Counted from the first letter of the stretch, positions 1-64,000 are shown. The stretch: DNA of 64,000 bases from Rhodococcus sp. HNM0563 (GCF_012726195.1 NZ_JAASAF010000005.1:186001-250000); one strand, 5' to 3'. Translations and numbers: made by a program. Notes: a model not told the origin generated them from the sequence alone.

Positions 1-200
1 AAAGGGTCGTCGGCGCCCGGCCAGTACTCCGACCACTCCTGCCAGAGTTTTCGTCCGATGACGACATCTGTCACCCCGTCCAGCGATTCGGCCATCAACT
101 CGCCCTCTTCGGGGCCGAAGGCGTCGAACTGGAACTTGTCGGGCGACTCGACGACGCCGTTGACGGAGCTGAACAGATGCGCGGTGGTCCTGCGGGGCAT
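1..200 (-). CDS. Dihydrofolate reductase-family protein, N-terminal part (cut by window edge)
   Basis: Partial gene whose start lies at 200 and whose 3' part is outside the window; 66 residues are visible. The start MPRRTTAHLFSSVNGVVE followed by a VIGRKLW stretch near residue 48 is typical of the RibD C-terminal/dihydrofolate-reductase-like fold found in many actinobacterial NAD(P)H-dependent oxidoreductases of unknown substrate. An AAGGAAGGA ribosome site precedes the ATG by about 8 bases. It is transcribed away from the pyruvate carboxylase gene. Folate activity should not be assumed, since most members of this subfamily are uncharacterised reductases. Confidence 0.75.
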   Translation of the reverse strand, partial: MPRRTTAHLFSSVNGVVESPDKFQFDAFGPEEGELMAESLDGVTDVVIGRKLWQEWSEYWPGADDP

Positions 201-491
201 GAGCGTTGTCCTTCCTTGCGATGTGCAATGCCGGCGTCTCGGTCCCCAGTGTCTCGGATCGTCGGCTCGCGGTTACAGAAAACCGACCGTCCCACCCGAC
301 AAAATTCATCGGTGAATCCATTCGAACGCGGCATGGCGGGGCCGCGGTGTTACGGCCTTGCGACCGCGCAGGTTTCGTGTTTGTTACCAGGTGGACGACT
401 GCATCGTTACAGTCGAGGGGGAACGCCGCAGCGTCTCGAGATGTGGAATCCCGGAGCCTGAAGTGCTGTTCGGGCGCGGTACCGTCATGCA
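201..491. other. Divergent intergenic region (DHFR-like / pyc)
   Basis: This 291-base gap between divergent genes holds no convincing coding region. It must carry the promoters for both neighbours. A TTACCA-N18-TACAGT pair at 384-413 and a TACCGT hexamer at 480-485 are possible promoter elements toward pyc; neither is strong. Confidence 0.5.
480..485 (+). promoter_or_regulatory. Possible -10 element for a leaderless pyc transcript
   Basis: TACCGT fits the actinobacterial TANNNT -10 pattern and ends 6 bases before the pyc ATG, so transcription could begin at the start codon. No Shine-Dalgarno-like sequence precedes the ATG, which agrees with leaderless translation. No good -35 hexamer is visible, and an upstream TTACCA/TACAGT pair (384-413) is an alternative. 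Confidence 0.3.
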
Positions 492-3400
492 ATGTTCTCC
501 AAAGTGCTTGTCGCCAACCGAGGCGAGATCGCAATCCGCGCGTTTCGTGCCGCCTACGAACTGGGTGCTGAAACGGTCGCGGTGTTTCCGTACGAAGATC
601 GCAAGTCCCTGCATCGGCTGAAGGCCGACGAGGCGTACCAGATCGGTGACGAAGGGCACCCGGTCCGGGCGTACCTCTCGGTCGACGAGATCGTGAAGGC
701 AGCCGTGTCGGTCGGCGCCGACGCCATCTACCCGGGTTACGGCTTCCTGTCCGAGAATCCTGACCTCGCCGCGGCGTGCGACCGTGCGGGCATCACGTTC
801 GTCGGCCCCTCGACCGAGATCCTGGAACTGACCGGAAACAAGGCGCGTGCGATCGCGGCTGCGAAAGCAGCGGGACTGCCGGTACTGGCCTCGTCGGAGC
901 CGTCTGCCGATCTCGACGAGCTTGTCGCGGCTTCGGAGAAGATGACCTTCCCGGTGTTCGTCAAGGCTGTCGCGGGTGGTGGCGGCCGCGGTATGCGGCG
1001 AGTGGCCGAGCCCTCACAGCTGCGCGAGGCCATCGAGGCGGCATCCCGTGAGGCCGATGCGGCGTTCGGCGACCCGACGGTCTTCCTCGAGCAGGCGGTG
1101 GTCAACCCTCGTCACATCGAGGTGCAGATCCTGGCAGACAAGCACGGCAACGTCGTCCATCTGTACGAGCGGGACTGCTCTGTGCAGCGCCGTCACCAGA
1201 AGGTCATCGAGCTTGCGCCTGCCCCGAACCTGGACCCGGACCTTCGCGACAGGATCTGCGCGGACGCTGTCGCGTTCGCCGAGCAGATCGGCTACCAGTG
1301 CGCGGGAACGGTCGAATTCCTCCTCGACGAGCGCGGCAAGCACGTGTTCATCGAGATGAACCCGCGTATCCAGGTCGAGCACACGGTGACCGAGGAGATC
1401 ACCGACGTGGACCTGGTGCAGGCGCAACTGCGGATCGCTTCGGGCGAGACCTTGGCCGATCTCGGTCTGAGCCAGGACACCATCCGCATCCACGGTGCGG
1501 CGCTGCAGTGCCGTATCACCACGGAGGACCCGGCCAACGGCTTCCGTCCGGACACGGGCCGCATCACCGGCTACCGCACCCCCGGTGGTGCAGGTATCCG
1601 CCTCGACGGTGGCACCTCGGTCGGCGCAGAGATCTCGGCGCACTTCGACTCGATGCTCGTCAAGCTCACGTGCCGCGGCCGTGACCTCGAGGCGGCCGTC
1701 GCCCGCGCCCGTCGTGCGGTCACCGAGTTCCGTATCCGCGGTGTATCGACGAACATCCCGTTCCTGCAGGCCGTGCTCGATGACGAGGACTTCCGCGCCG
1801 GGCGCGTGACGACCTCGTTCATCGAAGAGCGCCCGCACCTGCTGACGCTGCGACGCTCGGCCGACCGCGGCACCAAGATCCTCGAATACCTCGCCGACGT
1901 CACGGTCAACAAGCCGCACGGCGAGCGGATCGCGACGGTGTACCCGCACGACAAGCTCCCCGCGATCGACCTGTCGGCGCCCCCGGCTCCCGGGTCGCGG
2001 CAACGACTGCTCGAACTCGGACCCGAGGGCTTCGCGCGGGCACTGCGCGAACAGAAGGCCATCGGCGTCACCGACACCACGTTCCGCGACGCACACCAGT
2101 CGCTGCTCGCGACGCGTGTGCGCAGCAAGGACCTGCTCACGGTCGCCGGCCACGTCGCTCGCATGACGCCGGAACTGCTGTCGATCGAGGCGTGGGGCGG
2201 TGCCACCTACGATGTGGCGCTGCGTTTCCTGCACGAGGATCCGTGGGAGCGGCTTGCTGCGCTGCGTGAGGCGATTCCGAACATCAACCTGCAGATGCTT
2301 CTCCGCGGGCGCAATACCGTCGGGTACACCCCGTACCCGGAGGCAGTCACGCGCGCATTCGTGCAGGAAGCCGCCGACACGGGCATCGACATCTTCCGTA
2401 TCTTCGATGCGCTGAACAACGTCGATCAGATGCGGCCGGCGATCGACGCGGTGCGCGAGACAGGTACCACGCTCGCCGAGGTGGCCATGTCCTACACCGG
2501 CGACCTGTCGAACCCGAACGAGACCATCTACACCCTCGACTACTACCTGAAGCTGGCCGAGCAGATCGTCGATGCCGGCGCGCACATCATCGCGATCAAG
2601 GACATGGCAGGTCTGCTCCGCGCGCCCGCCGCGGCAACCCTGGTCAAGGCGCTACGCAGCAACTTCGATCTCCCTGTGCACGTGCACACGCACGACACCC
2701 CCGGTGGCCAGCTCGCCACCTATGTCGCGGCCTGGCACGCCGGAGCCGACGCGGTCGACGGGGCGTCGGCGGCGCTGGCCGGGACGACGAGCCAGCCGGC
2801 ACTGTCGGCGATCGTTGCGGCAGCGGCGCACAGCGAATTCGATACCGGCCTGGACCTGCAGGCAGTGTGCGATCTCGAGCCGTACTGGGAGGCACTGCGC
2901 CGCGTGTACGCGCCGTTCGAGTCGGGCCTGCCCGCACCGACCGGCCGTGTCTACACGCACGAGATCCCGGGCGGGCAGCTGTCGAACCTCCGTCAGCAGG
3001 CGATCGCGCTCGGACTCGGCGACCGGTTCGAGGACGTCGAGGCTGCCTACGCAGGCGCCGACCGCCTGTTGGGGCGCCTGATCAAGGTGACGCCGTCGTC
3101 GAAGGTCGTCGGCGACCTCGCCTTGCACCTGGTCGGTGCGGGTGTGTCGGTCGACGACTTCGCGGCCGAACCCGGAAAGTTCGATATCCCCGATTCGGTC
3201 ATCGGGTTCCTGCGCGGCGACCTCGGTACACCAGCCGGTGGCTGGCCGGAGCCGTTCCGCTCCAAGGCGCTGTCCGGTCGCGGGGAACCGAAGGCCGAGA
3301 CACCGTTGACCGCTGACGAGGAGAAGGGCCTGGCCGGGTCGTCACTCGAGCGTCGGACGACCCTCAACCGGTTGCTGTTCGCCGGCCCGGCCCGCGAGTT

Positions 3401-3893
3401 CGAGCAGCATCGCGAGCAGTACGGGGACACCAGCGAACTGTCGGCGAACCAGTTCTTCTACGGGCTTCGATACGGCGAGGAACACCGTGTGCGGCTCGGC
3501 AAGGGCGTCGAACTGCTCATCGGGCTCGAGGCGATCTCCGACGCGGACGAGCGCGGCTTCCGCAACGTGATGTGCCTGCTCAACGGCCAACTTCGTCCGG
3601 TGTCGGTGCGTGACCGGTCGATCGCCAGCGAGGTTCCGGCCGCGGAGAAGGCGGACCGCAACGATCCGGGACATGTCGCGGCTCCGTTCGCGGGCACGGT
3701 CACGCTCGTCGTGTCCGAGGGCGACAAGGTCGCGGCCGGCGACACGGTCGCCACGATCGAGGCGATGAAGATGGAGGCAGCGATCACTGCGCCGCGCGGT
3801 GGGCTGATCACCCGCATCGCAGCCGGACCCGTCCAGCAGGTCGAAGGCGGAGATCTGCTCGTGGTGGTGTCGACGGAGGCAAGCGCCGAGTGA
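492..3893 (+). CDS. pyc: Pyruvate carboxylase
   Basis: Biotin-dependent, ATP-driven carboxylation of pyruvate to oxaloacetate, the main anaplerotic step in many actinobacteria. The 1133-residue single chain has the usual order. The N-terminal biotin carboxylase with ATP-grasp domain (start MFSKVLVANRGEIAIRAF, glycine-rich AVAGGGGRGMR, EMNPRIQVEHTVTE) is followed by the carboxyltransferase (DTTFRDAHQSLLATR near residue 530, HVHTHDTPGG) and a C-terminal biotinyl domain. The biotin-acceptor motif EAMKM places the modified lysine at about residue 1093, some 35-40 residues before the C terminus as usual. Length is normal for the family. The rsmD start overlaps its stop codon, so the two are probably cotranscribed. 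There is no clear ribosome site. Confidence 0.97.
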   Translation: MFSKVLVANRGEIAIRAFRAAYELGAETVAVFPYEDRKSLHRLKADEAYQIGDEGHPVRAYLSVDEIVKAAVSVGADAIYPGYGFLSENPDLAAACDRAGITFVGPSTEILELTGNKARAIAAAKAAGLPVLASSEPSADLDELVAASEKMTFPVFVKAVAGGGGRGMRRVAEPSQLREAIEAASREADAAFGDPTVFLEQAVVNPRHIEVQILADKHGNVVHLYERDCSVQRRHQKVIELAPAPNLDPDLRDRICADAVAFAEQIGYQCAGTVEFLLDERGKHVFIEMNPRIQVEHTVTEEITDVDLVQAQLRIASGETLADLGLSQDTIRIHGAALQCRITTEDPANGFRPDTGRITGYRTPGGAGIRLDGGTSVGAEISAHFDSMLVKLTCRGRDLEAAVARARRAVTEFRIRGVSTNIPFLQAVLDDEDFRAGRVTTSFIEERPHLLTLRRSADRGTKILEYLADVTVNKPHGERIATVYPHDKLPAIDLSAPPAPGSRQRLLELGPEGFARALREQKAIGVTDTTFRDAHQSLLATRVRSKDLLTVAGHVARMTPELLSIEAWGGATYDVALRFLHEDPWERLAALREAIPNINLQMLLRGRNTVGYTPYPEAVTRAFVQEAADTGIDIFRIFDALNNVDQMRPAIDAVRETGTTLAEVAMSYTGDLSNPNETIYTLDYYLKLAEQIVDAGAHIIAIKDMAGLLRAPAAATLVKALRSNFDLPVHVHTHDTPGGQLATYVAAWHAGADAVDGASAALAGTTSQPALSAIVAAAAHSEFDTGLDLQAVCDLEPYWEALRRVYAPFESGLPAPTGRVYTHEIPGGQLSNLRQQAIALGLGDRFEDVEAAYAGADRLLGRLIKVTPSSKVVGDLALHLVGAGVSVDDFAAEPGKFDIPDSVIGFLRGDLGTPAGGWPEPFRSKALSGRGEPKAETPLTADEEKGLAGSSLERRTTLNRLLFAGPAREFEQHREQYGDTSELSANQFFYGLRYGEEHRVRLGKGVELLIGLEAISDADERGFRNVMCLLNGQLRPVSVRDRSIASEVPAAEKADRNDPGHVAAPFAGTVTLVVSEGDKVAAGDTVATIEAMKMEAAITAPRGGLITRIAAGPVQQVEGGDLLVVVSTEASAE

Positions 3894-4456
3894 CACGAAT
3901 CGTTGCCGGTCGAGCCGGGGGGCGGCGCCTGAAGGTGCCGCCCCGCGGTACTCGACCGACATCCGAGCGGGTGCGCGAAGCACTGTTCAGTTCGCTCGAC
4001 GCGCGGATGGATCTCGACGGGGCAGTCGTGCTGGACCTCTATGCGGGGTCGGGCGCGCTCGGTCTCGAAGCGCTGTCGCGAGGGGCAGCGCACGCGATGC
4101 TCGTCGAATCGGACGCCAAAGCGTCGGCGGTGATCCGCGACAACATCGCCGTCGTCGGCCTGTCCGGCGCGGTGTTGCGGTCGGCGCCGGTCGCCGCGGT
4201 CCTGGCGGCGGGTGCCGACCGCGAATACGATCTGGTCTTCGCTGATCCGCCGTACGCGATCGCGGAGAGCGCGGTGTCGGCGATGCTCACTGCGCTCGTC
4301 GAGCAGGGGTGGGTGGGGGAGAACACGATCGTTGTGCTCGAACGCTCCAGCCGATCGCCGGAAACCGAGTGGCCCACCGGTTTCGACGTCGACAGGGTCC
4401 GGAAGTACGGTGAGACGCGCGTGGAGATCGCGGCCTGTTACGGTGCTGACTCATGA
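3890..4456 (+). CDS. rsmD: 16S rRNA (guanine(966)-N(2))-methyltransferase RsmD
   Basis: SAM-dependent methyltransferase that modifies G966 of 16S rRNA. The 188-residue protein starts [18 protein letters not shown], has an [15 protein letters not shown] stretch and the SAM-binding motif [20 protein letters not shown], and carries the amino-methyltransferase catalytic motif DPPY near residue 117, all diagnostic of RsmD. The GTG start shares four bases with the pyc stop (GTGA), and the gene ends overlapping coaD. RsmD next to coaD is a widely conserved pairing in bacteria. Confidence 0.95.
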
Positions 4457-4944
4457 GCCGCGCGGTATGCCCAGGATCCTTCGACCCGGTCACCAACGGA
4501 CACCTCGACGTCATCGCTCGCACCGCGGTGCAATTCGACGAGGTTGTGGTCACCGTCGTGATCAATCCCAACAAGCAGGGCATGTTCACGGTGCCCGAAC
4601 GCCTCGAGATGCTCGCCGAGGCCACCTCTCATCTCGGCAATGTTCGCGTCGATTCCTGGCAGGGGCTGCTGGTCGACTATGCAACTGCGAACGGGATCTC
4701 TGCGATCGTCAAGGGGCTCCGCGGCGCCAACGACTTCGACTACGAGTTGCAAATGGCCCAGATGAATCACAAGCTCACCGGCGTCGACACTCTGTTCGTG
4801 GCCACCAATCCCGTGTACAGCTATCTGTCGAGCTCGCTCGTCAAGGAGGTTGCCGCCTACGGCGGTGACGTCTCGGAGATGCTTCCCGAGGCCGTGCACA
4901 AACGGCTTCTCGCACGCCTCGCCGAACGGGCCGCAGCCGAGTAA
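4453..4944 (+). CDS. coaD: Phosphopantetheine adenylyltransferase
   Basis: Fourth step of coenzyme A synthesis: adenylation of 4'-phosphopantetheine to dephospho-CoA. The 163-residue nucleotidyltransferase opens with [18 protein letters not shown], which contains the nucleotidyltransferase N-G-H signature, and has the [16 protein letters not shown] motif near residue 127 that forms the second nucleotide-binding element. Length is normal for the family. The ATG start overlaps the rsmD stop by four bases. Confidence 0.97.
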
Positions 4945-5072
4945 CAACCCGCACACCACCGAACCGTGATCCGACACACCGGCGCGTGGACCGGAACCGG
5001 AGCGCACGCTGCGGCAGACTGGACACGGCGCGGTCGCACCGGCCGGGTCGACGGATCAGGATTGGGGTTGGC

Positions 5073-5831
5073 GTGTACCGGGTATTCGAGGCACTCGACG
5101 AACTTGTCGCGATCACCGAAGAGGCACGAAGCGTTCCCATGACGGCGAGTTGCGTGGTCCCACGCGGCGATGTGCTCGAACTTCTCGACGACGTGAGGGA
5201 CGCTCTTCCCGCCGAACTGGACGACGCTCAGGACGTTCTCGATCACCGCGACAAACTGATCGGCGACGCACGAGCCCTGGCGGACAAAACGGTCGGCGAC
5301 GCCGACGAAGAGGCGCGCACGCTGGTCGAGGAGGCCCGAGCCGACGCCGATCGGATGCTCTCCGACGCGAAGGCGCAGGCCGACCGCATGGTGGCGGAGG
5401 CGCGCGCGCACGCGGGCGAACTGGTCGCCGATGCGCAGGCGGAGGCGGATGCTCTCATCGCCGACGGCAAGCGGCAGTACGACGCCGTCACCGGCAGGGC
5501 TCGATCCGAGGCCGACCGTATGGTCGAGGCAGGTAAAGCGGCATACGACCGATCCATCGCCGACGGCGAGGCCGAGCAGGCACGCTTGGTATCTCAGACC
5601 GAGGTCGTGCAGTCCGCGCATGCGGAGTCGGCGCGCGTCATCGATGGTGCCCACGCCGAATCCGATCGGTTGCGCACCGAGTGTGACGAGTATGTCGACG
5701 GCAAGCTCGCCGAGTTCGAGGAGATCCTCGACACCACCTTGCGTTCGGTGGGCCGCGGGCGTCAGCAGTTGAGGACTTCGGGAAGACCGGACTATGCCGA
5801 GGCCGACCACCGGGCCGCCTGGCGGCGGTGA
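5073..5831 (+). CDS. sepIVA: SepIVA-like DivIVA-domain septation protein
   Basis: A 252-residue, strongly charged, Ala/Glu/Asp-rich coiled-coil protein. The N terminus (YRVFEALDELVAITEEARSV, then VPRGDVLELLDDV) and its place between coaD and a DUF177 gene match mycobacterial SepIVA (Rv2927c family), a DivIVA-domain protein needed for division and polar/septal cell-envelope metabolism in the intracellular membrane domain. Residues 60-200 are a nearly continuous heptad-like run with recurring EEARADADRML/EAQAEADALI units, which suggests oligomerisation. I chose the GTG at 5073 because the conserved region starts there. An upstream in-frame ATG at 4986 would add a 29-residue Arg-rich stretch unlike the family. 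Confidence 0.85.
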   Translation: MYRVFEALDELVAITEEARSVPMTASCVVPRGDVLELLDDVRDALPAELDDAQDVLDHRDKLIGDARALADKTVGDADEEARTLVEEARADADRMLSDAKAQADRMVAEARAHAGELVADAQAEADALIADGKRQYDAVTGRARSEADRMVEAGKAAYDRSIADGEAEQARLVSQTEVVQSAHAESARVIDGAHAESDRLRTECDEYVDGKLAEFEEILDTTLRSVGRGRQQLRTSGRPDYAEADHRAAWRR

Positions 5832-5931
5832 CGCGTTTCGCGTGGTGAACCCGTGTTTTTTCGTGAATCGCGGGGTCATCGCGTACCATTGAACGGTTGC
5901 CCAGTGAATTCGCACTGCCTTCTATTCGAAA

Positions 5932-6558
5932 GTGAGATCGACGTTGTCTACCCACCGCTCCGGTACGCGGCATCCCGAACGGGAAGCCGGCCTCGTGCTG
6001 GACACGCTCTCGCTGGGGCGTCGTCCCGGGTCGATGCGTACGGTGCAGCGCCGCGTTCCGTCTCCATCGCGCATCGGACTCGAAATGATCGCGATCGATG
6101 AAGGCAGCGAGATCGACCTCGACCTTCGGTTGGAGTCGGTGTCGGAGGGTGTTCTGGTGACCGGTACAGTTCGTGCCGACACCGTCGGTGAATGCTCTCG
6201 ATGCCTCGAGCCGTTCACGGGCGAGGTGAGTTTGTACCTCACCGAACTGTTCGCCTACCCGAACAGTGTGACCGACCAGACCACGCAGGAAGACGAGGTC
6301 TATCGGATCGAAGACGATCTGATCGATCTCGAGCCTGTGATCGTCGATGCGGTCGGATTGGAACTTCCGCTACGTCCGTTGTGCACCGACGACTGCGCGG
6401 GACTGTGTGCGGAATGTGGTATTCGCCTGGCGATTGCCGAATCCGGGCACGGACATGAAATACTGGATCCTCGCTGGGCTGGGTTGGCAGCCGCGTTCGG
6501 CGCAGGCTCCGAAGAATCCAGCAGTGCATCCGACAGCAAGAACAACGAGGAGAAGTAG
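5932..6558 (+). CDS. YceD/DUF177 family protein
   Basis: This 208-residue protein belongs to DUF177 (YceD), the family encoded just upstream of rpmF in most bacteria; in plants a relative is linked to 23S rRNA accumulation. Features are [15 protein letters not shown] at the start, an internal CSRCL motif near residue 87 and a second cysteine set ([13 protein letters not shown]) near residue 151, the expected CxxC-type pattern, possibly binding metal. It ends in a Ser/Glu-rich tail. The start is uncertain: GTG 5932 is given, but TTG 5944, with a GAAAGTGAG 10 bases upstream, is equally plausible. rpmF begins two bases after its stop, so cotranscription is nearly certain. Confidence 0.88.
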
Positions 6559-6560
6559 AC

Positions 6561-6743
6561 GTGGCCGTCCCCAAGCGCAGAATGTCGCGTTCCAACACCC
6601 GGTCGCGGCGCAGCCAGTGGAACACCACTGCGCCCACGCTCGTCACCTGCCCGAACCGCGGCTGCGGTGAGAAGAAGCTGCCGCACGTGGCGTGCCCGTC
6701 GTGTGGCACCTACAACGGTCGTCAGGTGACCGCGCCCGTCTGA
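6561..6743 (+). CDS. rpmF: 50S ribosomal protein L32
   Basis: 60-residue large-subunit protein starting (GTG) [20 protein letters not shown], the standard L32 N terminus. Four cysteines (CPNRGC ... CPSC, residues 30-49) form the zinc-ribbon ligands of the zinc-containing type. Some actinobacteria carry a second, zinc-free L32 paralogue under Zur control elsewhere; this cysteine-bearing copy is the zinc-replete form. It sits in the usual DUF177-rpmF-rnc order. Confidence 0.97.
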
Positions 6744-6754
6744 TCGGTACTTAC

Positions 6755-7519
6755 GTGACGACCAAGTCGATCGATACCGCACCCGAGGGCGGCGAGGGAG
6801 AACATGCGTCTCTCCTCGCCGCCCTCGGTGTCCCGGTGGCCCCTGACCTGCTGACCCTGGCATTGACCCACCGCTCGTACGCATACGAGAACGGCGGACT
6901 GCCGACCAACGAACGACTCGAGTTCCTCGGCGACGCCGTGCTGGGTCTGTCCGTGACCGAATACCTGTATCTGACCCACCCGGACAAACCGGAAGGTGAA
7001 CTTGCGAAGATTCGCGCGAGCGTGGTCAACATGCACGCACTCGCCGAAGTGGCGCGCGGACTGGGCGATGGTGGGCTGGGCGTCCATCTGCTCCTCGGCA
7101 AGGGCGAGGAGATGACCGGCGGACGGGACAAAGCGAGCATCCTCGCCGACGGAATGGAGTCGCTGCTCGGGGCTGTTCACCTGCAGCACGGCATCGAAGT
7201 CGCCCGCGAGGTGGTCCTGCGCCTGTTCGCCGAACTGCTCGACCGCGGACCACGTCTGGGAGCCGGTCTGGACTGGAAGACGAGCCTGCAGGAACTCACT
7301 GCCGAACGCGGACTCGGCGTGCCCGTGTACGAGATCACGGCGACGGGTCCCGACCACGACAAGGAGTTCACGGCCACCGCTCTCGTGGCAGGAAAGCCCT
7401 ACGGTGTCGGCGTCGGCCGGACGAAGAAGGAAGCCGAGCAGAAGGCAGCCTCTACCGCGTGGCAGGTGTTGTCGAGCGAGACCGACCAGGAAACCGAGAC
7501 CTCGACCGGGGCGAACTGA
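6755..7519 (+). CDS. rnc: Ribonuclease III
   Basis: Double-strand-specific endoribonuclease for rRNA and mRNA processing. The 254-residue protein has the nuclease signature [14 protein letters not shown] near residue 50 with its acidic metal ligands, a second acidic site ([16 protein letters not shown]) and a C-terminal double-stranded-RNA-binding domain (about residues 168-240, ending [17 protein letters not shown]). I use GTG 6755, twelve bases after the rpmF stop. A longer in-frame version from 6692 would overlap rpmF and has no family support. Confidence 0.94.
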
Positions 7520-7526
7520 TCCTGTC

Positions 7527-8411
7527 GTGCCCGAACTTCCCGAGGTCGAAGTCGTTCGGCGTGGTCTGACTGCCCACGTGCTGGGCGCCACGATGGAATC
7601 CGTCGAGGTTCTGCACCCGAGGGCGGCGCGACGCCACGAGCCGGGCCCGCGTGATCTCGCACTACAGTTGACCGGCCAGACCGTGACCGCTGTCGAACGG
7701 CGTGGAAAGTACCTCTGGCTCGTCCTCGAACCGACCGACCTGGCAGTGGTCGTGCACCTCGGGATGAGCGGTCAGATGCTCGTGCAGCCGCCCACCGTTG
7801 CGGACGAGAAGCACCTGCGGATCCGCGCGGTGCTCGACAGCGGTGCCGACCTGCGTTTCGTCGACCAGCGGACGTTCGGTGGATGGGCACTGGCACAGCT
7901 CGTCGAGGTGGACGGTGACCGATTACCGTTGCCCGTCGCACACATCGCACGGGATCCGATGGACCCGCGATTCGATCCGTCCGCCGTGGTGAAGGTGCTG
8001 CGCGGAAAGCACACCGAGATCAAACGCGCACTGCTCGACCAGACCATCGTCTCCGGTATCGGCAACATCTACGCGGACGAAGCACTGTGGCGTGCGCAGA
8101 TCCACGGCAACCGGCCGACCGACAAACTGACCGGCCCGAAACTGCATGCCGTGCTTGCTGCCGCTCACGACGTGATGGCCGAAGCTCTCGGTCAGGGTGG
8201 CACGTCCTTCGATGCCTTGTACGTCAACGTCAACGGTGAGTCCGGTTACTTCGATCGCTCCTTGAATGCGTACGGCCGGGAGAACAGGCCGTGCCCTCGA
8301 TGCGGCGCACCGATCCGGCGCGAGAAGTTCATGAACCGCTCGTCCTTTTCGTGTCCCCGTTGCCAGCCCCGGCCACGCATCATCCGCGGCGGCGCGACCA
8401 CCAGGGTGTGA
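7527..8411 (+). CDS. mutM: Formamidopyrimidine-DNA glycosylase
   Basis: Bifunctional DNA glycosylase/AP lyase that removes 8-oxoguanine and formamidopyrimidines. The GTG start at 7527 puts proline at position 2 ([14 protein letters not shown]), which is required because the N-terminal proline is the catalytic nucleophile; Glu3 is also present. The helix-two-turn-helix segment contains [15 protein letters not shown], and a C-terminal zinc finger with four cysteines (CPRC...CPRC, about residues 255-282) binds DNA. Length 294 residues is normal. It follows rnc after a 7-base gap, the order known from mycobacteria. Confidence 0.96.
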
Positions 8412-8459
8412 GGGACCGTCCTGTGCTCGGTGTCGGCAGCGCATGGCAGGATTTCCCGC

Positions 8460-8897
8460 ATGGCTGACCAGAACCCCGCGACCACACCCACCGAACTGTG
8501 GGTCGAACGCACCGGCACCCGCCGCTACACGGGCCGCAGCTCACGCGGCGCCGAGGTGCTCATCGGCTCCGAGAGCGTCGACGGTGTCTTCACCCCAGGC
8601 GAGCTGCTGAAGATCGCCCTTGCCGCATGTTCCGGAATGAGCTCCGATTTCCCCCTGTCACGGCGGCTCGGCGACGACTACGACGCGACGATCAAGGTGT
8701 CCGGCGCAGCCGACCGCGAGAACGAGGTCTACCCGCACCTCGAAGAAGAACTGATCCTCGACCTCTCCGAACTCGACGCCGAAGCCCAACAGCGACTAGT
8801 CGCGCTCGTCGAGCGATCCGTCGACAAGGTCTGCACCGTCGGCCGCACGCTGAAGGCCGGCACGAAGGTGTCGTTGACCATCACCGCCGACGCCTAG
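8460..8897 (+). CDS. OsmC/Ohr family peroxiredoxin-like protein
   Basis: 145-residue OsmC-family protein. Two conserved cysteines are present, one in the AACSGM segment near residue 57 and one in KVCTVGRTL near residue 125. They match the redox-active pair that reduces organic hydroperoxides in OsmC/Ohr proteins. It corresponds in position to Rv2923c of M. tuberculosis. The ATG at 8460 gives the standard-length protein; an upstream ATG at 8430 adds ten unsupported residues. The exact peroxide substrate cannot be told. Confidence 0.88.
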   Translation: MADQNPATTPTELWVERTGTRRYTGRSSRGAEVLIGSESVDGVFTPGELLKIALAACSGMSSDFPLSRRLGDDYDATIKVSGAADRENEVYPHLEEELILDLSELDAEAQQRLVALVERSVDKVCTVGRTLKAGTKVSLTITADA

Positions 8898-8906
8898 AGA
8901 AGCGCT

Positions 8907-9218
8907 GTGGCACTCGAACACCCCGACGACACCGACCATCCCGACGACACTGCACGCCTGACCGCCTGGGTGCACGGCCGGGTCCAGGGTGTCGGTTTCC
9001 GATGGTTCACCCGTGCCCGAGCGCTGGAACTGGGGCTCTCCGGCCACGCCACCAACCACGCCGACGGTCGGGTTCTCGTCATCGCCGAGGGACCGCGCCA
9101 CGCGCTCGAGATGCTGCTCGACTGGCTGCGGTCCGATCTCACACCGGGGGAGGTGCGCCTCGTGGTCGAGAACTGGGAGCCGGCACGCGGTGGCCTCACC
9201 GGATTCGTCGAGCGCTGA
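8907..9218 (+). CDS. Acylphosphatase
   Basis: Small (103-residue) enzyme hydrolysing carboxyl-phosphate bonds. The [20 protein letters not shown] motif (residues 22-41) contains the phosphate-binding loop and catalytic arginine of the acylphosphatase family, and [17 protein letters not shown] supplies the catalytic asparagine. The N terminus has a short Asp/His-rich extension ([10 protein letters not shown]) before the domain. It begins with GTG nine bases after the OsmC stop and precedes smc, as in other Corynebacteriales. Confidence 0.93.
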
Positions 9219-9240
9219 TGTCCCGGTAAGGTTTTTCCTC

Positions 9241-12200
9241 ATGCATCTCAAGAGTCTGACGCTGAAGGGCTTCAAGTCCTTCGCTTCGTCGACGACTCTC
9301 CGCTTCGAGCCCGGCATCACCTGCGTCGTCGGACCCAACGGTTCGGGTAAGTCCAATGTGGTCGATGCCCTCACCTGGGTGATGGGAGAGCAAGGCGCCA
9401 AAGCGCTTCGCGGCGGGAAGATGCAGGACGTCATCTTTGCGGGGACCGCGGGGCGACCTCCGCTCGGTCGCGCCGAGGTGACCCTGACGATCGACAACTC
9501 CGACGGGGCGCTCCCGATCGAGTATTCGGAGGTATCCGTCACGCGGCGCATGTTCCGCGACGGCGCCGGTGAGTACGAGATCAACGGCAATTCGTGCCGG
9601 CTGATGGACGTGCAGGAACTTCTTTCCGACTCCGGTATCGGCCGCGAAATGCACGTCATCGTGGGGCAGGGTCGCCTCGCTGCGATCCTCGAATCCCGCC
9701 CGGAAGACCGGCGGGCGTTCATCGAAGAGGCAGCCGGGGTGCTCAAGCACCGCCGTCGCAAGGAGAAGGCGGTCCGCAAGCTCGACTCGATGCAGGCGAA
9801 CCTCGCCCGGCTGACCGACCTCACGGCCGAACTGCGTCGCCAGCTCAAACCACTGGGACGACAGGCCGAGGTCGCGCGCCGTGCCCAGACCGTTCAGGCC
9901 GACCTGCGTGATGCCCGGCTGCGTCTCGCTGCCGACGATCTCGTCACCCGTCGCGCCGAGTTCGCAGGCCAGGACGAACAGGAACAAGTCCTGCGCGAGC
10001 GTCTCGATCACGTCAACGTGATGCTCGACGAAGCCACCGCAGACCTCGCCCGCCACGAACAGGCACTCGCGCAGCTCACCCCGGGCGCCGAAGCAGCGTC
10101 CCAGGTCTGGTTCCAGCTCTCTGCTCTCGCCGAACGCGTGTCCGCGACCGTCCGGATCGCGCAGGAACGCGCCCGCCACCTTGACGCGGAACCCGAGACG
10201 CGTGCCGGGCAGGACCCCGACGAGATGGAAGCGCGCGCCGAGCAGATTGCCGCAGAAGAAGCCGAACTGATCGAAGCGGTGGAGATCGCGCACGGCACCC
10301 TCGACGCGGCGAAAGAACAACTCACCGTCCGGGAGGAATACGCAGCGGCGGCAGAGCGGGCACACATGGCGGCAGTCCGCGCCATCGCCGACCGCCGCGA
10401 GGGACTCGCTCGCCTCACCGGTCAGGTCGAGACCGTCCGAACCCGTACCGAATCGATCGACAGCGAGATCGCTCGCCTCACTGTCGCGATCGAGGAGGCT
10501 CGTCGGCGCGGAGTCGACGCGCAGGCCGAGTTCGAGACCGCGCAGGGGCGCATCGACGATCTCGACGCGGGAGAGATCGACGCCGACGCCCAGCACGAAC
10601 GAGCCGTCGAGGCGGCGCGCATTGCCGACGACCGCGTCGCAGAACTTCAGAACGCCGAACGCGCCGCCGGAAAAGAGGTCGCGTCGCTCGGCGCTCGCAT
10701 CGACGCCCTGTCCATGGGACTCGAGCGCAAGGACGGTGCCGCCTGGCTGCTCGAGCACCACACCGACTCCGGTGTTCTGGGACCGCTCGCGGATCGCCTT
10801 CGTGTCGAGCCCAAATTCGAGGCCGCAGTCGCCGCTGCGCTCGGACCGGCCTCCGACGCCCTCACGGTCACGTCGGTGGCTGCGGCGAACTCGTTGGCCA
10901 CCGCACTCGCTGATGCCGACCAGGGCAGAGTCGCATTCCTCGCGGTCGGAGCAGAGGCGCCCGATGAGTCCGCGTCGCTGCCCGCAGACTCCCGGTGGGC
11001 GCGTGACGTGGTCGAATGCCCCGACGAGCTGCGTGGAGGCCTCGATGCCGTCCTGGCCGGAATCGTGGTGGTCGACGACCTCGAGGCTGCCGCAACGGTG
11101 TGCTCGCAGCGACCGGACCTGCGAGCCGTCACCCGTCGCGGTGACCTCACCGGATCCGGATGGGTCGTCGGAGGCTCCGACCGTGCGCCGAGCACACTCG
11201 AAATCCAGGCCGCGATCGACTCCTCACGGGAGGGGCTCGAGGCCGCGGAGCTTCGCGTGGAAGAACTCGCCGCAGCGTTGACCGGTGCGGCCGAGGAGCA
11301 GAAGGCGCGCGCCGAATACGTCGAACAGACACTCGCGGCACTGAACGAATCCGACGCAGCAATGTCGGCGGTTTACGAACAGCTCGGACGACTCGGCCAG
11401 GCCGCTCGCAACGCTCACGCCGAATCCGAGCGTCTCGTCACGCAGCGCACGGCAGCGGAGAAGGAACGCGATTCGGCGCAGGAGAAGCTCGTCGAACTCG
11501 AGGAGCGGTTGCGGCTCGCGGAAGACGAGCAGGACGGCACCGGCGACGGCGGAGGTACCGAATCGACCGCTGCCGAGCGGGAGATGGCCGCAGCAGCTCT
11601 GGCCGAGGTGCGTGCCGTCGAGATGGAGGCGAGGCTCGCCGCGCGCACGGCGGAGGAGCGCGCCGAATCGTTGCGCGGCAAGGCGGACTCGTTACGGCGC
11701 GCCGCACAGGCCGAACGTGTTGCCCGAGCCCGCGCAGAGCGGGCCCGAGCCACCCGACGGCAGGCTGCCGCAGTGGCCGCAGCGGTGGCTGCGGCCGGTG
11801 CCCGCGTGACCACGGAGCTCGAGAGCGCGGTCGCTACCGCGCATGCGCACCGCGAAGAACTGACCCGCCGCCGTACCGAATGCGCCGAGCAACTCGAGCG
11901 TGCCAAGGGACTCGTCCGCGAGTTCGCCACACAGCGTGATCAGCTCACCGACGCCGTGCACCGCGATGAAGTGGCCCGGGCGCAGGCGGCGCTGCGTATC
12001 GAACAGCTCGAACAGAGCGTGATCGAGCAGTTCAGCATCGCGCTCGACGATCTCGTCGCTGAGTACGGCCCCGACGTCCCACTCCCACCGACCGATCTCG
12101 AAATCGCCGAGTACGAGCAGGCACGCGAGCGCGGCGAACAGGTGGTTGCCCCGCAGCCGCAGCCGTACGACCGCGCAACGCAGGAACGCCGCGCGAAGCG

Positions 12201-12867
12201 CGCGCAGAAGGACCTCACGACCCTCGGCAAGGTCAATCCGCTCGCCCTCGAGGAGTTCGCCGCCCTCGAGGAGCGGTACAACTTCCTGGCGACTCAACTC
12301 GAGGACGTCAAGAACGCCCGGAAGGATCTGCTGGCAGTCGTCGACGAGGTGGACGCGAGGATCCTGCAGGTGTTCACCGAAGCCTATGCCGACGTCGAAC
12401 GTGAATTCGAACAGGTATTCGGGAAGCTGTTTCCCGGCGGTGAAGGCAGGCTCGTCCTCACCGACCCGAAGGACATGCTCACGACGGGTATCGAAGTGGA
12501 GGCCAGGCCCCCGGGTAAGAAGGTCAAACGGTTGTCGCTGCTCTCCGGTGGGGAGAAGTCGTTGACTGCTGTCGCGATGCTCGTGGCGATCTTCCGTGCC
12601 CGACCGTCCCCGTTCTACGTCATGGACGAGGTGGAAGCAGCGCTCGACGACACGAACTTGCGGAGGCTGATCGGATTGTTCGAGCAGCTGCGCGAGAAGT
12701 CGCAGCTGATCGTGATTACCCACCAGAAGCCGACGATGGAGGTTGCCGACGCGCTGTACGGCGTCAGCATGCGAGGCGACGGCATCACTCGGGTGATCTC
12801 CCAGCGTCTGCGAGGTCAGAATGTCACGACACCGGTCCCTGAACCGGAAGGTGAGCTTCAAGCCTGA
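9241..12867 (+). CDS. smc: Chromosome segregation ATPase SMC
   Basis: 1208-residue SMC protein that, with ScpA/ScpB, condenses and organises the chromosome. The N-terminal head has Walker [10 protein letters not shown] (residues 32-40). Long coiled coils flank a hinge at about residues 500-655 ([20 protein letters not shown] onward). The C-terminal head has the signature LSGGEKS (near residue 1101) and Walker [14 protein letters not shown] (near residue 1125). I chose ATG 9241 because it gives the canonical [15 protein letters not shown] start with a TAAGG ribosome site; longer in-frame extensions run through the acylphosphatase gene. The coiled-coil DNA is so biased that several long antisense frames appear inside it. 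Confidence 0.97.
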
Positions 12868-12879
12868 CAGTATGGGTGC

Positions 12880-14430
12880 GTGAGTACCGGAGCCTGGATA
12901 GTCATCGCGGCCGCCCTCGCGGTTGTTCTCGTCGCGCTCGTCGTGGGCCTGACGCTCTATCGGCGACGCCAGGTGTCGCTGACGGCGAAAGAAACCCCGA
13001 AGCTCGACACTGCAGAAGCCAAGGATCGCTCGGGCGGTTACAAGGCGCAGAGCGGATTCAGTTTCAGTCAGGGAACAACGGCGACCGCTCCGCCGGAACC
13101 GGTGCAGCGGCCGGCCCCGAAACCCGCACCGAAACCGGGCCCGGAACCGCGCACCGTCCCGTTGCCCGAGGAGGTCACCGAGGCGCCGCCCACCACGCGG
13201 ATCCCGGTGGTGCCGCCGACCGTACCGAAACCTGCAGAACCCGAGCCCGTCGAACCGGAGCCTGCAGAGCCCGAGCCTGCAGAGCCCGAGCCCGTCGAAC
13301 CGGAGGCCGCGCCAGGCCCGGTCGTCGCAGAACCCGAGCCGGCAGAGCCGGAGAGCGCGCCCGATCTCGCTCCCGCACCGGAGGCTGCTCCCGAGCCTGT
13401 GGAGCCCGAGACGCCGGTCGACGCTGTGCAAACCCCTCCTGCCCCCGCCGACGCAGTACCTGCACCCGCTCCTGCCGACACGGCTACAGCACCGGCGCTC
13501 GACGAGATCGAGCCGACCTCGGGGCGCCTCGTTCGTCTCCGCGGGCGCCTGGCCCGGTCGCAGAACGCTGTGGGCAAGAGCCTGCTCGGCCTGCTCGGAG
13601 GTGGCGATCTCGACGAGGACTCGTGGGAGGAGATCGAGGACACCCTCCTGGTCGCCGACCTCGGTTCCGCCACCACAGTGAAGATCGTCGACCGGCTTCG
13701 AGAGGAGATGGCAGCGAGCAACGTCCGGTCGGAAGCCGACGCGCGTGCGGTGCTCCGCAAGGTGCTGGTCGACGAACTGCGCCCCGACCTCGACCGTTCC
13801 ATTCGTGCGCTACCGCACGACGACCACCCGGCAGTGCTTCTCGTCGTCGGAGTGAACGGCACCGGTAAAACGACCACGACCGGCAAGCTCGCCCGCGTTC
13901 TCGTCGCAGACGGACGTCGAGTCCTGCTCGGCGCCGCAGATACCTTCCGTGCTGCTGCGGCGGATCAGCTCCAGACCTGGGCCGAGAGGGTGGGCGCCGA
14001 GGTGGTGCGCGGCAAGGAAGCAGCCGACCCCGCAGCAGTCGCGTTCGACTCCGTTGCGAAGGGTGTCGACAACGGGGTCGACGCAGTGCTCATCGACACC
14101 GCCGGCCGACTGCACACGAAGACCGGCCTGATGGACGAGCTGGGCAAGGTCAAGCGGGTGGTCGAGAAGAAGGCGGCTGTCGACGAGGTTCTGCTGGTGC
14201 TCGACGCCACCATCGGTCAGAACGGGCTCATGCAGGCCCGCGTGTTCGCCGAGGTCGTCGACATCACCGGTGTGGTGCTGACGAAGCTGGACGGCACCGC
14301 CAAGGGCGGAATCGTTTTCCAGGTGCAGCACGAGCTCGGCGTACCGGTCAAACTTGTGGGTCTGGGCGAGGGTGCGGATGATCTCGCCCCCTTCGAGCCG
14401 GGCGCCTTCGTCGACGCGCTGCTCGGCTGA
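12880..14430 (+). CDS. ftsY: Signal recognition particle receptor FtsY
   Basis: SRP receptor GTPase that docks ribosome-SRP complexes at the membrane. The 516-residue protein has an N-terminal hydrophobic segment (residues 3-27, IVIAAALAVVLVALVVGLTLY), as in other actinobacterial FtsY. A long Pro/Glu/Ala-rich linker (about residues 65-210) follows, then the NG domain: P-loop GVNGTGKTTTTGK near residue 325, DTAGR, and TKLDGTAKGG near the C terminus. The linker includes PAEPE/PVEPE repeats encoded by short tandem DNA repeats. GTG start, twelve bases after smc. A strong hairpin follows the stop. Confidence 0.96.
   Translation: MSTGAWIVIAAALAVVLVALVVGLTLYRRRQVSLTAKETPKLDTAEAKDRSGGYKAQSGFSFSQGTTATAPPEPVQRPAPKPAPKPGPEPRTVPLPEEVTEAPPTTRIPVVPPTVPKPAEPEPVEPEPAEPEPAEPEPVEPEAAPGPVVAEPEPAEPESAPDLAPAPEAAPEPVEPETPVDAVQTPPAPADAVPAPAPADTATAPALDEIEPTSGRLVRLRGRLARSQNAVGKSLLGLLGGGDLDEDSWEEIEDTLLVADLGSATTVKIVDRLREEMAASNVRSEADARAVLRKVLVDELRPDLDRSIRALPHDDHPAVLLVVGVNGTGKTTTTGKLARVLVADGRRVLLGAADTFRAAAADQLQTWAERVGAEVVRGKEAADPAAVAFDSVAKGVDNGVDAVLIDTAGRLHTKTGLMDELGKVKRVVEKKAAVDEVLLVLDATIGQNGLMQARVFAEVVDITGVVLTKLDGTAKGGIVFQVQHELGVPVKLVGLGEGADDLAPFEPGAFVDALLG
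13231..13305 (+). repeat. Short tandem repeats coding a Pro/Ala/Glu linker in ftsY
   Basis: Imperfect 12-15 base units of the CCTGCAGARCCCGAG and CCCGTCGAACCGGAG types are repeated in frame and encode PAEPE/PVEPE blocks. All units keep the reading frame. Such a tract is a likely site of length variation between strains. Confidence 0.7.
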
Positions 14431-14467
14431 CGAGCATTACTCGGCCGACACTTCGATCGGTCGAATC

Positions 14468-14499
14468 GAGGCCGCTCCCGCTACGGTGGGAGCGGCCTC
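14468..14499 (+). terminator. Strong hairpin after ftsY
   Basis: A perfect 12-bp stem (GAGGCCGCTCCC / GGGAGCGGCCTC) with an 8-base loop lies 38 bases after the ftsY stop, followed by a TCGTCTCTTG tract with only a weak T run. It is probably the intrinsic terminator of the smc-ftsY transcript and separates it from amt. Confidence 0.75.
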
Positions 14500-14525
14500 G
14501 TCGTCTCTTGATGTCCGTTCCGGCG

Positions 14526-14595
14526 GAAACATGAACGAAACACCACCCCGACGCCCGTTCACGCCGACGAAACAGGACAGCGCTTCGGCGGAAAC
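14526..14595 (+). promoter_or_regulatory. GAAAC repeats upstream of amt, candidate GlnR sites
   Basis: GAAAC occurs four times in the same orientation at 14526, 14537, 14569 and 14591. The first pair is GAAAC-ATGAAC-GAAAC, exactly 11 bp apart, matching the n6-spaced half-sites of actinobacterial GlnR boxes (gTnAC-n6-GAAAC type). The other spacings (32 and 22) are close to whole helical turns. Their place 60-130 bases upstream of amt-glnK-glnD, a classical GlnR target, supports the reading; the GTnAC partner half-sites are not obvious. Confidence 0.45.
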
Positions 14596-14658
14596 ATCTC
14601 CGCAGCAAGCTTTCCCCAACGACGCGCTCACCGGCGCGGACAACTGGGAGGTGTGCAA

Positions 14659-15966
14659 GTGGAGGAAGTGGTGAACACCGGCGACGCCGCATGGATGCTC
14701 ATGGCGGCATCGCTCGTGCTGCTGATGACACCGGGACTGGCGTTCTTCTACGGCGGCATGTCACGCGCCAAGTCGGTCCTGAACATGATGATGATGTCGT
14801 TCGGCGCGATGGCCCTGATCGGTGTGATCTATGTGCTGTGGGGCTGGTCGATGTCATACGGCTCCGAGAGCATCGGCGGGATCTTCGCGAACCCGTTCGA
14901 GCTGTTCGGCCTGCAGGGCGCCATCTACGACGACGAAGGTGGATTCCTGCCGGGGCTGGGCAACTACCCCCAGGTCATCGACATCGGATTCCAGGTGACA
15001 TTCGCGATCATCACCACCGCACTGATCAGTGGTGCGCTCGCGGAGCGTGTGAAGTTCGGTACCTGGATGGTGTTCGTCGGCGTGTGGGTCACCGTCGCCT
15101 ACTTCCCGCTCGCTCACATGGTGTGGGGCGGCGGTCTGCTCTCCGGCTCCGAGGACAGCATCGCCGCGATGCTCTTCGGCACTGTCGACGACGGAGAGGG
15201 GGGTCTCACCGCTGCGGTTCACCCGATCGACTTCGCAGGTGGCACGGTGGTCCACATCAACGCCGGTATCGCCGCGCTGGTTCTCGCCCTCATCATCGGC
15301 AAGCGCGCAGGCTTCGGTAAGACCGCGTTCCGTCCGCACAATCTGCCGTTCGTGATGCTGGGCGCCGCGCTGCTGTGGTTCGGATGGTTCGGGTTCAACG
15401 GTGGATCCGCGTTCGCTGCCGACGGTGTCGCCGGCCTCGCATGGCTCAACACCACCGTGGCCACCGCCGCCGCGATTCTGGGCTGGCTCGCCACCGAGCG
15501 TGTGCGGGACGGTAAGGCCACCAGCCTCGGCGCCGCGTCGGGTGCTGTCGCGGGTCTGGTTGCCATCACCCCCGCTGCCGGTGCTCTCAGCCCGGTCGGA
15601 TCCATCATTCTCGGTGTCGTGGCCGGGATCCTCTCGGCCCTCGCAGTCGGACTGAAGTACAAGTTCGGCTACGACGACTCGCTCGACGTCGTAGGCGTGC
15701 ACCTGGTGTCCGGTCTGTGGGGCACGGTCGCCATCGGGCTTCTCGCCACCGAAACCGGACTGTTCTACGGGGGCGACTACAAGCAGCTCGTCATCCAGAT
15801 CGTGATCGCCCTGGTCGCACTTGTGTTCACCGCCGTCGTCACCGCTGTGATCGCCCTCGCTCTGCGGCCCATGGGCTGGCGCGTCTCGGCCGAGGACGAA
15901 GCTCGTGGCATCGACGAAACCGAGCACGCGGAATCCGCATACGACTTCGCCACCGCGCTGAAGTAA
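14659..15966 (+). CDS. amt: Ammonium transporter Amt
   Basis: Amt/MEP/Rh-family ammonium channel, about 435 residues with 11 predicted membrane helices. It opens with an outward N terminus (NTGDAAWMLMAASLVLLMTPG) and the FFYGGMSRAKSVLNMMMMS segment. The two pore histidines lie in FPLAHMVWGGG and DVVGVHLVSGLWG, and the family signature is in WFGWFGFNGGSA. Three GTG starts (14653, 14659, 14671) are possible; 14659 is preferred because GGGAGG lies 7 bases upstream. It is followed by glnK and glnD, the conserved actinobacterial nitrogen-control operon, where GlnK gates the channel. Confidence 0.95.
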   Translation: MEEVVNTGDAAWMLMAASLVLLMTPGLAFFYGGMSRAKSVLNMMMMSFGAMALIGVIYVLWGWSMSYGSESIGGIFANPFELFGLQGAIYDDEGGFLPGLGNYPQVIDIGFQVTFAIITTALISGALAERVKFGTWMVFVGVWVTVAYFPLAHMVWGGGLLSGSEDSIAAMLFGTVDDGEGGLTAAVHPIDFAGGTVVHINAGIAALVLALIIGKRAGFGKTAFRPHNLPFVMLGAALLWFGWFGFNGGSAFAADGVAGLAWLNTTVATAAAILGWLATERVRDGKATSLGAASGAVAGLVAITPAAGALSPVGSIILGVVAGILSALAVGLKYKFGYDDSLDVVGVHLVSGLWGTVAIGLLATETGLFYGGDYKQLVIQIVIALVALVFTAVVTAVIALALRPMGWRVSAEDEARGIDETEHAESAYDFATALK

Positions 15967-15991
15967 TACTTCGTCTCGAACCGAAGTAGTG

Positions 15992-16016
15992 CTTCACCTC
16001 GTCGCCGAGGTGGAAG
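15992..16016 (+). terminator. Hairpin between amt and glnK
   Basis: CTTCACCTCG and CGAGGTGGAAG form a 10-bp stem with one bulge and a 4-base loop (TCGC) in the 124-base amt-glnK gap. A smaller ACTTCG/CGAAGT stem lies just before it (15969-15987). No T run follows, so it may stabilise the amt mRNA or attenuate rather than fully stop transcription. Confidence 0.45.
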
Positions 16017-16087
16017 TGGACGAAGATAACGGGCAAGCGTTACGCGGACACACAAGACAACGTCCGGTGAGCACCGGGAAGGGATGA

Positions 16088-18920
<2,833 letters not shown>

Positions 18921-19058
18921 GGTGAGGTCGCGATCCGGGGCCGCTTCGCAGGGCTCTCGGTCGGCCGGACGGGCCACCCCCGGCTGCGGGCGGACCGGAG
19001 CGGCTACCCTGGAACGCAGTATTGTCCGTATTCTCGTCAGACCGCAGGAGCGCATTCG

Positions 19059-20630
19059 GTGTTCGAATCCCTTTCCGACAGGTTGACAGGGGTCCTCAAG
19101 GACCTGCGCGGCAAGGGGCGCCTGTCCGACGCCGACATCGACGCGACGTGCCGCGAGATCCGCCTGGCCCTCCTCGATGCCGACGTGGCGCTGCCCGTCG
19201 TGCGCTCGTTCATCAAGAAGATCAAGGAACGGGCGAAGGGCGCCGAGGTTCACGGCGCGCTGAATCCGGCTCAGCAGGTCGTCAAGATCGTCAACGACGA
19301 GTTGGTGGGGATCCTCGGCGGCGAGACCCGTCGGCTCCAGTTCGCGAAGACCGCTCCGACCGTCATCATGCTGGCAGGCCTGCAGGGTGCGGGTAAGACC
19401 ACACTCGCAGGCAAGCTTGCCAAATGGCTCAAGGATCAGGGACACACACCGATGCTGGTCGCGTGCGACCTCCAGCGGCCGGGTGCGGTCACGCAGCTGC
19501 AGGTCGTCGGTGAACGTGCCGGTGTGTCGGTGTTCGCACCGCATCCCGGAACGTCGATCGGTGGTGGCGAGAACGAACTCGGCGTCACGGCCGCAGACCC
19601 GGTCGCGGTCGCGCAGCAGGGCATCGCGGAAGCCAAGAGCAAACAGTACGACGTGGTCGTCGTCGATACCGCGGGTCGCCTCGGTATCGATCAGGAGTTG
19701 ATGGCGCAGGCCGCAGGCATCCGCGACGCCGTCCAACCCGACGAGACCCTGTTCGTCCTCGACGCGATGATCGGTCAGGACGCCGTGAGCACCGCCGAGG
19801 CATTCCGCGAGGGAGTCGGTTTCACCGGCGTCGTGCTCACCAAGCTCGACGGCGACGCACGTGGTGGTGCCGCGCTCAGCGTCCGCGAACTGACCGGTCA
19901 GCCGATCCTGTTCGCGTCCACCGGTGAGAAGCTCGAGGACTTCGATGTCTTCCACCCTGAACGCATGGCCAGCCGCATCCTCGGAATGGGCGATGTGCTC
20001 ACCCTCATCGAGCAGGCCGAGCAGCACTTCGACGCCACGCAGGCCGAAGCGACCGCAGCCAAGATCGGCAGCGGCGAGCTCACTCTCGAAGATTTCCTCG
20101 AGCAGATGATGGCCGTGCGCAAGATGGGACCCATTGCCAACCTGCTCGGCATGCTGCCAGGCGCGGGCCAGATGAAGGATGCGCTCGCGGGCGTCGACGA
20201 GAAACAACTCGACCGGATCCAGGCGATCATCCGCGGCATGACCCCGGCGGAGCGTGCCAACCCGAAGATCATCAACGGCTCCCGGCGGCTGCGTATCGCC
20301 AACGGCTCGGGTGTGAAGGTCTCCGACGTCAACCAGCTCGTGGATCGCTTCTTCGAAGCACGGAAGATGATGTCCGCGATGGCCGGCCAGATGGGAATGC
20401 CCGGAGCTCGGCGTAACCAGCGCTCGAAGAAGGGCAAGAAGGGGAAGAAGGGCGGTCGCGGCCCTACGCCGCCGAAGGTGCGGGGCGGTTTCCCCGGCGG
20501 CATGCCCGCCGGGTTCCCCGGGCTCGGCGCGGGCATGCCCGACCTGTCCAACATGCCGAAGGGCCTCGACGAACTCCCTCCGGGTCTCGAGGGCTTCGAT
20601 CTGTCGAAGTTGAAGTTCCCCAAGAACTAG
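19059..20630 (+). CDS. ffh: Signal recognition particle protein Ffh
   Basis: GTPase of the bacterial SRP that binds signal sequences emerging from ribosomes. The 523-residue protein has an N domain, a G domain (P-loop LQGAGKTTLAGKLA near residue 108, DTAGRLGID, TKLDGDARGGAAL) and a methionine-rich M domain (residues 300-430, with MMSAMAGQMGMPGARR). A Lys/Gly-rich tail (RSKKGKKGKKGG) and then a Gly/Pro/Met-rich extension follow, the latter typical of actinobacterial Ffh. GTG start. Its receptor ftsY lies 4.6 kb upstream, as in mycobacteria. Confidence 0.97.
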   Translation: MFESLSDRLTGVLKDLRGKGRLSDADIDATCREIRLALLDADVALPVVRSFIKKIKERAKGAEVHGALNPAQQVVKIVNDELVGILGGETRRLQFAKTAPTVIMLAGLQGAGKTTLAGKLAKWLKDQGHTPMLVACDLQRPGAVTQLQVVGERAGVSVFAPHPGTSIGGGENELGVTAADPVAVAQQGIAEAKSKQYDVVVVDTAGRLGIDQELMAQAAGIRDAVQPDETLFVLDAMIGQDAVSTAEAFREGVGFTGVVLTKLDGDARGGAALSVRELTGQPILFASTGEKLEDFDVFHPERMASRILGMGDVLTLIEQAEQHFDATQAEATAAKIGSGELTLEDFLEQMMAVRKMGPIANLLGMLPGAGQMKDALAGVDEKQLDRIQAIIRGMTPAERANPKIINGSRRLRIANGSGVKVSDVNQLVDRFFEARKMMSAMAGQMGMPGARRNQRSKKGKKGKKGGRGPTPPKVRGGFPGGMPAGFPGLGAGMPDLSNMPKGLDELPPGLEGFDLSKLKFPKN

Positions 20631-20661
20631 AGCGCAGTCGCGAGAATCAGGAGGCCCGGTC

Positions 20662-21765
20662 GTGGTCGGGGTCGGTGCTGGAGGCCCGTTCGTCGTGCGC
20701 GGCAGATCCCTGCCGGACAGTGAACCCGTCGAATTGTGGATCGGTGCAGACGGCGAATTCGCCCGTGAGCCCATTCCCGGAGCACAGGTGCTGTCGACCG
20801 GAGGGTGGGTGCTGCCGGGTCTGGTCGACGCGCATTGTCACGTCGGGATCCGGTTCGGTGGAGGAGTCGAAGACGAAGCGGGTGCTCTCGCGCAGGCCGT
20901 CATCGAACGCGACGCGGGCGTCCTACTTCTGCGCGACGCCGGATCCCCGGCCGACACCCGCGCATTCGACGCCCGGCCCGATCTGCCCAGGATCATCCGC
21001 GCCGGACGGCACATCGCCCTTCCGAAGCGCTACATCCGTGGTCTGCCGGTCGACCTCGAGGACGAATCGCAACTTCCTGACGAGGTCGTGCGGCAGGCCC
21101 GCGCAGGCGACGGCTGGGTCAAGCTCATCGGCGACTGGATCGACCGGGATGCCGGCGATCTGGCCCCGCTGTGGAGCGACGCGATCCTCGTCGAAGCGAT
21201 CGCCGCGGCACATCGCGTGGGTGCCCGCGTCACAGCACATGTGTTCGGTGAGGACGCGTTGCCCGGCCTGCTCGCCGCAGGCATCGACTGCATCGAACAC
21301 GGCACCGGCCTGACCGACGAGACGATCGCGACGATGGCGGCGAACGGCACAGCGTTGGTCCCGACCCTGGTCAACATCGAGAACTTCCCCGGCATCGCCG
21401 ACTCGGCCACACGCTTCCCCGTGTACGCCGCGCACATGCGGGACCTCCATGCGCGTGTCGCCGACACGATCGGCGCCGCCCACGATGCCGGCGTTCCGAT
21501 CTACGCGGGCACCGACGCGGGCGGACAGGTGCAGCACGGGCGGATCGCCGATGAGATCGCCGCGCTCGGCAAGGTCGGACTCGACGCGAACGAGGCCTTC
21601 GCGGCAGCGAGCTGGGCGGCCCGCGCCTGGCTCGGACATCCGAGTCTCGAGCCGGGGACATCGGCCGACCTGATCGTCTACGCGGACGACCCCCGCACCG
21701 ATCCGGGATCTGCCCGCCCCGACCTGGTAGTTCTGCGCGGCGCCGTTGCCATGGCCTCCTGTTGA
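20662..21765 (+). CDS. Amidohydrolase-family metal-dependent hydrolase
   Basis: 367-residue amidohydrolase superfamily protein. It has the small N-terminal beta-sandwich, then VLPGLVDAHCHVGI near residue 50 with the HxH metal ligands. Further barrel histidines lie in GARVTAHVFGE and IDCIEHGTGL, and the late aspartate is in IYAGTDAGG. The ending SADLIVYADDPR is typical of imidazolonepropionase/dihydroorotase-like members. It occupies the position of Rv2915c beside ffh in M. tuberculosis. The substrate is unknown. A CAGGAGG ribosome site precedes the GTG start. Confidence 0.88.
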   Translation: MVGVGAGGPFVVRGRSLPDSEPVELWIGADGEFAREPIPGAQVLSTGGWVLPGLVDAHCHVGIRFGGGVEDEAGALAQAVIERDAGVLLLRDAGSPADTRAFDARPDLPRIIRAGRHIALPKRYIRGLPVDLEDESQLPDEVVRQARAGDGWVKLIGDWIDRDAGDLAPLWSDAILVEAIAAAHRVGARVTAHVFGEDALPGLLAAGIDCIEHGTGLTDETIATMAANGTALVPTLVNIENFPGIADSATRFPVYAAHMRDLHARVADTIGAAHDAGVPIYAGTDAGGQVQHGRIADEIAALGKVGLDANEAFAAASWAARAWLGHPSLEPGTSADLIVYADDPRTDPGSARPDLVVLRGAVAMASC

Positions 21766-21936
21766 GGTCGATTTCCGGTCCGGTTCCCACGTCTGGCAGA
21801 ATGGACCGCTGTCGTCGCATCCGGTTCCGTACCGCGCGACGGTCACAGGTTAGAGGCAAAACCGGGCGTGCCAATCGGGCGCGCCGTCCGAATTGCACGT
21901 GACATGCGCGCTCTGCGCGCGAAGGAGAACACAGCA

Positions 21937-22377
21937 GTGTCTGTCAAGATCAAGCTCACCCGTCTCGGCAAGATCCGCAACCCGCAGTACCGCGTTGTCG
22001 TCGCCGACTCGCGTACCCGCCGCAACGGCCGTGCTATCGAGACCATCGGCCTGTACCAGCCGAAGGAAGATCCGTCGATCATCGAGATCGACTCGGAGCG
22101 CGCGCAGTACTGGCTGAGCGTCGGTGCACAGCCCACCGAGCCCGTTCTCAACCTTCTCAAGATCACCGGTGACTGGCAGAAGTTCAAGGGCCTGCCGGGC
22201 ACCGAGGGCACCCTGCGCAAGGCAGAGCCCAAGCCGACCAAGCTCGAACTGTTCCAGGCCGCACTCGCGCAGGCCGAGAACGAGCCGGCTGCCGAGGCGA
22301 TCACCCCCAAGAAGAAGAAGGCCGCCAAGGAAGAGGCCACCGAGGCTGCTGCTGAGTCCACCGAGGCCGCCGAGTAA
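21937..22377 (+). CDS. rpsP: 30S ribosomal protein S16
   Basis: 146-residue S16 starting (GTG) with [25 protein letters not shown]. The core domain (residues 1-85) is followed by an Ala/Lys/Glu-rich C-terminal extension ([18 protein letters not shown]), common in actinobacteria. An AAGGAG ribosome site sits 9 bases upstream. It starts the rpsP-khpA-rimM-trmD operon, the classical arrangement. Upstream in-frame ATGs (21868, 21904) are rejected because conservation begins at 21937. Confidence 0.96.
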
Positions 22378-22619
22378 TGAGCGCCGTGGTGGCCGATGCG
22401 GTCGAGCATCTCGTCCGAGGCATCGTCTCGCACCCCGATGATGTGCGCGTCGATCTCATCACCGGTCGCCGTGGCCGCACCGTCGAGGTTCACGTCAATC
22501 CTGACGATCTCGGCAAGGTGATCGGTCGCGGTGGCCGCACCGCGACGGCGCTGCGGACCCTCGTCACCGGAATCGGTGGCCGAGGCATCCGCGTCGACGT
22601 CGTCGACACCGACCGTTAG
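22377..22619 (+). CDS. khpA: KH-domain RNA-binding protein KhpA
   Basis: 80-residue single KH-domain protein with the nucleic-acid-binding loop VIGRGGRTATALRTL at residues 46-60. It belongs to the family encoded between rpsP and rimM in Gram-positive bacteria, which binds RNA and, where studied, works with KhpB/Jag in cell elongation control. The ATG overlaps the rpsP stop (TAATG), which implies coupled translation. Confidence 0.92.
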   Translation: MSAVVADAVEHLVRGIVSHPDDVRVDLITGRRGRTVEVHVNPDDLGKVIGRGGRTATALRTLVTGIGGRGIRVDVVDTDR

Positions 22620-22628
22620 GGCGCGTCG

Positions 22629-23243
22629 GTGGAGCTCGTGGTCGGCCGTGTCGTCAAGTCGCACGGCATCAAAGGTGAAGTGGTCGTGGAGGTCCGTACC
22701 GACGAACCCGACGAGCGCTTCGCCGTAGGTGCGGTCCTGCGTGGCCGCAAACCCCGCGAGCAGAAGCTGCACAACTACACGGTGGAAGCCGCCCGGGAGC
22801 ATTCCGGGCGGCTTCTGCTGCGTCTCACCGGGGTAGCCGACCGCACCGGTTCAGATGCGATGCGGGGCATCCTGTTCGTCGTCGACAGCGACGATCTGTC
22901 GCCCTCTTCCGACCCCGACGAGTTCTACGATCACGAACTCGAAGGTTTGCCGGTGCGGATCGTGGCGGGCCGCCCCGATGGCGGTACCGAGATCGGCACC
23001 GTACGTGAGGTCCTGCACACCGCCGCGGGCGAACTTCTGGCAATCCGGCCCGCCGACGATTCGAGCCGGGAGATCCTCATCCCGTTCGTCACCGAGATCG
23101 TTCCGACGGTGTCGGTCGCCGACAGCATGATCGAGATCGACCCACCCGGCGGCCTGCTCGATCCCGATTTCGGTGAACCGCCTACCAAGGCGAAGAAGCA
23201 GCGGGAAACGAAGCTGCGCCGGACAACCGAGGAAAACGAGTAG
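22629..23243 (+). CDS. rimM: Ribosome maturation factor RimM
   Basis: 204-residue 30S assembly factor that binds S19 and aids maturation of the 16S rRNA head. The start (GTG) MELVVGRVVKSHGIKGEVVVE is the diagnostic RimM N-terminal barrel. The C-terminal PRC-barrel contains DDSSREILIPFV and a VTEIVP stretch. A charged tail (KAKKQRETKLRRTTEENE) follows. It sits between khpA and trmD, as in most bacteria. Confidence 0.95.
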   Translation: MELVVGRVVKSHGIKGEVVVEVRTDEPDERFAVGAVLRGRKPREQKLHNYTVEAAREHSGRLLLRLTGVADRTGSDAMRGILFVVDSDDLSPSSDPDEFYDHELEGLPVRIVAGRPDGGTEIGTVREVLHTAAGELLAIRPADDSSREILIPFVTEIVPTVSVADSMIEIDPPGGLLDPDFGEPPTKAKKQRETKLRRTTEENE

Positions 23244-23246
23244 CCT

Positions 23247-23951
23247 GTGCGGCTCGACGTGGTCACCATCTTTCCGGAATATCTCGAACCACTACGCGCG
23301 GCACTGCTCGGCAAGGCGATCGACAAGGGTCTGATCTCGGTCGGCGTGCACAACCTGCGTGACTGGACCCACGACGTTCACAAGGCCGTCGACGATTCGC
23401 CCTACGGTGGCGGACCGGGCATGGTCATGAAACCCACCGTCTGGGGCCCCGCTCTCGACGACGTCCTCGATGTCGACGAGAGCGAAACCGACTCGGATGT
23501 GCTGCTCGTCGTCCCCACACCCGCGGGCAGGCCGTTCGACCAGGCCACCGCACAACGGTGGTCGACCGAGAAACGCATCGTCTTCGCGTGCGGTCGCTAC
23601 GAGGGCATCGACCAACGAGTATTCGACGACGCTGCGAAACGCGTCCGCGTCGAGGAAGTCAGCATCGGCGACTACGTACTGATCGGCGGCGAGGTCGCCG
23701 TACTGGTCATGGTCGAGGCAGTCGTACGCCTGCTTCCCGGCGTACTCGGCAATCAACAGTCGCACCAGGAGGATTCGTTCTCCGACGGGTTGCTCGAAGG
23801 CCCCAGCTACACGCGGCCCGCGTCCTGGCGTGGCCTCGAAGTTCCCCCGGTCCTGCTCTCCGGAGACCACAGCAAGGTCGCACAGTGGCGCCGCGAACAG
23901 TCGTTGGCCCGGACACGCGAGCGACGTCCCGATCTGCTCACCGGCGACTGA
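23247..23951 (+). CDS. trmD: tRNA (guanine(37)-N(1))-methyltransferase TrmD
   Basis: SPOUT-class methyltransferase forming m1G37 in tRNAs, which prevents +1 frameshifting. The 234-residue protein starts MRLDVVTIFPEYLEPLR and has YGGGPGMVMKP, the trefoil-knot SAM site ACGRYEGIDQR near residue 113 and SIGDYVLIGGE near residue 135, all strongly conserved. GTG start three bases after rimM. Its stop lies only 7 bases from the convergent lipoprotein gene. Confidence 0.97.
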   Translation: MRLDVVTIFPEYLEPLRAALLGKAIDKGLISVGVHNLRDWTHDVHKAVDDSPYGGGPGMVMKPTVWGPALDDVLDVDESETDSDVLLVVPTPAGRPFDQATAQRWSTEKRIVFACGRYEGIDQRVFDDAAKRVRVEEVSIGDYVLIGGEVAVLVMVEAVVRLLPGVLGNQQSHQEDSFSDGLLEGPSYTRPASWRGLEVPPVLLSGDHSKVAQWRREQSLARTRERRPDLLTGD

Positions 23952-23958
23952 GCCCGGA

Positions 23959-24918
23959 TCAGCCGAAGACGGTCTCCACCACCATCGTCAACGTGTCGCG
24001 TGCATGCCGGGCGCTCTCGTCGTCGGATGCGTCGTACATCGAGGTGTCGGGAAGGAACGTGCCGTCGTACTCGGGGTCTTCGTAGGTCACTGTCTCCCGC
24101 GACAACACGGCGACCACATACCGGTGGTCGTCGCCGAAGAATCCGGTCGACAAGTGAATCCACTGTGATCCGAGGCAACACATCCACCCCGCCTTGGAGC
24201 CGAGATCCACCGTGTCCGGGAGTCCAGCGGACAGACCGAACTGCTGATCGTAACCATCTGCTCCAGTGGGCTCCCACTCGAGCAGATACCCGATGATCCG
24301 GGCACCGGCAGGTTCGTCGAATCCGTCCGTGCTGCCGAGCAGATGGTCGTACCAGGTCAAGATGTCCGATGCGGTGGTGAGGGTGTTCCACCAGAAGTCG
24401 ACAGGGGCGACCGTTCCTCGGAGGGCGTGCCGCTCGACGACACGAGCGACGATCTCGGGACCGCCGAATGCATCCCACAACAGAGACGCAGCCGAATCAT
24501 CCGACCGGGTGAGCATGGCGCGGATCAGGTCGTAGTGGTCGTCGGTCAGCAGGATCTCGCCGATTCCTTCCCGGAACAGCAGGTCGTCGGCGATGAACAG
24601 TTTGACCACCGAGGCAGTCTCGATGGGCTCGTCGACGCCGCCGACCGTTCGCGCACCTGTATCGCGGTCCAAGACGGCTACCGTGACCTCAGCGCCACGT
24701 CCGGCTGCGAGTCGTGTCGCCGTGTCGATGCGGTCTGCGAGCCCGTCCATCCTGATCGGAGTCGTGATGTCGGTACTGGCGCCGGCCGCTACATGCAGGC
24801 CCGCAGCGGACACCTCGGACCCTGGGGCAGTCAACCCGTTCAGGGGCGTGCCGCACGCCGACAACGTTGCTGCTACGACCAGCAACGCCAAGCCCGACCG
24901 GAACCGATCCCGGGTCAT
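23959..24918 (-). CDS. LppW-like lipoprotein with serine beta-lactamase/PBP-like fold
   Basis: 319-residue exported lipoprotein. The signal peptide ends in the lipobox LSACG (cysteine at about residue 20). The mature part resembles class A beta-lactamase-related serine hydrolases. It contains an S-x-x-K candidate (ASVVKLFIAD near residue 92), an S-D-D stretch (TRSDDSAASLLWD) in the position of the SDN loop, and a K-A-G (SKAGWMCC) where KTG/KSG is expected. The family equivalent beside trmD in mycobacteria is LppW (Rv2905). Whether it is catalytic is unclear. I chose ATG 24918 because it gives a complete lipoprotein signal. Confidence 0.78.
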   Translation of the reverse strand: MTRDRFRSGLALLVVAATLSACGTPLNGLTAPGSEVSAAGLHVAAGASTDITTPIRMDGLADRIDTATRLAAGRGAEVTVAVLDRDTGARTVGGVDEPIETASVVKLFIADDLLFREGIGEILLTDDHYDLIRAMLTRSDDSAASLLWDAFGGPEIVARVVERHALRGTVAPVDFWWNTLTTASDILTWYDHLLGSTDGFDEPAGARIIGYLLEWEPTGADGYDQQFGLSAGLPDTVDLGSKAGWMCCLGSQWIHLSTGFFGDDHRYVVAVLSRETVTYEDPEYDGTFLPDTSMYDASDDESARHARDTLTMVVETVFG

Positions 24919-25042
24919 TGCATGCTCCTGTATTCCATTGTGCGACGCGCAGCGCGCCGATAGTCGAAGTTCGGTGTCCGCCGAGCAGGTGCTCGTGGCG
25001 CCACGGGGACCACACGAAAGGATAAAGGTAGGGTCGATCGTC

Positions 25043-27418
25043 GTGACGACCCAACTCGACACCGTGAACCGGCGCATCGCCGACGAACTCGACGTCCGCG
25101 AGAACCAGGTGGCTGCGGCGGTGGAACTGCTCGACGGCGGCTCGACCGTGCCGTTCGTCGCTCGCTACCGCAAGGAGGTCACCGGGGGGCTCGACGACGC
25201 CCAACTCCGCACCCTCGAAGAACGCTTGAGGTACCTGCGCGAACTCGACGAACGCCGCGCTGCGATTCTCGAATCGATCGAAGAGCAGGGCAAACTCGAC
25301 GACGAACTCCGCGGACAGATCATGCTTGCCGAGACGAAGGCCCGCCTCGAAGATATCTACCTGCCCTACAAGCCCAAACGCCGGACGAAAGCTCAGATCG
25401 CCCGCGAGGCCGGACACGAGCCCGTGGCCGACGCACTCATCGGCGATCCGACCACCGATCCCGCGCAGTACAGCGCCGAGCAACTCGATGGTGCCCGGGC
25501 GATCCTCGTCGAACGATTTGCCGAAGACGCCGACCTCGTCGGTGAGCTACGTGAAGCCATGTGGCAACGCGGTGGACTGAAATCCGCGGTGCGGCCGGGC
25601 AAGGAAACCGAAGGCGCGAAGTTCGCCGACTACTTCGAATTCTCCGAGCCGTTCGCCGACCTGCCCTCGCACCGTATCCTCGCGGCGCTGCGCGGCGAGA
25701 AGGAAGAAGTGCTCAGTCTGTCGCTGGAACCCGAACTCGAAGAGCAGGAGCCCGGGGCGCCGTCGTACTACGAAGGCCGGATCGCCGGTCGCTTCGGAAT
25801 CGCCGACCGAGGACGCGCCGCCGATCGCTGGCTGCTCGACACCGTGCGCTGGGCGTGGCGCACCCGTTTGCAGGTGTCGATGGGTATCGACGTGCGGATG
25901 CGACTCAAGCAATCCGCCGAAAGCGACGCCGTCGACGTGTTCGCTGCGAACCTTCGCGACCTCTTGCTTGCAGCGCCGGCCGGAACACGCCCCACGATGG
26001 GCCTCGACCCCGGCTTCCGCACCGGCACCAAGGTCGCCGTTGTCGACGCGACGGGCAAGGTCGTCGACCACACGACGATCTATCCGCACCAGCCGCACAA
26101 CAAGCACGACCAGGCGCTCGCGACTCTTGCAGCTCTGGTGGCGAAGCACGGTGTCGAACTCATCGCCATCGGCAACGGCACCGCCTCCCGCGAGACCGAC
26201 GCCCTCGCCTCGGAGTTGATCGCCAAGTCCGGCTTCACCAACGTGACCAAGATCGTGGTGTCGGAAGCCGGCGCGTCGGTGTATTCGGCCTCCGCATACG
26301 CCTCGCAGGAATTGCCCGACCTGGATGTGTCGATCCGCGGTGCGGTCTCGATCGCGCGGCGCCTGCAGGATCCGCTCGCCGAACTCGTCAAGATCGACCC
26401 CAAGTCGATCGGCGTGGGCCAGTATCAGCACGACGTGTCCGAGACGATGCTCGCCCGGTCGCTCGGTGCGGTCGTCGAAGACGCGGTGAACGCCGTGGGA
26501 GTCGACGTCAACACCGCTTCGGTCCCGTTGTTGTCCCGAGTCTCGGGCATCACCGGATCACTTGCCGAGAGCATCGTCACCCACCGCGATCAGAACGGCC
26601 CGTTCCGCACGCGTAAGGCGCTCAAGGACGTCGCGCGACTCGGCCCGAAGGCCTTCGAACAATGTGCGGGCTTCCTTCGCATCCCAGGCGGCGACGACCC
26701 GCTCGACGCGTCCGCAGTGCACCCCGAGGCCTACCCGGTGGTCCGGCGGATCGTCGACCGGAGCGGCACCGGCGTCCTCGAACTGATCGGCAGTTCTGCT
26801 CTCCTCGCAGAACTGCGGCCGGAGGACTTCGTCGACGACAAGTTCGGTCTGCCGACCGTCACCGACATCATCAGGGAACTCGAGAAGCCGGGTCGCGATC
26901 CGCGTCCCGAGTTCAAGACCGCCACGTTCGCCGCAGGAATCGAGAAGGTCGGAGACCTGACTCCGGGCATGGTGCTCGAGGGAGTCGTCACCAACGTCGC
27001 CGCCTTCGGCGCGTTCGTCGACGTCGGGGTTCACCAGGACGGACTCGTGCACGTCTCGGCGATGTCGAAGAGCTTCGTCCAGGATCCGCACGATGTGGTG
27101 AAGTCGGGTGAGGTCGTCAAGGTCAAGGTGCTAGACGTCGACGTTCCGCGACAGCGCATCAGTCTCACCTTGCGCCTCGACGACGAGATCCCGTCAGGAT
27201 CCGACAGTGACGGCGGTGCCGCGCGCGGTGGCCGCCAAGGTGGACCTCGGCCCGCTCCCCGCGGTCAGCAGAGCAGCGGTCGCGGACAGGGCGGCAGCCG
27301 TGGCCGTGGACAGCGGGGCGCCAAGCAAGGTGGTGGCAGGCAGAGCCGGCGTCCCGACACCGCACCTGCATCCGGATCGATGGCCGACGCTCTTCGTCGG
27401 GCAGGATTCGGCAAGTAG
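25043..27418 (+). CDS. tex: Tex-family RNA-binding transcription accessory protein
   Basis: 791-residue Tex protein. It has the N-terminal helical Tex region (VPFVARYRKEVTGGLDDAQLRTLEERL), a YqgF/RNase H-like domain (GLDPGFRTGTKVAVVD near residue 320), a helix-hairpin-helix segment (ASVPLLSRVSGITGSLAESIV near residue 493) and an S1 RNA-binding domain (residues about 643-715, GMVLEGVVTNVAAFGAFVDVG). A Gly/Arg-rich tail follows. Tex binds nucleic acid and affects transcription of toxin and other genes in several bacteria. I use GTG 25043, where conservation begins; an in-frame extension to 24593 overlaps the divergent lipoprotein gene. M. tuberculosis lacks tex at this site. Confidence 0.93.
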   Translation: MTTQLDTVNRRIADELDVRENQVAAAVELLDGGSTVPFVARYRKEVTGGLDDAQLRTLEERLRYLRELDERRAAILESIEEQGKLDDELRGQIMLAETKARLEDIYLPYKPKRRTKAQIAREAGHEPVADALIGDPTTDPAQYSAEQLDGARAILVERFAEDADLVGELREAMWQRGGLKSAVRPGKETEGAKFADYFEFSEPFADLPSHRILAALRGEKEEVLSLSLEPELEEQEPGAPSYYEGRIAGRFGIADRGRAADRWLLDTVRWAWRTRLQVSMGIDVRMRLKQSAESDAVDVFAANLRDLLLAAPAGTRPTMGLDPGFRTGTKVAVVDATGKVVDHTTIYPHQPHNKHDQALATLAALVAKHGVELIAIGNGTASRETDALASELIAKSGFTNVTKIVVSEAGASVYSASAYASQELPDLDVSIRGAVSIARRLQDPLAELVKIDPKSIGVGQYQHDVSETMLARSLGAVVEDAVNAVGVDVNTASVPLLSRVSGITGSLAESIVTHRDQNGPFRTRKALKDVARLGPKAFEQCAGFLRIPGGDDPLDASAVHPEAYPVVRRIVDRSGTGVLELIGSSALLAELRPEDFVDDKFGLPTVTDIIRELEKPGRDPRPEFKTATFAAGIEKVGDLTPGMVLEGVVTNVAAFGAFVDVGVHQDGLVHVSAMSKSFVQDPHDVVKSGEVVKVKVLDVDVPRQRISLTLRLDDEIPSGSDSDGGAARGGRQGGPRPAPRGQQSSGRGQGGSRGRGQRGAKQGGGRQSRRPDTAPASGSMADALRRAGFGK

Positions 27419-27430
27419 CCGTTCCCGCGT

Positions 27431-27460
27431 GCCGGTCGTATCGCGCCGCGATCGACCGGC
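27431..27460 (+). terminator. Inverted repeat after tex
   Basis: GCCGGTCG(T)ATCG pairs with CGATCGACCGGC around a 5-base loop, giving a 12-bp stem with one bulge, 12 bases after the tex stop. No T run follows, as is usual for actinobacterial terminators. A second small stem (GCCGTG/CACGGC) lies at 27478-27496. Confidence 0.6.
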
Positions 27461-27538
27461 GCCTGGGATGCTGAAAGCCGTGCGGGTTTCACGGCCGGAA
27501 GACTTCTGGGTCGCCGAAACGAGGGCGTCGGTGCCGCG

Positions 27539-28447
27539 ATGATGAACTTGCTCCGAACCGAGATCATCGATCAGGGGCGATTGCCACTGCTGTGCTTCCT
27601 GCTGGGTTTCGTCGTCGCATTCGTGTTCATCCGCATCAGCGTGCGGATGATCCGGGCGAAGGTGCGGTGGTGGCCCGGCAACATCACGCCAGGGGGACTT
27701 CACGTTCACCACATGGTGTTCGGGGTGATCACGATGGTCATCGCGGGTGGCGGTCTCATCTCGGTGTACGAGGTGGGCTCCAGGACCGTCATCGCCATTT
27801 TCGCCGCGCTGTTCGGGGTGGGAGCGGCCCTGACGCTCGACGAGTTCGCGCTCATCTTCTATCTCCACGACGTGTATTGGGAGGAAGAAGGACGTGTCTC
27901 CGTCGACGCCGTGTTCGTCGCCATCGCTGTGACCGGGATGCTTCTGCTCGGTCTGCAACCCCTCGATCTCGTCGACCTCACCACTTTCGACGATCGCGGA
28001 GACTGGGCGAGCCGATTCGTTCTGGTGGTATTGGTGCTCCTGAATCTGCTGCTCGCCGGCGTGGTGCTGGCCAAGGGCAAGATCTGGACCGGTCTGGTCG
28101 GACTGTTCATCGTTCCGTTGCTCTGGGTCGGCGCGGTACGCCTCTCGCGGCCGGGGGCACCCTGGGCCCGCTGGCGCTACCAGGGCAAGACACGGAAGAT
28201 GTCTCGCGCGATCGCGCGTGAGCGGAGATTCCGCAGACCGGTGATCCGAGCGAAGATCTTCGTGCAGGACCTCGTTGCGGGTGCCCCGACTTTCGAAGCG
28301 GTGCTCGGCAGCGTCGAGCATTCACGAATCGCGGCCGAGGCCGTTCTCGACAGGACCGTGCACCCGGCCCGGGCACCCGGGATTTCACCCAACCAGGTGG
28401 AGTCTGGCACTATAGACAGGTTGCCCCGTTCGGGCACGCCTACCTGA
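27539..28447 (+). CDS. Uncharacterised integral membrane protein
   Basis: 302-residue protein with about six hydrophobic segments in residues 15-205: [33 protein letters not shown], a segment around [17 protein letters not shown], then [17 protein letters not shown], and two near residues 160-195. A basic cytoplasmic tail of about 95 residues follows ([18 protein letters not shown]). A notable [11 protein letters not shown] motif after the first helix and a [15 protein letters not shown] stretch supply clustered His, Asp and Glu residues that could bind metal or form an active site. I do not recognise a characterised family. It begins (ATG or the next ATG at 27542) 120 bases after tex and its end overlaps the likely rplS promoter region. 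Confidence 0.75.
28411..28416 (+). promoter_or_regulatory. Possible -10 element for rplS
   Basis: TATAGA, in the context GGCACTATAGACAGG, lies inside the 3' end of the membrane-protein gene and 115 bases before rplS. It fits a sigma-A -10 hexamer, but no good -35 is visible at 16-18 bases. rplS needs a strong promoter and none is seen closer. Confidence 0.35.
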
Positions 28448-28530
28448 TCTGGGCACGAACCGGTCGAGCCCGCCTCACGGCGGTCGCCGCCAGGTTCCTC
28501 TGCTCGAGCGAACAAGAGGATAGAACACCG

Positions 28531-28872
28531 ATGAACACCCTGGACTTTCTGGACGCCAAGTCGCTGCGCGACGACATTCCGAACTTCCGCCCCGGCGACA
28601 CGCTCGACGTGCACGTCAAGGTTATCGAGGGCTCGAAGGAGCGTGTGCAGGTCTTCAAGGGCGTCGTGATTCGTCGCCAGGGCGGCGGCATCCGCGAGAC
28701 CTTCACCGTCCGCAAGATCTCGTTCGGTGTCGGTGTCGAGCGCACCTTCCCGGTGCACAGCCCGAACCTCGCGAAGATCGACGTCCTCACCCGCGGCGAC
28801 GTCCGTCGCGCGAAGCTGTACTACCTGCGCGAGCTGCGCGGCAAGGCTGCGAAGATCAAGGAAAAGCGCTGA
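28531..28872 (+). CDS. rplS: 50S ribosomal protein L19
   Basis: 113-residue L19 located at the 30S-50S interface. It has the conserved [16 protein letters not shown] near residue 22, [20 protein letters not shown] and [15 protein letters not shown], and ends [17 protein letters not shown]. The leader carries a short CCTCT...AGAGG stem overlapping an AGAGGAT ribosome site, so initiation could respond to folding. A strong terminator follows. Confidence 0.97.
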
Positions 28873-28899
28873 TCGTCGCTGCTTGACGGCATACCTTAC

Positions 28900-28933
28900 G
28901 AGCCCGGCCCGGATTCACTTCCGGGCCGGGCTC
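28900..28933 (+). terminator. Terminator after rplS
   Basis: A perfect 13-bp GC-rich stem (GAGCCCGGCCCGG / CCGGGCCGGGCTC) with an 8-base loop ATTCACTT lies 28 bases after the rplS stop. It is the strongest hairpin seen in this stretch and is a likely intrinsic terminator. Confidence 0.8.
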
Positions 28934-29045
28934 GGTCGTATCTGTTCGAATGCCGCCTCGTCGGACTGCCGTGAGCATGTGCGACTCATCGACCGCCGAG
29001 CAGTGGCTGCAGGTACGAGATTCGGGTAGACGCTAGTCTTGTCCG

Positions 29046-29903
29046 GTGGCAGATTCACCGCACGAACCGGCCGGGCCGGACGCGAACCGATTTGGCGACG
29101 ACCGACTCTCGGCACACAACCGGACGCGCGGTGCCCACCACAGAAGGGAGGAACCGGACGACTCGAGCGACGACCGCGGAACCGAGAAGAACACGAAGAA
29201 GCAGAAATCGTTCTGGCGTGAACTACCGATCCTGATCGTCGTCGCGCTCGCGCTGAGTTTCCTCCTCCAGACCTTCGTTGCCCGCGTGTACCTGATCCCG
29301 TCCGAATCGATGGAACCGACGCTGCACGGTTGCCCCGGGTGCACCGGCGACCGCATCGTCGTCGAGAAGATCGGTTACCGATTCGGTGATCCGCGTCCCG
29401 GAGACGTCATCGTGTTCAAGGGACCCGATTCGTGGTCCGAGGGTTACACCTCGACGCGCTCCGACAACACGGTCATACGCGGACTCCAGGAAGTGGGCTC
29501 GCTCGTCGGGTTGGTCCCGCCGGACGAGAACGACCTCGTCAAGCGCGTGATCGCGGTGGGCGGACAGACCGTCGAGTGCTGCGATGACCAGGGCCGCATT
29601 CTCGTCGACGGACAACCGATCGACGAACCGTACGTGAAGATGGACTACCCGTTCACACCCGGTGTCGTCACGTGCGACACCGAAGTGCCGTCCGGACGCT
29701 GCTTCGGTCCTGTCACGGTGCCCGAGGGCCATGTGTGGGTGATGGGCGACAACCGAAGCAATTCCGCGGACTCCCGCTATCACGTCGGTGACGAGCATCA
29801 AGGGTCCATTCCGTTGGAGAATGTCATCGGAAAGGCGCGCTTCATCGTGCTGCCCCCCGGCCGATGGGGCCTCATCGATTCCCCGGAGATCATGCCTTCG
29901 TGA
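29046..29903 (+). CDS. lepB: Signal peptidase I
   Basis: 285-residue membrane peptidase that removes signal peptides from exported proteins. A charged cytoplasmic N terminus (about 58 residues) precedes one membrane helix ([20 protein letters not shown]). The catalytic serine motif [10 protein letters not shown] follows near residue 85, the catalytic lysine lies in [11 protein letters not shown] near residue 165, and the [11 protein letters not shown] box is near residue 237. Two cysteine pairs (GCPGC; ECC) lie in the outer domain. GTG start. rnhB overlaps its stop by four bases, the order conserved from mycobacteria (lepB-rnhB-DUF2469). Confidence 0.96.
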
Positions 29904-30598
29904 GTACCTGGCCCCCGCGCCCGGTGATCCGTCGATCATCGGGTCTACGGACGATGGAATCGACGCTGCTGCGATGCGGGCTCGGCCCGGTCGCCGGTGT
30001 CGACGAAGCAGGCCGTGGACCGTGTGCAGGCCCGCTGGTCATCGCCGCCTGCATCCTGGAGCCGAAACCACACCCGTCGCTGGATCGCCTGGACGATTCG
30101 AAGAAACTGACCGAGAAGACCCGTGAGGAACTCTACGACGCGATCGTGCGCCGCGCGCGCGCGTGGAGCGTGGTGGAGGTGCCCGCCGACGAGGTCGACG
30201 CCATCGGAATCCACGTGGCCAACATCGAGGGGATGAGACGCGCTGTCGCGGGTCTGCCGGTCGCGCCGGGATACGTCCTCACCGACGGCTTCCGGGTTCC
30301 GGGCCTGCCTGCGCCGTCGTTGCCGGTGATCGGCGGGGACGGCGCCGCGTCATGCATCGCGGCGGCGAGTGTCCTTGCGAAGGTGACTCGCGACCGGATC
30401 ATGGTCGAGTTGGATCGAACGTATCCGGGGTACGGTTTCGCGATACACAAGGGCTACAGCACGGCTGTGCACATGGCGGCACTGCGCGAGCTCGGCCCGT
30501 CACCCGAGCATCGGAGATCATGGGCGAACGTGGCCGCAGCATGCGGCGAAGCACCGTTCCGACGCCGGCTCGTCGGAGCCGGAGCGGATGCGAGATGA
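29900..30598 (+). CDS. rnhB: Ribonuclease HII
   Basis: Endonuclease removing RNA from RNA-DNA hybrids and misincorporated ribonucleotides. The 232-residue protein carries the active-site block [20 protein letters not shown] (residues 34-53) with conserved Asp-Glu, the [11 protein letters not shown] segment, and later acidic residues around YVLTDGF and [12 protein letters not shown]. The GTG at 29900 overlaps the lepB stop (GTGA). An extra N-terminal stretch of about 20 basic residues precedes the domain. Confidence 0.94.
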
Positions 30599-30635
30599 TG
30601 GCAGGACACACCAGAGTGGGAGGACACCGAGACCG

Positions 30636-30950
30636 ATGAGCGCCGAGGATCTCGAGAAGTACGAAACCGAGATGGAACTCTCGCTTTACCGGGAGTACCG
30701 CGACATCGTCGGTCAGTTCGCCTACGTCGTCGAAACCGAGCGGCGCTTCTATCTTGCCAACGCCGTCGAACTGCTGCCCCACAACGCCAACGGCGAGGTG
30801 TATTTCGAAGTTCGGATGTCGGATGCGTGGGTGTGGGACATGTACCGTCCCGCCCGGTTCGTCAAGCATGTCCGGGTGATCACCTTCAAGGACGTCAACA
30901 TCGAAGAGCTCGACAAACCCGAACTTCGTCTGCCCGACAAGCTGGGGTGA
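30636..30950 (+). CDS. DUF2469 family protein
   Basis: 104-residue acidic protein (start MSAEDLEKYETEMELSLYRE) of the actinobacterial DUF2469 family, the equivalent of Rv2901c, always found after rnhB. It is rich in aromatic residues (WVWDMYRPARFVKHV) and has no transmembrane segment or known catalytic motif. Function is unknown. The ATG at 30636 follows a GGGAGGA site 15 bases upstream, rather distant; no better site is seen. Confidence 0.88.
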   Translation: MSAEDLEKYETEMELSLYREYRDIVGQFAYVVETERRFYLANAVELLPHNANGEVYFEVRMSDAWVWDMYRPARFVKHVRVITFKDVNIEELDKPELRLPDKLG

Positions 30951-31087
30951 GCCCCGCACCGTAACAAACAACTCGGACAGGGTTGCCGTACGACGGGCAA
31001 TGCCTCGGCGGTTGTCCCCAACCGGTCGTTTCCTCCACAGATTTCCCCTATCGGGCCTGAGACGGTCCGCTCACCCGATCTCGCTGC

Positions 31088-31102
31088 TGCACAGTGTGTG
31101 CA
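31088..31102. promoter_or_regulatory. Palindrome upstream of the YraN gene
   Basis: TGCACA-GTG-TGTGCA is a perfect 6-bp-arm inverted repeat ending 20 bases before the YraN start, just ahead of its ribosome site. It could be an operator or a small RNA hairpin. It does not match the actinobacterial LexA box or the GlxR consensus. Confidence 0.3.
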
Positions 31103-31122
31103 CGCAGGGAGGAGCGATAGGG

Positions 31123-31479
31123 ATGGGACGAAATCAAGATGTGGGGATCCGCGGCGAGGACCTTGCCGCAGAACACCTCGAGTCCACTGGAATGGTGGTT
31201 CTCGAACGGAACTGGCGGTGCCGGTACGGCGAGTTGGACCTGATCGCGCAGGACGGCGCGGTCCTCGTGTTCGTCGAGGTGAAAACCCGAACCGGGTTCG
31301 GGTACGGTACGCCGGCCGAGGCCGTCACGCGCGTCAAGGCGGAGCGGTTGCGGAGGCTGGCCGGTTTGTGGCTCGCCGACCAGGACCGGCGATGGGATCG
31401 CATCCGCATCGACATCGTGACGGTCGTGCTGATTCGCGGGAAAGCCCCCGAAATCACCCACCGTAAGCAGGTGTTCTGA
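31123..31479 (+). CDS. YraN/UPF0102 family nuclease-like protein
   Basis: 118-residue UPF0102 protein with a predicted PD-(D/E)xK nuclease fold. Key residues are visible as GEDLAAEHLE (residues 12-21), the YGELDLIAQDG segment and VFVEVKTRTG near residue 52, which gives the D...ExK pattern. The family usually sits next to comM/dprA, as here, and is presumed to act in DNA processing, though no activity is firmly established. A GGGAGGAG ribosome site precedes ATG 31123. Its stop overlaps the comM start (TGATG). Confidence 0.9.
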   Translation: MGRNQDVGIRGEDLAAEHLESTGMVVLERNWRCRYGELDLIAQDGAVLVFVEVKTRTGFGYGTPAEAVTRVKAERLRRLAGLWLADQDRRWDRIRIDIVTVVLIRGKAPEITHRKQVF

Positions 31480-32987
31480 TGGCGCTGGGGAAGGCATGGT
31501 CGGTGGCCGTGGCAGGTATCGACGGACACGTGGTCGAGATCGAGGCCGACATCGGTGGCGGATTGCCGGGTGTGAAGATGGTCGGGTTGCCCGATACTGC
31601 GCTGCAGGAATCGCGTGACCGAGTGCGCGCAGCGGTGTCCAACTCCGGTGGGAAATGGCCGGACTCGAAGGTGGTACTCGCGCTGTCACCTGCGACACTG
31701 CCCAAAATGGGCAGTGTCTACGATCTGGCTCTCGCATGCGCGGTGCTCAACGCAGCCGATGTCGTACCGCTCGAACCGATGACGAAAACGATTCTGCTGG
31801 GCGAGCTTGCGCTCGACGGCCGGTTGCGACCGATCCGTGGAGTACTTCCAGCCGTCGTCACGGCGAACAACTACGGATGGTCGCGAGTAGTGGTTCCCAC
31901 CGCGATGATGACCGAGGCGTCACTCGTCGCGGGGATCGATGTGTACGGCGCCGACAGTCTGCGCGACGTGGTGTTGTGGCTACAGGGTGACGGACCGCTC
32001 GAACGCCCCGACCCGCGGGCGGCGCCCGCACGAACGCTCCGCGCCGACCTCAGCGAAGTCGTCGGGCAGCACGAGGCTCGCCGCGCGATCGAGGTCGCTG
32101 CCGCGGGCGCCCACCACCTCATGCTCACCGGTCCACCGGGCATCGGGAAGACGATGCTGGCCCAGCGCCTTCCCGGAATCCTCCCCGAACTGAACGAAAC
32201 TCACGCACTCGAAGTGACCGCGGTTCATTCGGTGGCAGGCACCCTCACGGCGGATCGGCCCCTTGTCACAGAACCGCCGTTCATCGCTCCCCATCACACC
32301 GCGACGGTGGCTTCGCTCATCGGTGGTGGCACGGGCCTGGCCACCCCGGGAGCGGTCAGTCGCGCGCACCGCGGAGTGTTGTTCCTCGACGAGGTGGCAG
32401 AGATGGGAACGAAGACTCTCGAAGCATTGCGAACACCTCTCGAGGACGGAGAGGTTCGGATTGCACGCCGAGACGGCGTCGCCCGATATCCCGCCCGATT
32501 CCAACTGGTGCTGGCAGCAAATCCCTGCCCGTGCGCGCCGGCGCGCGACGCCGATTGCGTGTGCGTGCCCACAGCGCGGCGCCGATATCTGGGACGGCTG
32601 TCGGGACCCTTGCTCGACCGTGTCGACTTGCGGGTGAGGATGCAATCGGTCGCGACGAGTGCGCTGATGGGCGAGGCAGGGGAGAGCACCGACGATGTAC
32701 GAACCCGAGTCGCGACCGCGCGTGCCGCTGCGGCGGAGCGGTGGAACGACTTCGGGTGGGCGACGAACGCGGAGGTTCCGGGGCCGGCCCTTCGCCAGAA
32801 ATTCCGGTTGCCTGCCACGGTGGTCAAGCCGGTGGAATGGGCGCTGCGTAAGGGTGCGATCACGGCACGAGGGGCCGACCGGGCATTGAGAGTTGCCTGG
32901 ACCCTTTGCGACTTGGAAGGAGCTTCCCGGCCCAGCGAGATCCACGTGGCCGCCGCGCTCGACTTCCGGGATCGAGGTGCCGCGTGA
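31479..32987 (+). CDS. comM: YifB/ComM Mg-chelatase-like AAA+ ATPase
   Basis: 502-residue AAA+ protein. An N-terminal Lon-protease-like domain (SVAVAGIDGHVVEIEADIG) is followed by a chelatase-type ATPase (Walker A LTGPPGIGKTMLAQRLPG near residue 213, Walker B GVLFLDEVAEM near residue 300, and the PCPCAPARDADCVC cysteine stretch) and a C-terminal helical domain. ComM is a helicase that drives branch migration during natural transformation in Vibrio. The YraN-ComM-DprA trio is conserved in many bacteria that are not known to be competent. Confidence 0.93.
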   Translation: MALGKAWSVAVAGIDGHVVEIEADIGGGLPGVKMVGLPDTALQESRDRVRAAVSNSGGKWPDSKVVLALSPATLPKMGSVYDLALACAVLNAADVVPLEPMTKTILLGELALDGRLRPIRGVLPAVVTANNYGWSRVVVPTAMMTEASLVAGIDVYGADSLRDVVLWLQGDGPLERPDPRAAPARTLRADLSEVVGQHEARRAIEVAAAGAHHLMLTGPPGIGKTMLAQRLPGILPELNETHALEVTAVHSVAGTLTADRPLVTEPPFIAPHHTATVASLIGGGTGLATPGAVSRAHRGVLFLDEVAEMGTKTLEALRTPLEDGEVRIARRDGVARYPARFQLVLAANPCPCAPARDADCVCVPTARRRYLGRLSGPLLDRVDLRVRMQSVATSALMGEAGESTDDVRTRVATARAAAAERWNDFGWATNAEVPGPALRQKFRLPATVVKPVEWALRKGAITARGADRALRVAWTLCDLEGASRPSEIHVAAALDFRDRGAA

Positions 32988-34159
32988 CCGGTCGAACCAC
33001 CAGCGGGACGACCGTCGACGCGACACCGAACAGCGACGAGAGACGGCACGCGTGGGCATATCTCTCGACGGTCACGCTCGGTGCTTCGAGGATGGTCTCC
33101 GCGGCGATCGCCGAGCATGGAGTAGTGGAGGTTGCGCACTCACTGCGGGAAGGTTCGGCCGGTGCCGAACTCACCGCGAAACTCGCGGCTCGCGTTCATC
33201 TCGATACGGCCGCAACCGACCTCGATCGCTTGAATCGGGCCGGGGGGCGGCTCGTCACTCCGGACGATGACGAGTGGCCCGCATGGCAGATGCTCGGGTT
33301 CGACCAGCTGGACACTGCCACCGATGCGGAGGGGCCGCCGCTCGCGCTGTGGGTATGGGGGCAACGACGGCTCGATGAGCTCGTCGAGCGCGCGATCGGG
33401 ATCGTGGGCACGCGCGCCGCGAGCGGTTACGGCGAGCACGTGACAGCAGAGATCGCAGGCGACCTCGCCGTCGACGGGTGGACGGTGGTATCCGGGGCGG
33501 CCTTCGGGATCGATGCCGCAGCACATCGCGCTGCACTTGGAGTGGGAGGCACGACCGTTGCGATACTCGCGTGCGGCGTGGACCGGGCCTACCCTGCAGC
33601 GCACGCGAAGCTCCTGCGAGGAATCTCCGAATCAGGTTTGGTGGTCAGCGAATACCCGCCCGGCACCGTGCCCGCGCGGTACCGGTTCCTTGCGCGCAAC
33701 CGGCTCATCGCGGCGCTGTCTGCGGGAACCGTGGTCGCAGAGGCAGGCTGGCGCAGCGGCGCCCGTAACACGGCGGCGTGGGCTCGGCGGCTGGGCCGGC
33801 CGGTGGTGGCGGTGCCGGGCCCGGTCACCTCGGCGGCGTCGCAGGGATGTCACCGAATGATTCGTGAGGGCGAAGCACGGCTGGTGGGCAATGCACGGGA
33901 AGTCGTCGAGGAATGCGGTCCACTCCTCGAAGCCGGCGACGACCGGGATGCCCGGTTCGTTCGGGCGCTCGACGGCCTCTCGGGAGATCTGGCACTCGTC
34001 TACGAGGCATTGCCTGCGGTGGGAACGTGCGAACCGATCGCGGTAGCGGAGTCTGCGGGTGTTCCGGTCGACCGCGTGCGCGCGGCGTTGCCCTTGCTGG
34101 AGATGGAGGGACTCGTCGAGCGTGACGAGGACGGGTGGTCGCGGGTAGCGGGCAGATAA
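32984..34159 (+). CDS. dprA: DNA-processing protein DprA
   Basis: 391-residue DprA/Smf protein that loads RecA on incoming single-stranded DNA. The Rossmann-like DprA domain shows AIGIVGTRAASGYGEHV, SGAAFGIDAAAHRAAL near residue 173 and ILACGVDRAYPAAH. The C-terminal winged-helix domain (CEPIAVAESAGVPVDRVRAALPLLEMEGLVERD) is the DprA_WH. The GTG at 32984 overlaps the comM stop by four bases. The N-terminal region (residues 20-110) contains the helix-hairpin-helix-like segment usual in the family. Confidence 0.94.
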   Translation: MTGRTTSGTTVDATPNSDERRHAWAYLSTVTLGASRMVSAAIAEHGVVEVAHSLREGSAGAELTAKLAARVHLDTAATDLDRLNRAGGRLVTPDDDEWPAWQMLGFDQLDTATDAEGPPLALWVWGQRRLDELVERAIGIVGTRAASGYGEHVTAEIAGDLAVDGWTVVSGAAFGIDAAAHRAALGVGGTTVAILACGVDRAYPAAHAKLLRGISESGLVVSEYPPGTVPARYRFLARNRLIAALSAGTVVAEAGWRSGARNTAAWARRLGRPVVAVPGPVTSAASQGCHRMIREGEARLVGNAREVVEECGPLLEAGDDRDARFVRALDGLSGDLALVYEALPAVGTCEPIAVAESAGVPVDRVRAALPLLEMEGLVERDEDGWSRVAGR

Positions 34160-34204
34160 GGGTTCGTCGGCGGGAACCGGCTCGACCGAGTGAGCGCTGG
34201 GTGG

Positions 34205-34507
34205 CTACTGCGCCGCCGAGGACTCGTCCGCGCCGGTTTCCGGCTTGTCGTCCGCGCCGGCTTCCGGCTTGTCATCGACGTACCAGGCAAGGTCTTCGCG
34301 ATGCCACTTGACGGCGCCGCGGTGTGCCTTGCGGAACTCCTTGAGGACGGTCCGGTCGACCGACGGGTGACCGCTGTCGCCCACGTAGATCCACTCCGAG
34401 CCGAACTTCGATTCGATGGCGTCGACCATGTCGGCCTGGCCGACCCGGCGTTCGGTGTTGATGATGTCGATCATCCAGGTGGCGATGTCGGACGCGCTGG
34501 TGCTCAT
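34205..34507 (-). CDS. Small conserved-looking hypothetical protein
   Basis: 100-residue protein with a compact alpha/beta N-terminal part (ASDIATWMIDIINTERRVGQ; GSEWIYVGDSGHPSVDRTVLKEFRK; VKWHREDLAWYVDDK). Its helix-turn-strand pattern resembles a small winged-helix-like domain. The last 20 residues are an acidic low-complexity tail encoded by a duplicated 24-base unit (DDKPEAGA/DDKPETGA). It is convergent with dprA and divergent from the siderophore-interacting gene. I do not recognise a named function. Codon use is like the neighbours, so it is probably a real gene. Confidence 0.7.
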   Translation of the reverse strand: MSTSASDIATWMIDIINTERRVGQADMVDAIESKFGSEWIYVGDSGHPSVDRTVLKEFRKAHRGAVKWHREDLAWYVDDKPEAGADDKPETGADESSAAQ

Positions 34508-34578
34508 GGTCTCGAGCGTAGTCGGCCGGCATCGGGTTGCTGCGCCTGACGTCGAGGACCGAGTAGTGTCGTCGAGGA

Positions 34579-34591
34579 TAGGTAACCCTAA
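34579..34591 (+). promoter_or_regulatory. Partial iron-box-like sequence before the siderophore-interacting gene
   Basis: TAGGTAACCCTAA lies 12 bases before the GTG start and just upstream of an AAGGAGGT ribosome site. Its left arm TAGGTWA matches one half of the IdeR/DtxR consensus, but the right arm is out of register. An iron-responsive regulator is plausible given the gene product. The match is incomplete. Confidence 0.3.
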
Positions 34592-34603
34592 TAAGGAGGT
34601 ACG

Positions 34604-35386
34604 GTGGCGCCCAAGGCCCCGAAATCGTCGACCCTGACAGTGCTGCGCACGGAGGTCGTGTCCGAACACTTCGTTCGAGTGGTGTTCGGAGGTGACGGGT
34701 TCGCCGACTTCACTCCGCGTCCCGAAACCGACAGCTACGTGAAGATCGAGCTGCCTGCGGGAGACGAGACCGTCGTACGCACCTACACGGTGCGCCGTGT
34801 GGACCGGGCCGCCGAGGAGATCTGGGTCGACTTCGTCGTCCACGGGGACGAAGGGATCGCCGGTCCGTGGGCGCGCTCCGTCAAGCCGGGGACCGAGGTC
34901 GTGCTCCGGGGGCCCGGAGCGGGCTACCTACCTGATCCTGCGGCGGACTTCCACTTGCTGGCAGGCGACGAGACAGCAGTTCCCGCGATCGCGACAGCGC
35001 TCGAATCACTTCCGGCGCACGCTGCCGGAGCGGTGTTCATCGAGGTGGCCGGGGAATCCGACGAACTCGATCTGATCGCACCGGCCGGCGTGACCGTGAC
35101 ATGGCTTCATCGAGGTGTCGCGGCGGGCGATGCCGGTCCGGACCGTATCGACGGCAACGCACCGCTCGTTTCCGCGGTGCGGGAACTACCGTGGCCGGAT
35201 GGTGACATCCAGGTGTTCGTGCATGGTGAGGCGGAAAGCGTCATGAAGCACATCCGTCCATATTTGCGTAAGGAACGGGGAGTGCCCTCCGCGCGCGCGT
35301 CGATTTCCGGATACTGGCGTCGCGGCAGGACCGAGGAAGGCTTCCGCACCTGGAAGCGTGAGCTCTCGGAGAGCGAGGCCGGCTGA
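34604..35386 (+). CDS. Siderophore-interacting FAD-dependent reductase (ViuB/SIP family)
   Basis: 260-residue protein of the SIP/ViuB ferric-siderophore reductase family. The N-terminal FAD-binding barrel has the RTYTVRRVD motif (residues 52-60, flavin-binding RxYT) and the GPWARSVKPGTEVVLRGPG segment. The C-terminal NAD(P)H-like domain contains LLAGDETAVPAIATALESLP and ends HIRPYLRKERGVPS...SISGYWRRGRTEEGF, strongly family-typical. It would release iron from imported siderophores in the cytoplasm. A perfect AAGGAGGT ribosome site precedes the GTG. The equivalent Rv2895c sits at the same place in M. tuberculosis. Confidence 0.93.
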   Translation: MAPKAPKSSTLTVLRTEVVSEHFVRVVFGGDGFADFTPRPETDSYVKIELPAGDETVVRTYTVRRVDRAAEEIWVDFVVHGDEGIAGPWARSVKPGTEVVLRGPGAGYLPDPAADFHLLAGDETAVPAIATALESLPAHAAGAVFIEVAGESDELDLIAPAGVTVTWLHRGVAAGDAGPDRIDGNAPLVSAVRELPWPDGDIQVFVHGEAESVMKHIRPYLRKERGVPSARASISGYWRRGRTEEGFRTWKRELSESEAG

Positions 35387-35405
35387 CCGACTCCGATTCG
35401 AATGG

Positions 35406-36593
35406 TCACATGCGGGGCTCGCGGGTGAGCGTGAGCAGGGCGGTCATCGCGAGCCCCGCCGAGGCGACGATTGCGATTGCCATGGGAACGGCCGTGTCCT
35501 CCCCGCCCAACCCCACCAGCGGTGAGACGATCGCGGCGAGGCCGAACTGGGACGCGCCCATGATTGCCGAGCCGGTGCCTGCAGCCGACGGTACTTGGCC
35601 CTGACCGAGGGCTGTGGAATTGCCCATCGTGAATCCGAGGCTGAACACAACGGCAAACAGCAGTGGTAGAAGAAGCCAGCGGTGAGCTCCGAAGAGTGCT
35701 GTCGTGATCAACAGCAGCGTTCCGGCGGACAGCATGAGGGTCACACCGAACAGCAGAAGCGCCCGCACTTCGAACCTGCCGATCAGCCGGGTATTGATGA
35801 TGTTCGCGGTCACCAATCCCACCGAGTTCACTGCGAAGACCAGCGAGAACTGCGTCGCCGACATTCCCAGTATGTTCTGTACGACGAATGGTGATGCGGA
35901 GATGTAGGCGAACATCGCGCCGAAGCCGAGCGCGAAGGATGCGGCATATCCGATGAACCGGTGGTTACCCAGCACGTAGCCGAAGTTGCCCGCAAGCGCT
36001 GCGAACCCGCCGCCGTGTCGTTTTTCGGGTGGCAGTGTTTCGGGAATGAACACGAGAACCCCGGCGAGCATCGCGATCGACGCTCCGGTCAGAACCCAGA
36101 AAATACCTCGCCAGCCGATCGGGTCGAGAAGCGCACCACCGATGATCGGCGCGGCGATGGGCGCGATACCACCGATGATCATCATGAAGCTGAACAAGCG
36201 AGCAGATTCGTGGCCACTCGTACGATCTGCGATGACCGCGCGGGCGAGCACGATTCCGATGCCTCCACTGAAGCCCTGGACTGCACGCGCCCCGATGAGG
36301 ACCTCGACGGTCGGTGCCAGCGCACACGCAGCGCTACTCGATGCGAGCGCGATCGTGCCGATGATGAGCAGGCGACGACGGCCCCACCCGTCGGAGAGGG
36401 GACCGGTGATCAACTGGCCGATACCCAGGCCCGCCATGAATGTCGTCAACGTGAGCTGAATTCCCACGGTAGAGGTGCCGAGACTCTCGGACATGATCGG
36501 CAGACCGGGAAGGTACATATCCGTCGCCAGCGGCGCTGTGGCCGACAGGAGCGCCAGTGCGCACAGCATCGGCAAAGAGATCGTTTTACTCAC
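35406..36593 (-). CDS. Bcr/CflA-type multidrug efflux MFS transporter
   Basis: 395-residue major facilitator protein with 12 hydrophobic segments. The start [29 protein letters not shown] (D-M-Y-L-P in helix 1) is characteristic of the drug:proton antiporter Bcr/CflA group. The loop 2-3 motif [16 protein letters not shown] is the MFS motif A, and helix 5 contains the antiporter-type [13 protein letters not shown] glycine/proline pattern. Starts with GTG at 36593, divergent from xerC with a 63-base gap. The substrate is unknown; export of a drug or sulphonamide-type compound is the family norm. Confidence 0.9.
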
Positions 36594-36656
36594 GAACGAA
36601 CTCTAACGAGGCGCGTTGACTTGCACGGACCCAGAACACCGCGCACGGTGGTGCCC

Positions 36657-37595
36657 ATGGACCACGATCCGGCCTCGGCGCTGCCTCCTGCGCTTGCCGT
36701 CCATGTCGACGATTTTGCTGAGCATCTGACATTGCAGTCGAACCGGTCGGCGCACACCGTGCGCGCGTATACATCGGACGTGCGCTCGTTCCTCCAGCAT
36801 CTCGCAGCAGGTAACCCTGATGCGCGGGTGTCCGATATCGACCTCGGGACGCTGCGGGCGTGGCTGTCGAGACAGGTCGCCTCCGGTGCTGCACGCAGTA
36901 CGGTTGCGAGGCGCACTTCATCGGTGAGGACTTTCACCACCTGGCTGGTCCGCTCTGGTCGCGCCGAGCACGACCCGGGAACACGTCTCGCCTCAGCGGG
37001 CGCGCGCCGCACACTGCCCACGGTGCTACATGCGGAGCAGGCAGCAGAAGTCATGGAGGCTGCAGAGTCCGGCGCTCGGGAAGAGCATCCGGTTGCGCTG
37101 CGAGACCGCGTGATCGTCGAACTGCTGTATGCGACCGGTATCCGTGTCGGCGAGCTCTGCGGGCTCGACCTCGACGACGTGGATGCGGAACGTCGCGTTG
37201 TGCGAGTGCTTGGTAAAGGCAACAAGGAAAGGACAGTGCCCTACGGACTGCCTGCCGCGGATGCCCTCGAACGGTGGGTAGCCGTCGGGCGGCCGGCCTT
37301 GGCGACCGCGACCTCGGGACCCGCCTTGCTCCTCGGGAAGCGAGGCGGTCGCATCGGGCAACGGCAGGTGCGGACGGTGGTGCACGAGGCGGCCGGGGCC
37401 GTTCCCGGTGTACCTGACCTCGCGCCACACGGACTGCGGCACACCGCAGCAACCCATCTGCTCGAAGGCGGTGCCGATCTGCGCGTCGTCCAGGAAGTAC
37501 TCGGTCATTCGAGTCTCGCGACCACTCAGCTGTACACGCATGTGTCGGTTGCGCGACTGCGTGCGGTCCACGAGCAGGCGCACCCCCGCGCCTGA
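36657..37595 (+). CDS. xerC: Tyrosine recombinase XerC
   Basis: 312-residue site-specific recombinase that, with XerD, resolves chromosome dimers at dif. The N-terminal SAM-like core-binding domain ([24 protein letters not shown]) is followed by the catalytic domain. Catalytic residues are visible: Arg in [15 protein letters not shown], Lys in [14 protein letters not shown], His-x-x-Arg in [16 protein letters not shown], and the Tyr nucleophile in TTQLYTHV near the C terminus. I use ATG 36657; GTG 36651 is also possible. It lies between the siderophore-interacting gene and rpsB as in mycobacteria. Confidence 0.95.
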
Positions 37596-37681
37596 GCCGC
37601 GCCCGCGCCTGCGGCTACGCAGCCCGACACGTTTTGGTAGCGTCCAGCCGATCGATAGTGGGGGATATCGGGGGGATCCAA

Positions 37682-39331
37682 ATGGCACGAAACGAGTCCG
37701 ACCATGCGTTGCCTGCGTGGTTGCAGGACGAACCTGAGGCACGGTCCGCGCCGGTCACGCCGCGACGTGGGCTGCGTCGTAGTGCTGCACGCGTGAGGAA
37801 AGATGGCACTGCCGAACCGGCGCCGCACACGGGGTCGGGGGCGGACTCGGTCCCGACCACAGCGACATCGCGGTCGGCAGCCCCGTCGCAGCCGGTCGGC
37901 GGCGCTGCAGTACTGCCGGCTCCGGCAAGTGCTCCGCCGATCGCTTCAACACCTGCCTCGATCACGCCCCCCGCGTCGGTGCCGTTTTCGATGATCCCGC
38001 TGGAACGGGATCCGGAGCCGCATGTGCCGGTCGCGCCGGAGCCCGTAGCGGTTGTACCGGAGCCCGTAGCGGTTGTGCAGGCACCCGAAGGTCTGCCTGA
38101 GCCCGCGCCTGATCTGGAACCGTCACCCGAGTCTTGTCCGGAACCTGTGCCTGACACGGAGCCTGTGCCGGATCCCGAGGCGGCAACCGTGCCTGGTCCC
38201 GAGGCGGCAACCGTGCCTGAACCTGTGTCCGAAGTCGTGCCTCTGCCCGGATCGGAGCGTGGCCCGGCAACGGAGCCGATCGAGGTGCCCGCACCGGTTC
38301 ATGAACCCGCCGCGCCGGTCGAAACCCATGATGTGGACGTCATGCGCGACCAGGTTCCGAGGGTTACGACGGCGCCGGACCATCAGCCGTCGAACCTCGA
38401 CCTTGCGTCGGGGGTGCTCGTCCGTCGTTCCCGGCGCGCGCCCAGCAGAGGATGGCGGCGCGGTGTGCATCGGCTCACCGGGGGACTGTTCGATCCCGGA
38501 ATGTCCTCGGAGGATGCGGATCACGACGATCTCGTCGCACGTATCCGGCAGCCGATCAGCGGCGATTACCGCATCGCGGTGCTCTCACTCAAGGGCGGCG
38601 TGGGCAAGACCACGACGACAGTCGGGCTGGGCTCGACCTTCGCCTCGATGCGTGGTGACTGCGTGATCGCCGTCGACGCCAACCCGGATTTCGGAACCCT
38701 CGCGCAGCGCGTACCGGAACAGACGCAGTCGACAGTGCGAGATCTGATCGCGGTTGCGGACCGTATCGAACGGTATTCGGATGTGCGTGCCCACACTTCG
38801 CAAGCGCCGAGTCGGCTCGAAGTGCTTGCCAGCGAGCGTGATCCGGCGGTGTCGGAGGCATTCAGCGAGGACGACTATCGTCGAGTCATCGATGTTCTTC
38901 AGGTCTACTACAACATCATTCTCACCGACTGCGGAACCGGGATCATGCATTCCGCGATGGGGGGCGTGCTCGACCTGGCAAATGCCCTCGTGCTCGTCGG
39001 GTCGCCGGCTGTCGATGGTGCCCGCAGCGCCGCCGCCACACTGGACTGGCTCGAGCATCACGGCTACAGCGACCTCGTCGATCGGACGGTCGTAGTGATC
39101 AGCTCACCGCGGCCTGGGAACTCCAGTATCGACCTCGATGCGCTGACCGAGCACTTCCTTGCTCGTTGCCGGGCCGTCCAGGTTGTGCCGTTCGACGAGC
39201 ACCTTGCGGAGGGCGCCGAGATCGACCTGAACCTGCTGAGGCCCACGACCAGGCGGGCGTTCGCCGAACTCGCGGCCATGGTCGCGGACGACTTCCCGAG
39301 GTTGACGGGGCGGCACGCCGTGCAGTGGTGA
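37682..39331 (+). CDS. EspI-like MinD/ParA-family ATPase with long Pro/Glu-rich N terminus
   Basis: 549-residue protein. The first 230 residues are low-complexity Pro/Glu/Val/Ala sequence with repeated PEPVAVV and PEAATVP blocks. A basic segment (RRSRRAPSRGWRRGVHRL) follows, then a MinD/ParA-like P-loop ATPase from about residue 295: deviant Walker A LKGGVGKTTTTVGLG, DANPDFGTLAQRVP, and DCGTGIMHSAM. This architecture matches EspI (Rv3876) and related ESX-associated proteins, but no ESX genes are visible here. ATG 37682 follows a GGGGGG stretch. It stands alone between xerC and a convergent M23-like gene. Its role is unknown; partition, polarity or secretion control are options. Confidence 0.8.
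   Translation: MARNESDHALPAWLQDEPEARSAPVTPRRGLRRSAARVRKDGTAEPAPHTGSGADSVPTTATSRSAAPSQPVGGAAVLPAPASAPPIASTPASITPPASVPFSMIPLERDPEPHVPVAPEPVAVVPEPVAVVQAPEGLPEPAPDLEPSPESCPEPVPDTEPVPDPEAATVPGPEAATVPEPVSEVVPLPGSERGPATEPIEVPAPVHEPAAPVETHDVDVMRDQVPRVTTAPDHQPSNLDLASGVLVRRSRRAPSRGWRRGVHRLTGGLFDPGMSSEDADHDDLVARIRQPISGDYRIAVLSLKGGVGKTTTTVGLGSTFASMRGDCVIAVDANPDFGTLAQRVPEQTQSTVRDLIAVADRIERYSDVRAHTSQAPSRLEVLASERDPAVSEAFSEDDYRRVIDVLQVYYNIILTDCGTGIMHSAMGGVLDLANALVLVGSPAVDGARSAAATLDWLEHHGYSDLVDRTVVVISSPRPGNSSIDLDALTEHFLARCRAVQVVPFDEHLAEGAEIDLNLLRPTTRRAFAELAAMVADDFPRLTGRHAVQW
38036..38219 (+). repeat. In-frame short tandem repeats in the EspI-like gene
   Basis: Two separate duplications: CCGGAGCCCGTAGCGGTTGT at 38036 and again at 38057 (period 21), and CCCGAGGCGGCAACCGTGCC at 38174 and 38198 (period 24). 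Both periods are multiples of three and preserve the frame. They code PEPVAVV and PEAATVP blocks. Confidence 0.85.
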
Positions 39332-39366
39332 TCACGGCACGCCTGTAGTGGTGATCACGGCACGCC
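39324..39366. repeat. Tandem duplication spanning the stop codon of the EspI-like gene
   Basis: The 20-base unit AGTGGTGATCACGGCACGCC occurs at 39324-39343 and 39347-39366 (period 23). The first copy contains the TGA stop at 39329-39331. A partial third unit (CGGCACGCCGTGCAGTGG) precedes it inside the coding end. The duplication fills most of the 60-base gap between two convergent genes. Confidence 0.85.
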
Positions 39367-39391
39367 GATGGATCGCGCACTGCCGTCTCGG

Positions 39392-39874
39392 TCACACCGG
39401 TTCGAGGCGAATGACCGGCCGCTCGACGAGGGGGAGCGGATCGAGGTACGTGGTGCGGTCGCGGCGCAGGCCCCAATGAAGACACGCCGCGGCAGTGCAG
39501 CCCTCGTGTCCGGGTTCGACCGTGCCCAGCGGATCACCGGCAGAAATTCGACGACCCGCCGCCACCGTCGCGGTGACCGGCTCGTAAGTGGTACGCAGGC
39601 CGCCCGGGTGATCGATCGACACGACGGGCTTGCCTGCGACGGATCCCGCGAATGCCACGATCCCGTCGCCTGGTGCGAGCACTGTCTGGCCGGGGTGCGA
39701 CGCGAGATCGACGCCGCGATGGCCGGGCAGCCAGTCCTCCGCGGGTGGATCGAACGGCCGGGTCACCTTCGGTCGTGGTTCGAGAGGCCAGACGAAGGAT
39801 GTGTCTGCGGCAGCGGGCGCAGCGCTTATCAGGGAGGCGGCACTGGCCAGTAGTGCAAGTGCGGTGATTCGCAT
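39392..39874 (-). CDS. Exported M23/LytM-like peptidase, possibly inactive
   Basis: 160-residue secreted protein with a signal peptide (MRITALALLASAASLISAAPAAA, cleavage about residue 23). The rest is a compact LytM/M23 domain: the first zinc motif is GHRGVDLA (H-x3-D), followed by VLAPGDGIVAFAG and GGLRTTYEPV. The final motif reads ACLHWGL where active members have H-x-H, so the first histidine, the catalytic one, is replaced by Cys while the zinc-binding histidine is kept. This suggests a regulatory or binding role in the cell wall, or an altered mechanism. It occupies the Rv2891 position next to rpsB. ATG 39874 has a GGGGA site. Confidence 0.88.
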   Translation of the reverse strand: MRITALALLASAASLISAAPAAADTSFVWPLEPRPKVTRPFDPPAEDWLPGHRGVDLASHPGQTVLAPGDGIVAFAGSVAGKPVVSIDHPGGLRTTYEPVTATVAAGRRISAGDPLGTVEPGHEGCTAAACLHWGLRRDRTTYLDPLPLVERPVIRLEPV

Positions 39875-39925
39875 ACTCCCCAGACTCGCTCCCGGGAAAC
39901 GGGTGCGATAGTCCGGAACGGAGAA

Positions 39926-39951
39926 TGTGGACAACTTCGCGGTTGTCCACA
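39926..39951. promoter_or_regulatory. Inverted pair of DnaA boxes / 10-bp hairpin
   Basis: TGTGGACAAC and GTTGTCCACA form perfect 10-bp arms around a 6-base spacer (TTCGCG). Each arm contains TTGTCCACA, a strong match to the actinobacterial DnaA-box consensus, in opposite orientation. It lies between the divergent M23-like gene and rpsB, about 60 bases upstream of the rpsB -35. It may bind DnaA, or simply form a hairpin in a transcript. Confidence 0.55.
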
Positions 39952-39984
39952 GGAACGGATCCAGAGACCACTCTGACGAGGCGG

Positions 39985-40015
39985 TTGGCAGTTCGAGGTG
40001 TCGGAGCCGTATGAT
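39985..40015 (+). promoter_or_regulatory. Probable sigma-A promoter of rpsB
   Basis: TTGGCA at 39985-39990 and TATGAT at 40010-40015 are good -35 and -10 hexamers, separated by 19 bases, slightly long. The predicted transcript starts near 40022, leaving a leader of about 170 bases before rpsB. Confidence 0.6.
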
Positions 40016-40194
40016 TGTCGAGCGGTCTGTGTTCGCAGATCGACTTCGCGCGTCCGCGCATCGGTGCTGCTCCGTCTATACGGATGCACCGTAGATGGCC
40101 GTCGCCGGTCCCGCAAGGGTCGGCGGTCATGCGGACGCCAGGGCGGGGATCGCAAGATCACCCGCGGCAACCGACACGAAAGAGAGAAACAGGC

Positions 40195-41022
40195 ATGCCT
40201 GTTGTAACTATGCGGCAGCTGCTCGACAGCGGCGCCCACTTCGGACACCAGACTCGTCGCTGGAACCCGAAGATGAAGCGGTTCATCTTCACCGACCGCA
40301 ACGGCATCTACATCATCGACCTGCAGCAGACCCTGACGTACATCGACAAGGCGTACGAGTTCGTCAAGGAGACCGTCGCTCACGGTGGAACGATCCTTTT
40401 CGTCGGCACCAAGAAGCAGGCACAGGAATCCATCGCCGAAGAAGCCACTCGCGTCGGTATGCCGTACGTGAACCAGCGCTGGCTCGGCGGCATGCTCACC
40501 AACTTCTCCACCGTCCACAAGCGCCTGCAGCGCCTGAAGGAGCTGGAGGCCATGGAGCAGACCGGTGGCTTCGAGGGTCGCACCAAGAAGGAAATCCTCA
40601 TGCTCACGCGTGAGATGAACAAGCTCGACCGGACCCTCGGCGGCATCCGCGACATGGCCAAGGTTCCGTCGGCCGTGTGGGTCGTCGACACCAACAAGGA
40701 GCACATCGCTGTCGGTGAGGCTCGCAAGCTGAACATCCCGGTCGTCGCAATCCTGGACACCAACTGCGATCCGGACCTCGTCGACTTCCCGATCCCGGGC
40801 AACGACGATGCGATCCGCTCCGCGGCGCTGCTGACCAAGGTCGTCGCGTCCGCAGTCGCCGAGGGCCTCCAGGCCCGCGCCGGCAAGAACTCCGACGCCG
40901 ACGCCAAGCCCGAGGCCGCAACGGCAGAGCCGCTGCCCGAGTGGGAGCAGGAACTGCTCGCGCAGGCCGCCTCCACCGGCGACGCGGAAGCACCCGCCGC
41001 GGACGCAGCCCCCGAGGCCTGA
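40195..41022 (+). CDS. rpsB: 30S ribosomal protein S2
   Basis: 275-residue small-subunit protein. [20 protein letters not shown] and [11 protein letters not shown] start the domain; [10 protein letters not shown] and [22 protein letters not shown] are S2 signatures. A C-terminal Ala/Glu/Pro-rich extension of about 50 residues is typical of actinobacteria. I use ATG 40195, preceded by AGAGAGAAA; an in-frame start at 40015 lies at the predicted promoter and is rejected. Operon partner tsf follows after a hairpin. Confidence 0.97.
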
Positions 41023-41031
41023 TCCGTTTGC

Positions 41032-41073
41032 ACGGCCCCGACCGGACGATCGAGAGATCATGGTCGGGGCCGT
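41032..41073 (+). terminator. Hairpin between rpsB and tsf
   Basis: ACGGCCCCGACC and GGTCGGGGCCGT form a perfect 12-bp stem around an 18-base loop, nine bases after the rpsB stop. No T run follows. It could partially terminate so that S2 is made in excess of EF-Ts. Confidence 0.65.
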
Positions 41074-41154
41074 TGCATCGCGGCCCGGCCCGCACCACGC
41101 GGCGCCATCCGCACCCCTAGACTTTTCACCACAGACACAGGAGGCCCGCTCAAG

Positions 41155-41979
41155 ATGGCGAACTACACCGCCGCTGATGTCAAGCGTCTCCGCGAGCTCA
41201 CCGGCTCCGGAATGCTGGACTGCAAGAATGCTCTCGCCGACAACGATGGCGACTTCGACAAGGCCGTCGAGCAGCTGCGCATCAAGGGTGCCAAGGACGT
41301 GGGCAAGCGCGCCGAGCGCTCCACCGCAGAAGGCCTCGTCGTCGCCAAGGACGGCGTTCTGGTCGAACTGAACTCCGAGACCGACTTCGTCGCGAAGAAC
41401 GACGAGTTCCAGGCTCTCGCCAACACGATCGTCGCTGCTGCTGCGGAGGCCCGCCCGGCCGACGTCGAGGCACTCAAGGCCGTCGAGGTCGACGGCAAGA
41501 CCGTGGACGCCCTGGTTCAGGAGCTCTCCGCCAAGATCGGTGAGAAGCTCGAGATCCGGCGCGTCGCAGCATTCGACGGCCAGGTGTCGGTCTACCTGCA
41601 CAAGCGTGCATCGGACCTGCCCCCCGCTGTCGGCGTGCTCGTCGAGTACACCGGTGAAGGCGACGCGGCAGCCGAGGCTGCCAAGAGCGCTGCCATGCAG
41701 GTCGCTGCTCTCAAAGCGAAGTACACCACCCGCGACGAGGTTCCCGAGGACGTCGTCGCAGGCGAGCGTCGTATCGCCGAGGAGACCGCAAAAGAGGAAG
41801 GCAAGCCGGAGCAGGCTCTGCCGAAGATCGTCGAAGGCCGCGTGAACGGCTTCTTCAAGGACGTCGTGCTCCTCGAGCAGTCGTCGGTGACGGATTCGAA
41901 GAAGACCGTCAAGGCGATCCTCGACGAAGCCGGGGCCACCGTGACCCGCTTCGTGCGGTTCGAGGTCGGCGCCAGCTAG
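41155..41979 (+). CDS. tsf: Translation elongation factor Ts
   Basis: 274-residue guanine-nucleotide exchange factor for EF-Tu. The N-terminal UBA-like domain reads [25 protein letters not shown]. The core has [29 protein letters not shown] and the [14 protein letters not shown] motif near residue 81, which inserts into EF-Tu. Length and motifs are normal. An AGGAGGCCC site precedes the ATG by 10 bases. Confidence 0.97.
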
Positions 41980-41993
41980 TCCACGCACCGATC

Positions 41994-42021
41994 GACCCCG
42001 TCGGCTCTTGCCGGCGGGGTC
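41994..42021 (+). terminator. Terminator after tsf
   Basis: GACCCCGTCGGC and GCCGGCGGGGTC form a 12-bp stem (one G-T wobble) around a TCTT loop, 14 bases after the tsf stop. It probably ends the rpsB-tsf transcript before the pyrH operon. Confidence 0.75.
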
Positions 42022-42155
42022 GTGGCGTGTCCGGCGCCTCCGGTCGACCGGCCTCCGGCGGTGACCGCAGCGTGTAGCCTCGCTCCCGGTCTCGGTTCCA
42101 CCGGGTGAATGAGGCAGGATGAAAGGGCCGATTCATGCGCAACCAGAGGAGAGTC

Positions 42156-42884
42156 ATGTCCGAGCATGCCCACGATCGGCCCGGTTTCCGCCGGGTGCTT
42201 CTCAAACTCGGCGGCGAGATGTTCGGTGGCGGCAAGGTCGGCCTGGACCCCGATGTCGTGACGACCGTCGCGCAGCAGATCGCCGAGGTCGTGCGTAGCG
42301 GCGTCGAGGTCGCCGTGGTCATCGGAGGCGGCAACTTCTTTCGGGGCGCGGAGCTTCAGCAGCGTGGACTCGAGCGCGCCCGCTCGGACTACATGGGCAT
42401 GCTGGGCACCGTCATGAACTCCCTCGCGCTCCAGGACTTCCTCGAGAAGCAAGGTATCGACACCCGGGTGCAGACGGCGATCACGATGGGTCAGGTCGCC
42501 GAGCCCTATCTCCCGCTTCGCGCACGGCGGCACCTCGAGAAGGGCCGAGTAGTCATCTTCGGCGCGGGTATGGGTATGCCCTACTTCTCCACCGATACCA
42601 CGGCCGCACAGCGTGCCCTCGAGATCGGTGCCGATGTCGTTCTGATGGCCAAAGCCGTCGACGGAATCTACTCCGCGGATCCTCGCATCGATCCCGATGC
42701 CGAGTTGTACGAGGAGGTCACCCATCGTGAGGTCATCGAGAACGGCCTCAAGGTCGCGGATGCGACCGCGTTCAGCCTGTGCATGGACAATGCCATGCCG
42801 ATCATGGTCTTCAATCTGCTGACCAAGGGCAATATCGCTCGTGCTGTCGCCGGTGAGAAGATCGGAACGCTCGTACGGTCATGA
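42156..42884 (+). CDS. pyrH: Uridylate kinase
   Basis: Hexameric UMP kinase making UDP for RNA and envelope-sugar synthesis. The 242-residue protein has [14 protein letters not shown] near residue 16, [11 protein letters not shown] near residue 54, [14 protein letters not shown], and [18 protein letters not shown], all amino-acid-kinase/PyrH motifs. I prefer ATG 42156, which has AGAGGAGA 6 bases upstream; ATG 42135 with AAAGGG would add seven residues. The pyrH-frr-cdsA order is conserved. Confidence 0.96.
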
Positions 42885-42912
42885 TTGGACAACGGAACAT
42901 GGAGGAACTGCC

Positions 42913-43470
42913 GTGATCGATGAAGCTCTCTTCGAGGCAGAGGAGAAGATGGAGAAGGCCATCACGGTGGCCAAGGACGATCTCGGCGGTATCCGGACCG
43001 GCCGCGCGAACGCGGGAATGTTCAACCGGATCGTCGTCGATTACTACGGGTCGCCGACCCCGGTGACTCAGATCGCCAGCATCAACGTGCCCGAGGCGCG
43101 GATGGTCATCATCAAGCCGTACGAGGCGTCGCAGCTCGGTGCGATCGAAACCGCTATCCGCAACTCGGATCTCGGGGTCAACCCCACCAACGACGGCAAC
43201 ATCATCCGGATTTCCGTGCCGCAGCTCACCGAAGAGCGCCGCCGTGAGCTAGTCAAGCAGGCGAAAGCCAAGGGTGAAGACTCGAAGGTCGCTCTGCGGA
43301 ACGTCCGCCGCAAGGCGATGGAAGAACTCGGCCGCATCCAGAAGGACGGCGAAGCAGGCGAGGACGAGGTCGGTCGCGCGGAGAAGGAGCTCGACAAGAC
43401 CACGGCGAAGTACGTGGCGCAGATCGATGACCTGGTCAAGCACAAGGAAGCCGAGTTGATGGAGGTCTGA
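42913..43470 (+). CDS. frr: Ribosome recycling factor
   Basis: 185-residue protein that, with EF-G, splits post-termination ribosomes. It starts [24 protein letters not shown] and carries the [17 protein letters not shown] and [23 protein letters not shown] segments diagnostic of RRF. The GTG at 42913 has a GGAGGA site 6 bases upstream; longer versions would overlap pyrH. Confidence 0.97.
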
Positions 43471-43472
43471 CG

Positions 43473-44408
43473 GTGGGCAGAGCCGACGGGTCTTCCGACC
43501 CGGAGCTTCCACTCGACGCCGGGGACACCTCCGACGTCGCCGCTGCTGGAGCAGCATCACCGCCCGACACCGCGACAGTGCCCGTCAAGACGTCACGTGC
43601 AGGCCGCGACCTCCCTGCTGCAGTAGCGGTGGGGGCCGGTCTGGGCGCGCTCGTCATCGTCATCCTGCTGTTCGCTCCCACAGCCTGGCTCGGTGTGGTC
43701 GCGGCCGCGATCGCGATCGCGACGTGGGAAGTCACCAAGCGTCTGCGCGAGGCGAGTGTGCTCGTACCGCGCCTTCCGCTGCTGCTCGGTGGCCAGGCAA
43801 TCATCTGGCTGGGATGGCCCTACGGAACCGCCGGTGTCCTCGGAGCGTTCGCGGGGACTGTCGTGGTGACGATGCTTTGGCGGCTGTTCGATCACGGACT
43901 TACCGCACAGCCGCGCAATTACCTGCGCGACACAGCGGTCGCTGTGTTCACGGTGGCGTGGTTACCGCTGCTTGCGTCCTTTGCAACGCTGATGGTTCTC
44001 GAAGACCAGGGTGCCGCACGAGTGTTCTGTCTGATGCTCGTGTGTGTGGCCTCGGACATCGGTGGCTATGCCGCAGGCGTGCTGTTCGGCAAGCACACCA
44101 TGGCACCCGCGATCAGTCCCAAGAAATCGTGGGAAGGATTCGGTGGATCCCTGGTCGCGTGTGTCGCAGTCGGAATCCTCACCGTCATGTTCCTGCTCGA
44201 CGGACAGTGGTGGATCGGTGCGGTCCTCGGCGTCGTCCTCGTGTTGACTGCTACGGCTGGTGATCTGATCGAATCGCAGGTCAAGCGCGACCTCGGTATC
44301 AAGGACATGGGCACACTTCTGCCCGGGCACGGTGGCATCATGGACCGGCTCGATTCGATCCTCCCTTCGGCGTTCGTGACCTGGTTGATCCTCACGATCT
44401 TCGTCTAG
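43473..44408 (+). CDS. cdsA: Phosphatidate cytidylyltransferase
   Basis: Integral membrane enzyme making CDP-diacylglycerol, the precursor of phosphatidylinositol, cardiolipin and phosphatidylethanolamine. The 311-residue protein has a charged N terminus of about 45 residues, about eight membrane helices and the C-terminal CDS signature GDLIESQVKRDLGIKDMG followed by PGHGGIMDRLDS. GTG start three bases after frr with a GGAGG site inside the frr end. Confidence 0.95.
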   Translation: MGRADGSSDPELPLDAGDTSDVAAAGAASPPDTATVPVKTSRAGRDLPAAVAVGAGLGALVIVILLFAPTAWLGVVAAAIAIATWEVTKRLREASVLVPRLPLLLGGQAIIWLGWPYGTAGVLGAFAGTVVVTMLWRLFDHGLTAQPRNYLRDTAVAVFTVAWLPLLASFATLMVLEDQGAARVFCLMLVCVASDIGGYAAGVLFGKHTMAPAISPKKSWEGFGGSLVACVAVGILTVMFLLDGQWWIGAVLGVVLVLTATAGDLIESQVKRDLGIKDMGTLLPGHGGIMDRLDSILPSAFVTWLILTIFV

Positions 44409-44412
44409 GTCG

Positions 44413-45201
44413 GTGCTCACAGATCCGATGGACGGACATCGAAGCGACGACAGAGGCGTGATCGCCAGCCCCAATATCTGGCACTGGCCTTCGGTCTACG
44501 AGGAGGAGAACCGGGCCCAGGACTCCCACGGCGCCGTGTACGCGGCGCTGGAGGAGGACGCGGACTGGGCTGGCCGCGATGTCGTCGACGTCGGCTGCGG
44601 TTCCGGGTTCCACCTGACGATGTTCGCGAAGAAGGCCCGGTCCGTGGCCGGGGTCGAACCACACCCTCCGCTCGTCGAGTCGGCGCGGCGGAGGGTCTGT
44701 CACCTCGACGCGGTCCGGGTCCTGCCGGGATCGGCTGCGCAGCTGCCGTTACCGGACTGCTCGGTGGATCTCGTCCACGCCCGCACCGCGTACTTCTTCG
44801 GGCCGGGTTGCGGCGCAGGTATCACCGAGGCCATGCGGGTCCTTCGCCCGGGCGGCGCACTCGCGATCATCGATCTCGACGCGACAGCGCACCCGTACGG
44901 CGAATGGATGCGTGCCGATCTTCGGCACTACCGGCCACATGCCGTCGAGGCATTCTTCGACGCCCAGGGATTCTCATTACGGCGAATCGACACCGAATGG
45001 AATTTCCCCGACCGTGACACGCTGGAGCGCGTCCTCGGAATCGAGTTCGGTCCGAAGGTTGCAGCGCGCGCGATCCGGGAGACACCTGGAACCACCCTGG
45101 CTGTGCGCTACCGCCTGCACATCCGGCGCAAGCCGCGCGGCATCGAAGTGGGCGGTTCGGGGGCGCCCCCTACAGATGGAAGACCCCGGCGAGTTTCTTG
45201 A
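44413..45201 (+). CDS. Class I SAM-dependent methyltransferase
   Basis: 262-residue protein with a seven-stranded Rossmann methyltransferase domain: motif I VVDVGCGSGFHLTMFAKKA near residue 56, an acidic E (GVEPHPPLV) at the end of strand 2, and LPDCSVDLVHARTAYFFGPG as motif II, then LRPGGALAIIDLD. It resembles methyltransferase type 11. The substrate is unknown. It starts (GTG, or ATG 44428) 4 bases after cdsA, so may be cotranscribed. Its 3' end overlaps the convergent CitE-like gene by 32 bases. Confidence 0.85.
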   Translation: MLTDPMDGHRSDDRGVIASPNIWHWPSVYEEENRAQDSHGAVYAALEEDADWAGRDVVDVGCGSGFHLTMFAKKARSVAGVEPHPPLVESARRRVCHLDAVRVLPGSAAQLPLPDCSVDLVHARTAYFFGPGCGAGITEAMRVLRPGGALAIIDLDATAHPYGEWMRADLRHYRPHAVEAFFDAQGFSLRRIDTEWNFPDRDTLERVLGIEFGPKVAARAIRETPGTTLAVRYRLHIRRKPRGIEVGGSGAPPTDGRPRRVS

Positions 45202-45991
45202 TCTTCTTGGCTCGTGCCAGCATCGGCAGGTCGCTCCCGTCCTGAACGCCGTGCCCGTCCTCACCGAGACGATCGATGACGGTACGAGCCCAGCCGATGT
45301 CGTCGGCGCTGGGGCTCAGCGCAGCATTGGGGAACCTCGCCCGATCCGGAGTCATGCACAGCTTCCCCGTCATACCCATCGACTGGGTCAGCTGCGCCTC
45401 CTGTTCGAGGATCGCCGCATCGTCGGTCAGGGACGGACCGTCGATCGGTCCGGGCAATCGTGCGGCGCGACTCGAGATCACCAACCTCGAGCGCGGATAG
45501 GCCATGGCGAGGGGCGACGCGCTCATCCCGGTGTCGCGGCGGAAGTCGCCACTACCGAACACCAGACGGAACACACCTTCGGCACGGGCGATCTCTGGTG
45601 CTGCTTCGAGTCCCATGGCAGATTCGATCAGCACGAGGATCTTGGTGTCGTCCGGCAGCGCGTCGGCCGTGGCGTCCACCTGATGGCCGCTCTCGGCCTT
45701 CGCGAGCATGACTCCTTCGAGTCCGGGCACGCCTGCCAGGGCGTCGACGTCATCGCACCAGTGCGACGTGGTGGCGTCGTTGATACGCACCCATGCCCTG
45801 CCGCCGTCGCGCAGCCACTCGACGACTTCGGTGCGGGCGGCTGCTTTGCCGTCGTCGGCGATCGCGTCCTCGAGGTCGAGTACTACTGCATCGGCCGGGG
45901 AGGTCGCGGCAGGATCGAACCGTTCCGGGACATTACCCGGAACGAGAAGCCAAGATCTGGCGTATTCGGGAGCAATACGGGTGGTCATCAT
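45170..45991 (-). CDS. HpcH/HpaI-CitE family CoA-ester lyase
   Basis: 273-residue TIM-barrel lyase of the citrate-lyase-beta-like group. Motifs are RSWLLVPGNVPERFDPA, VLDLEDAIADDGKAAART (Asp-Glu metal ligands near residue 37), RAWVRIND and LVLIESAMGLEAAPEIA (metal-binding Glu near residue 118). Relatives cleave malyl-CoA, citramalyl-CoA or similar 3-hydroxyacyl-CoA esters. It stands alone on the minus strand without citrate-lyase alpha or gamma genes, so a stand-alone CoA-ester lyase is likelier than a citrate lyase subunit. GGGGGAAG precedes the double ATG start. Confidence 0.88.
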   Translation of the reverse strand: MMTTRIAPEYARSWLLVPGNVPERFDPAATSPADAVVLDLEDAIADDGKAAARTEVVEWLRDGGRAWVRINDATTSHWCDDVDALAGVPGLEGVMLAKAESGHQVDATADALPDDTKILVLIESAMGLEAAPEIARAEGVFRLVFGSGDFRRDTGMSASPLAMAYPRSRLVISSRAARLPGPIDGPSLTDDAAILEQEAQLTQSMGMTGKLCMTPDRARFPNAALSPSADDIGWARTVIDRLGEDGHGVQDGSDLPMLARAKKIKKLAGVFHL

Positions 45992-46095
45992 TCGATCTTC
46001 CCCCTATCGGCGCCCGAATTTCAGGGAGGCACGAATTCAGGGGTATCGGGGTCAGTATCACAGTTCAGATCGAACAGCCCGGTCGCAAAGCATGG

Positions 46096-46101
46096 GATAA
46101 T
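46096..46101 (+). promoter_or_regulatory. -10 element 8 bases before rlmN
   Basis: GATAAT is a near-consensus -10 hexamer ending 8 bases before the rlmN ATG at 46110, so transcription should start at or within a base or two of the initiation codon. No ribosome binding site is present in between, consistent with leaderless translation. Confidence 0.55.
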
Positions 46102-46109
46102 GGACCATT

Positions 46110-47219
46110 ATGGCTTCCTCTCTGCCCCTCGTTTTCGATGCTCCCAAGCGCGGCATGCCCCCGCGGCACCTCGCTGATCTCGATGCAGCGCAGCGACGTG
46201 AGGCCGTGAAGGAACTGGGGCTTCCGGCCTTCCGTGCCGACCAGATCGCCCGCCAGTACTACGGCCGGCTGGAGGCCGACCCGGAGAAGATGACCGATCT
46301 CCCCGCAGCCGTGCGCGAGAAGGTCGGTGCGGCACTGTTCCCATCCTTGCTGACCCCGGTCAAGCACATCGCCTGCGACGGAGGAGAAACCCGCAAGACG
46401 CTGTGGCGAGCGGGCGACGGAACACTCCTCGAGAGTGTCCTCATGCGTTACCCGGAACGCGCGACGCTGTGCATCTCGAGCCAGGCCGGTTGCGGAATGG
46501 CGTGCCCGTTCTGCGCGACCGGGCAGGGCGGGCTCGACCGGAATCTGACGACGGCGGAGATCGTCGATCAGGTCCGTGCAGCCGCGGCGGCATTACGCGA
46601 TGGCGATGTCGCAGGTGGTCCTGGTCGTTTGTCCAACATCGTGTTCATGGGGATGGGGGAGCCGCTCGCCAACTACAAGCGGGTCGTGGCAGCCGTTCGC
46701 CGGATCACCTCGCCCGCGCCCGAAGGCTTCGGACTGTCGCAGCGGTCGGTCACGGTCTCGACAGTGGGACTCGCCCCCGCGATCCGCAAGCTCGCAGACG
46801 AAGGCCTGCACGTCACCCTCGCCGTATCCCTGCACACACCGGATGACGAACTCCGCGACACCCTCGTGCCGGTCAACAATCGATGGCCCATCGCCGAGGT
46901 TCTCGACGCCGCCCGGTACTACGCCGACAAGACCGGCCGCCGGGTCTCGATCGAGTACGCGTTGATCCGCGACGTGAACGATCAGCCGTGGCGCGCCGAC
47001 ATGCTGGGCAAGAAGCTGCGCAAGGCTCTCGGGCCGCTCGTGCACGTCAACCTCATCCCGCTCAATCCCACCCCCGGTAGTGAATGGGACGCCAGTCCCA
47101 AACCTGTCGAGCGGGAGTTCGTCCGCAGGGTGATCGCGCAGGGTGTCTCCTGCACCGTCCGCGACACCCGCGGCCAGGAAATTGCCGCAGCCTGCGGTCA
47201 GCTCGCTGCGGAGGCCTAG
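46110..47219 (+). CDS. rlmN: Dual-specificity 23S rRNA/tRNA methyltransferase RlmN
   Basis: Radical-SAM enzyme forming m2A at 23S rRNA A2503 and tRNA A37. The 369-residue protein has the N-terminal helical domain ([23 protein letters not shown]), the cluster-binding CGMACPFC motif (C-x3-C-x2-C, near residues 127-134), [11 protein letters not shown], and the C-terminal [19 protein letters not shown] with the methyl-carrier cysteine (CGQL). It follows a strong -10 element and lacks a leader. It corresponds to Rv2880c. Confidence 0.96.
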
Positions 47220-47228
47220 ACCACGCTC

Positions 47229-47996
47229 TCACGCTCGTTCGCTGTCACGTTCCTCGTCGGCGAACTCACCGGCGCCGAAGTACGCGGATTCGACCCGATC
47301 ACGTTCGCGAAGGAGTGCATCGGCCTTGCCCTCGAGCACTACCCGGCCGTGGTTGAGAACAAGCGCCCGGTCGGACACCGCCAGCGCGAGACCCACATGC
47401 TGCTCCACGAGCACGACGCCGATTCCTTCCGCGCGGGCCAGGTCGCGGATGGCAGGCAGCATCTGCTCGACGACCATCGGCGCCAGCCCGAGGCTCATCT
47501 CGTCGACCATGAGCAATCGCGGTTCGGCGAGCAGTGCCACTGAGATCGCCAGCATCTGCTGCTCGCCGCCGGAGAGTAGCCCCACTGTCCGGGACCGCAG
47601 CTTCGCCAGGGCAGGAAAACGCTCCAACACCGCCTGCTCGCGGCGCTGGTCGGGTCGTCGGCGGGCCAGCCGGAGATGCTCACGCACCGTCATGGACGGG
47701 AACAGCCCTCGGTCGTCGGGGACGAAGCGCATGCCTCTGCGCGCCATCCGGTAGGGCCGGCTGCTGTCCACCGGCCGGCCCAGGACCGTCACCTGTCCAC
47801 TCATCGTGGGGAGCACACCGGCGAGCGACAACAGGGTGGTGGTCTTTCCGGCGCCGTTGGGCCCCAGAATCGAGAGCACTTCACCGGCCGCGACGGAGAG
47901 GTTCACGTCGGCGACCGCGACGACGCCGTTGTATCCGGCGGTGAGAGCCTCTGCGGTGAGGACCGGGGCAGTGTCTGTGGAGTCAGCATCAGCCAT
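47229..47996 (-). CDS. livF: Branched-chain-type ABC transporter ATP-binding protein LivF
   Basis: 255-residue ATPase subunit of a Liv-type importer. Walker A ILGPNGAGKTTTLLSLAG near residue 43, signature LLSGGEQQMLAISVALL near residue 140, and Walker B PRLLMVDEMSLGL are intact. The YNGVVAVADVNLSVAAGEVLS start and the QHVGLALAVSDRALVLNHGRV ending are LivF-type. Its start overlaps the livG stop by 8 bases. It is the last gene of the minus-strand cluster and is convergent with rlmN across 9 bases. Confidence 0.93.
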   Translation of the reverse strand: MADADSTDTAPVLTAEALTAGYNGVVAVADVNLSVAAGEVLSILGPNGAGKTTTLLSLAGVLPTMSGQVTVLGRPVDSSRPYRMARRGMRFVPDDRGLFPSMTVREHLRLARRRPDQRREQAVLERFPALAKLRSRTVGLLSGGEQQMLAISVALLAEPRLLMVDEMSLGLAPMVVEQMLPAIRDLARAEGIGVVLVEQHVGLALAVSDRALVLNHGRVVLEGKADALLRERDRVESAYFGAGEFADEERDSERA

Positions 47997-48822
47997 GGGT
48001 GGTCTCCATCGGCGCGCCCAGATATGCAGCGATCACGGCGGGATCCTTTCTGGCCTGGTCCGGAGTTCCCGAGAAGATGACCTTGCCGAACTCGAGGACG
48101 TAGATGCGATCGCACACTCCCAGTACCAGCGACATGTCGTGGTCGATCAGCAGGGCACCGGGCCCGTTCCGGACGACCGCCCGAATGCGTTCGGCGAACT
48201 CGACGCTCTCCTGACTGTCGAGGCCTGCAGCGGGTTCGTCCAGCAGGAGGACGCGACAATTACCGACGAGTGCGCGCGCGACACCGACGAGCTTCTGCTG
48301 CCCGAGCGTGAGATCCCTTGCGAGAGTGTATCCGACGTCGGCGAGCCCGACCGCTCGTAGCGTTGCATCCACGGTCTCGTCGGGGCCGCCCCGCCGACGC
48401 CCGATCAGGTCGCGCCACAGCGTCGTGAGACCGCCCGGCCGCATCGCCGCGATGACGTTCTGGTTCACGGCCAGGTTCGGGAAGAGTTCACCCGACTGCC
48501 ATGTGCGCGAGAGACCGGTGCGGCGACGCCGATGCGGCGGGAGTCCGTTCATCGGAGTGCCGTCGACGCTGATCGTTCCCTCGTAGTCGATGAATCCGGT
48601 GACTGCGTCGACGAATGTCGTCTTACCGGCACCGTTCGGTCCGATCAGGCCGACGATCTCGCCGGGATGCACTTCCAGCGACACGTTCTCGTTTGCCACG
48701 ACACCGCCGTAGCGCACGGTGATGTCCCGCGCCGACAACCCGCCTCGCGCCTCATCGGGAGATCCGGAATCAGGAAGAATGGAATCAGCTCGTGCGGGAG
48801 GGATTTTCGTGGAGTCAGGCAT
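47989..48822 (-). CDS. livG: Branched-chain-type ABC transporter ATP-binding protein LivG
   Basis: 277-residue second ATPase subunit. An N-terminal extension of about 25 residues precedes LSARDITVRYGGVVANENVSL. Walker A is IGPNGAGKTTFVDAVTG, the signature is DLTLGQQKLVGVARAL (LTLGQ in place of LSGGQ, common in LivG), and Walker B is VLLLDEPAAGLD. DHDMSLVLGVCDRIYVLEFG ends the ATPase core. Start overlaps the permease gene stop by 8 bases, the same overlap as livG/livF. Confidence 0.93.
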   Translation of the reverse strand: MPDSTKIPPARADSILPDSGSPDEARGGLSARDITVRYGGVVANENVSLEVHPGEIVGLIGPNGAGKTTFVDAVTGFIDYEGTISVDGTPMNGLPPHRRRRTGLSRTWQSGELFPNLAVNQNVIAAMRPGGLTTLWRDLIGRRRGGPDETVDATLRAVGLADVGYTLARDLTLGQQKLVGVARALVGNCRVLLLDEPAAGLDSQESVEFAERIRAVVRNGPGALLIDHDMSLVLGVCDRIYVLEFGKVIFSGTPDQARKDPAVIAAYLGAPMETTHG

Positions 48823-50827
48823 CTGCCACCGTCACCTTTCCGTGGTCGATCTCGTCGCCGGTTTCGGAAACGGGAGAATCTGTCGCGACTGCTGGGTCGC
48901 GCAGCCTGGCACGTAATAGAGCGCTGAGTCTGCCTGCCTCACCGGCGATTCCGATCGGATTCAGGATCGCAGTGATGATCAGCGCGATCCCGGAGATCAG
49001 AGCGTAGTAGTCGCCCAGGTCGAAGACGTTGTGTACCAGCACGTAGACGATTCCCAGCGGACCGATGATGCCTGCGATCGCCGCACCACTGAACGAGGTG
49101 ATGCCGCCGAGATACGCGACCGCCAGCACCTGCAGCCCGACGAACACGGTGAACGACTCGGCCGAGAGCTGACCGGCGCTGTATCCGATGAGGCAGCCTG
49201 CGACCCCGGCGATGAACGCGGACAGTCCGAACCCGATGAGCTTGGTCGACCGGACGTCGATTCCCGCGGCCGCGGCGGCCCGCTCGTTCGCCCGCACTGC
49301 GAGGAAGGCACGCCCGGTGTCGCCCGAGGCGATCCGGATGAACGCCCACACCGTGATCGCCGCGACGATCAGGACCGTGAACGAGAACGACAGCCGTGCG
49401 ATATCGCTGCCCTCGCGCACACCGAGGTTCAGGCCGAACAGCGTGGGGTTCGCGATCGGATTCCCTGACGGCGGCGTCAGACTGTAGTTGTTGAAGATGA
49501 ACCGCTCGATCGCCAGTGCTGCAGCGATGGTGACGATGGCCAGCTGAGCACCACGAATCCGGAAGGCGGGCAACGCCACCAGCATGCCGAGCAGCGCGGC
49601 CACGAGCGAGCAGAAGACGAGCGCGATCGGGAACGGCATACTCCAGTTCGTCGTCACCTTCGAGAGGGTGAACCCCGCTGCACCGGCGAACGCCGCCTGC
49701 GCGAGGGAGATCTGGCCGAGGTAGCCGGTGATGACCACATACGACAACGCCAGCAGCATCAGAATGATCGAGTACGTCAGACCGAATCGATAGGTGCCGG
49801 ACGATACCGCGAGGAGCACACCGGTCACGACGATCACGAGTGCGGCGGGGATCGGACGGAAGCGCGGCACCACAACGTCCGGCAGCTTGACGGTCTGCAG
49901 TGACCCACGCGAGGGCAACCGCCCCCCGAACACGAACAGCACGACGATGACGACGAAGAACGGCACGACCTGATCGACGCCGGACTGCGCCCACGTGGGC
50001 CACCAGCTCTCACCGGCGAGCAGGTTGAGCACCGACTGGAACGCCCCGAGCACCAGCGACGCGATCGCAATCGTCGCGACAGACTCCATCCGCGCAACCA
50101 GGAGCACCGCGAGCGCCGGAACGACGAGCAGGGAGTAGTTCAGCGGATTGAGGCCCGTCAGGGACGCCCCGAGCAGGACACCGATCGTGCTGACCACCGA
50201 GGCCATGACCATCGCGATCGCCGCGAGCCGATCCGGTGAGAACCCCAGAAGCGTGGCGCCCCGCTCGTTCTCCGCTGCCGCGCGAGTTGCTGCGCCGGCC
50301 CTGGTGAAGCGGAAATATGCCCAGATCAGCACCGAGAACACGGCCATGATCGCGACCATCACGATCTCCGCCGACGACACGGAGGTGCCGAACAGCGAGA
50401 TCGACCCGGACGGGATCATCGATTCGATCGGGATGCTGTTCGGCCCGAATCTGATGACCACCAACGCTTGGACGGTGAGCATCAGCGCGACGGAGACCAC
50501 CACCTGGGCCAGGGCCGGTGCACGACGCACCGGCCTGAACACCAGGTAGTGGGTCACGACCCCGAGCAGGACCGCCATCACCAGGCCGATCGCCAAGGCA
50601 GCAGGTACCGATGGCGCCTCGTCGAATTCGATACTGCCGATCGGCAGGACCAGCGTGCCGTCGATGAGCAACTGCGCGTAGACGTACGCACCCCACATCG
50701 CGGTCGCGCCTTGCGCGAAGTTGATGATCCCCGTCGAGCGATAGACGAGGAGCAATCCGTTGGCGAGGCCGATGTATACCGCGGCGAGGCCGAACCCCAG
50801 GACGATGAACTGCAGATACGTGCTCAT
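48815..50827 (-). CDS. Fused LivH-LivM permease of a Liv-type ABC importer
   Basis: 670-residue membrane protein that joins both permease halves. Residues 1-300 are LivH-like (YLQFIVLGFGLAAVYIGLANGLLLVYRSTGIINFAQGA; GSISLFGTSVSS; MVMASVVSTIGVLLGASL). A short charged linker around residue 305-335 (GGRLPSRGSLQTVKLPDVVVPRF) leads to a LivM-like half (YSIILMLLALSYVVITGYLGQISLAQAAFAGAAGF; AIVTIAAALAIERFIFN; FALIAGI-type end). LivH and LivM are usually separate genes; fusions occur in some actinobacteria. The substrate of such systems ranges from branched-chain amino acids to amides, urea and aromatic acids. Confidence 0.92.
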   Translation of the reverse strand: MSTYLQFIVLGFGLAAVYIGLANGLLLVYRSTGIINFAQGATAMWGAYVYAQLLIDGTLVLPIGSIEFDEAPSVPAALAIGLVMAVLLGVVTHYLVFRPVRRAPALAQVVVSVALMLTVQALVVIRFGPNSIPIESMIPSGSISLFGTSVSSAEIVMVAIMAVFSVLIWAYFRFTRAGAATRAAAENERGATLLGFSPDRLAAIAMVMASVVSTIGVLLGASLTGLNPLNYSLLVVPALAVLLVARMESVATIAIASLVLGAFQSVLNLLAGESWWPTWAQSGVDQVVPFFVVIVVLFVFGGRLPSRGSLQTVKLPDVVVPRFRPIPAALVIVVTGVLLAVSSGTYRFGLTYSIILMLLALSYVVITGYLGQISLAQAAFAGAAGFTLSKVTTNWSMPFPIALVFCSLVAALLGMLVALPAFRIRGAQLAIVTIAAALAIERFIFNNYSLTPPSGNPIANPTLFGLNLGVREGSDIARLSFSFTVLIVAAITVWAFIRIASGDTGRAFLAVRANERAAAAAGIDVRSTKLIGFGLSAFIAGVAGCLIGYSAGQLSAESFTVFVGLQVLAVAYLGGITSFSGAAIAGIIGPLGIVYVLVHNVFDLGDYYALISGIALIITAILNPIGIAGEAGRLSALLRARLRDPAVATDSPVSETGDEIDHGKVTVADA

Positions 50828-50910
50828 GCGCTACTCCGTTGCGGGTATGTCGTCAACTGCGTGTCTGTCGTCGACGGGGTCGAACGGCCTCCTCGCGCAG
50901 GGGGCGGCCG

Positions 50911-52137
50911 TCAGGAGGTGGGCATCAACGAAGGATCGAGATCGATGTATCCGGCGTCCTCCACTGACCGCAGCGTTCCGTCCTCCTGCACTTCGAAGAA
51001 GATCGCCTGCGCATTGCACGTGGTAGCCACACCGGGCCACTGTTGCCCGTCGCAGGTCACGGTCGGGCCGGCGAACGTCGGGAAATCCTTCAGTCCCTTG
51101 AAGGTGTCGGTGACGGTGGTCGCGGTGATCTCCTCCGACCCGGACATGATCTCCGCGATGTTGACCACGGCCGCGAATGTGTAGATCGACCGAGAGGAGA
51201 GTTCGTCGCCGTATCCGACGGCGTCCATGGAGTCCGCGAAGATGTCCAACTGCTCCTGTACCTCGGCGGGCGCGGAGTCCTTGGCGAGAGGCACCCACAG
51301 CCGGGGCTGGGTGACGATGCCTGCGGCATCGGCTCCCATATCGTCGATGAATTGTGAGCAGGATCCTGCCAGGATCGTGTCGTCGTAACCCTGCCGGCGC
51401 AGAGCCTGGAACAGGCCGGTGCAGCCGTCCTCGGGGAGGGCGATGACGCCGGCCATGTCCGGGTCGTCGGAAAGCTGCGTCGCTGCCACGACATTCAAGT
51501 TGGCGCCCGAAGCCGGCGGGTACTGGACGGCGACGTCGATCCCCATCTTGTCGGCGATCGGCATGATCAGATCATCGACGTACGCGTGGGAAGTGGGCGA
51601 CTCGTTGACAGCGAGCGAAGCAGTGGTCTTCCCCATGGTGTCGAGCACCGACATGCTCGAGAGCGCGGCGAACGACACCGGCCCGGTGAAGTAGAACGCT
51701 TGCCCGTATTCGGCGGAATCCGCGACGAACGATCCCGCGAGCGTCCCGACGATGGGGATCTGCGCCGACGCCAGAATCGGCACCGCCGCACCCATGCTCT
51801 GGTCGACTGCGTCGATCACGAGCGGCAGGCCCTTCGAGACGAAGCCGTTGGCGCAGCTGATCGCGGTCTCGGGGCTGCCATCGCCCCCGCACACATCGAC
51901 TTCGAGGGGCCGCCCGTCGATACCACCGAGCACTTCGTTCACGTAATGCACGCCGGCCTCGAGACCGTACGCCGTCTGCGGATACGCGGACGCGCCCTTG
52001 ATCGGTGCCAACGCGCCGATGACGATCGGCTCACCGCTGGGAGTGACTCCGGCACTGTTGTCCCCGCCGTCGGAGCTGCACGCCGACAGGGCAAGTGCAG
52101 CAACTGCAGCGATGACACCGATATGTCGCTTCTTCAC
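50911..52137 (-). CDS. Liv-type ABC transporter substrate-binding lipoprotein
   Basis: 408-residue periplasmic-binding-protein-like lipoprotein (Peripla_BP_6/LivK family). The lipoprotein signal MKKRHIGVIAAVAALALSACSS has its lipidation cysteine at about residue 20. The mature domain starts EPIVIGALAPIKGASAYPQTAYGLEAGVHY, a typical type I binding-protein fold. Ligand residues cannot be read from sequence. It lies 83 bases upstream of the fusion permease in the transcription direction and directly after the catabolic genes, so it probably imports their substrate. Confidence 0.92.
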   Translation of the reverse strand: MKKRHIGVIAAVAALALSACSSDGGDNSAGVTPSGEPIVIGALAPIKGASAYPQTAYGLEAGVHYVNEVLGGIDGRPLEVDVCGGDGSPETAISCANGFVSKGLPLVIDAVDQSMGAAVPILASAQIPIVGTLAGSFVADSAEYGQAFYFTGPVSFAALSSMSVLDTMGKTTASLAVNESPTSHAYVDDLIMPIADKMGIDVAVQYPPASGANLNVVAATQLSDDPDMAGVIALPEDGCTGLFQALRRQGYDDTILAGSCSQFIDDMGADAAGIVTQPRLWVPLAKDSAPAEVQEQLDIFADSMDAVGYGDELSSRSIYTFAAVVNIAEIMSGSEEITATTVTDTFKGLKDFPTFAGPTVTCDGQQWPGVATTCNAQAIFFEVQEDGTLRSVEDAGYIDLDPSLMPTS

Positions 52138-52159
52138 GTGTACGTCCCACTTTCTCGAA

Positions 52160-52756
52160 TCAGTCGCGGGAGGAGACAGGATGGTCGGGCAGATACGGAA
52201 CGAGACCTGGTTCGGGCCGGACTTCGAACGAGCGCAGCGCGGTCGCGAGCATCGAGTAGCAGCCCACGGTGAACACGACGTCCATCAGCTGCCGACTGTC
52301 GAACTCGACCGAGAGCACAGCCCACGTATCGTCGCCGATCGCGCCGTCGCCGATCAGCTCGTCGGTGGCGGTCAGTAGCGCCCGCTCGATCGGCGACCAG
52401 CCGTCCGTGTCGGGTCCTACTTCGATGCGGGCGATCTCGCCGGCGGTGATGCCCGCTCGCTCCGCGAGGATGACGTGCTGGGCCCATTCGTATTCCGCGC
52501 GGCGGAGGTGGGCGATACGAAGAACGAGAAGCTCCCGGTGCCGGACCGACAGGGTGGACTGTGCCAGCAGGTGCCGGTTGAAGCTCAGGAACGCCATCGC
52601 CAGCGAAGGATGCTGCGCCAAGGTTCCGAGCAGGTTCGTCCCGGGCTGCCTGTTGTCCTCGTCCGGAGTGCTCGCCACGGCTGATCGGAAACCGTTGATG
52701 TAGGTTGCGATCTCTTCGGTCCACTCGTCCTCGGGAAGAGGGGGTATCCGGGACAT
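52160..52756 (-). CDS. Carboxymuconolactone decarboxylase-like (AhpD-fold) protein
   Basis: 198-residue helical protein of the CMD family. The core LSVRHRELLVLRIAHLRRAEYEWAQHVILAERAGITAGEIARI shows the E-W-x-x-H signature of the decarboxylase-like branch in place of the redox C-x-x-C of AhpD. Such proteins are common next to aromatic and terpenoid degradation genes, but few have known reactions. The start ATG 52756 is chosen from the conserved beginning MSRIPPLPEDEW; AGGACACC lies upstream. Confidence 0.85.
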   Translation of the reverse strand: MSRIPPLPEDEWTEEIATYINGFRSAVASTPDEDNRQPGTNLLGTLAQHPSLAMAFLSFNRHLLAQSTLSVRHRELLVLRIAHLRRAEYEWAQHVILAERAGITAGEIARIEVGPDTDGWSPIERALLTATDELIGDGAIGDDTWAVLSVEFDSRQLMDVVFTVGCYSMLATALRSFEVRPEPGLVPYLPDHPVSSRD

Positions 52757-52800
52757 TGTGCGTAGGTGTCCTTTCGATTCGGGCGGAAGGCGGAGGCAGG

Positions 52801-53544
52801 TCAGGTGTTGCGTCCGCCGTTGACGCCGATCATCTGCCCGGTGATGTAGCCGGCTTCGTCGCTCACCAGGAATGCGCATGTCGCGGCGATGTCCTCGGGC
52901 TGTCCGATCCTGCCTACCGGCGTCTTGGCGGTCTGCAGATCGAGATCGACGAATCCCTTGGCAACGGTGCTGCGCAACATCGGGGTGTCGATGAAGCCCG
53001 GCGGAATCGTGTTGACCGTGATCCCGAATTTGCCGAACTCGAGCGCAAGGCTCTTCGTGAGCCCGACGACGCCCGACTTCGCGGACACGTAAGGGGACAG
53101 GCCGGGGGATCCGCTGTGCACACTCGACGAGGAAATGTTGACGATGCGCCCCCACCCCTCGTCGATCATGTCCGGGATTACGAGTTGGCAGCAGTCGAAG
53201 GTGGCGGTGAGGTTCACGGCGAGCGATTTCTGCCACGCGTCGGCGGTGATGTCCAGAAATGGGGACGGGATCGACATCCCGGCGTTGTTGATCAGGACCG
53301 TCGGGGGAGTCAGTCGTGCTCGCACGTCGTCGACGGCCGCCTCGAGTGCGTCGCGATCGGTGACGTCCACCTGCAGACCGAGTGCTTTACCGCCTGCACC
53401 GGCGATCGATGCGGCGACGGACTCTGCTGCGCCGCCGTCGAGATCGAAGATCGCCACCAGGTTGCCGTCGGCGGCAAGACGCCGGGCGATCGCCTCACCG
53501 ATTCCGGACGCCGCACCCGTCACGATGGCGGTGCGTTCACTCAT
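52801..53544 (-). CDS. Short-chain dehydrogenase/reductase
   Basis: 247-residue classical SDR. TAIVTGAASGIGEAIARRL (TGxxxGxG, residues 4-22), INNAGMS (NAG), catalytic Ser in IVNISSSSVHSG, YVSAKSGVVGLTKSLALEF (YxxxK near residue 152), and DEAGYITGQMIGVNGGRNT at the end are all present. It most resembles 3-oxoacyl-ACP reductase/secondary alcohol dehydrogenase types. ATG overlaps the TauD-type gene stop by four bases. Substrate unknown. Confidence 0.9.
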   Translation of the reverse strand: MSERTAIVTGAASGIGEAIARRLAADGNLVAIFDLDGGAAESVAASIAGAGGKALGLQVDVTDRDALEAAVDDVRARLTPPTVLINNAGMSIPSPFLDITADAWQKSLAVNLTATFDCCQLVIPDMIDEGWGRIVNISSSSVHSGSPGLSPYVSAKSGVVGLTKSLALEFGKFGITVNTIPPGFIDTPMLRSTVAKGFVDLDLQTAKTPVGRIGQPEDIAATCAFLVSDEAGYITGQMIGVNGGRNT

Positions 53545-54368
53545 TTGATCGCCTCGGTACCGAGGAGGGTCGAACGGTGCATCCTGCGGGGCTTCGCGCG
53601 ATCGAAAGCGCAGGCTCGATGCGCGAGCCCGGTGTTGTCCCAGATCACCGTATCGCCGACCGACCAGGTGTGTCGATACACCAGCTCTGGTGCGGTGGCA
53701 CGATTTTCGAGGTCGCGCAACAACGCCCGGCCTTCGTCGATGTCCATCCCGACTATGTGGGAAGCAGTCGCGCCGAACACCAGTGACCGCCGGCCGGATT
53801 CGTGCTCCCACACGAGGGGGAGTTCACGCACGGCGCGCGAAGCCCATTCCTTCACCTGTTCGTCGGTCGGGTTCGGATATGTCAGGCGCTGAATGGCCTC
53901 GAACGTGTGAACCACCCGGAGCGTGCCGAAATACTCCTTCTCCTCGTCCGAAAGGGCTTCGTAGGCGGCGTAGGTGCTCGCGAACTCGGTCTCACCACCC
54001 TGCTCCGCTGTCACGTGTGCGGTCAGAATCGAGGCCTTTGCCGGGATGGCGTCAAGAGCACCGTCGATGTGCCAGTAGTCGTTGCTGGCGAAATACTCCT
54101 TGTTCGGATTGTCGGGCTCGAAGCTGATCTCCATGATTTCCGGGATCCGGTACTTGGGGAACAGTGCGAGCTCGCCCAACCTCCGGCAGAACTCGACCTG
54201 AGCAGGATCGTCGAGGTGCAGTTCGCGGAACAGAATGACGCTGTGCTGCTCCAGCAGGTCGAGAAGTGCTGCAGGGAGCCCGTCATCGGTGAGCAGACGA
54301 TCGATGTCGACGTCAGTCACCTCCACGCCGACGAGGTTTCCGAGTTTCTTGGTAGCAAGCGTATGCAT
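53541..54368 (-). CDS. TauD/TfdA-family alpha-ketoglutarate dioxygenase
   Basis: 275-residue non-haem iron dioxygenase. The iron-binding H-x-D is in YWHIDGALDAIPAKAS near residue 100. The distal His is in IWDNTGLAHRACAFD, and the 2-oxoglutarate-binding Arg is in RRMHRSTLLG near the C terminus. Related enzymes hydroxylate taurine, 2,4-D or alkyl sulphates, or desaturate. I use ATG 54368, which has GAGAGGC upstream; an in-frame extension to 54497 overlaps the next gene. Its place in this oxidative cluster suggests hydroxylation or ether cleavage of an intermediate. Confidence 0.9.
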   Translation of the reverse strand: MHTLATKKLGNLVGVEVTDVDIDRLLTDDGLPAALLDLLEQHSVILFRELHLDDPAQVEFCRRLGELALFPKYRIPEIMEISFEPDNPNKEYFASNDYWHIDGALDAIPAKASILTAHVTAEQGGETEFASTYAAYEALSDEEKEYFGTLRVVHTFEAIQRLTYPNPTDEQVKEWASRAVRELPLVWEHESGRRSLVFGATASHIVGMDIDEGRALLRDLENRATAPELVYRHTWSVGDTVIWDNTGLAHRACAFDRAKPRRMHRSTLLGTEAIK

Positions 54369-54393
54369 GGTGCCTCTCTTCGATGCGTCCGCG

Positions 54394-54963
54394 TCAACTC
54401 GGGACGTTCGGCTGTCGGACGTTGGTGAGTGGGCGGGTGTAGGACGGATCTGTCGTGGTACGGGACGGTGCACCGTTGGCGAAGATGTCGGGGACATCCG
54501 CGAAGGGAATGTCCATCGAGGGAACCATCCCCGACCATTCGATGATGTTGGTGCGAAGGGCTATCCGCCACTCGCCGTCGCGGCGTTCGAGGCGGTCGAT
54601 GTACCGTCCGCCCGCAATCCAGTTGCTGTCGTCGATGTTTCGGGCTGCGAACAGGTAATACGTTTCGGTGTGGGCAGTATCGCCGTCGAGGTCGCAGGTG
54701 TGGTTCAGCAGATTGTGATGGGTGGCCTTCTGCCCCTGCGCGTGCATCGCGGTGGACCAGTCGTAGAGGTCGACGGGGCCACCGACGAAACTACCCGCGG
54801 CGATCGTCGCGTCGGTGTGGAAGGCCGAGAGGAACAGGTCGCGATCGAATCGGTCCATTGCCCGGCTGAAGCGGGTCAGCGTATCGAGTATCTCCTGGCG
54901 ATCCAATAGGGCCTCGAGCTTGGCGACCCTGTCGGACGAGAGAGATGCCACCGGCGTGCTCAT
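54394..54963 (-). CDS. NTF2/SnoaL-like protein, copy 1
   Basis: 189-residue SnoaL_4-type protein with an alpha+beta barrel. Motifs are LDRQEILDTLTRFSRAMDRFD, LFLSAFHTDATI, THHNLLNHTCDLDGDTAHTETYY and GGRYIDRLERRDGEWRIA. Members act as small isomerases, hydrolases or dehydratases, or as accessory subunits; the fold is that of ring-hydroxylating dioxygenase beta subunits. It is paralogous to the 181-residue gene two positions upstream (shared GGRY(I/L)DRLE(R/K)RDG(E/Q)WRIA). ATGA overlap with the SDR gene before it. Confidence 0.85.
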   Translation of the reverse strand: MSTPVASLSSDRVAKLEALLDRQEILDTLTRFSRAMDRFDRDLFLSAFHTDATIAAGSFVGGPVDLYDWSTAMHAQGQKATHHNLLNHTCDLDGDTAHTETYYLFAARNIDDSNWIAGGRYIDRLERRDGEWRIALRTNIIEWSGMVPSMDIPFADVPDIFANGAPSRTTTDPSYTRPLTNVRQPNVPS

Positions 54964-55895
54964 GATGTACTCCGTTGCAGTGGGGAGGAAGGAGATGAGG
55001 TCGGCCCGACTCCGACCCCTGAACTATCTGCTGCCGCGATCGGAGACCAGATCGGTTCGCCGCGGGTCGATCGAAGTGACGGGATCTCGCGGCCGTCGAT
55101 ATCTGTGACGCCGTACTCCTCCGCCAGTTCGGCAGTGATGAAGGTTCCGCCTGAGCGGCTCATGATTGCGGGATCCTGTGCGAGAGCGGCGATGACTCGA
55201 CCGGCAAACTCCGGTGAGCAGCCGTTCTCGGGGCGGGTGGCGGCGCCCTCCGTGAGTCCGGGAATGGCCGCCAGGTTCCGCTCGGCGCGCTCCGTGAAGG
55301 TCAGGCCCTGCCAGATCGACACGGATGCGACGTCGTACGGCTGCAACTCGACGGCCATGTCGCGTGCCATTCGATCCACCGCGGACTTGGCCATCCCGAA
55401 GAGGACGCCGTAGGTGTACGCCACGCCGGTGTACCCGGAGACGGCCACGATGAGTCCCGACTTCTGGGGCGCCATGATCATGGCAGCGTGCCGCGCCGAC
55501 ACGAAGTTCGATCGCACACCGACATCCACCATCTCCCAATTCGACAGTGGCTTCTCCCAGAACGGCTCGGGCTCGGTCAGGTCGTCGGGGAGGGAGAATG
55601 CATTGTTGACCAGGACGTCGAGGCGGCCCTGCTCGCGTTCGACGCGCTCGAAAAGCGCGGCTACCTGCTCATCGTTCGCGTGATCGACCTGGACCGCAAC
55701 ACCTGTGCCCCCGCGACGATCACACTCCGCGGCGGTGTCGCCGACGGTGCCGGGGAGTGGGTGCGCGTCGGGGGTCACCGTGCGTCCGGTGACGTAGACG
55801 GTGGCGCCGTGCTCCGCGAGCGCCAGCGCGATGCCTTTGCCGATACCTCGGCTCGCACCGGTGACGACAGCAACCCTGCCGGACAGCGCACCCAT
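54960..55895 (-). CDS. Short-chain dehydrogenase/reductase (DHRS1-like)
   Basis: 311-residue SDR with GRVAVVTGASRGIGKGIALAL, a YVTGR segment, LVNNAFSLP in place of NNAG, an IVAVSGYTGVAYTYG active-site stretch and MAKSAVDRMARDMAVELQ. A longer C-terminal region with GCSPEFAGRVIAALAQDP is like the DHRS1-type subgroup. In this frame the usual Tyr of YxxxK is replaced by the FGMAKSAVD pattern, where Gly-Met-Ala-Lys keeps the lysine; an upstream Tyr (TYG) may serve. A GGAGGAG site precedes ATG 55895. Confidence 0.85.
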   Translation of the reverse strand: MGALSGRVAVVTGASRGIGKGIALALAEHGATVYVTGRTVTPDAHPLPGTVGDTAAECDRRGGTGVAVQVDHANDEQVAALFERVEREQGRLDVLVNNAFSLPDDLTEPEPFWEKPLSNWEMVDVGVRSNFVSARHAAMIMAPQKSGLIVAVSGYTGVAYTYGVLFGMAKSAVDRMARDMAVELQPYDVASVSIWQGLTFTERAERNLAAIPGLTEGAATRPENGCSPEFAGRVIAALAQDPAIMSRSGGTFITAELAEEYGVTDIDGREIPSLRSTRGEPIWSPIAAADSSGVGVGPTSSPSSPLQRSTS

Positions 55896-55920
55896 CCGAA
55901 CTCCTCCTGCGTATGGTCGA

Positions 55921-56466
55921 TTACATGTTCGTGGCGAGGGGGCCCGCGCCGAAGAACGCCTCACTGTGATCACCAACGGCCTTGCCGGTGAAGTGGTCGC
56001 CGCGCAATGGTGTGCCCATTAGGCCCCGCGACCAATCCGCGGACACCCCTTCGTCGCGGGACCAGTCGTAGAGCATGGTGCGTTCCGCGATTCGCCACTG
56101 CCCGTCGCGCTTCTCGAGCCGGTCGAGGTATCGCCCGCCGAGCAGGGTGTCGCGCTCTTCGGTTCCCATGTCGACGCGGTGGTATGCGGTGACATGGGTC
56201 TCGGCCCTGGCTGTGTCGCCGTCCAGTTCGATGTGCGTCTGCCCCAGCAGGTGCTGGGTGACCAGAACGGCGTCAGACCCCGGGATCACCCATGCGAGAT
56301 AGTCGTCGAACGAGCCCGCGAAGATCCCGAAATCCACGATGGCGTCGGGCCAGAACGAGGAGCTGACCGCCTTGCTGTCTCGACGGTCCTCCCCGCGGGC
56401 GAGGCGCACGATGCACGTTCGGATCTCGTGATGCGCGACCAGAACGCTCGTGTCGGCGGCAGCCAT
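55921..56466 (-). CDS. NTF2/SnoaL-like protein, copy 2
   Basis: 181-residue SnoaL_4-like protein with LVAHHEIRTCIVRLARGEDRRD, VSSSFWPDAIVDFGIF, VTQHLLGQTHIELDGDTARAETHV and GGRYLDRLEKRDGQWRIAERT. It is clearly related to the copy at 54394-54963 and forms a second SDR/NTF2-like pair. Only one base separates its ATG from the aldehyde dehydrogenase stop, so translation is coupled. Function unknown. Confidence 0.85.
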   Translation of the reverse strand: MAAADTSVLVAHHEIRTCIVRLARGEDRRDSKAVSSSFWPDAIVDFGIFAGSFDDYLAWVIPGSDAVLVTQHLLGQTHIELDGDTARAETHVTAYHRVDMGTEERDTLLGGRYLDRLEKRDGQWRIAERTMLYDWSRDEGVSADWSRGLMGTPLRGDHFTGKAVGDHSEAFFGAGPLATNM

Positions 56467-56467
56467 G

Positions 56468-57901
56468 TCAATTGCCGTCCTCGGGTGTGTAACCGAGGAT
56501 GCCCTTGATCTCGAGGTAGTCGTGGAAGCCGAACTCGCCCCACTCGCGCCCATTTCCGCTCTTCTTGTACCCCCCGAACGGCGCCCCGAAGTCGAACGCG
56601 TCATTGATCGCAACGTTTCCGACGCGGATCCGTCGTGCCACCTGTCGGGCCAGCTCGAGATCCGTGCCGGCCACGAAGCCGGCGAGTCCGTAGTCGGTGT
56701 CGTTCGCGATCTCGATCGCATGGTCGATGCTGTCGTAACCCAGGATCGTGAGGACCGGGCCGAAGATCTCCTCGCGCGCGATGGTCATGTCGTTCTTGAC
56801 ATCGGCGAAGACGGTGGGCTGCACGAAGTAGCCGGCGGTCAGACCCTCGGGCCGCCCGACACCACCGGCCACGAGGGTCGCACCCTCGTCGATGCCCCTC
56901 TGGATGAGACCTTGAACCTTCTCGAACTGGGCCTTCGACACAACGGGACCGATCGCGGCATCGCCGGTCGGGTCGCCCACCGTCACCTTCGAGGCCGCCT
57001 CGCGTGCGGCGGCAATGGCTTCCTCCATGCGCTCTCCGGGGACCAGCATTCGCGAGGGAGCACTGCAGGTTTGACCAGAGTTCATCATCATCGTCGCGAC
57101 ACCCTTGCCGACGTTCTCGGCAAAGTCGGCGTCGTCGAGAATGATGTTCGGACCCTTGCCGCCGAGTTCTTGCGTGACTCGCTTGACACCGGCAGCGGCA
57201 TTGGCCGCGACGTCGATGCCTGCGCGTGTCGACCCGGTGAACGACACCAGGTCGACATCGGGGTGCCCGGACAGCGCGCGCCCGACGCCGGGGCCGTCGC
57301 CCTGGACGAGATTGAAGACACCTGCGGGAACTCCGGCCTCGTCGAGAATCTCGGCGAAGACCTGGCCGTTGAAGGGCGACTGCTCTGACGGCTTGAGCAC
57401 CATCGTGCAGCCGGTGGCCAGAGCCGGGAACACCTTCACCGAGATGAGGCTGATCGGCCAGTTCCACGGTGTGATCAGGCCGCACACCCCGATGGGTTCC
57501 TTGACGACGAGGCTGCCCCCGCGCTGTTCCTCGAAGACGAAGTTCCGGAGCACCTCGATCGCGGTGGTGAGATGCCCGAGGCCGAGATTGACCTGGAAAC
57601 CGCTCGCCAATGCGGCGGGAGCACCCATTTCCTCGGTCAGTGCAGCAGCGATGTCGCCCATTCGGCGCTGGTACACGTCGAGGATCTTCTCGAGCAGTGC
57701 GAGTCGCTCCTCGCGGCTGGTCGCCGACCACGCGGGGAAGGCGCGTCGCGCGGCGGCGACGGCCTTGTCGACGTCTGCAGACGACCCGAGCGACACCGTA
57801 CCGGCGACCTCTTCGGTCGCGGGGTTGATGACCTCGAAGGTGTCGGACTGGGCCGGATCGGTCCACTGTCCATCGATGTAGAACTTCAGATATTCACGCA
57901 T
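56468..57901 (-). CDS. Aldehyde dehydrogenase (NAD(P)+)
   Basis: 477-residue ALDH-superfamily enzyme oxidising an aldehyde to the acid. The motifs are in order: GLITPWNWPISLI, KPSEQSPF, FTGSTRAGIDVAANAAAG, the catalytic Glu in VTQELGGKGPNII and the catalytic Cys in NSGQTCSAPSRML. EEIFGPVLTIL and GGYKKSGNGREWG close the fold. Sequence resembles the 3-succinoylsemialdehyde/gamma-aminobutyraldehyde-type group. It follows the ThDP enzyme and could oxidise an aldehyde that enzyme releases. Confidence 0.94.
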   Translation of the reverse strand: MREYLKFYIDGQWTDPAQSDTFEVINPATEEVAGTVSLGSSADVDKAVAAARRAFPAWSATSREERLALLEKILDVYQRRMGDIAAALTEEMGAPAALASGFQVNLGLGHLTTAIEVLRNFVFEEQRGGSLVVKEPIGVCGLITPWNWPISLISVKVFPALATGCTMVLKPSEQSPFNGQVFAEILDEAGVPAGVFNLVQGDGPGVGRALSGHPDVDLVSFTGSTRAGIDVAANAAAGVKRVTQELGGKGPNIILDDADFAENVGKGVATMMMNSGQTCSAPSRMLVPGERMEEAIAAAREAASKVTVGDPTGDAAIGPVVSKAQFEKVQGLIQRGIDEGATLVAGGVGRPEGLTAGYFVQPTVFADVKNDMTIAREEIFGPVLTILGYDSIDHAIEIANDTDYGLAGFVAGTDLELARQVARRIRVGNVAINDAFDFGAPFGGYKKSGNGREWGEFGFHDYLEIKGILGYTPEDGN

Positions 57902-57953
57902 GGCTACCCGGTTCTCTCGTCTGATCCTGTACGAAGTTCACTGCTGAGTGAAA

Positions 57954-58003
57954 GTCACTGCCGGCCTTCGGCATACCGTGTCACTGCTGGCCTTCGGCAT
58001 ACC
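57954..58003. repeat. Tandem duplication of the 3' end of the ThDP-enzyme gene
   Basis: A 24-base unit is present at 57954-57977 and 57980-58003 (period 26, one mismatch). The right copy encodes the last residues (YAEGQQ) and stop of the ThDP enzyme on the minus strand. The left copy lies after that stop in the gap before the aldehyde dehydrogenase and repeats the YAEG codons and stop. Confidence 0.9.
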
Positions 58004-59687
58004 AGGTGCGGAATTCGTCGTAGCTCGGCATTTCTTCCGAGTTGGCCTTGGGATCCACGGCGACGTGGATGACGCCCGGCCTACCGCTGGCGTAGGCCCG
58101 CTTGATTGCGGGTGCAATGTCTTCGTCGCGTTCGACGTACTCGCCGTAGCAGCCGAAGCCTTCCGCGACCTTGTCGAGTCGGGTTTCCTTGCTCCAATGG
58201 ACGCCTGTCTCGAGTGAGTCGTGCCCGAAAGTGCGCTTGTAGACGCCGACTTCGAGACCCCAGGCGTAGTCGACACCGACGACACACACGAGGGGCAGAC
58301 CCACTCGCGCGGCCGTCTCCAGTTCGGCGATGTGGAACTGGAACGACGAGTCTCCGGTGATCAGCATCATCGGGCGCTTACCGCCGTCAGCGACACCGGC
58401 GCCGACAGCGTACGGGAGACCGGTGCCGAGGTGCCCGAAGTTCTGGTTCCACATCACGTCGTGCGGCTTGGCCTGCGAATAGGTCCAGCCGAAGATCGTG
58501 GTGGCGCCACCGTCGCGGACCATGATGCCGTCGGCGGGGAACGCCTTCGTGGCCTCGACGATCAGGCGAGCCGGATGCACGGGGGACATCCCGGACGGTG
58601 CGGTTTCGGCAAGTTCGGCGAGCTGTGCAGCCTCCTGCTTGATCCAGCCGTCGAGTTCGGGTGTCGGGGTACGCGGAGAATCCTTCAGTGCATCGACGAG
58701 CTGCGGGACGATCGCTCGTAGATCGCCGACCAACGGAACATCGATCGGGCGATTGACACCGATGGACGTCGGATCCTGCTCGATGAGGATCCACTTGCGG
58801 TTCGCTTCGTTCGCGACCCAGTGCCGACCACGTCCGAAGTGGACGGGCTCGCCGAGTTCGGTGCCGATGGCGAGACACAGGTCGGAGTTCACGACGGCAT
58901 CGATGGATGCTGCCGAGAAACCGTACGGGAAGGTGCGGTCCTCGAGGCCTTCGATGAAGGACGTACCACCGGACGTCTGGATGACCGGGCATGCCATGAG
59001 GTCGGCGAGTTCCTTGACGGACGCGCCTCCCCTGGCGGTGTGCACGCCGTGACCGACGAGGAGAACAGGTTGTTTTGCGGACCCGATCAAGTCGGCTGCC
59101 TCGGCGACCAGATCGGCTCCGGCGGTCTGGCCCACGAGGCGGTACTTCTCCGGGGGAAGGACGGGCGGAGCGTCGATCTCCTCGAGGATGACGTTCTGCG
59201 GGTACTCGATGTAGACCGGGCCGGGCGTGCCCGAGAGCGCCTTACGCAGGCCTTCGCGGATGATCTCGTCGGTCTGCTCGGGGTACTCGATGCTCGCGTG
59301 ATACTTCACGGAGTTCTCGACGAGCGCCATCTGCTGGACGAACTGGATACGACCACGCCGAACACGCTGTTCGGTGATGCGGGCGCGCTGACCACCGAGG
59401 AAGATCACCGGAGAGTTCTCGACCTTGGCACACATGATCGCCCCGGAAAGATTCGCGAGACCGGGGCCGAGCGTGCCGATACACACCGCGGCCTTGCCCG
59501 TCATGCGGGAGACGGCCTCCGCCATGAAACCGGCGGACTCCTCGTGATGGGGAGCCACCACATTCCAGCCGCGTTCCTCCGCGAGGCGGAACAGATGAAC
59601 GAAGTTCGGGTCAGGAATGCCGAAGAGCGTATTGATTCCTTCGGCTTCGAAGAGATCCAGAATTCGTTCGTAGACCTTAACTGACAT
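57981..59687 (-). CDS. Thiamine-diphosphate-dependent enzyme (acetolactate synthase-like)
   Basis: 568-residue ThDP enzyme with the three-domain layout of the acetolactate synthase/benzoylformate decarboxylase group. The catalytic Glu is in APHHEESAGFMAEA near residue 51, followed by GTLGPGLANLSGAI. The central domain is LVGHGVHTARGG...CPVIQTSGG. The C-terminal ThDP motif begins GDSSFQFHIAELETAARV but ends VGVDYAWGLE, so the usual Asn-Asn of GDG-x(26)-NN is Val-Asp. It may decarboxylate or cleave a 2-keto or 2-hydroxy acid derivative rather than make acetolactate; no small regulatory subunit gene is adjacent. GAGGGA site upstream. Confidence 0.88.
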   Translation of the reverse strand: MSVKVYERILDLFEAEGINTLFGIPDPNFVHLFRLAEERGWNVVAPHHEESAGFMAEAVSRMTGKAAVCIGTLGPGLANLSGAIMCAKVENSPVIFLGGQRARITEQRVRRGRIQFVQQMALVENSVKYHASIEYPEQTDEIIREGLRKALSGTPGPVYIEYPQNVILEEIDAPPVLPPEKYRLVGQTAGADLVAEAADLIGSAKQPVLLVGHGVHTARGGASVKELADLMACPVIQTSGGTSFIEGLEDRTFPYGFSAASIDAVVNSDLCLAIGTELGEPVHFGRGRHWVANEANRKWILIEQDPTSIGVNRPIDVPLVGDLRAIVPQLVDALKDSPRTPTPELDGWIKQEAAQLAELAETAPSGMSPVHPARLIVEATKAFPADGIMVRDGGATTIFGWTYSQAKPHDVMWNQNFGHLGTGLPYAVGAGVADGGKRPMMLITGDSSFQFHIAELETAARVGLPLVCVVGVDYAWGLEVGVYKRTFGHDSLETGVHWSKETRLDKVAEGFGCYGEYVERDEDIAPAIKRAYASGRPGVIHVAVDPKANSEEMPSYDEFRTWYAEGQQ

Positions 59688-60597
59688 GCGTATTTCCCTC
59701 CGTGGCTATCGCAAAGCTTCTCGTGATGTGGTCGACGTGGCCCGACACGGCGGGCAGGATCCACGGGTCGCTGGTGTCGCGGATGACATCGATGTTCTCG
59801 GCGACCTCGTCGATCGACCAGGACGGTCGATACACGCCCGGGGTCTCGGCGATGTAGACCTTCGCGACGCGGCCCGCGATGGCAGCGAACATTTCGCCGG
59901 TCACCGAGCAGGATTCGTGAGCGAGCCACCCGACGACAGGCGCCGCGAGTTCCGGCCCCATGGGTGGGTACGCAGAGGTATCGAGCCCCTCCGCCAATCG
60001 TGTCAGTGCCGCAGGAATGATCACGTTGGAGCGGACGCCGTGCTCTGCCCCTTCGATTGCCGCGACGTTCGACAATCCGATCATCCCTGCTTTCGACGCC
60101 GCGTAGTTGGCGACATTGGCGTTGCCGTAGATTCCGCCGATCGACGAGGTGAGCACGATCCTGCCGTATCCGGCTTCACACATCAGCGGAAATGCGGGGC
60201 GGACAACGTGGAACGCGCCTCGCAAGTGGACATCGAGCACCGCATCGAAATCTTCGTACGACATCTCGGTCAGCGACGCGTAGCGATTGTTGCCCGCATT
60301 GTGGATGAGGATGTCGATTCGGCCGTAGTTGTCGCGTGCGGCCTGAATGATCGCCTCGCCACCGTCTGCGGTTGCGACGGACTCGACGCACGCAACCGCC
60401 TCGCCGCCGGCGGCCCGGATCTCCCGGACCACATCCTCGGCCGGACCGGCGTCGAGATTTTCACCGTTGATCGCGGCCCCGGAGTCGTTGACCACGACCT
60501 TCGCCCCGAGCGATGCGAGCAGCAGTGCGTAGTCGCGTCCCAGCCCTCGTCCGGCGCCGGTGACGACGGCGACGCGGTCGTCGAATCGGAGTGTCAC
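59677..60597 (-). CDS. Short-chain dehydrogenase (MFE-2/3-hydroxyacyl-CoA dehydrogenase-like)
   Basis: 306-residue SDR with DRVAVVTGAGRGLGRDYALLLASLGAKVVVNDSG, a start that matches the (3R)-hydroxyacyl-CoA dehydrogenase domain of multifunctional enzyme type 2. It also shows ILIHNAGNNR, VLTSSIGGIYG and NYAASKAGMIGLSN (YxxxK). The C-terminal extension of about 70 residues is also MFE-2-like (VAKVYIAETPGVYRP). GTG start at 60597 shares four bases with the monooxygenase stop, and its stop overlaps the ThDP gene start by 11 bases. Confidence 0.88.
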   Translation of the reverse strand: MTLRFDDRVAVVTGAGRGLGRDYALLLASLGAKVVVNDSGAAINGENLDAGPAEDVVREIRAAGGEAVACVESVATADGGEAIIQAARDNYGRIDILIHNAGNNRYASLTEMSYEDFDAVLDVHLRGAFHVVRPAFPLMCEAGYGRIVLTSSIGGIYGNANVANYAASKAGMIGLSNVAAIEGAEHGVRSNVIIPAALTRLAEGLDTSAYPPMGPELAAPVVGWLAHESCSVTGEMFAAIAGRVAKVYIAETPGVYRPSWSIDEVAENIDVIRDTSDPWILPAVSGHVDHITRSFAIATEGNTHVS

Positions 60598-62420
60598 TTG
60601 TCGAGCACCAGCCCTTCCAGTTCGCCCGTGTCGCGCCACGCCTGAAGCAGGTCGCTCAGTTCGTAGAAGCCGCCCCAGAAGGGCTCACCCAGGAAGGATC
60701 GGCCGTTCGGTTCGCCCTCGCTGTTGTAGTAGCCGGGGGTGCATTCCGAGACGAATCGGCTGTTGTCGACGGTGTTGTCGCGGATGGTCTGGATCCAGGA
60801 CTCTTCGGCTTCGGCCGTGGGTTCGACGCGCGTGGCTCCGCGGGTCAGCGCTTCTTTCACGATGTAGGAGATGTGATCGGCCTGCTGCTCGAACATCAAG
60901 GTGGTGGCCGCGGTCACGCCGCCCTGGACGAATCCCGTGGCGAAATGGTTGGGGAAGCCGTGCGCCATGATGCCGTGCAGCGTGCGGAAGCCCTTGCCCC
61001 AGTGGTCGTAGAGCGAGACACCGCCACTGCCGGCGAACGGCTTGATGTCGAACTGGCGCTCGAGGGAGGTGGTGATCTCGAAACCGCTCGCGAAGACGAT
61101 GCAGTCGAACTCGTGCTCGACACCCCCCACGATGATGCCCTTCTCGGTGATGCGTTCGACACCTTGCGTGTCGGACACGTCGACGAGCGTGACGTTGGGC
61201 CGGTTGAACGTGGGCAGATACTCGTCGTTGAACACCGGCCGCTTGCACATGTTGCGGTAGTACGGTTTGAGTTTCTCTGCCGTCTCGGGGTCTTCGACGA
61301 TCGATTCGACCCGCTGGCGCAGCCGTTCCATCGCCCGATAGTCTTCGATCTCTTTGAGTTCCAAGAACTTCTCAGGGTCGGCGAGCGCAGCCCAGCCGTT
61401 CGTCTCGTTGAGCTTCGCGGCGAGGTTTCGGGAGACCTCGGTCCAGCCGTCACAGATGAGGTCCGGTTCGCCCGGGCTGTAGAACGCGAAAGCCGCATTG
61501 TGGAAGTTGCGCTGCCGCGCGTCGCGCCACCCGGGTTCGAGGGACTTCACCCATTCGGGGTCGGTCGGATAGTTGGCGCGTTCGAAGATGTACGACGGGG
61601 TGCGCTGGAAGACCGTCAGGTGCTTGGCGCCGCGTGCCAGGTGGGGGATCGCCTGGACCGCTGTCGATCCTGTTCCGATGATGGCAATCCGCTTGTCGCC
61701 GATCTTGTCCAGGCCGCCGTGGAGATCGCCGCCGGTGTAGTCGTAGTCCCAGCGGGCGGTGTGGAAGGTGTGTCCCTTGAACTCCGAGATACCGGGGATG
61801 CCGGGGAGTTTCGGCTTGTTGTAGGGGCCTTGGGCCATGATGATGAACCGGGCGCGGAGTTCGTCGCCGCGGTTCGTGCCGATGCGCCAGCGGTGGATCT
61901 CGTCGTCCCACTCGAGTGATTCGATCAGAGTGTGGAAAAGCGCGTGATCGTAGAACCCGAACTGTTTGCCGATGCGCTGAGCATGCTCGAAGCACTCGTC
62001 GCCCTTGGAGAACTTCTCCTTCGGCATGTACCCGGTCTCTTCGAGAAGCGGAAGGTAGCAGTAGGCGTCCGAGTCGATCTGGATGCCGGGGTACCGGTTC
62101 CAGTACCACACTCCTCCGAAATCGCCTCCCAATTCCACGATCCGGAAGTCGGTGACACCTGCCTGCTGGAGTCGGTGTGCCGCAATGAGACCGCAGAATC
62201 CGCCCCCGAGGATCACCACGTCGATCTCGTCGGTGAGTGGATCACGGGGCGTCACCGGGAGATGTGGATCCGCAGCGTAGAAATCGTCGAATCCGTCGCC
62301 GGTCTCGATGTACTGCTGCTGGCCGTCCGACCGAAGGCGCTTGTCGCGCTCGAGGAGATACTTCTGTCGTAAGGCTTCCTGATCGACGTCGGGTGTCGGC
62401 GTAGGCGCGCAGTTCTGCAT
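60594..62420 (-). CDS. Baeyer-Villiger-type FAD/NADPH monooxygenase
   Basis: 608-residue class B flavoprotein monooxygenase. FAD Rossmann motif DVVILGGGFCGLIAAHRL near residue 67, the Baeyer-Villiger fingerprint F-x-G-x3-H-x3-W as FKGHTFHTARW near residue 205, and the NADPH Rossmann motif IAIIGTGSTAVQAIPHLA near residue 228 are intact. An N-terminal region of about 60 residues (ALRQKYLLERDKRL) is like that of cyclododecanone/4-hydroxyacetophenone-type enzymes. Likely reaction: a ketone to an ester or lactone using O2. I use ATG 62420 with GAGGACA upstream. Confidence 0.92.
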   Translation of the reverse strand: MQNCAPTPTPDVDQEALRQKYLLERDKRLRSDGQQQYIETGDGFDDFYAADPHLPVTPRDPLTDEIDVVILGGGFCGLIAAHRLQQAGVTDFRIVELGGDFGGVWYWNRYPGIQIDSDAYCYLPLLEETGYMPKEKFSKGDECFEHAQRIGKQFGFYDHALFHTLIESLEWDDEIHRWRIGTNRGDELRARFIIMAQGPYNKPKLPGIPGISEFKGHTFHTARWDYDYTGGDLHGGLDKIGDKRIAIIGTGSTAVQAIPHLARGAKHLTVFQRTPSYIFERANYPTDPEWVKSLEPGWRDARQRNFHNAAFAFYSPGEPDLICDGWTEVSRNLAAKLNETNGWAALADPEKFLELKEIEDYRAMERLRQRVESIVEDPETAEKLKPYYRNMCKRPVFNDEYLPTFNRPNVTLVDVSDTQGVERITEKGIIVGGVEHEFDCIVFASGFEITTSLERQFDIKPFAGSGGVSLYDHWGKGFRTLHGIMAHGFPNHFATGFVQGGVTAATTLMFEQQADHISYIVKEALTRGATRVEPTAEAEESWIQTIRDNTVDNSRFVSECTPGYYNSEGEPNGRSFLGEPFWGGFYELSDLLQAWRDTGELEGLVLDK

Positions 62421-62449
62421 GTGAGTGTCCTCGGGTAAGGGGACGGGGT

Positions 62450-63829
62450 TCACGCGAGGTCGCGTGGTGCCCCGGTACCCATGTAGGTGGCGAGATTGTG
62501 GTGAAGGCTGACGACGCTGCGTTCGCGGTAGGGATTGGGAACCGGACCGGCGAAACCTCGCGACTTCATCCCCTTCTGAACGGCGGCCATATTGTCGAAG
62601 TCCTGAGGAAGCACGGTGCGCCAGCCGGGGTCGTCCTGTGGGGTGTACTCCCATTCCGTCTCCGGCTCCTCGCCGGGCGGGAACAGCTCGAACACGGCAG
62701 CTTCGAATATGCACTTGTCCGGGTCGGAACCGTAGGGGCGCACGCGATAGCACAGCATGTTGTTCGGGGCATGCCCGATCTGGAAGTTCGGGAAGATCTG
62801 CCATGCGGTACCGGCTTTTGCTACGTCTTCCGGCGCGATCGTCGGCCACGTGACTCCGCGAGCCTCGTCATCGCGTCGGGCTGACTCGAGCCAGTGCCGC
62901 ATCACCTGGTCGGGGGGTGTGCCCTCGGGGAGTTCGTCGACGAGGCGTCGTGCGGCCTGCACCAAAGTGTTCGTCGTATTGGTGTTCGCGTTCTCCCAGG
63001 TGAAGTTCTGCAACTGCATCGTCGAGATGCGTGCGTCGGGCCCGGATCCGACGCGGAGCTTGGCCTGGTTCTCGTCCATGCCCTTCGGTGCGTCGTACCC
63101 GATATTGCTGTGCTTACCCTGGTTTCGGGCCCAGCCGAGGAACGCTCCGAAGTTCATGAACTCGGGATGGGTGTAGGGGACGTGATAGGTCTCCATGAAT
63201 GCCTCGAGCGCAACCTTCCAGTTGCAGTCGAACACGAGCCATTTGCGCCACCGGTAGCGCATGTTCTCGAGCTGGAACGGGTCGAGCAGCGACGCGGCCG
63301 GTTCCAGGTAGTCGCGCAGCGGCTCACAGTCGGGATCCATGTTGATCCAGATCCAGCCGCCCCAGGTGTCGACGCGGACGTCCTTCAGATTTCGCTGCTG
63401 CGCCGACAGGCATCCTTTCCAGTCCTGGTCCTCGGGAGCGAATGTGTTGTTGCCCTCGAGGTCGTAGCGCCAACCGTGGAACCCGCACACGAATTGCCGG
63501 GCCTGTCCGCGAGCGTCGTGGGCGCCGTCGGGGACATCGACGAGGCTCCTGCCGCGGTGTGAACACACGTTGTGGTGGGCGCGGATGGTGTCCTCCGCGG
63601 TGCGCACGACGATGATCGAGTCATCGCAGATGTCGTAGGTGAGGTAATCGCCGACACGAGGAATCTCCTCGACACGGCCGACTTGCTGCCATATCTTGGC
63701 CCAGAGTTTGTCTCCTTCGGCCTTGGCGTAGTCGCGCGAGAGATATGCCTCGACGCCGATCGTCATCGGTTCGGAGAACGGTGCTGCCTCGGACGGGGTG
63801 TCTTTGATGTTGTCAACCGTGTCGGTCAT
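62450..63829 (-). CDS. Rieske non-haem iron oxygenase, alpha subunit
   Basis: 459-residue ring-hydroxylating-type oxygenase large subunit. The Rieske cluster ligands are C-S-H (NVCSHRGRSL) and C-x2-H (VCGFHGWRYDLEG), residues about 87-112. The catalytic mononuclear iron is in EAFMETYHVPYTHPEF with the two histidines near residues 215-220. The region between is of normal length. No beta subunit, ferredoxin or reductase gene is adjacent in the window, so partners must be elsewhere or beyond the right edge. GAGGAGGATC precedes the ATG. Confidence 0.92.
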   Translation of the reverse strand: MTDTVDNIKDTPSEAAPFSEPMTIGVEAYLSRDYAKAEGDKLWAKIWQQVGRVEEIPRVGDYLTYDICDDSIIVVRTAEDTIRAHHNVCSHRGRSLVDVPDGAHDARGQARQFVCGFHGWRYDLEGNNTFAPEDQDWKGCLSAQQRNLKDVRVDTWGGWIWINMDPDCEPLRDYLEPAASLLDPFQLENMRYRWRKWLVFDCNWKVALEAFMETYHVPYTHPEFMNFGAFLGWARNQGKHSNIGYDAPKGMDENQAKLRVGSGPDARISTMQLQNFTWENANTNTTNTLVQAARRLVDELPEGTPPDQVMRHWLESARRDDEARGVTWPTIAPEDVAKAGTAWQIFPNFQIGHAPNNMLCYRVRPYGSDPDKCIFEAAVFELFPPGEEPETEWEYTPQDDPGWRTVLPQDFDNMAAVQKGMKSRGFAGPVPNPYRERSVVSLHHNLATYMGTGAPRDLA

Positions 63830-63857
63830 GTGATCCTCCTCGTGAAACTGGGCTGAT

Positions 63858-64000
63858 TCAGCGAGTGATGGTGGCGCGGAATGTTTCGTCCTTGAGGAAC
63901 AGGGACGTGTGGTCAGCGCCCATGTGGGTCCATTTGAGGTTCAGGCCTCCGTCGACGAGCATCGTCTGTCCCGTGACATAGCCGGAGAGGTCCGAGAGCA
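63858..64000 (-). CDS. Short-chain dehydrogenase, C-terminal part (cut by window edge)
   Basis: Only the last 46 residues are visible. They contain LSDLSGYVTGQTMLVDGG, the classical SDR C-terminal motif, followed by a 26-residue tail (LKWTHMGADHTSLFLKDETF...) longer than usual. It lies 28 bases ahead of the Rieske gene in the transcription direction and is probably in the same operon, which therefore starts outside the window. Confidence 0.8.
   Translation of the reverse strand, partial: LSDLSGYVTGQTMLVDGGLNLKWTHMGADHTSLFLKDETFRATITR

Follow-up and report, generated by a model that had tools for sequence, protein, structure and literature searches.

The oxidative gene cluster of Rhodococcus sp. 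HNM0563 (NZ_JAASAF010000005.1) is best explained, with a probability of roughly 0.6, as an inducible regulon that breaks down a bulky, ketone- or ring-containing natural compound, poor in oxygen and probably alicyclic or terpenoid-like, and ends in CoA-thioester beta-oxidation. That the locus forms one catabolic regulon is highly likely; its substrate and the order of the Rieske/SDR, Baeyer-Villiger monooxygenase (BVMO), hydrolase and ThDP/aldehyde dehydrogenase (ALDH) steps are guesses. Many soil bacteria, and some plasmids, carry the same core. The window, the whole stretch of DNA that was analysed, covers 64,000 nucleotides, and positions are counted from its first letter. The locus extends past the window to ∼90.1 kb, measuring ∼43 kb with ∼37 predicted genes, and is flanked by rlmN and dxr.

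An ORF map and family profiles place 15 complete genes and one truncated at the window end, all on the minus strand, at 47229-64000, which confirms the codirectional oxidative cluster, and its families, proposed in the sequence-only reading. The conservation counts refer to the 80 best loci kept from GTDB, chosen by their ThDP enzyme, with orthologues defined by at least 50% identity.

47229-47996, minus: LivF-like ATPase of a branched-chain-type importer, local addition (family search)
47989-48822, minus: LivG-like ATPase (family search)
48815-50827, minus: LivH-LivM fused permease (two BPD_transp_2 stretches)
50911-52137, minus: Liv-type substrate-binding protein, SBP (Peripla_BP_6)
52160-52756, minus: carboxymuconolactone-decarboxylase-like protein (CMD), accessory (domain search; 30/80 loci)
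52801-53544, minus: SDR_A, FabG type, accessory (family search; 32/80)
53541-54368, minus: TauD/TfdA Fe(II)/2-oxoglutarate dioxygenase, accessory (family and domain search; 34/80)
54394-54963, minus: NTF2-like SnoaL_4 protein A, accessory (domain search; 16/80)
54960-55895, minus: SDR_B, accessory (family search; 16/80)
55921-56466, minus: NTF2-like SnoaL_4 protein B, accessory (domain search; 11/80)
56468-57901, minus: ALDH, core (family search; 77/80)
57981-59687, minus: ThDP-dependent enzyme of the ALS/OXC/HACL/GCL/BAL group, core (80/80 by selection)
59677-60597, minus: SDR_C, core (best NCBIfam model PRK07791; 78/80)
60594-62420, minus: type I BVMO, core (nearest 5mq6 and PtlE; 79/80)
62450-63829, minus: Rieske oxygenase alpha subunit, core (77/80)
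63858-64703, minus: SDR_D, core (3' end, 63858-64000, in the window; 73/80)
64711 to ∼66400 (start approximate), minus: SMP-30-like protein (SMP30), first gene of the operon, core (74/80)
66665-67480, minus: GntR-type regulator, beyond the window, as are all genes below
67589-72849, plus: ACAD1/ACAD2/ECH/ACAD3/ACAD4
72926-74632, minus: ACS
74663-75859, minus: MaoC
75871-76854, minus: AcuI
∼77112-84434, plus: Dpp-type importer
84450-85253, minus: SDR
85318-86829, minus: second ligase
∼86936-88114, plus: CaiB-type CoA-transferase
88066-89379, plus: class-I CoA-transferase
89345-90148, plus: ECH

Start codons were picked by eye, and those of CMD, SDR_A, TauD, SDR_B, NTF2_B, SDR_C and BVMO were set below the longest-ORF length. 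Overlaps of 4-11 bases, as already claimed, occur at six of the 15 junctions, and the largest gap is 83 bases. The Liv-type importer is complete as described, both permease domains lying in one 670-residue protein; the count of four SDRs holds if the truncated SDR_D is included and fails otherwise. The unit is larger than the sixteen genes with their own importer first proposed, as the SMP-30-like protein heads the operon and a CoA-ester half reaches ∼90.1 kb.

Conservation separates a core from local additions. SMP30, SDR_D, Rieske, BVMO, SDR_C, ThDP and ALDH occur all together in 69 of the 80 loci; this joint conservation of seven genes places the cluster far beyond chance. At least one core gene is absent from the compared stretch in the other 11, three of which are contigs shorter than 15 kb and two of which lack genes where the stretch ends; the rest have real or unexplained gaps. 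ThDP, Rieske and SMP30 match the identical 13 of 101 genomes in a phylogenetic profile. At the level of sequence comparison, the core genes are thus shown to be jointly conserved and co-inherited, and the predicted coherence of Rieske, BVMO, SDRs, ThDP and ALDH as a catabolic unit is upheld by both synteny and co-occurrence. All seven core genes were matched on plasmids of Rhodococcus USK13, Sphingobium V4 and Sphingobium RAC03, with ALDH and SMP30 each split in two pieces in the last. The plasmid of M. branderi carries five core genes in one stretch, in which SDR_D had no match, with SMP30 ∼70 kb away. The gammaproteobacterial loci are MAG contigs, and no more than three of the seven core genes are present in locus L086.

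Orthologue counts of 11-34 in 80 loci mark TauD, CMD, SDR_A/B and both NTF2-like proteins as accessory. The Liv importer, counted earlier as part of the unit, is by the same measure a local addition and not core: orthologues of SBP, LivHM and LivG at ≥50% identity occur in two of the 80 loci, both in stretches ending before LivF, and more distant Liv-like genes (26-44%) adjoin two others (L042 and L048). The Dpp-type importer, found within ±10 kb in one of the 80 loci and on the USK13 plasmid, is likewise classed as non-core. Genes of the CoA half lie within ±10 kb of the core at varying frequency (CaiB 29, ACAD1 28, ACAD2 23, MaoC 13, ACS 12 and AcuI 8 of 80). At the limits used, CaiB, AcuI and ACAD had no match in the two Sphingobium plasmid stretches (the comparison left out a reductase gene truncated where L112 ends), and this half may therefore be dispensable. 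Rieske and BVMO look to have been exchanged together in HNM0563: its DNA is 80-86% identical to SMB37 over ∼60.5-64.0 kb, against mostly 86-97% elsewhere.

The regulator that the sequence-only reading missed is encoded just past the window end (66665-67480). It matches GntR-type models at scores below their cut-offs (best NanR, 65 bits), and its USK13 counterpart is annotated FCD. A motif built from a footprint over 29 GntR/ACAD1 regions, with the position before SMP30 left out, yields a putative operator at 66477-66502, 67547-67572 and 76924-76949. With up to three mismatches allowed, these are the only matches in the whole 5.54-Mb genome, and the reversed pattern gives none. The putative operator is present in 36 of the 80 loci, 28 times before SMP30 (reversed pattern 0); the other 44, including all 20 from Mycobacterium/Mycolicibacterium, had no match, nor did the regions before the CaiB operon and the second ligase at the HNM0563 locus. 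An adjacent regulator gene together with a conserved putative operator before the target promoters is the arrangement of a GntR-regulated operon. The likely operator of the GntR-type protein thus recurs at the operon promoter, and one such regulator is very probably common to the locus.

The reaction sequence proposed for this regulon, from import to beta-oxidation, is tentative. Import would be by the Dpp-type transporter, joined in this clade by the Liv-type one. The Rieske enzyme, a non-heme iron oxygenase with PF00355 (Rieske) and PF00848 (catalytic) domains over cut-off, would hydroxylate an unactivated carbon, and SDR_D would oxidise the alcohol to a ketone. Identity with the glycine betaine monooxygenase GbcA was rejected for the Rieske enzyme (NF058607, 130 bits against a cut-off of 670). 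The BVMO would then insert oxygen beside the ketone to form an ester or lactone. Among solved structures it matches 5mq6 with 416 bits (over 5-573), the phenylacetone monooxygenase PAMO with 272 and the steroid monooxygenase STMO with 243, spanning both Rossmann folds, and its translation contains by eye the stretch FKGHTFHTARWD, which fits the type I fingerprint FxGxxxHxxxW(P/D); homology and fingerprint together mark a type I enzyme. We take 5mq6 to be PockeMO, which acts on polycyclic ketones. A hydrolase would open the ester or lactone, and the best candidate is the SMP-30-like protein. Its profile scores place it among the SMP-30/gluconolactonase-like proteins (PF08450 (SGL), 59 bits against a gathering score of 26; NF033206 ScyD/ScyE, 129 against 80). 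Structurally, its predicted model is all-beta and its Foldseek matches are tandem propellers, the top ones LRP-type with poor superposition. The ThDP enzyme would next cleave a C-C bond beside a carbonyl or hydroxy-acyl group, a plausible role, and ALDH would oxidise the freed aldehyde. The CoA ligases and CaiB-type CoA-transferase would activate the acids, for beta-oxidation by heteromeric-type acyl-CoA dehydrogenases, MaoC/ECH and SDR_C, which we take to resemble HSD17B4. ACAD1 has Tcur3483 (6wy8/6wy9) and 4x28 as its nearest solved structures, presumably steroid-type ACADs. Finally, AcuI, which scores 546 bits over 1-325 of 325 with NF051456 and so passes its equivalog cut-off of 440, would reduce an acrylyl-CoA-like product towards propionyl-CoA.

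The ThDP step admits other chemistries. In one, rather unlikely, the enzyme is a 2-hydroxyacyl-CoA lyase (HACL) in a CoA-dependent alpha-oxidation, where the 2-hydroxyacyl-CoA comes from a CoA-transferase or ligase, cleavage gives formyl-CoA and an aldehyde or ketone, ALDH oxidises the aldehyde, and CaiB recycles CoA from formyl-CoA. CaiB is present in all 20 Mycobacterium/Mycolicibacterium loci and ends less than 200 bases from ThDP in 13, with the Mycobacterium order SDR_C-CaiB-ThDP also seen, and its nearest solved relative is the formyl-CoA transferase 10uh (199 bits). However, neither protein reaches a curated cut-off (CaiB, TIGR03253, 186 against 504 bits; ThDP, NF058623, 173 against 600). 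CaiB matches 11 of the 101 genomes, all within the 13 bearing ThDP, Rieske and SMP30, and at E≤1e-130 it has no match in the other two, one of them 75% complete; the Sphingobium stretches also count against this reading.

Among the active-site residues of the ThDP enzyme, Q115 and, tentatively, E479 speak for the lyase. E49, Q115 and E479 are invariant in 38 of 38 aligned orthologues. E49 aligns with the synthase HE, the N1'-contact Glu (E65 in AcHACL) common to the wider ThDP group. Q115 sits opposite the Glu of the 7ayg decarboxylase, and PMC8760513 states that in lyases Gln, not Glu, contacts the substrate C-alpha oxygen; it is not diagnostic of HACL, since acetolactate synthases also follow the Gln rule. 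E479 aligns with the Val of a synthase YDMV segment, the acetolactate-synthase position that PMC8760513 equates with E493, catalytic in actinobacterial HACL; the mapping runs through an ancestral synthase rather than BsALS itself, the alignment with HACS chains is gapped there, and residues 481-488 of the predicted model have low confidence. As regards CoA binding, the decarboxylase PR segment is PH in this enzyme, its H outside the conserved columns. HACL/HACS chains rank first and second in the fold comparison, but acetolactate synthase, glyoxylate carboligase, benzaldehyde lyase and oxalyl-CoA decarboxylase follow within ∼2 Z units, so that the modeled fold does not tell a lyase from a synthase or a decarboxylase. 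Oxalyl-CoA decarboxylase was rejected as an identity (I114-Q115 replaces Y120-E121; TIGR03254, 186 against 739 bits), as was biosynthetic or catabolic acetolactate synthase (below NCBIfam cut-offs, best PRK08322, 259 against 509).

Also on the unlikely side is a 1,2-diketone or acyloin C-C hydrolase/lyase, like cyclohexane-1,2-dione hydrolase (CDH) or benzaldehyde lyase (BAL), that opens a ring after Rieske and SDR have turned it into a diketone, while the BVMO acts elsewhere. Rieske, SDR, ThDP and ALDH would complete such a route to a dicarboxylic acid, and both CDH (141 bits with the ThDP-enzyme profile) and BAL (163 bits) belong to this enzyme's broad group; CDH nevertheless scores under the best synthases, decarboxylases and lyases. 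Doubtful is the wider proposal of an undescribed, horizontally mobile module common to Actinomycetota, Alphaproteobacteria and Gammaproteobacteria (the last on MAG contigs). In it, Rieske and BVMO would fragment a terpenoid-like ring compound and so supply a ThDP C-C lyase; this would release formyl-CoA, from which a dedicated CaiB-type transferase would recycle the CoA, making a bacterial alpha-oxidation within a ring-cleavage pathway.

Breakdown of abscisic acid (ABA) or another apocarotenoid, with BVMO cleaving the methyl ketone dehydrovomifoliol and ALDH leading to rhodococcal acid, is highly improbable. R. globerulus AX7B grows on ABA (PMC12509608) and the core cluster is present in R. 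globerulus NBRC 14531; PMC9599779 suggests a BVMO for the dehydrovomifoliol step, and in PMC6938937 the sphingomonad Novosphingobium sp. P6W degrades ABA too. However, in the accessible parts of these three papers no gene is linked to ABA, and R. qingshengii, which PMC12509608 also names as an ABA degrader, is absent from the best 80 loci. Among the loci found, the cluster is common in Nocardia and Mycobacterium, genera for which we know of no ABA link. A specialised-metabolite biosynthetic cluster has next to no chance: BVMO and TauD resemble PtlE (neopentalenolactone D synthase; best NCBIfam match NF045818, 648 bits) and PtlD (74 bits) of pentalenolactone synthesis, but far under the cut-offs of 1100 and 550, no terpene cyclase, PKS or NRPS was seen by eye among the locus translations, a subset of which also went through family searches, and two importers, acyl-CoA dehydrogenases, AcuI and a GntR-type regulator argue for breakdown.

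A literature search found no described pathway for the cluster and no paper naming its substrate, so the claim that the pathway had not been assigned before stands so far. The proposed inducible catabolic regulon shares parts with several known systems. Alicyclic ketone pathways (cyclohexanone, camphor) combine a BVMO with a lactone hydrolase, and the logic of alcohol, ketone, lactone, hydroxy acid and beta-oxidation is the same; unlike them, HNM0563 has a BVMO of another subgroup, an SMP-30-like protein for the alpha/beta hydrolase, and added ThDP and Rieske enzymes. The oxc/frc pair joins oxalyl-CoA decarboxylase to formyl-CoA transferase, much as the ThDP enzyme adjoins a CaiB-type CoA-transferase in 13 of 20 Mycobacterium loci; it differs in having the decarboxylase Glu where HNM0563 has Gln at position 115, and the OXC score is 186 against 739 bits. 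The ACS-MaoC-AcuI run, with AcuI above its equivalog cut-off, recalls the route from 3-hydroxypropionate to propionyl-CoA through ACS, a dehydratase and AcuI, but here forms part of an oxygenase regulon. Steroid side-chain beta-oxidation uses heteromeric acyl-CoA dehydrogenases, to which ACAD1 is akin by its nearest structures (Tcur3483 and 4x28), whereas this locus has BVMO and ThDP enzymes and, by eye, no recognised steroid ring-cleavage genes. Finally, the accessible text of PMC7176365 describes an Actinomycetospora lyase-HCL cluster converting 2-hydroxyisobutyrate to acetone and formyl-CoA. Although that cluster is described there without BVMO, SMP-30-like protein or AcuI, and its lyase matches the HNM0563 ThDP enzyme with only ∼142 (single) to 158 (profile) bits, it likewise unites a GntR regulator, a ThDP enzyme, an aldehyde dehydrogenase and CoA activation as parts of a single induced cluster (PMC7176365).

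The minus-strand gene run proposed at 47229-64000 is borne out: it comprises 15 complete genes plus a sixteenth truncated at the window end, six of its 15 junctions overlap (4-11 bases each), no gap exceeds 83 bases, and the gene families named in the sequence-only reading agree with our family searches. The same reading had seen no regulator, a claim that did not hold: adjoining sequence encodes a GntR-type regulator at 66665-67480, outside the window, and its apparent absence was an effect of the window edge. Adjoining stretches also show that the operon is headed by an SMP-30-like protein (SMP30, ∼545-573 residues), followed by SDR_D, and not by the Rieske gene. In total, ∼37 genes are predicted between 47229 and 90148; within the window, neither Rfam families nor tRNAs were found.

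Features of the locus (coordinates above 64000 continue it past the window end)
46110-47219: rlmN, one boundary of the locus
47229-64000, minus strand: catabolic gene run, continuing past the window end
66477-66502: operator, before the SMP30-to-LivF operon
66665-67480: GntR-type regulator, upstream of the SMP30-headed operon
67547-67572: operator, between GntR and ACAD1
Past the GntR gene, plus strand: ACAD1, ACAD2, enoyl-CoA hydratase, ACAD3, ACAD4
Past the ACAD genes, minus strand: acyl-CoA ligase, MaoC protein, reductase
76924-76949: operator, between the AcuI-MaoC-ACS operon and the Dpp importer
Past the reductase gene, plus strand: Dpp-type importer with two binding proteins
Past the Dpp-type importer: SDR, second ligase, CaiB-type CoA-transferase, class-I CoA-transferase, further hydratase
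From ∼90.5 kb: dxr, rseP, ispG (named by eye), the other boundary

Scanning GTDB with the ThDP protein yielded 223 relatives, the nearest named ones being Rhodococcus sp. SMB37 (98%) and R. coprophilus (93%), so that the host is very probably a Rhodococcus. The best 80 were kept, with loci extending as far as 10 kb to either side of the ThDP match, and a neighboring gene was counted as present at ≥50% identity and ≥45% coverage. Six genes accompany ThDP in nearly every one of these best 80 of 223 loci: BVMO (79), SDR_C (78), Rieske (77), ALDH (77), SMP30 (74) and SDR_D (73), and all seven core genes occur together in 69. The 11 exceptions are three contigs shorter than 15 kb (L044, L058, L063), two loci in which the missing genes would fall at or past the stretch end (L089, L105), three that lack SDR_D alone (L042, L048, L088), and three (L057, L081 and the Halieaceae MAG L086) that lack two to four core genes. 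Several Mycobacterium loci and one gammaproteobacterial MAG show a rearranged gene order, and the cluster is therefore not the product of simple descent of a frozen block.

The remaining genes are accessory in the same best 80 of 223 loci: TauD was counted in 34, SDR_A in 32, CMD in 30, NTF2_A and SDR_B in 16 each, and NTF2_B in 11. The Liv importer was rejected as a core component, as SBP, LivHM and LivG each occur in two of the 80, and so was the Dpp importer, found within ±10 kb in one. The locus of the R. coprophilus type strain (L027) shares the entire arrangement, with GntR, ACAD and Liv genes. Counts within reach for the CoA half are CaiB 29, ACAD1 28, ACAD2 23, MaoC 13, ACS 12 and AcuI 8 of the best 80 of 223, with distant genes (ACAD3/4, AcuI, MaoC, ACS, CaiB and the importers) under-counted because the loci reach only ±10 kb. 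The boundary gene rlmN also adjoins the cluster in Rhodococcus sp. HM1 (L029), the one case within reach among the best 80 of 223 loci; the interval between rlmN and dxr-rseP-ispG may thus be a shared chromosomal site.

The regulator is accompanied by a candidate operator. Alignment of 29 GntR/ACAD1 intergenic regions revealed a strongly conserved block with the consensus AATCCTNANAAGGATAGCAATNNTTG, and allowing up to three mismatches, the entire 5.54-Mb genome contains three matches, all at the cluster locus, two of which lay outside the regions used to build the motif. Neither the CaiB operon nor the second ligase is preceded by a match, and the reversed control pattern gave none in the strain's own genome or among the 80 related loci. 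At least one site is present in 36 of these loci (best 80 of 223), positioned near GntR (31 times), SMP30 (28), ACAD1 (25), MDR (once) and SDR_D (once). From these sequences, we infer that the GntR-type protein binds the operator. The 44 loci with no site include all 20 from Mycobacterium/Mycolicibacterium (in the range L084-L104); 16 of those 20 carry a different GntR-like gene (family 1, recognized by eye), which adjoins SMP30 in the five such loci displayed. With a different regulator gene and no operator, control has probably been rewired in this lineage.

Profile searches show the core to be a recurrent, sharply delimited unit: three unrelated genes, ThDP, Rieske and SMP30, are present in an identical set of 13 of 101 related genomes, and CaiB is found in 11, all among these 13 (E-value limits differ: 1e-60 for ThDP, 1e-100 for Rieske and SMP30, 1e-130 for CaiB). 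In an even draw across the phylum, ThDP was detected at E≤1e-150 in nine of 396 genomes. The gene also occurs (E≤1e-120) on four of 72,556 plasmid records, those of Rhodococcus sp. USK13, Mycobacterium branderi, Sphingobium RAC03 and V4. All seven core genes are matched on the USK13 and V4 plasmids, and likewise on that of RAC03 (L112), where ALDH and SMP30 each lie in two unannotated pieces, as if frameshifted. Next to the RAC03 core are a CRISPR locus (cas9/cas2) and an IS110 transposase, and SDR_D has an alpha/beta hydrolase gene as its neighbor. The M. branderi stretch (L114) carries ThDP, ALDH, Rieske, BVMO, SDR_C and CaiB; SMP30 lies ∼70 kb from this stretch, in which SDR_D had no match. 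Cytochrome P450 genes and mycofactocin-coupled SDRs border the core there and may form a ketone-making front end. A Dpp-type importer lies beside the core on the USK13 plasmid and in L081 of Williamsia faeni, and within reach in no other of the best 80 of 223 loci. L081 is a second, rearranged copy of the core, the same genome holding a standard copy as well (L037); the ThDP stretch of L081, translated as fetched, encounters a stop.

Exchange also appears to have occurred within the operon. DNA identity to SMB37 is mostly 86-97%, falling to 80-86% over ∼60.5-64.0 kb, which corresponds to the BVMO-Rieske pair, with a smaller dip at TauD/SDR_A (83-89%). Against related loci L027-L029, the pair diverges no more than its flanks do. 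It looks as though the pair was recently swapped as a unit, probably by recombination, in either the present strain or SMB37; a joint swap would fit a model in which the BVMO and Rieske enzymes both attack one variable portion of the substrate.

For the ThDP enzyme, none of 25 NCBIfam models among the matches listed reached its cut-off, and the closest chains by profile are acetolactate synthase, HACL/HACS and oxalyl-CoA decarboxylase. E49, Q115 and E479 are invariant in an alignment of 38 orthologues. A published account (PMC8760513) describes actinobacterial HACL as having Gln in place of the decarboxylase Glu, and E493 of HACL as the acid/base catalyst, corresponding to V484 of Bacillus acetolactate synthase. 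Q115 aligns opposite the decarboxylase Glu, and E479 opposite the Val of a YDMV segment in an ancestral synthase, which we equate with the V484 position; at that point the HACS chains align with a gap. This placement, mapped indirectly, fits a C-C lyase. VIA-align of the predicted model (mean pLDDT 75.5) left lyases, synthases, carboligases and decarboxylases tied, and the odds are about equal between a 2-hydroxyacyl-CoA lyase and an enzyme cleaving 1,2-diketones or acyloins. The family could be relevant to one-carbon (formyl-CoA) biochemistry.

Among the other enzymes, the BVMO has as its nearest solved relative 5mq6 (416 bits), which is PockeMO, a polycyclic ketone monooxygenase; its best NCBIfam match is PtlE (648 bits, below cut-off), and pentalenolactone-type biosynthesis is retained as a rival only. 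The Rieske protein contains PF00355 and PF00848, with GbcA its best NCBIfam match (130 bits, below cut-off). Its ETYHVPYTH motif places Glu, by eye, at the bridging-Asp position of naphthalene dioxygenase, a substitution that is a feature of carnitine monooxygenase. No ferredoxin or reductase partner was recognized by eye in the cluster; genome-wide, 15 Rieske domains score above the family cut-off. The SMP-30-like protein exceeds the cut-offs for SGL and NHL repeats and for the ScyD/ScyE family, and its model is confidently all-beta (mean pLDDT 88.6), with tandem propellers as Foldseek matches. Since the PDB matches are LRP-type tandem propellers of a generic kind that superpose poorly, the fold search does not indicate an activity. 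In the CoA half, the solved proteins nearest to ACAD1 are Tcur3483 and 4x28, both steroid-type heteromeric ACADs, the reductase is an AcuI equivalog (546 bits versus a cut-off of 440), and MaoC has a single, weak solved match. Among solved proteins, the CaiB-type protein is nearest to a formyl-CoA transferase (199 bits), and it falls below the curated family cut-off; assignment as a racemase was rejected, the best racemase scoring 104 bits.

Taken together, the cluster is a conserved, well-defined and uncharacterized unit, very probably a single catabolic regulon and probably mobile. Abscisic-acid catabolism has a low probability as its role, the basis for it being a species-level coincidence. 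A phytanate-type pathway, in which TauD would serve as 2-hydroxylase, was set aside since most loci have no TauD. The core indicates a catabolic ability among soil relatives of Nocardia, Rhodococcus, Williamsia, Actinomadura and Mycobacterium, one that annotation spreads over generic names. Two of its strongly conserved proteins, the SMP-30-like one and the ThDP enzyme, have no assigned function. The adjacent regulator, the candidate operator and the rlmN/dxr-bounded locus make direct testing feasible in laboratory Rhodococcus. No publication describing the gene set was found in searches of open-access papers in PubMed Central, judged by titles and opening lines of abstracts. Single steps of the set resemble those of known pathways.
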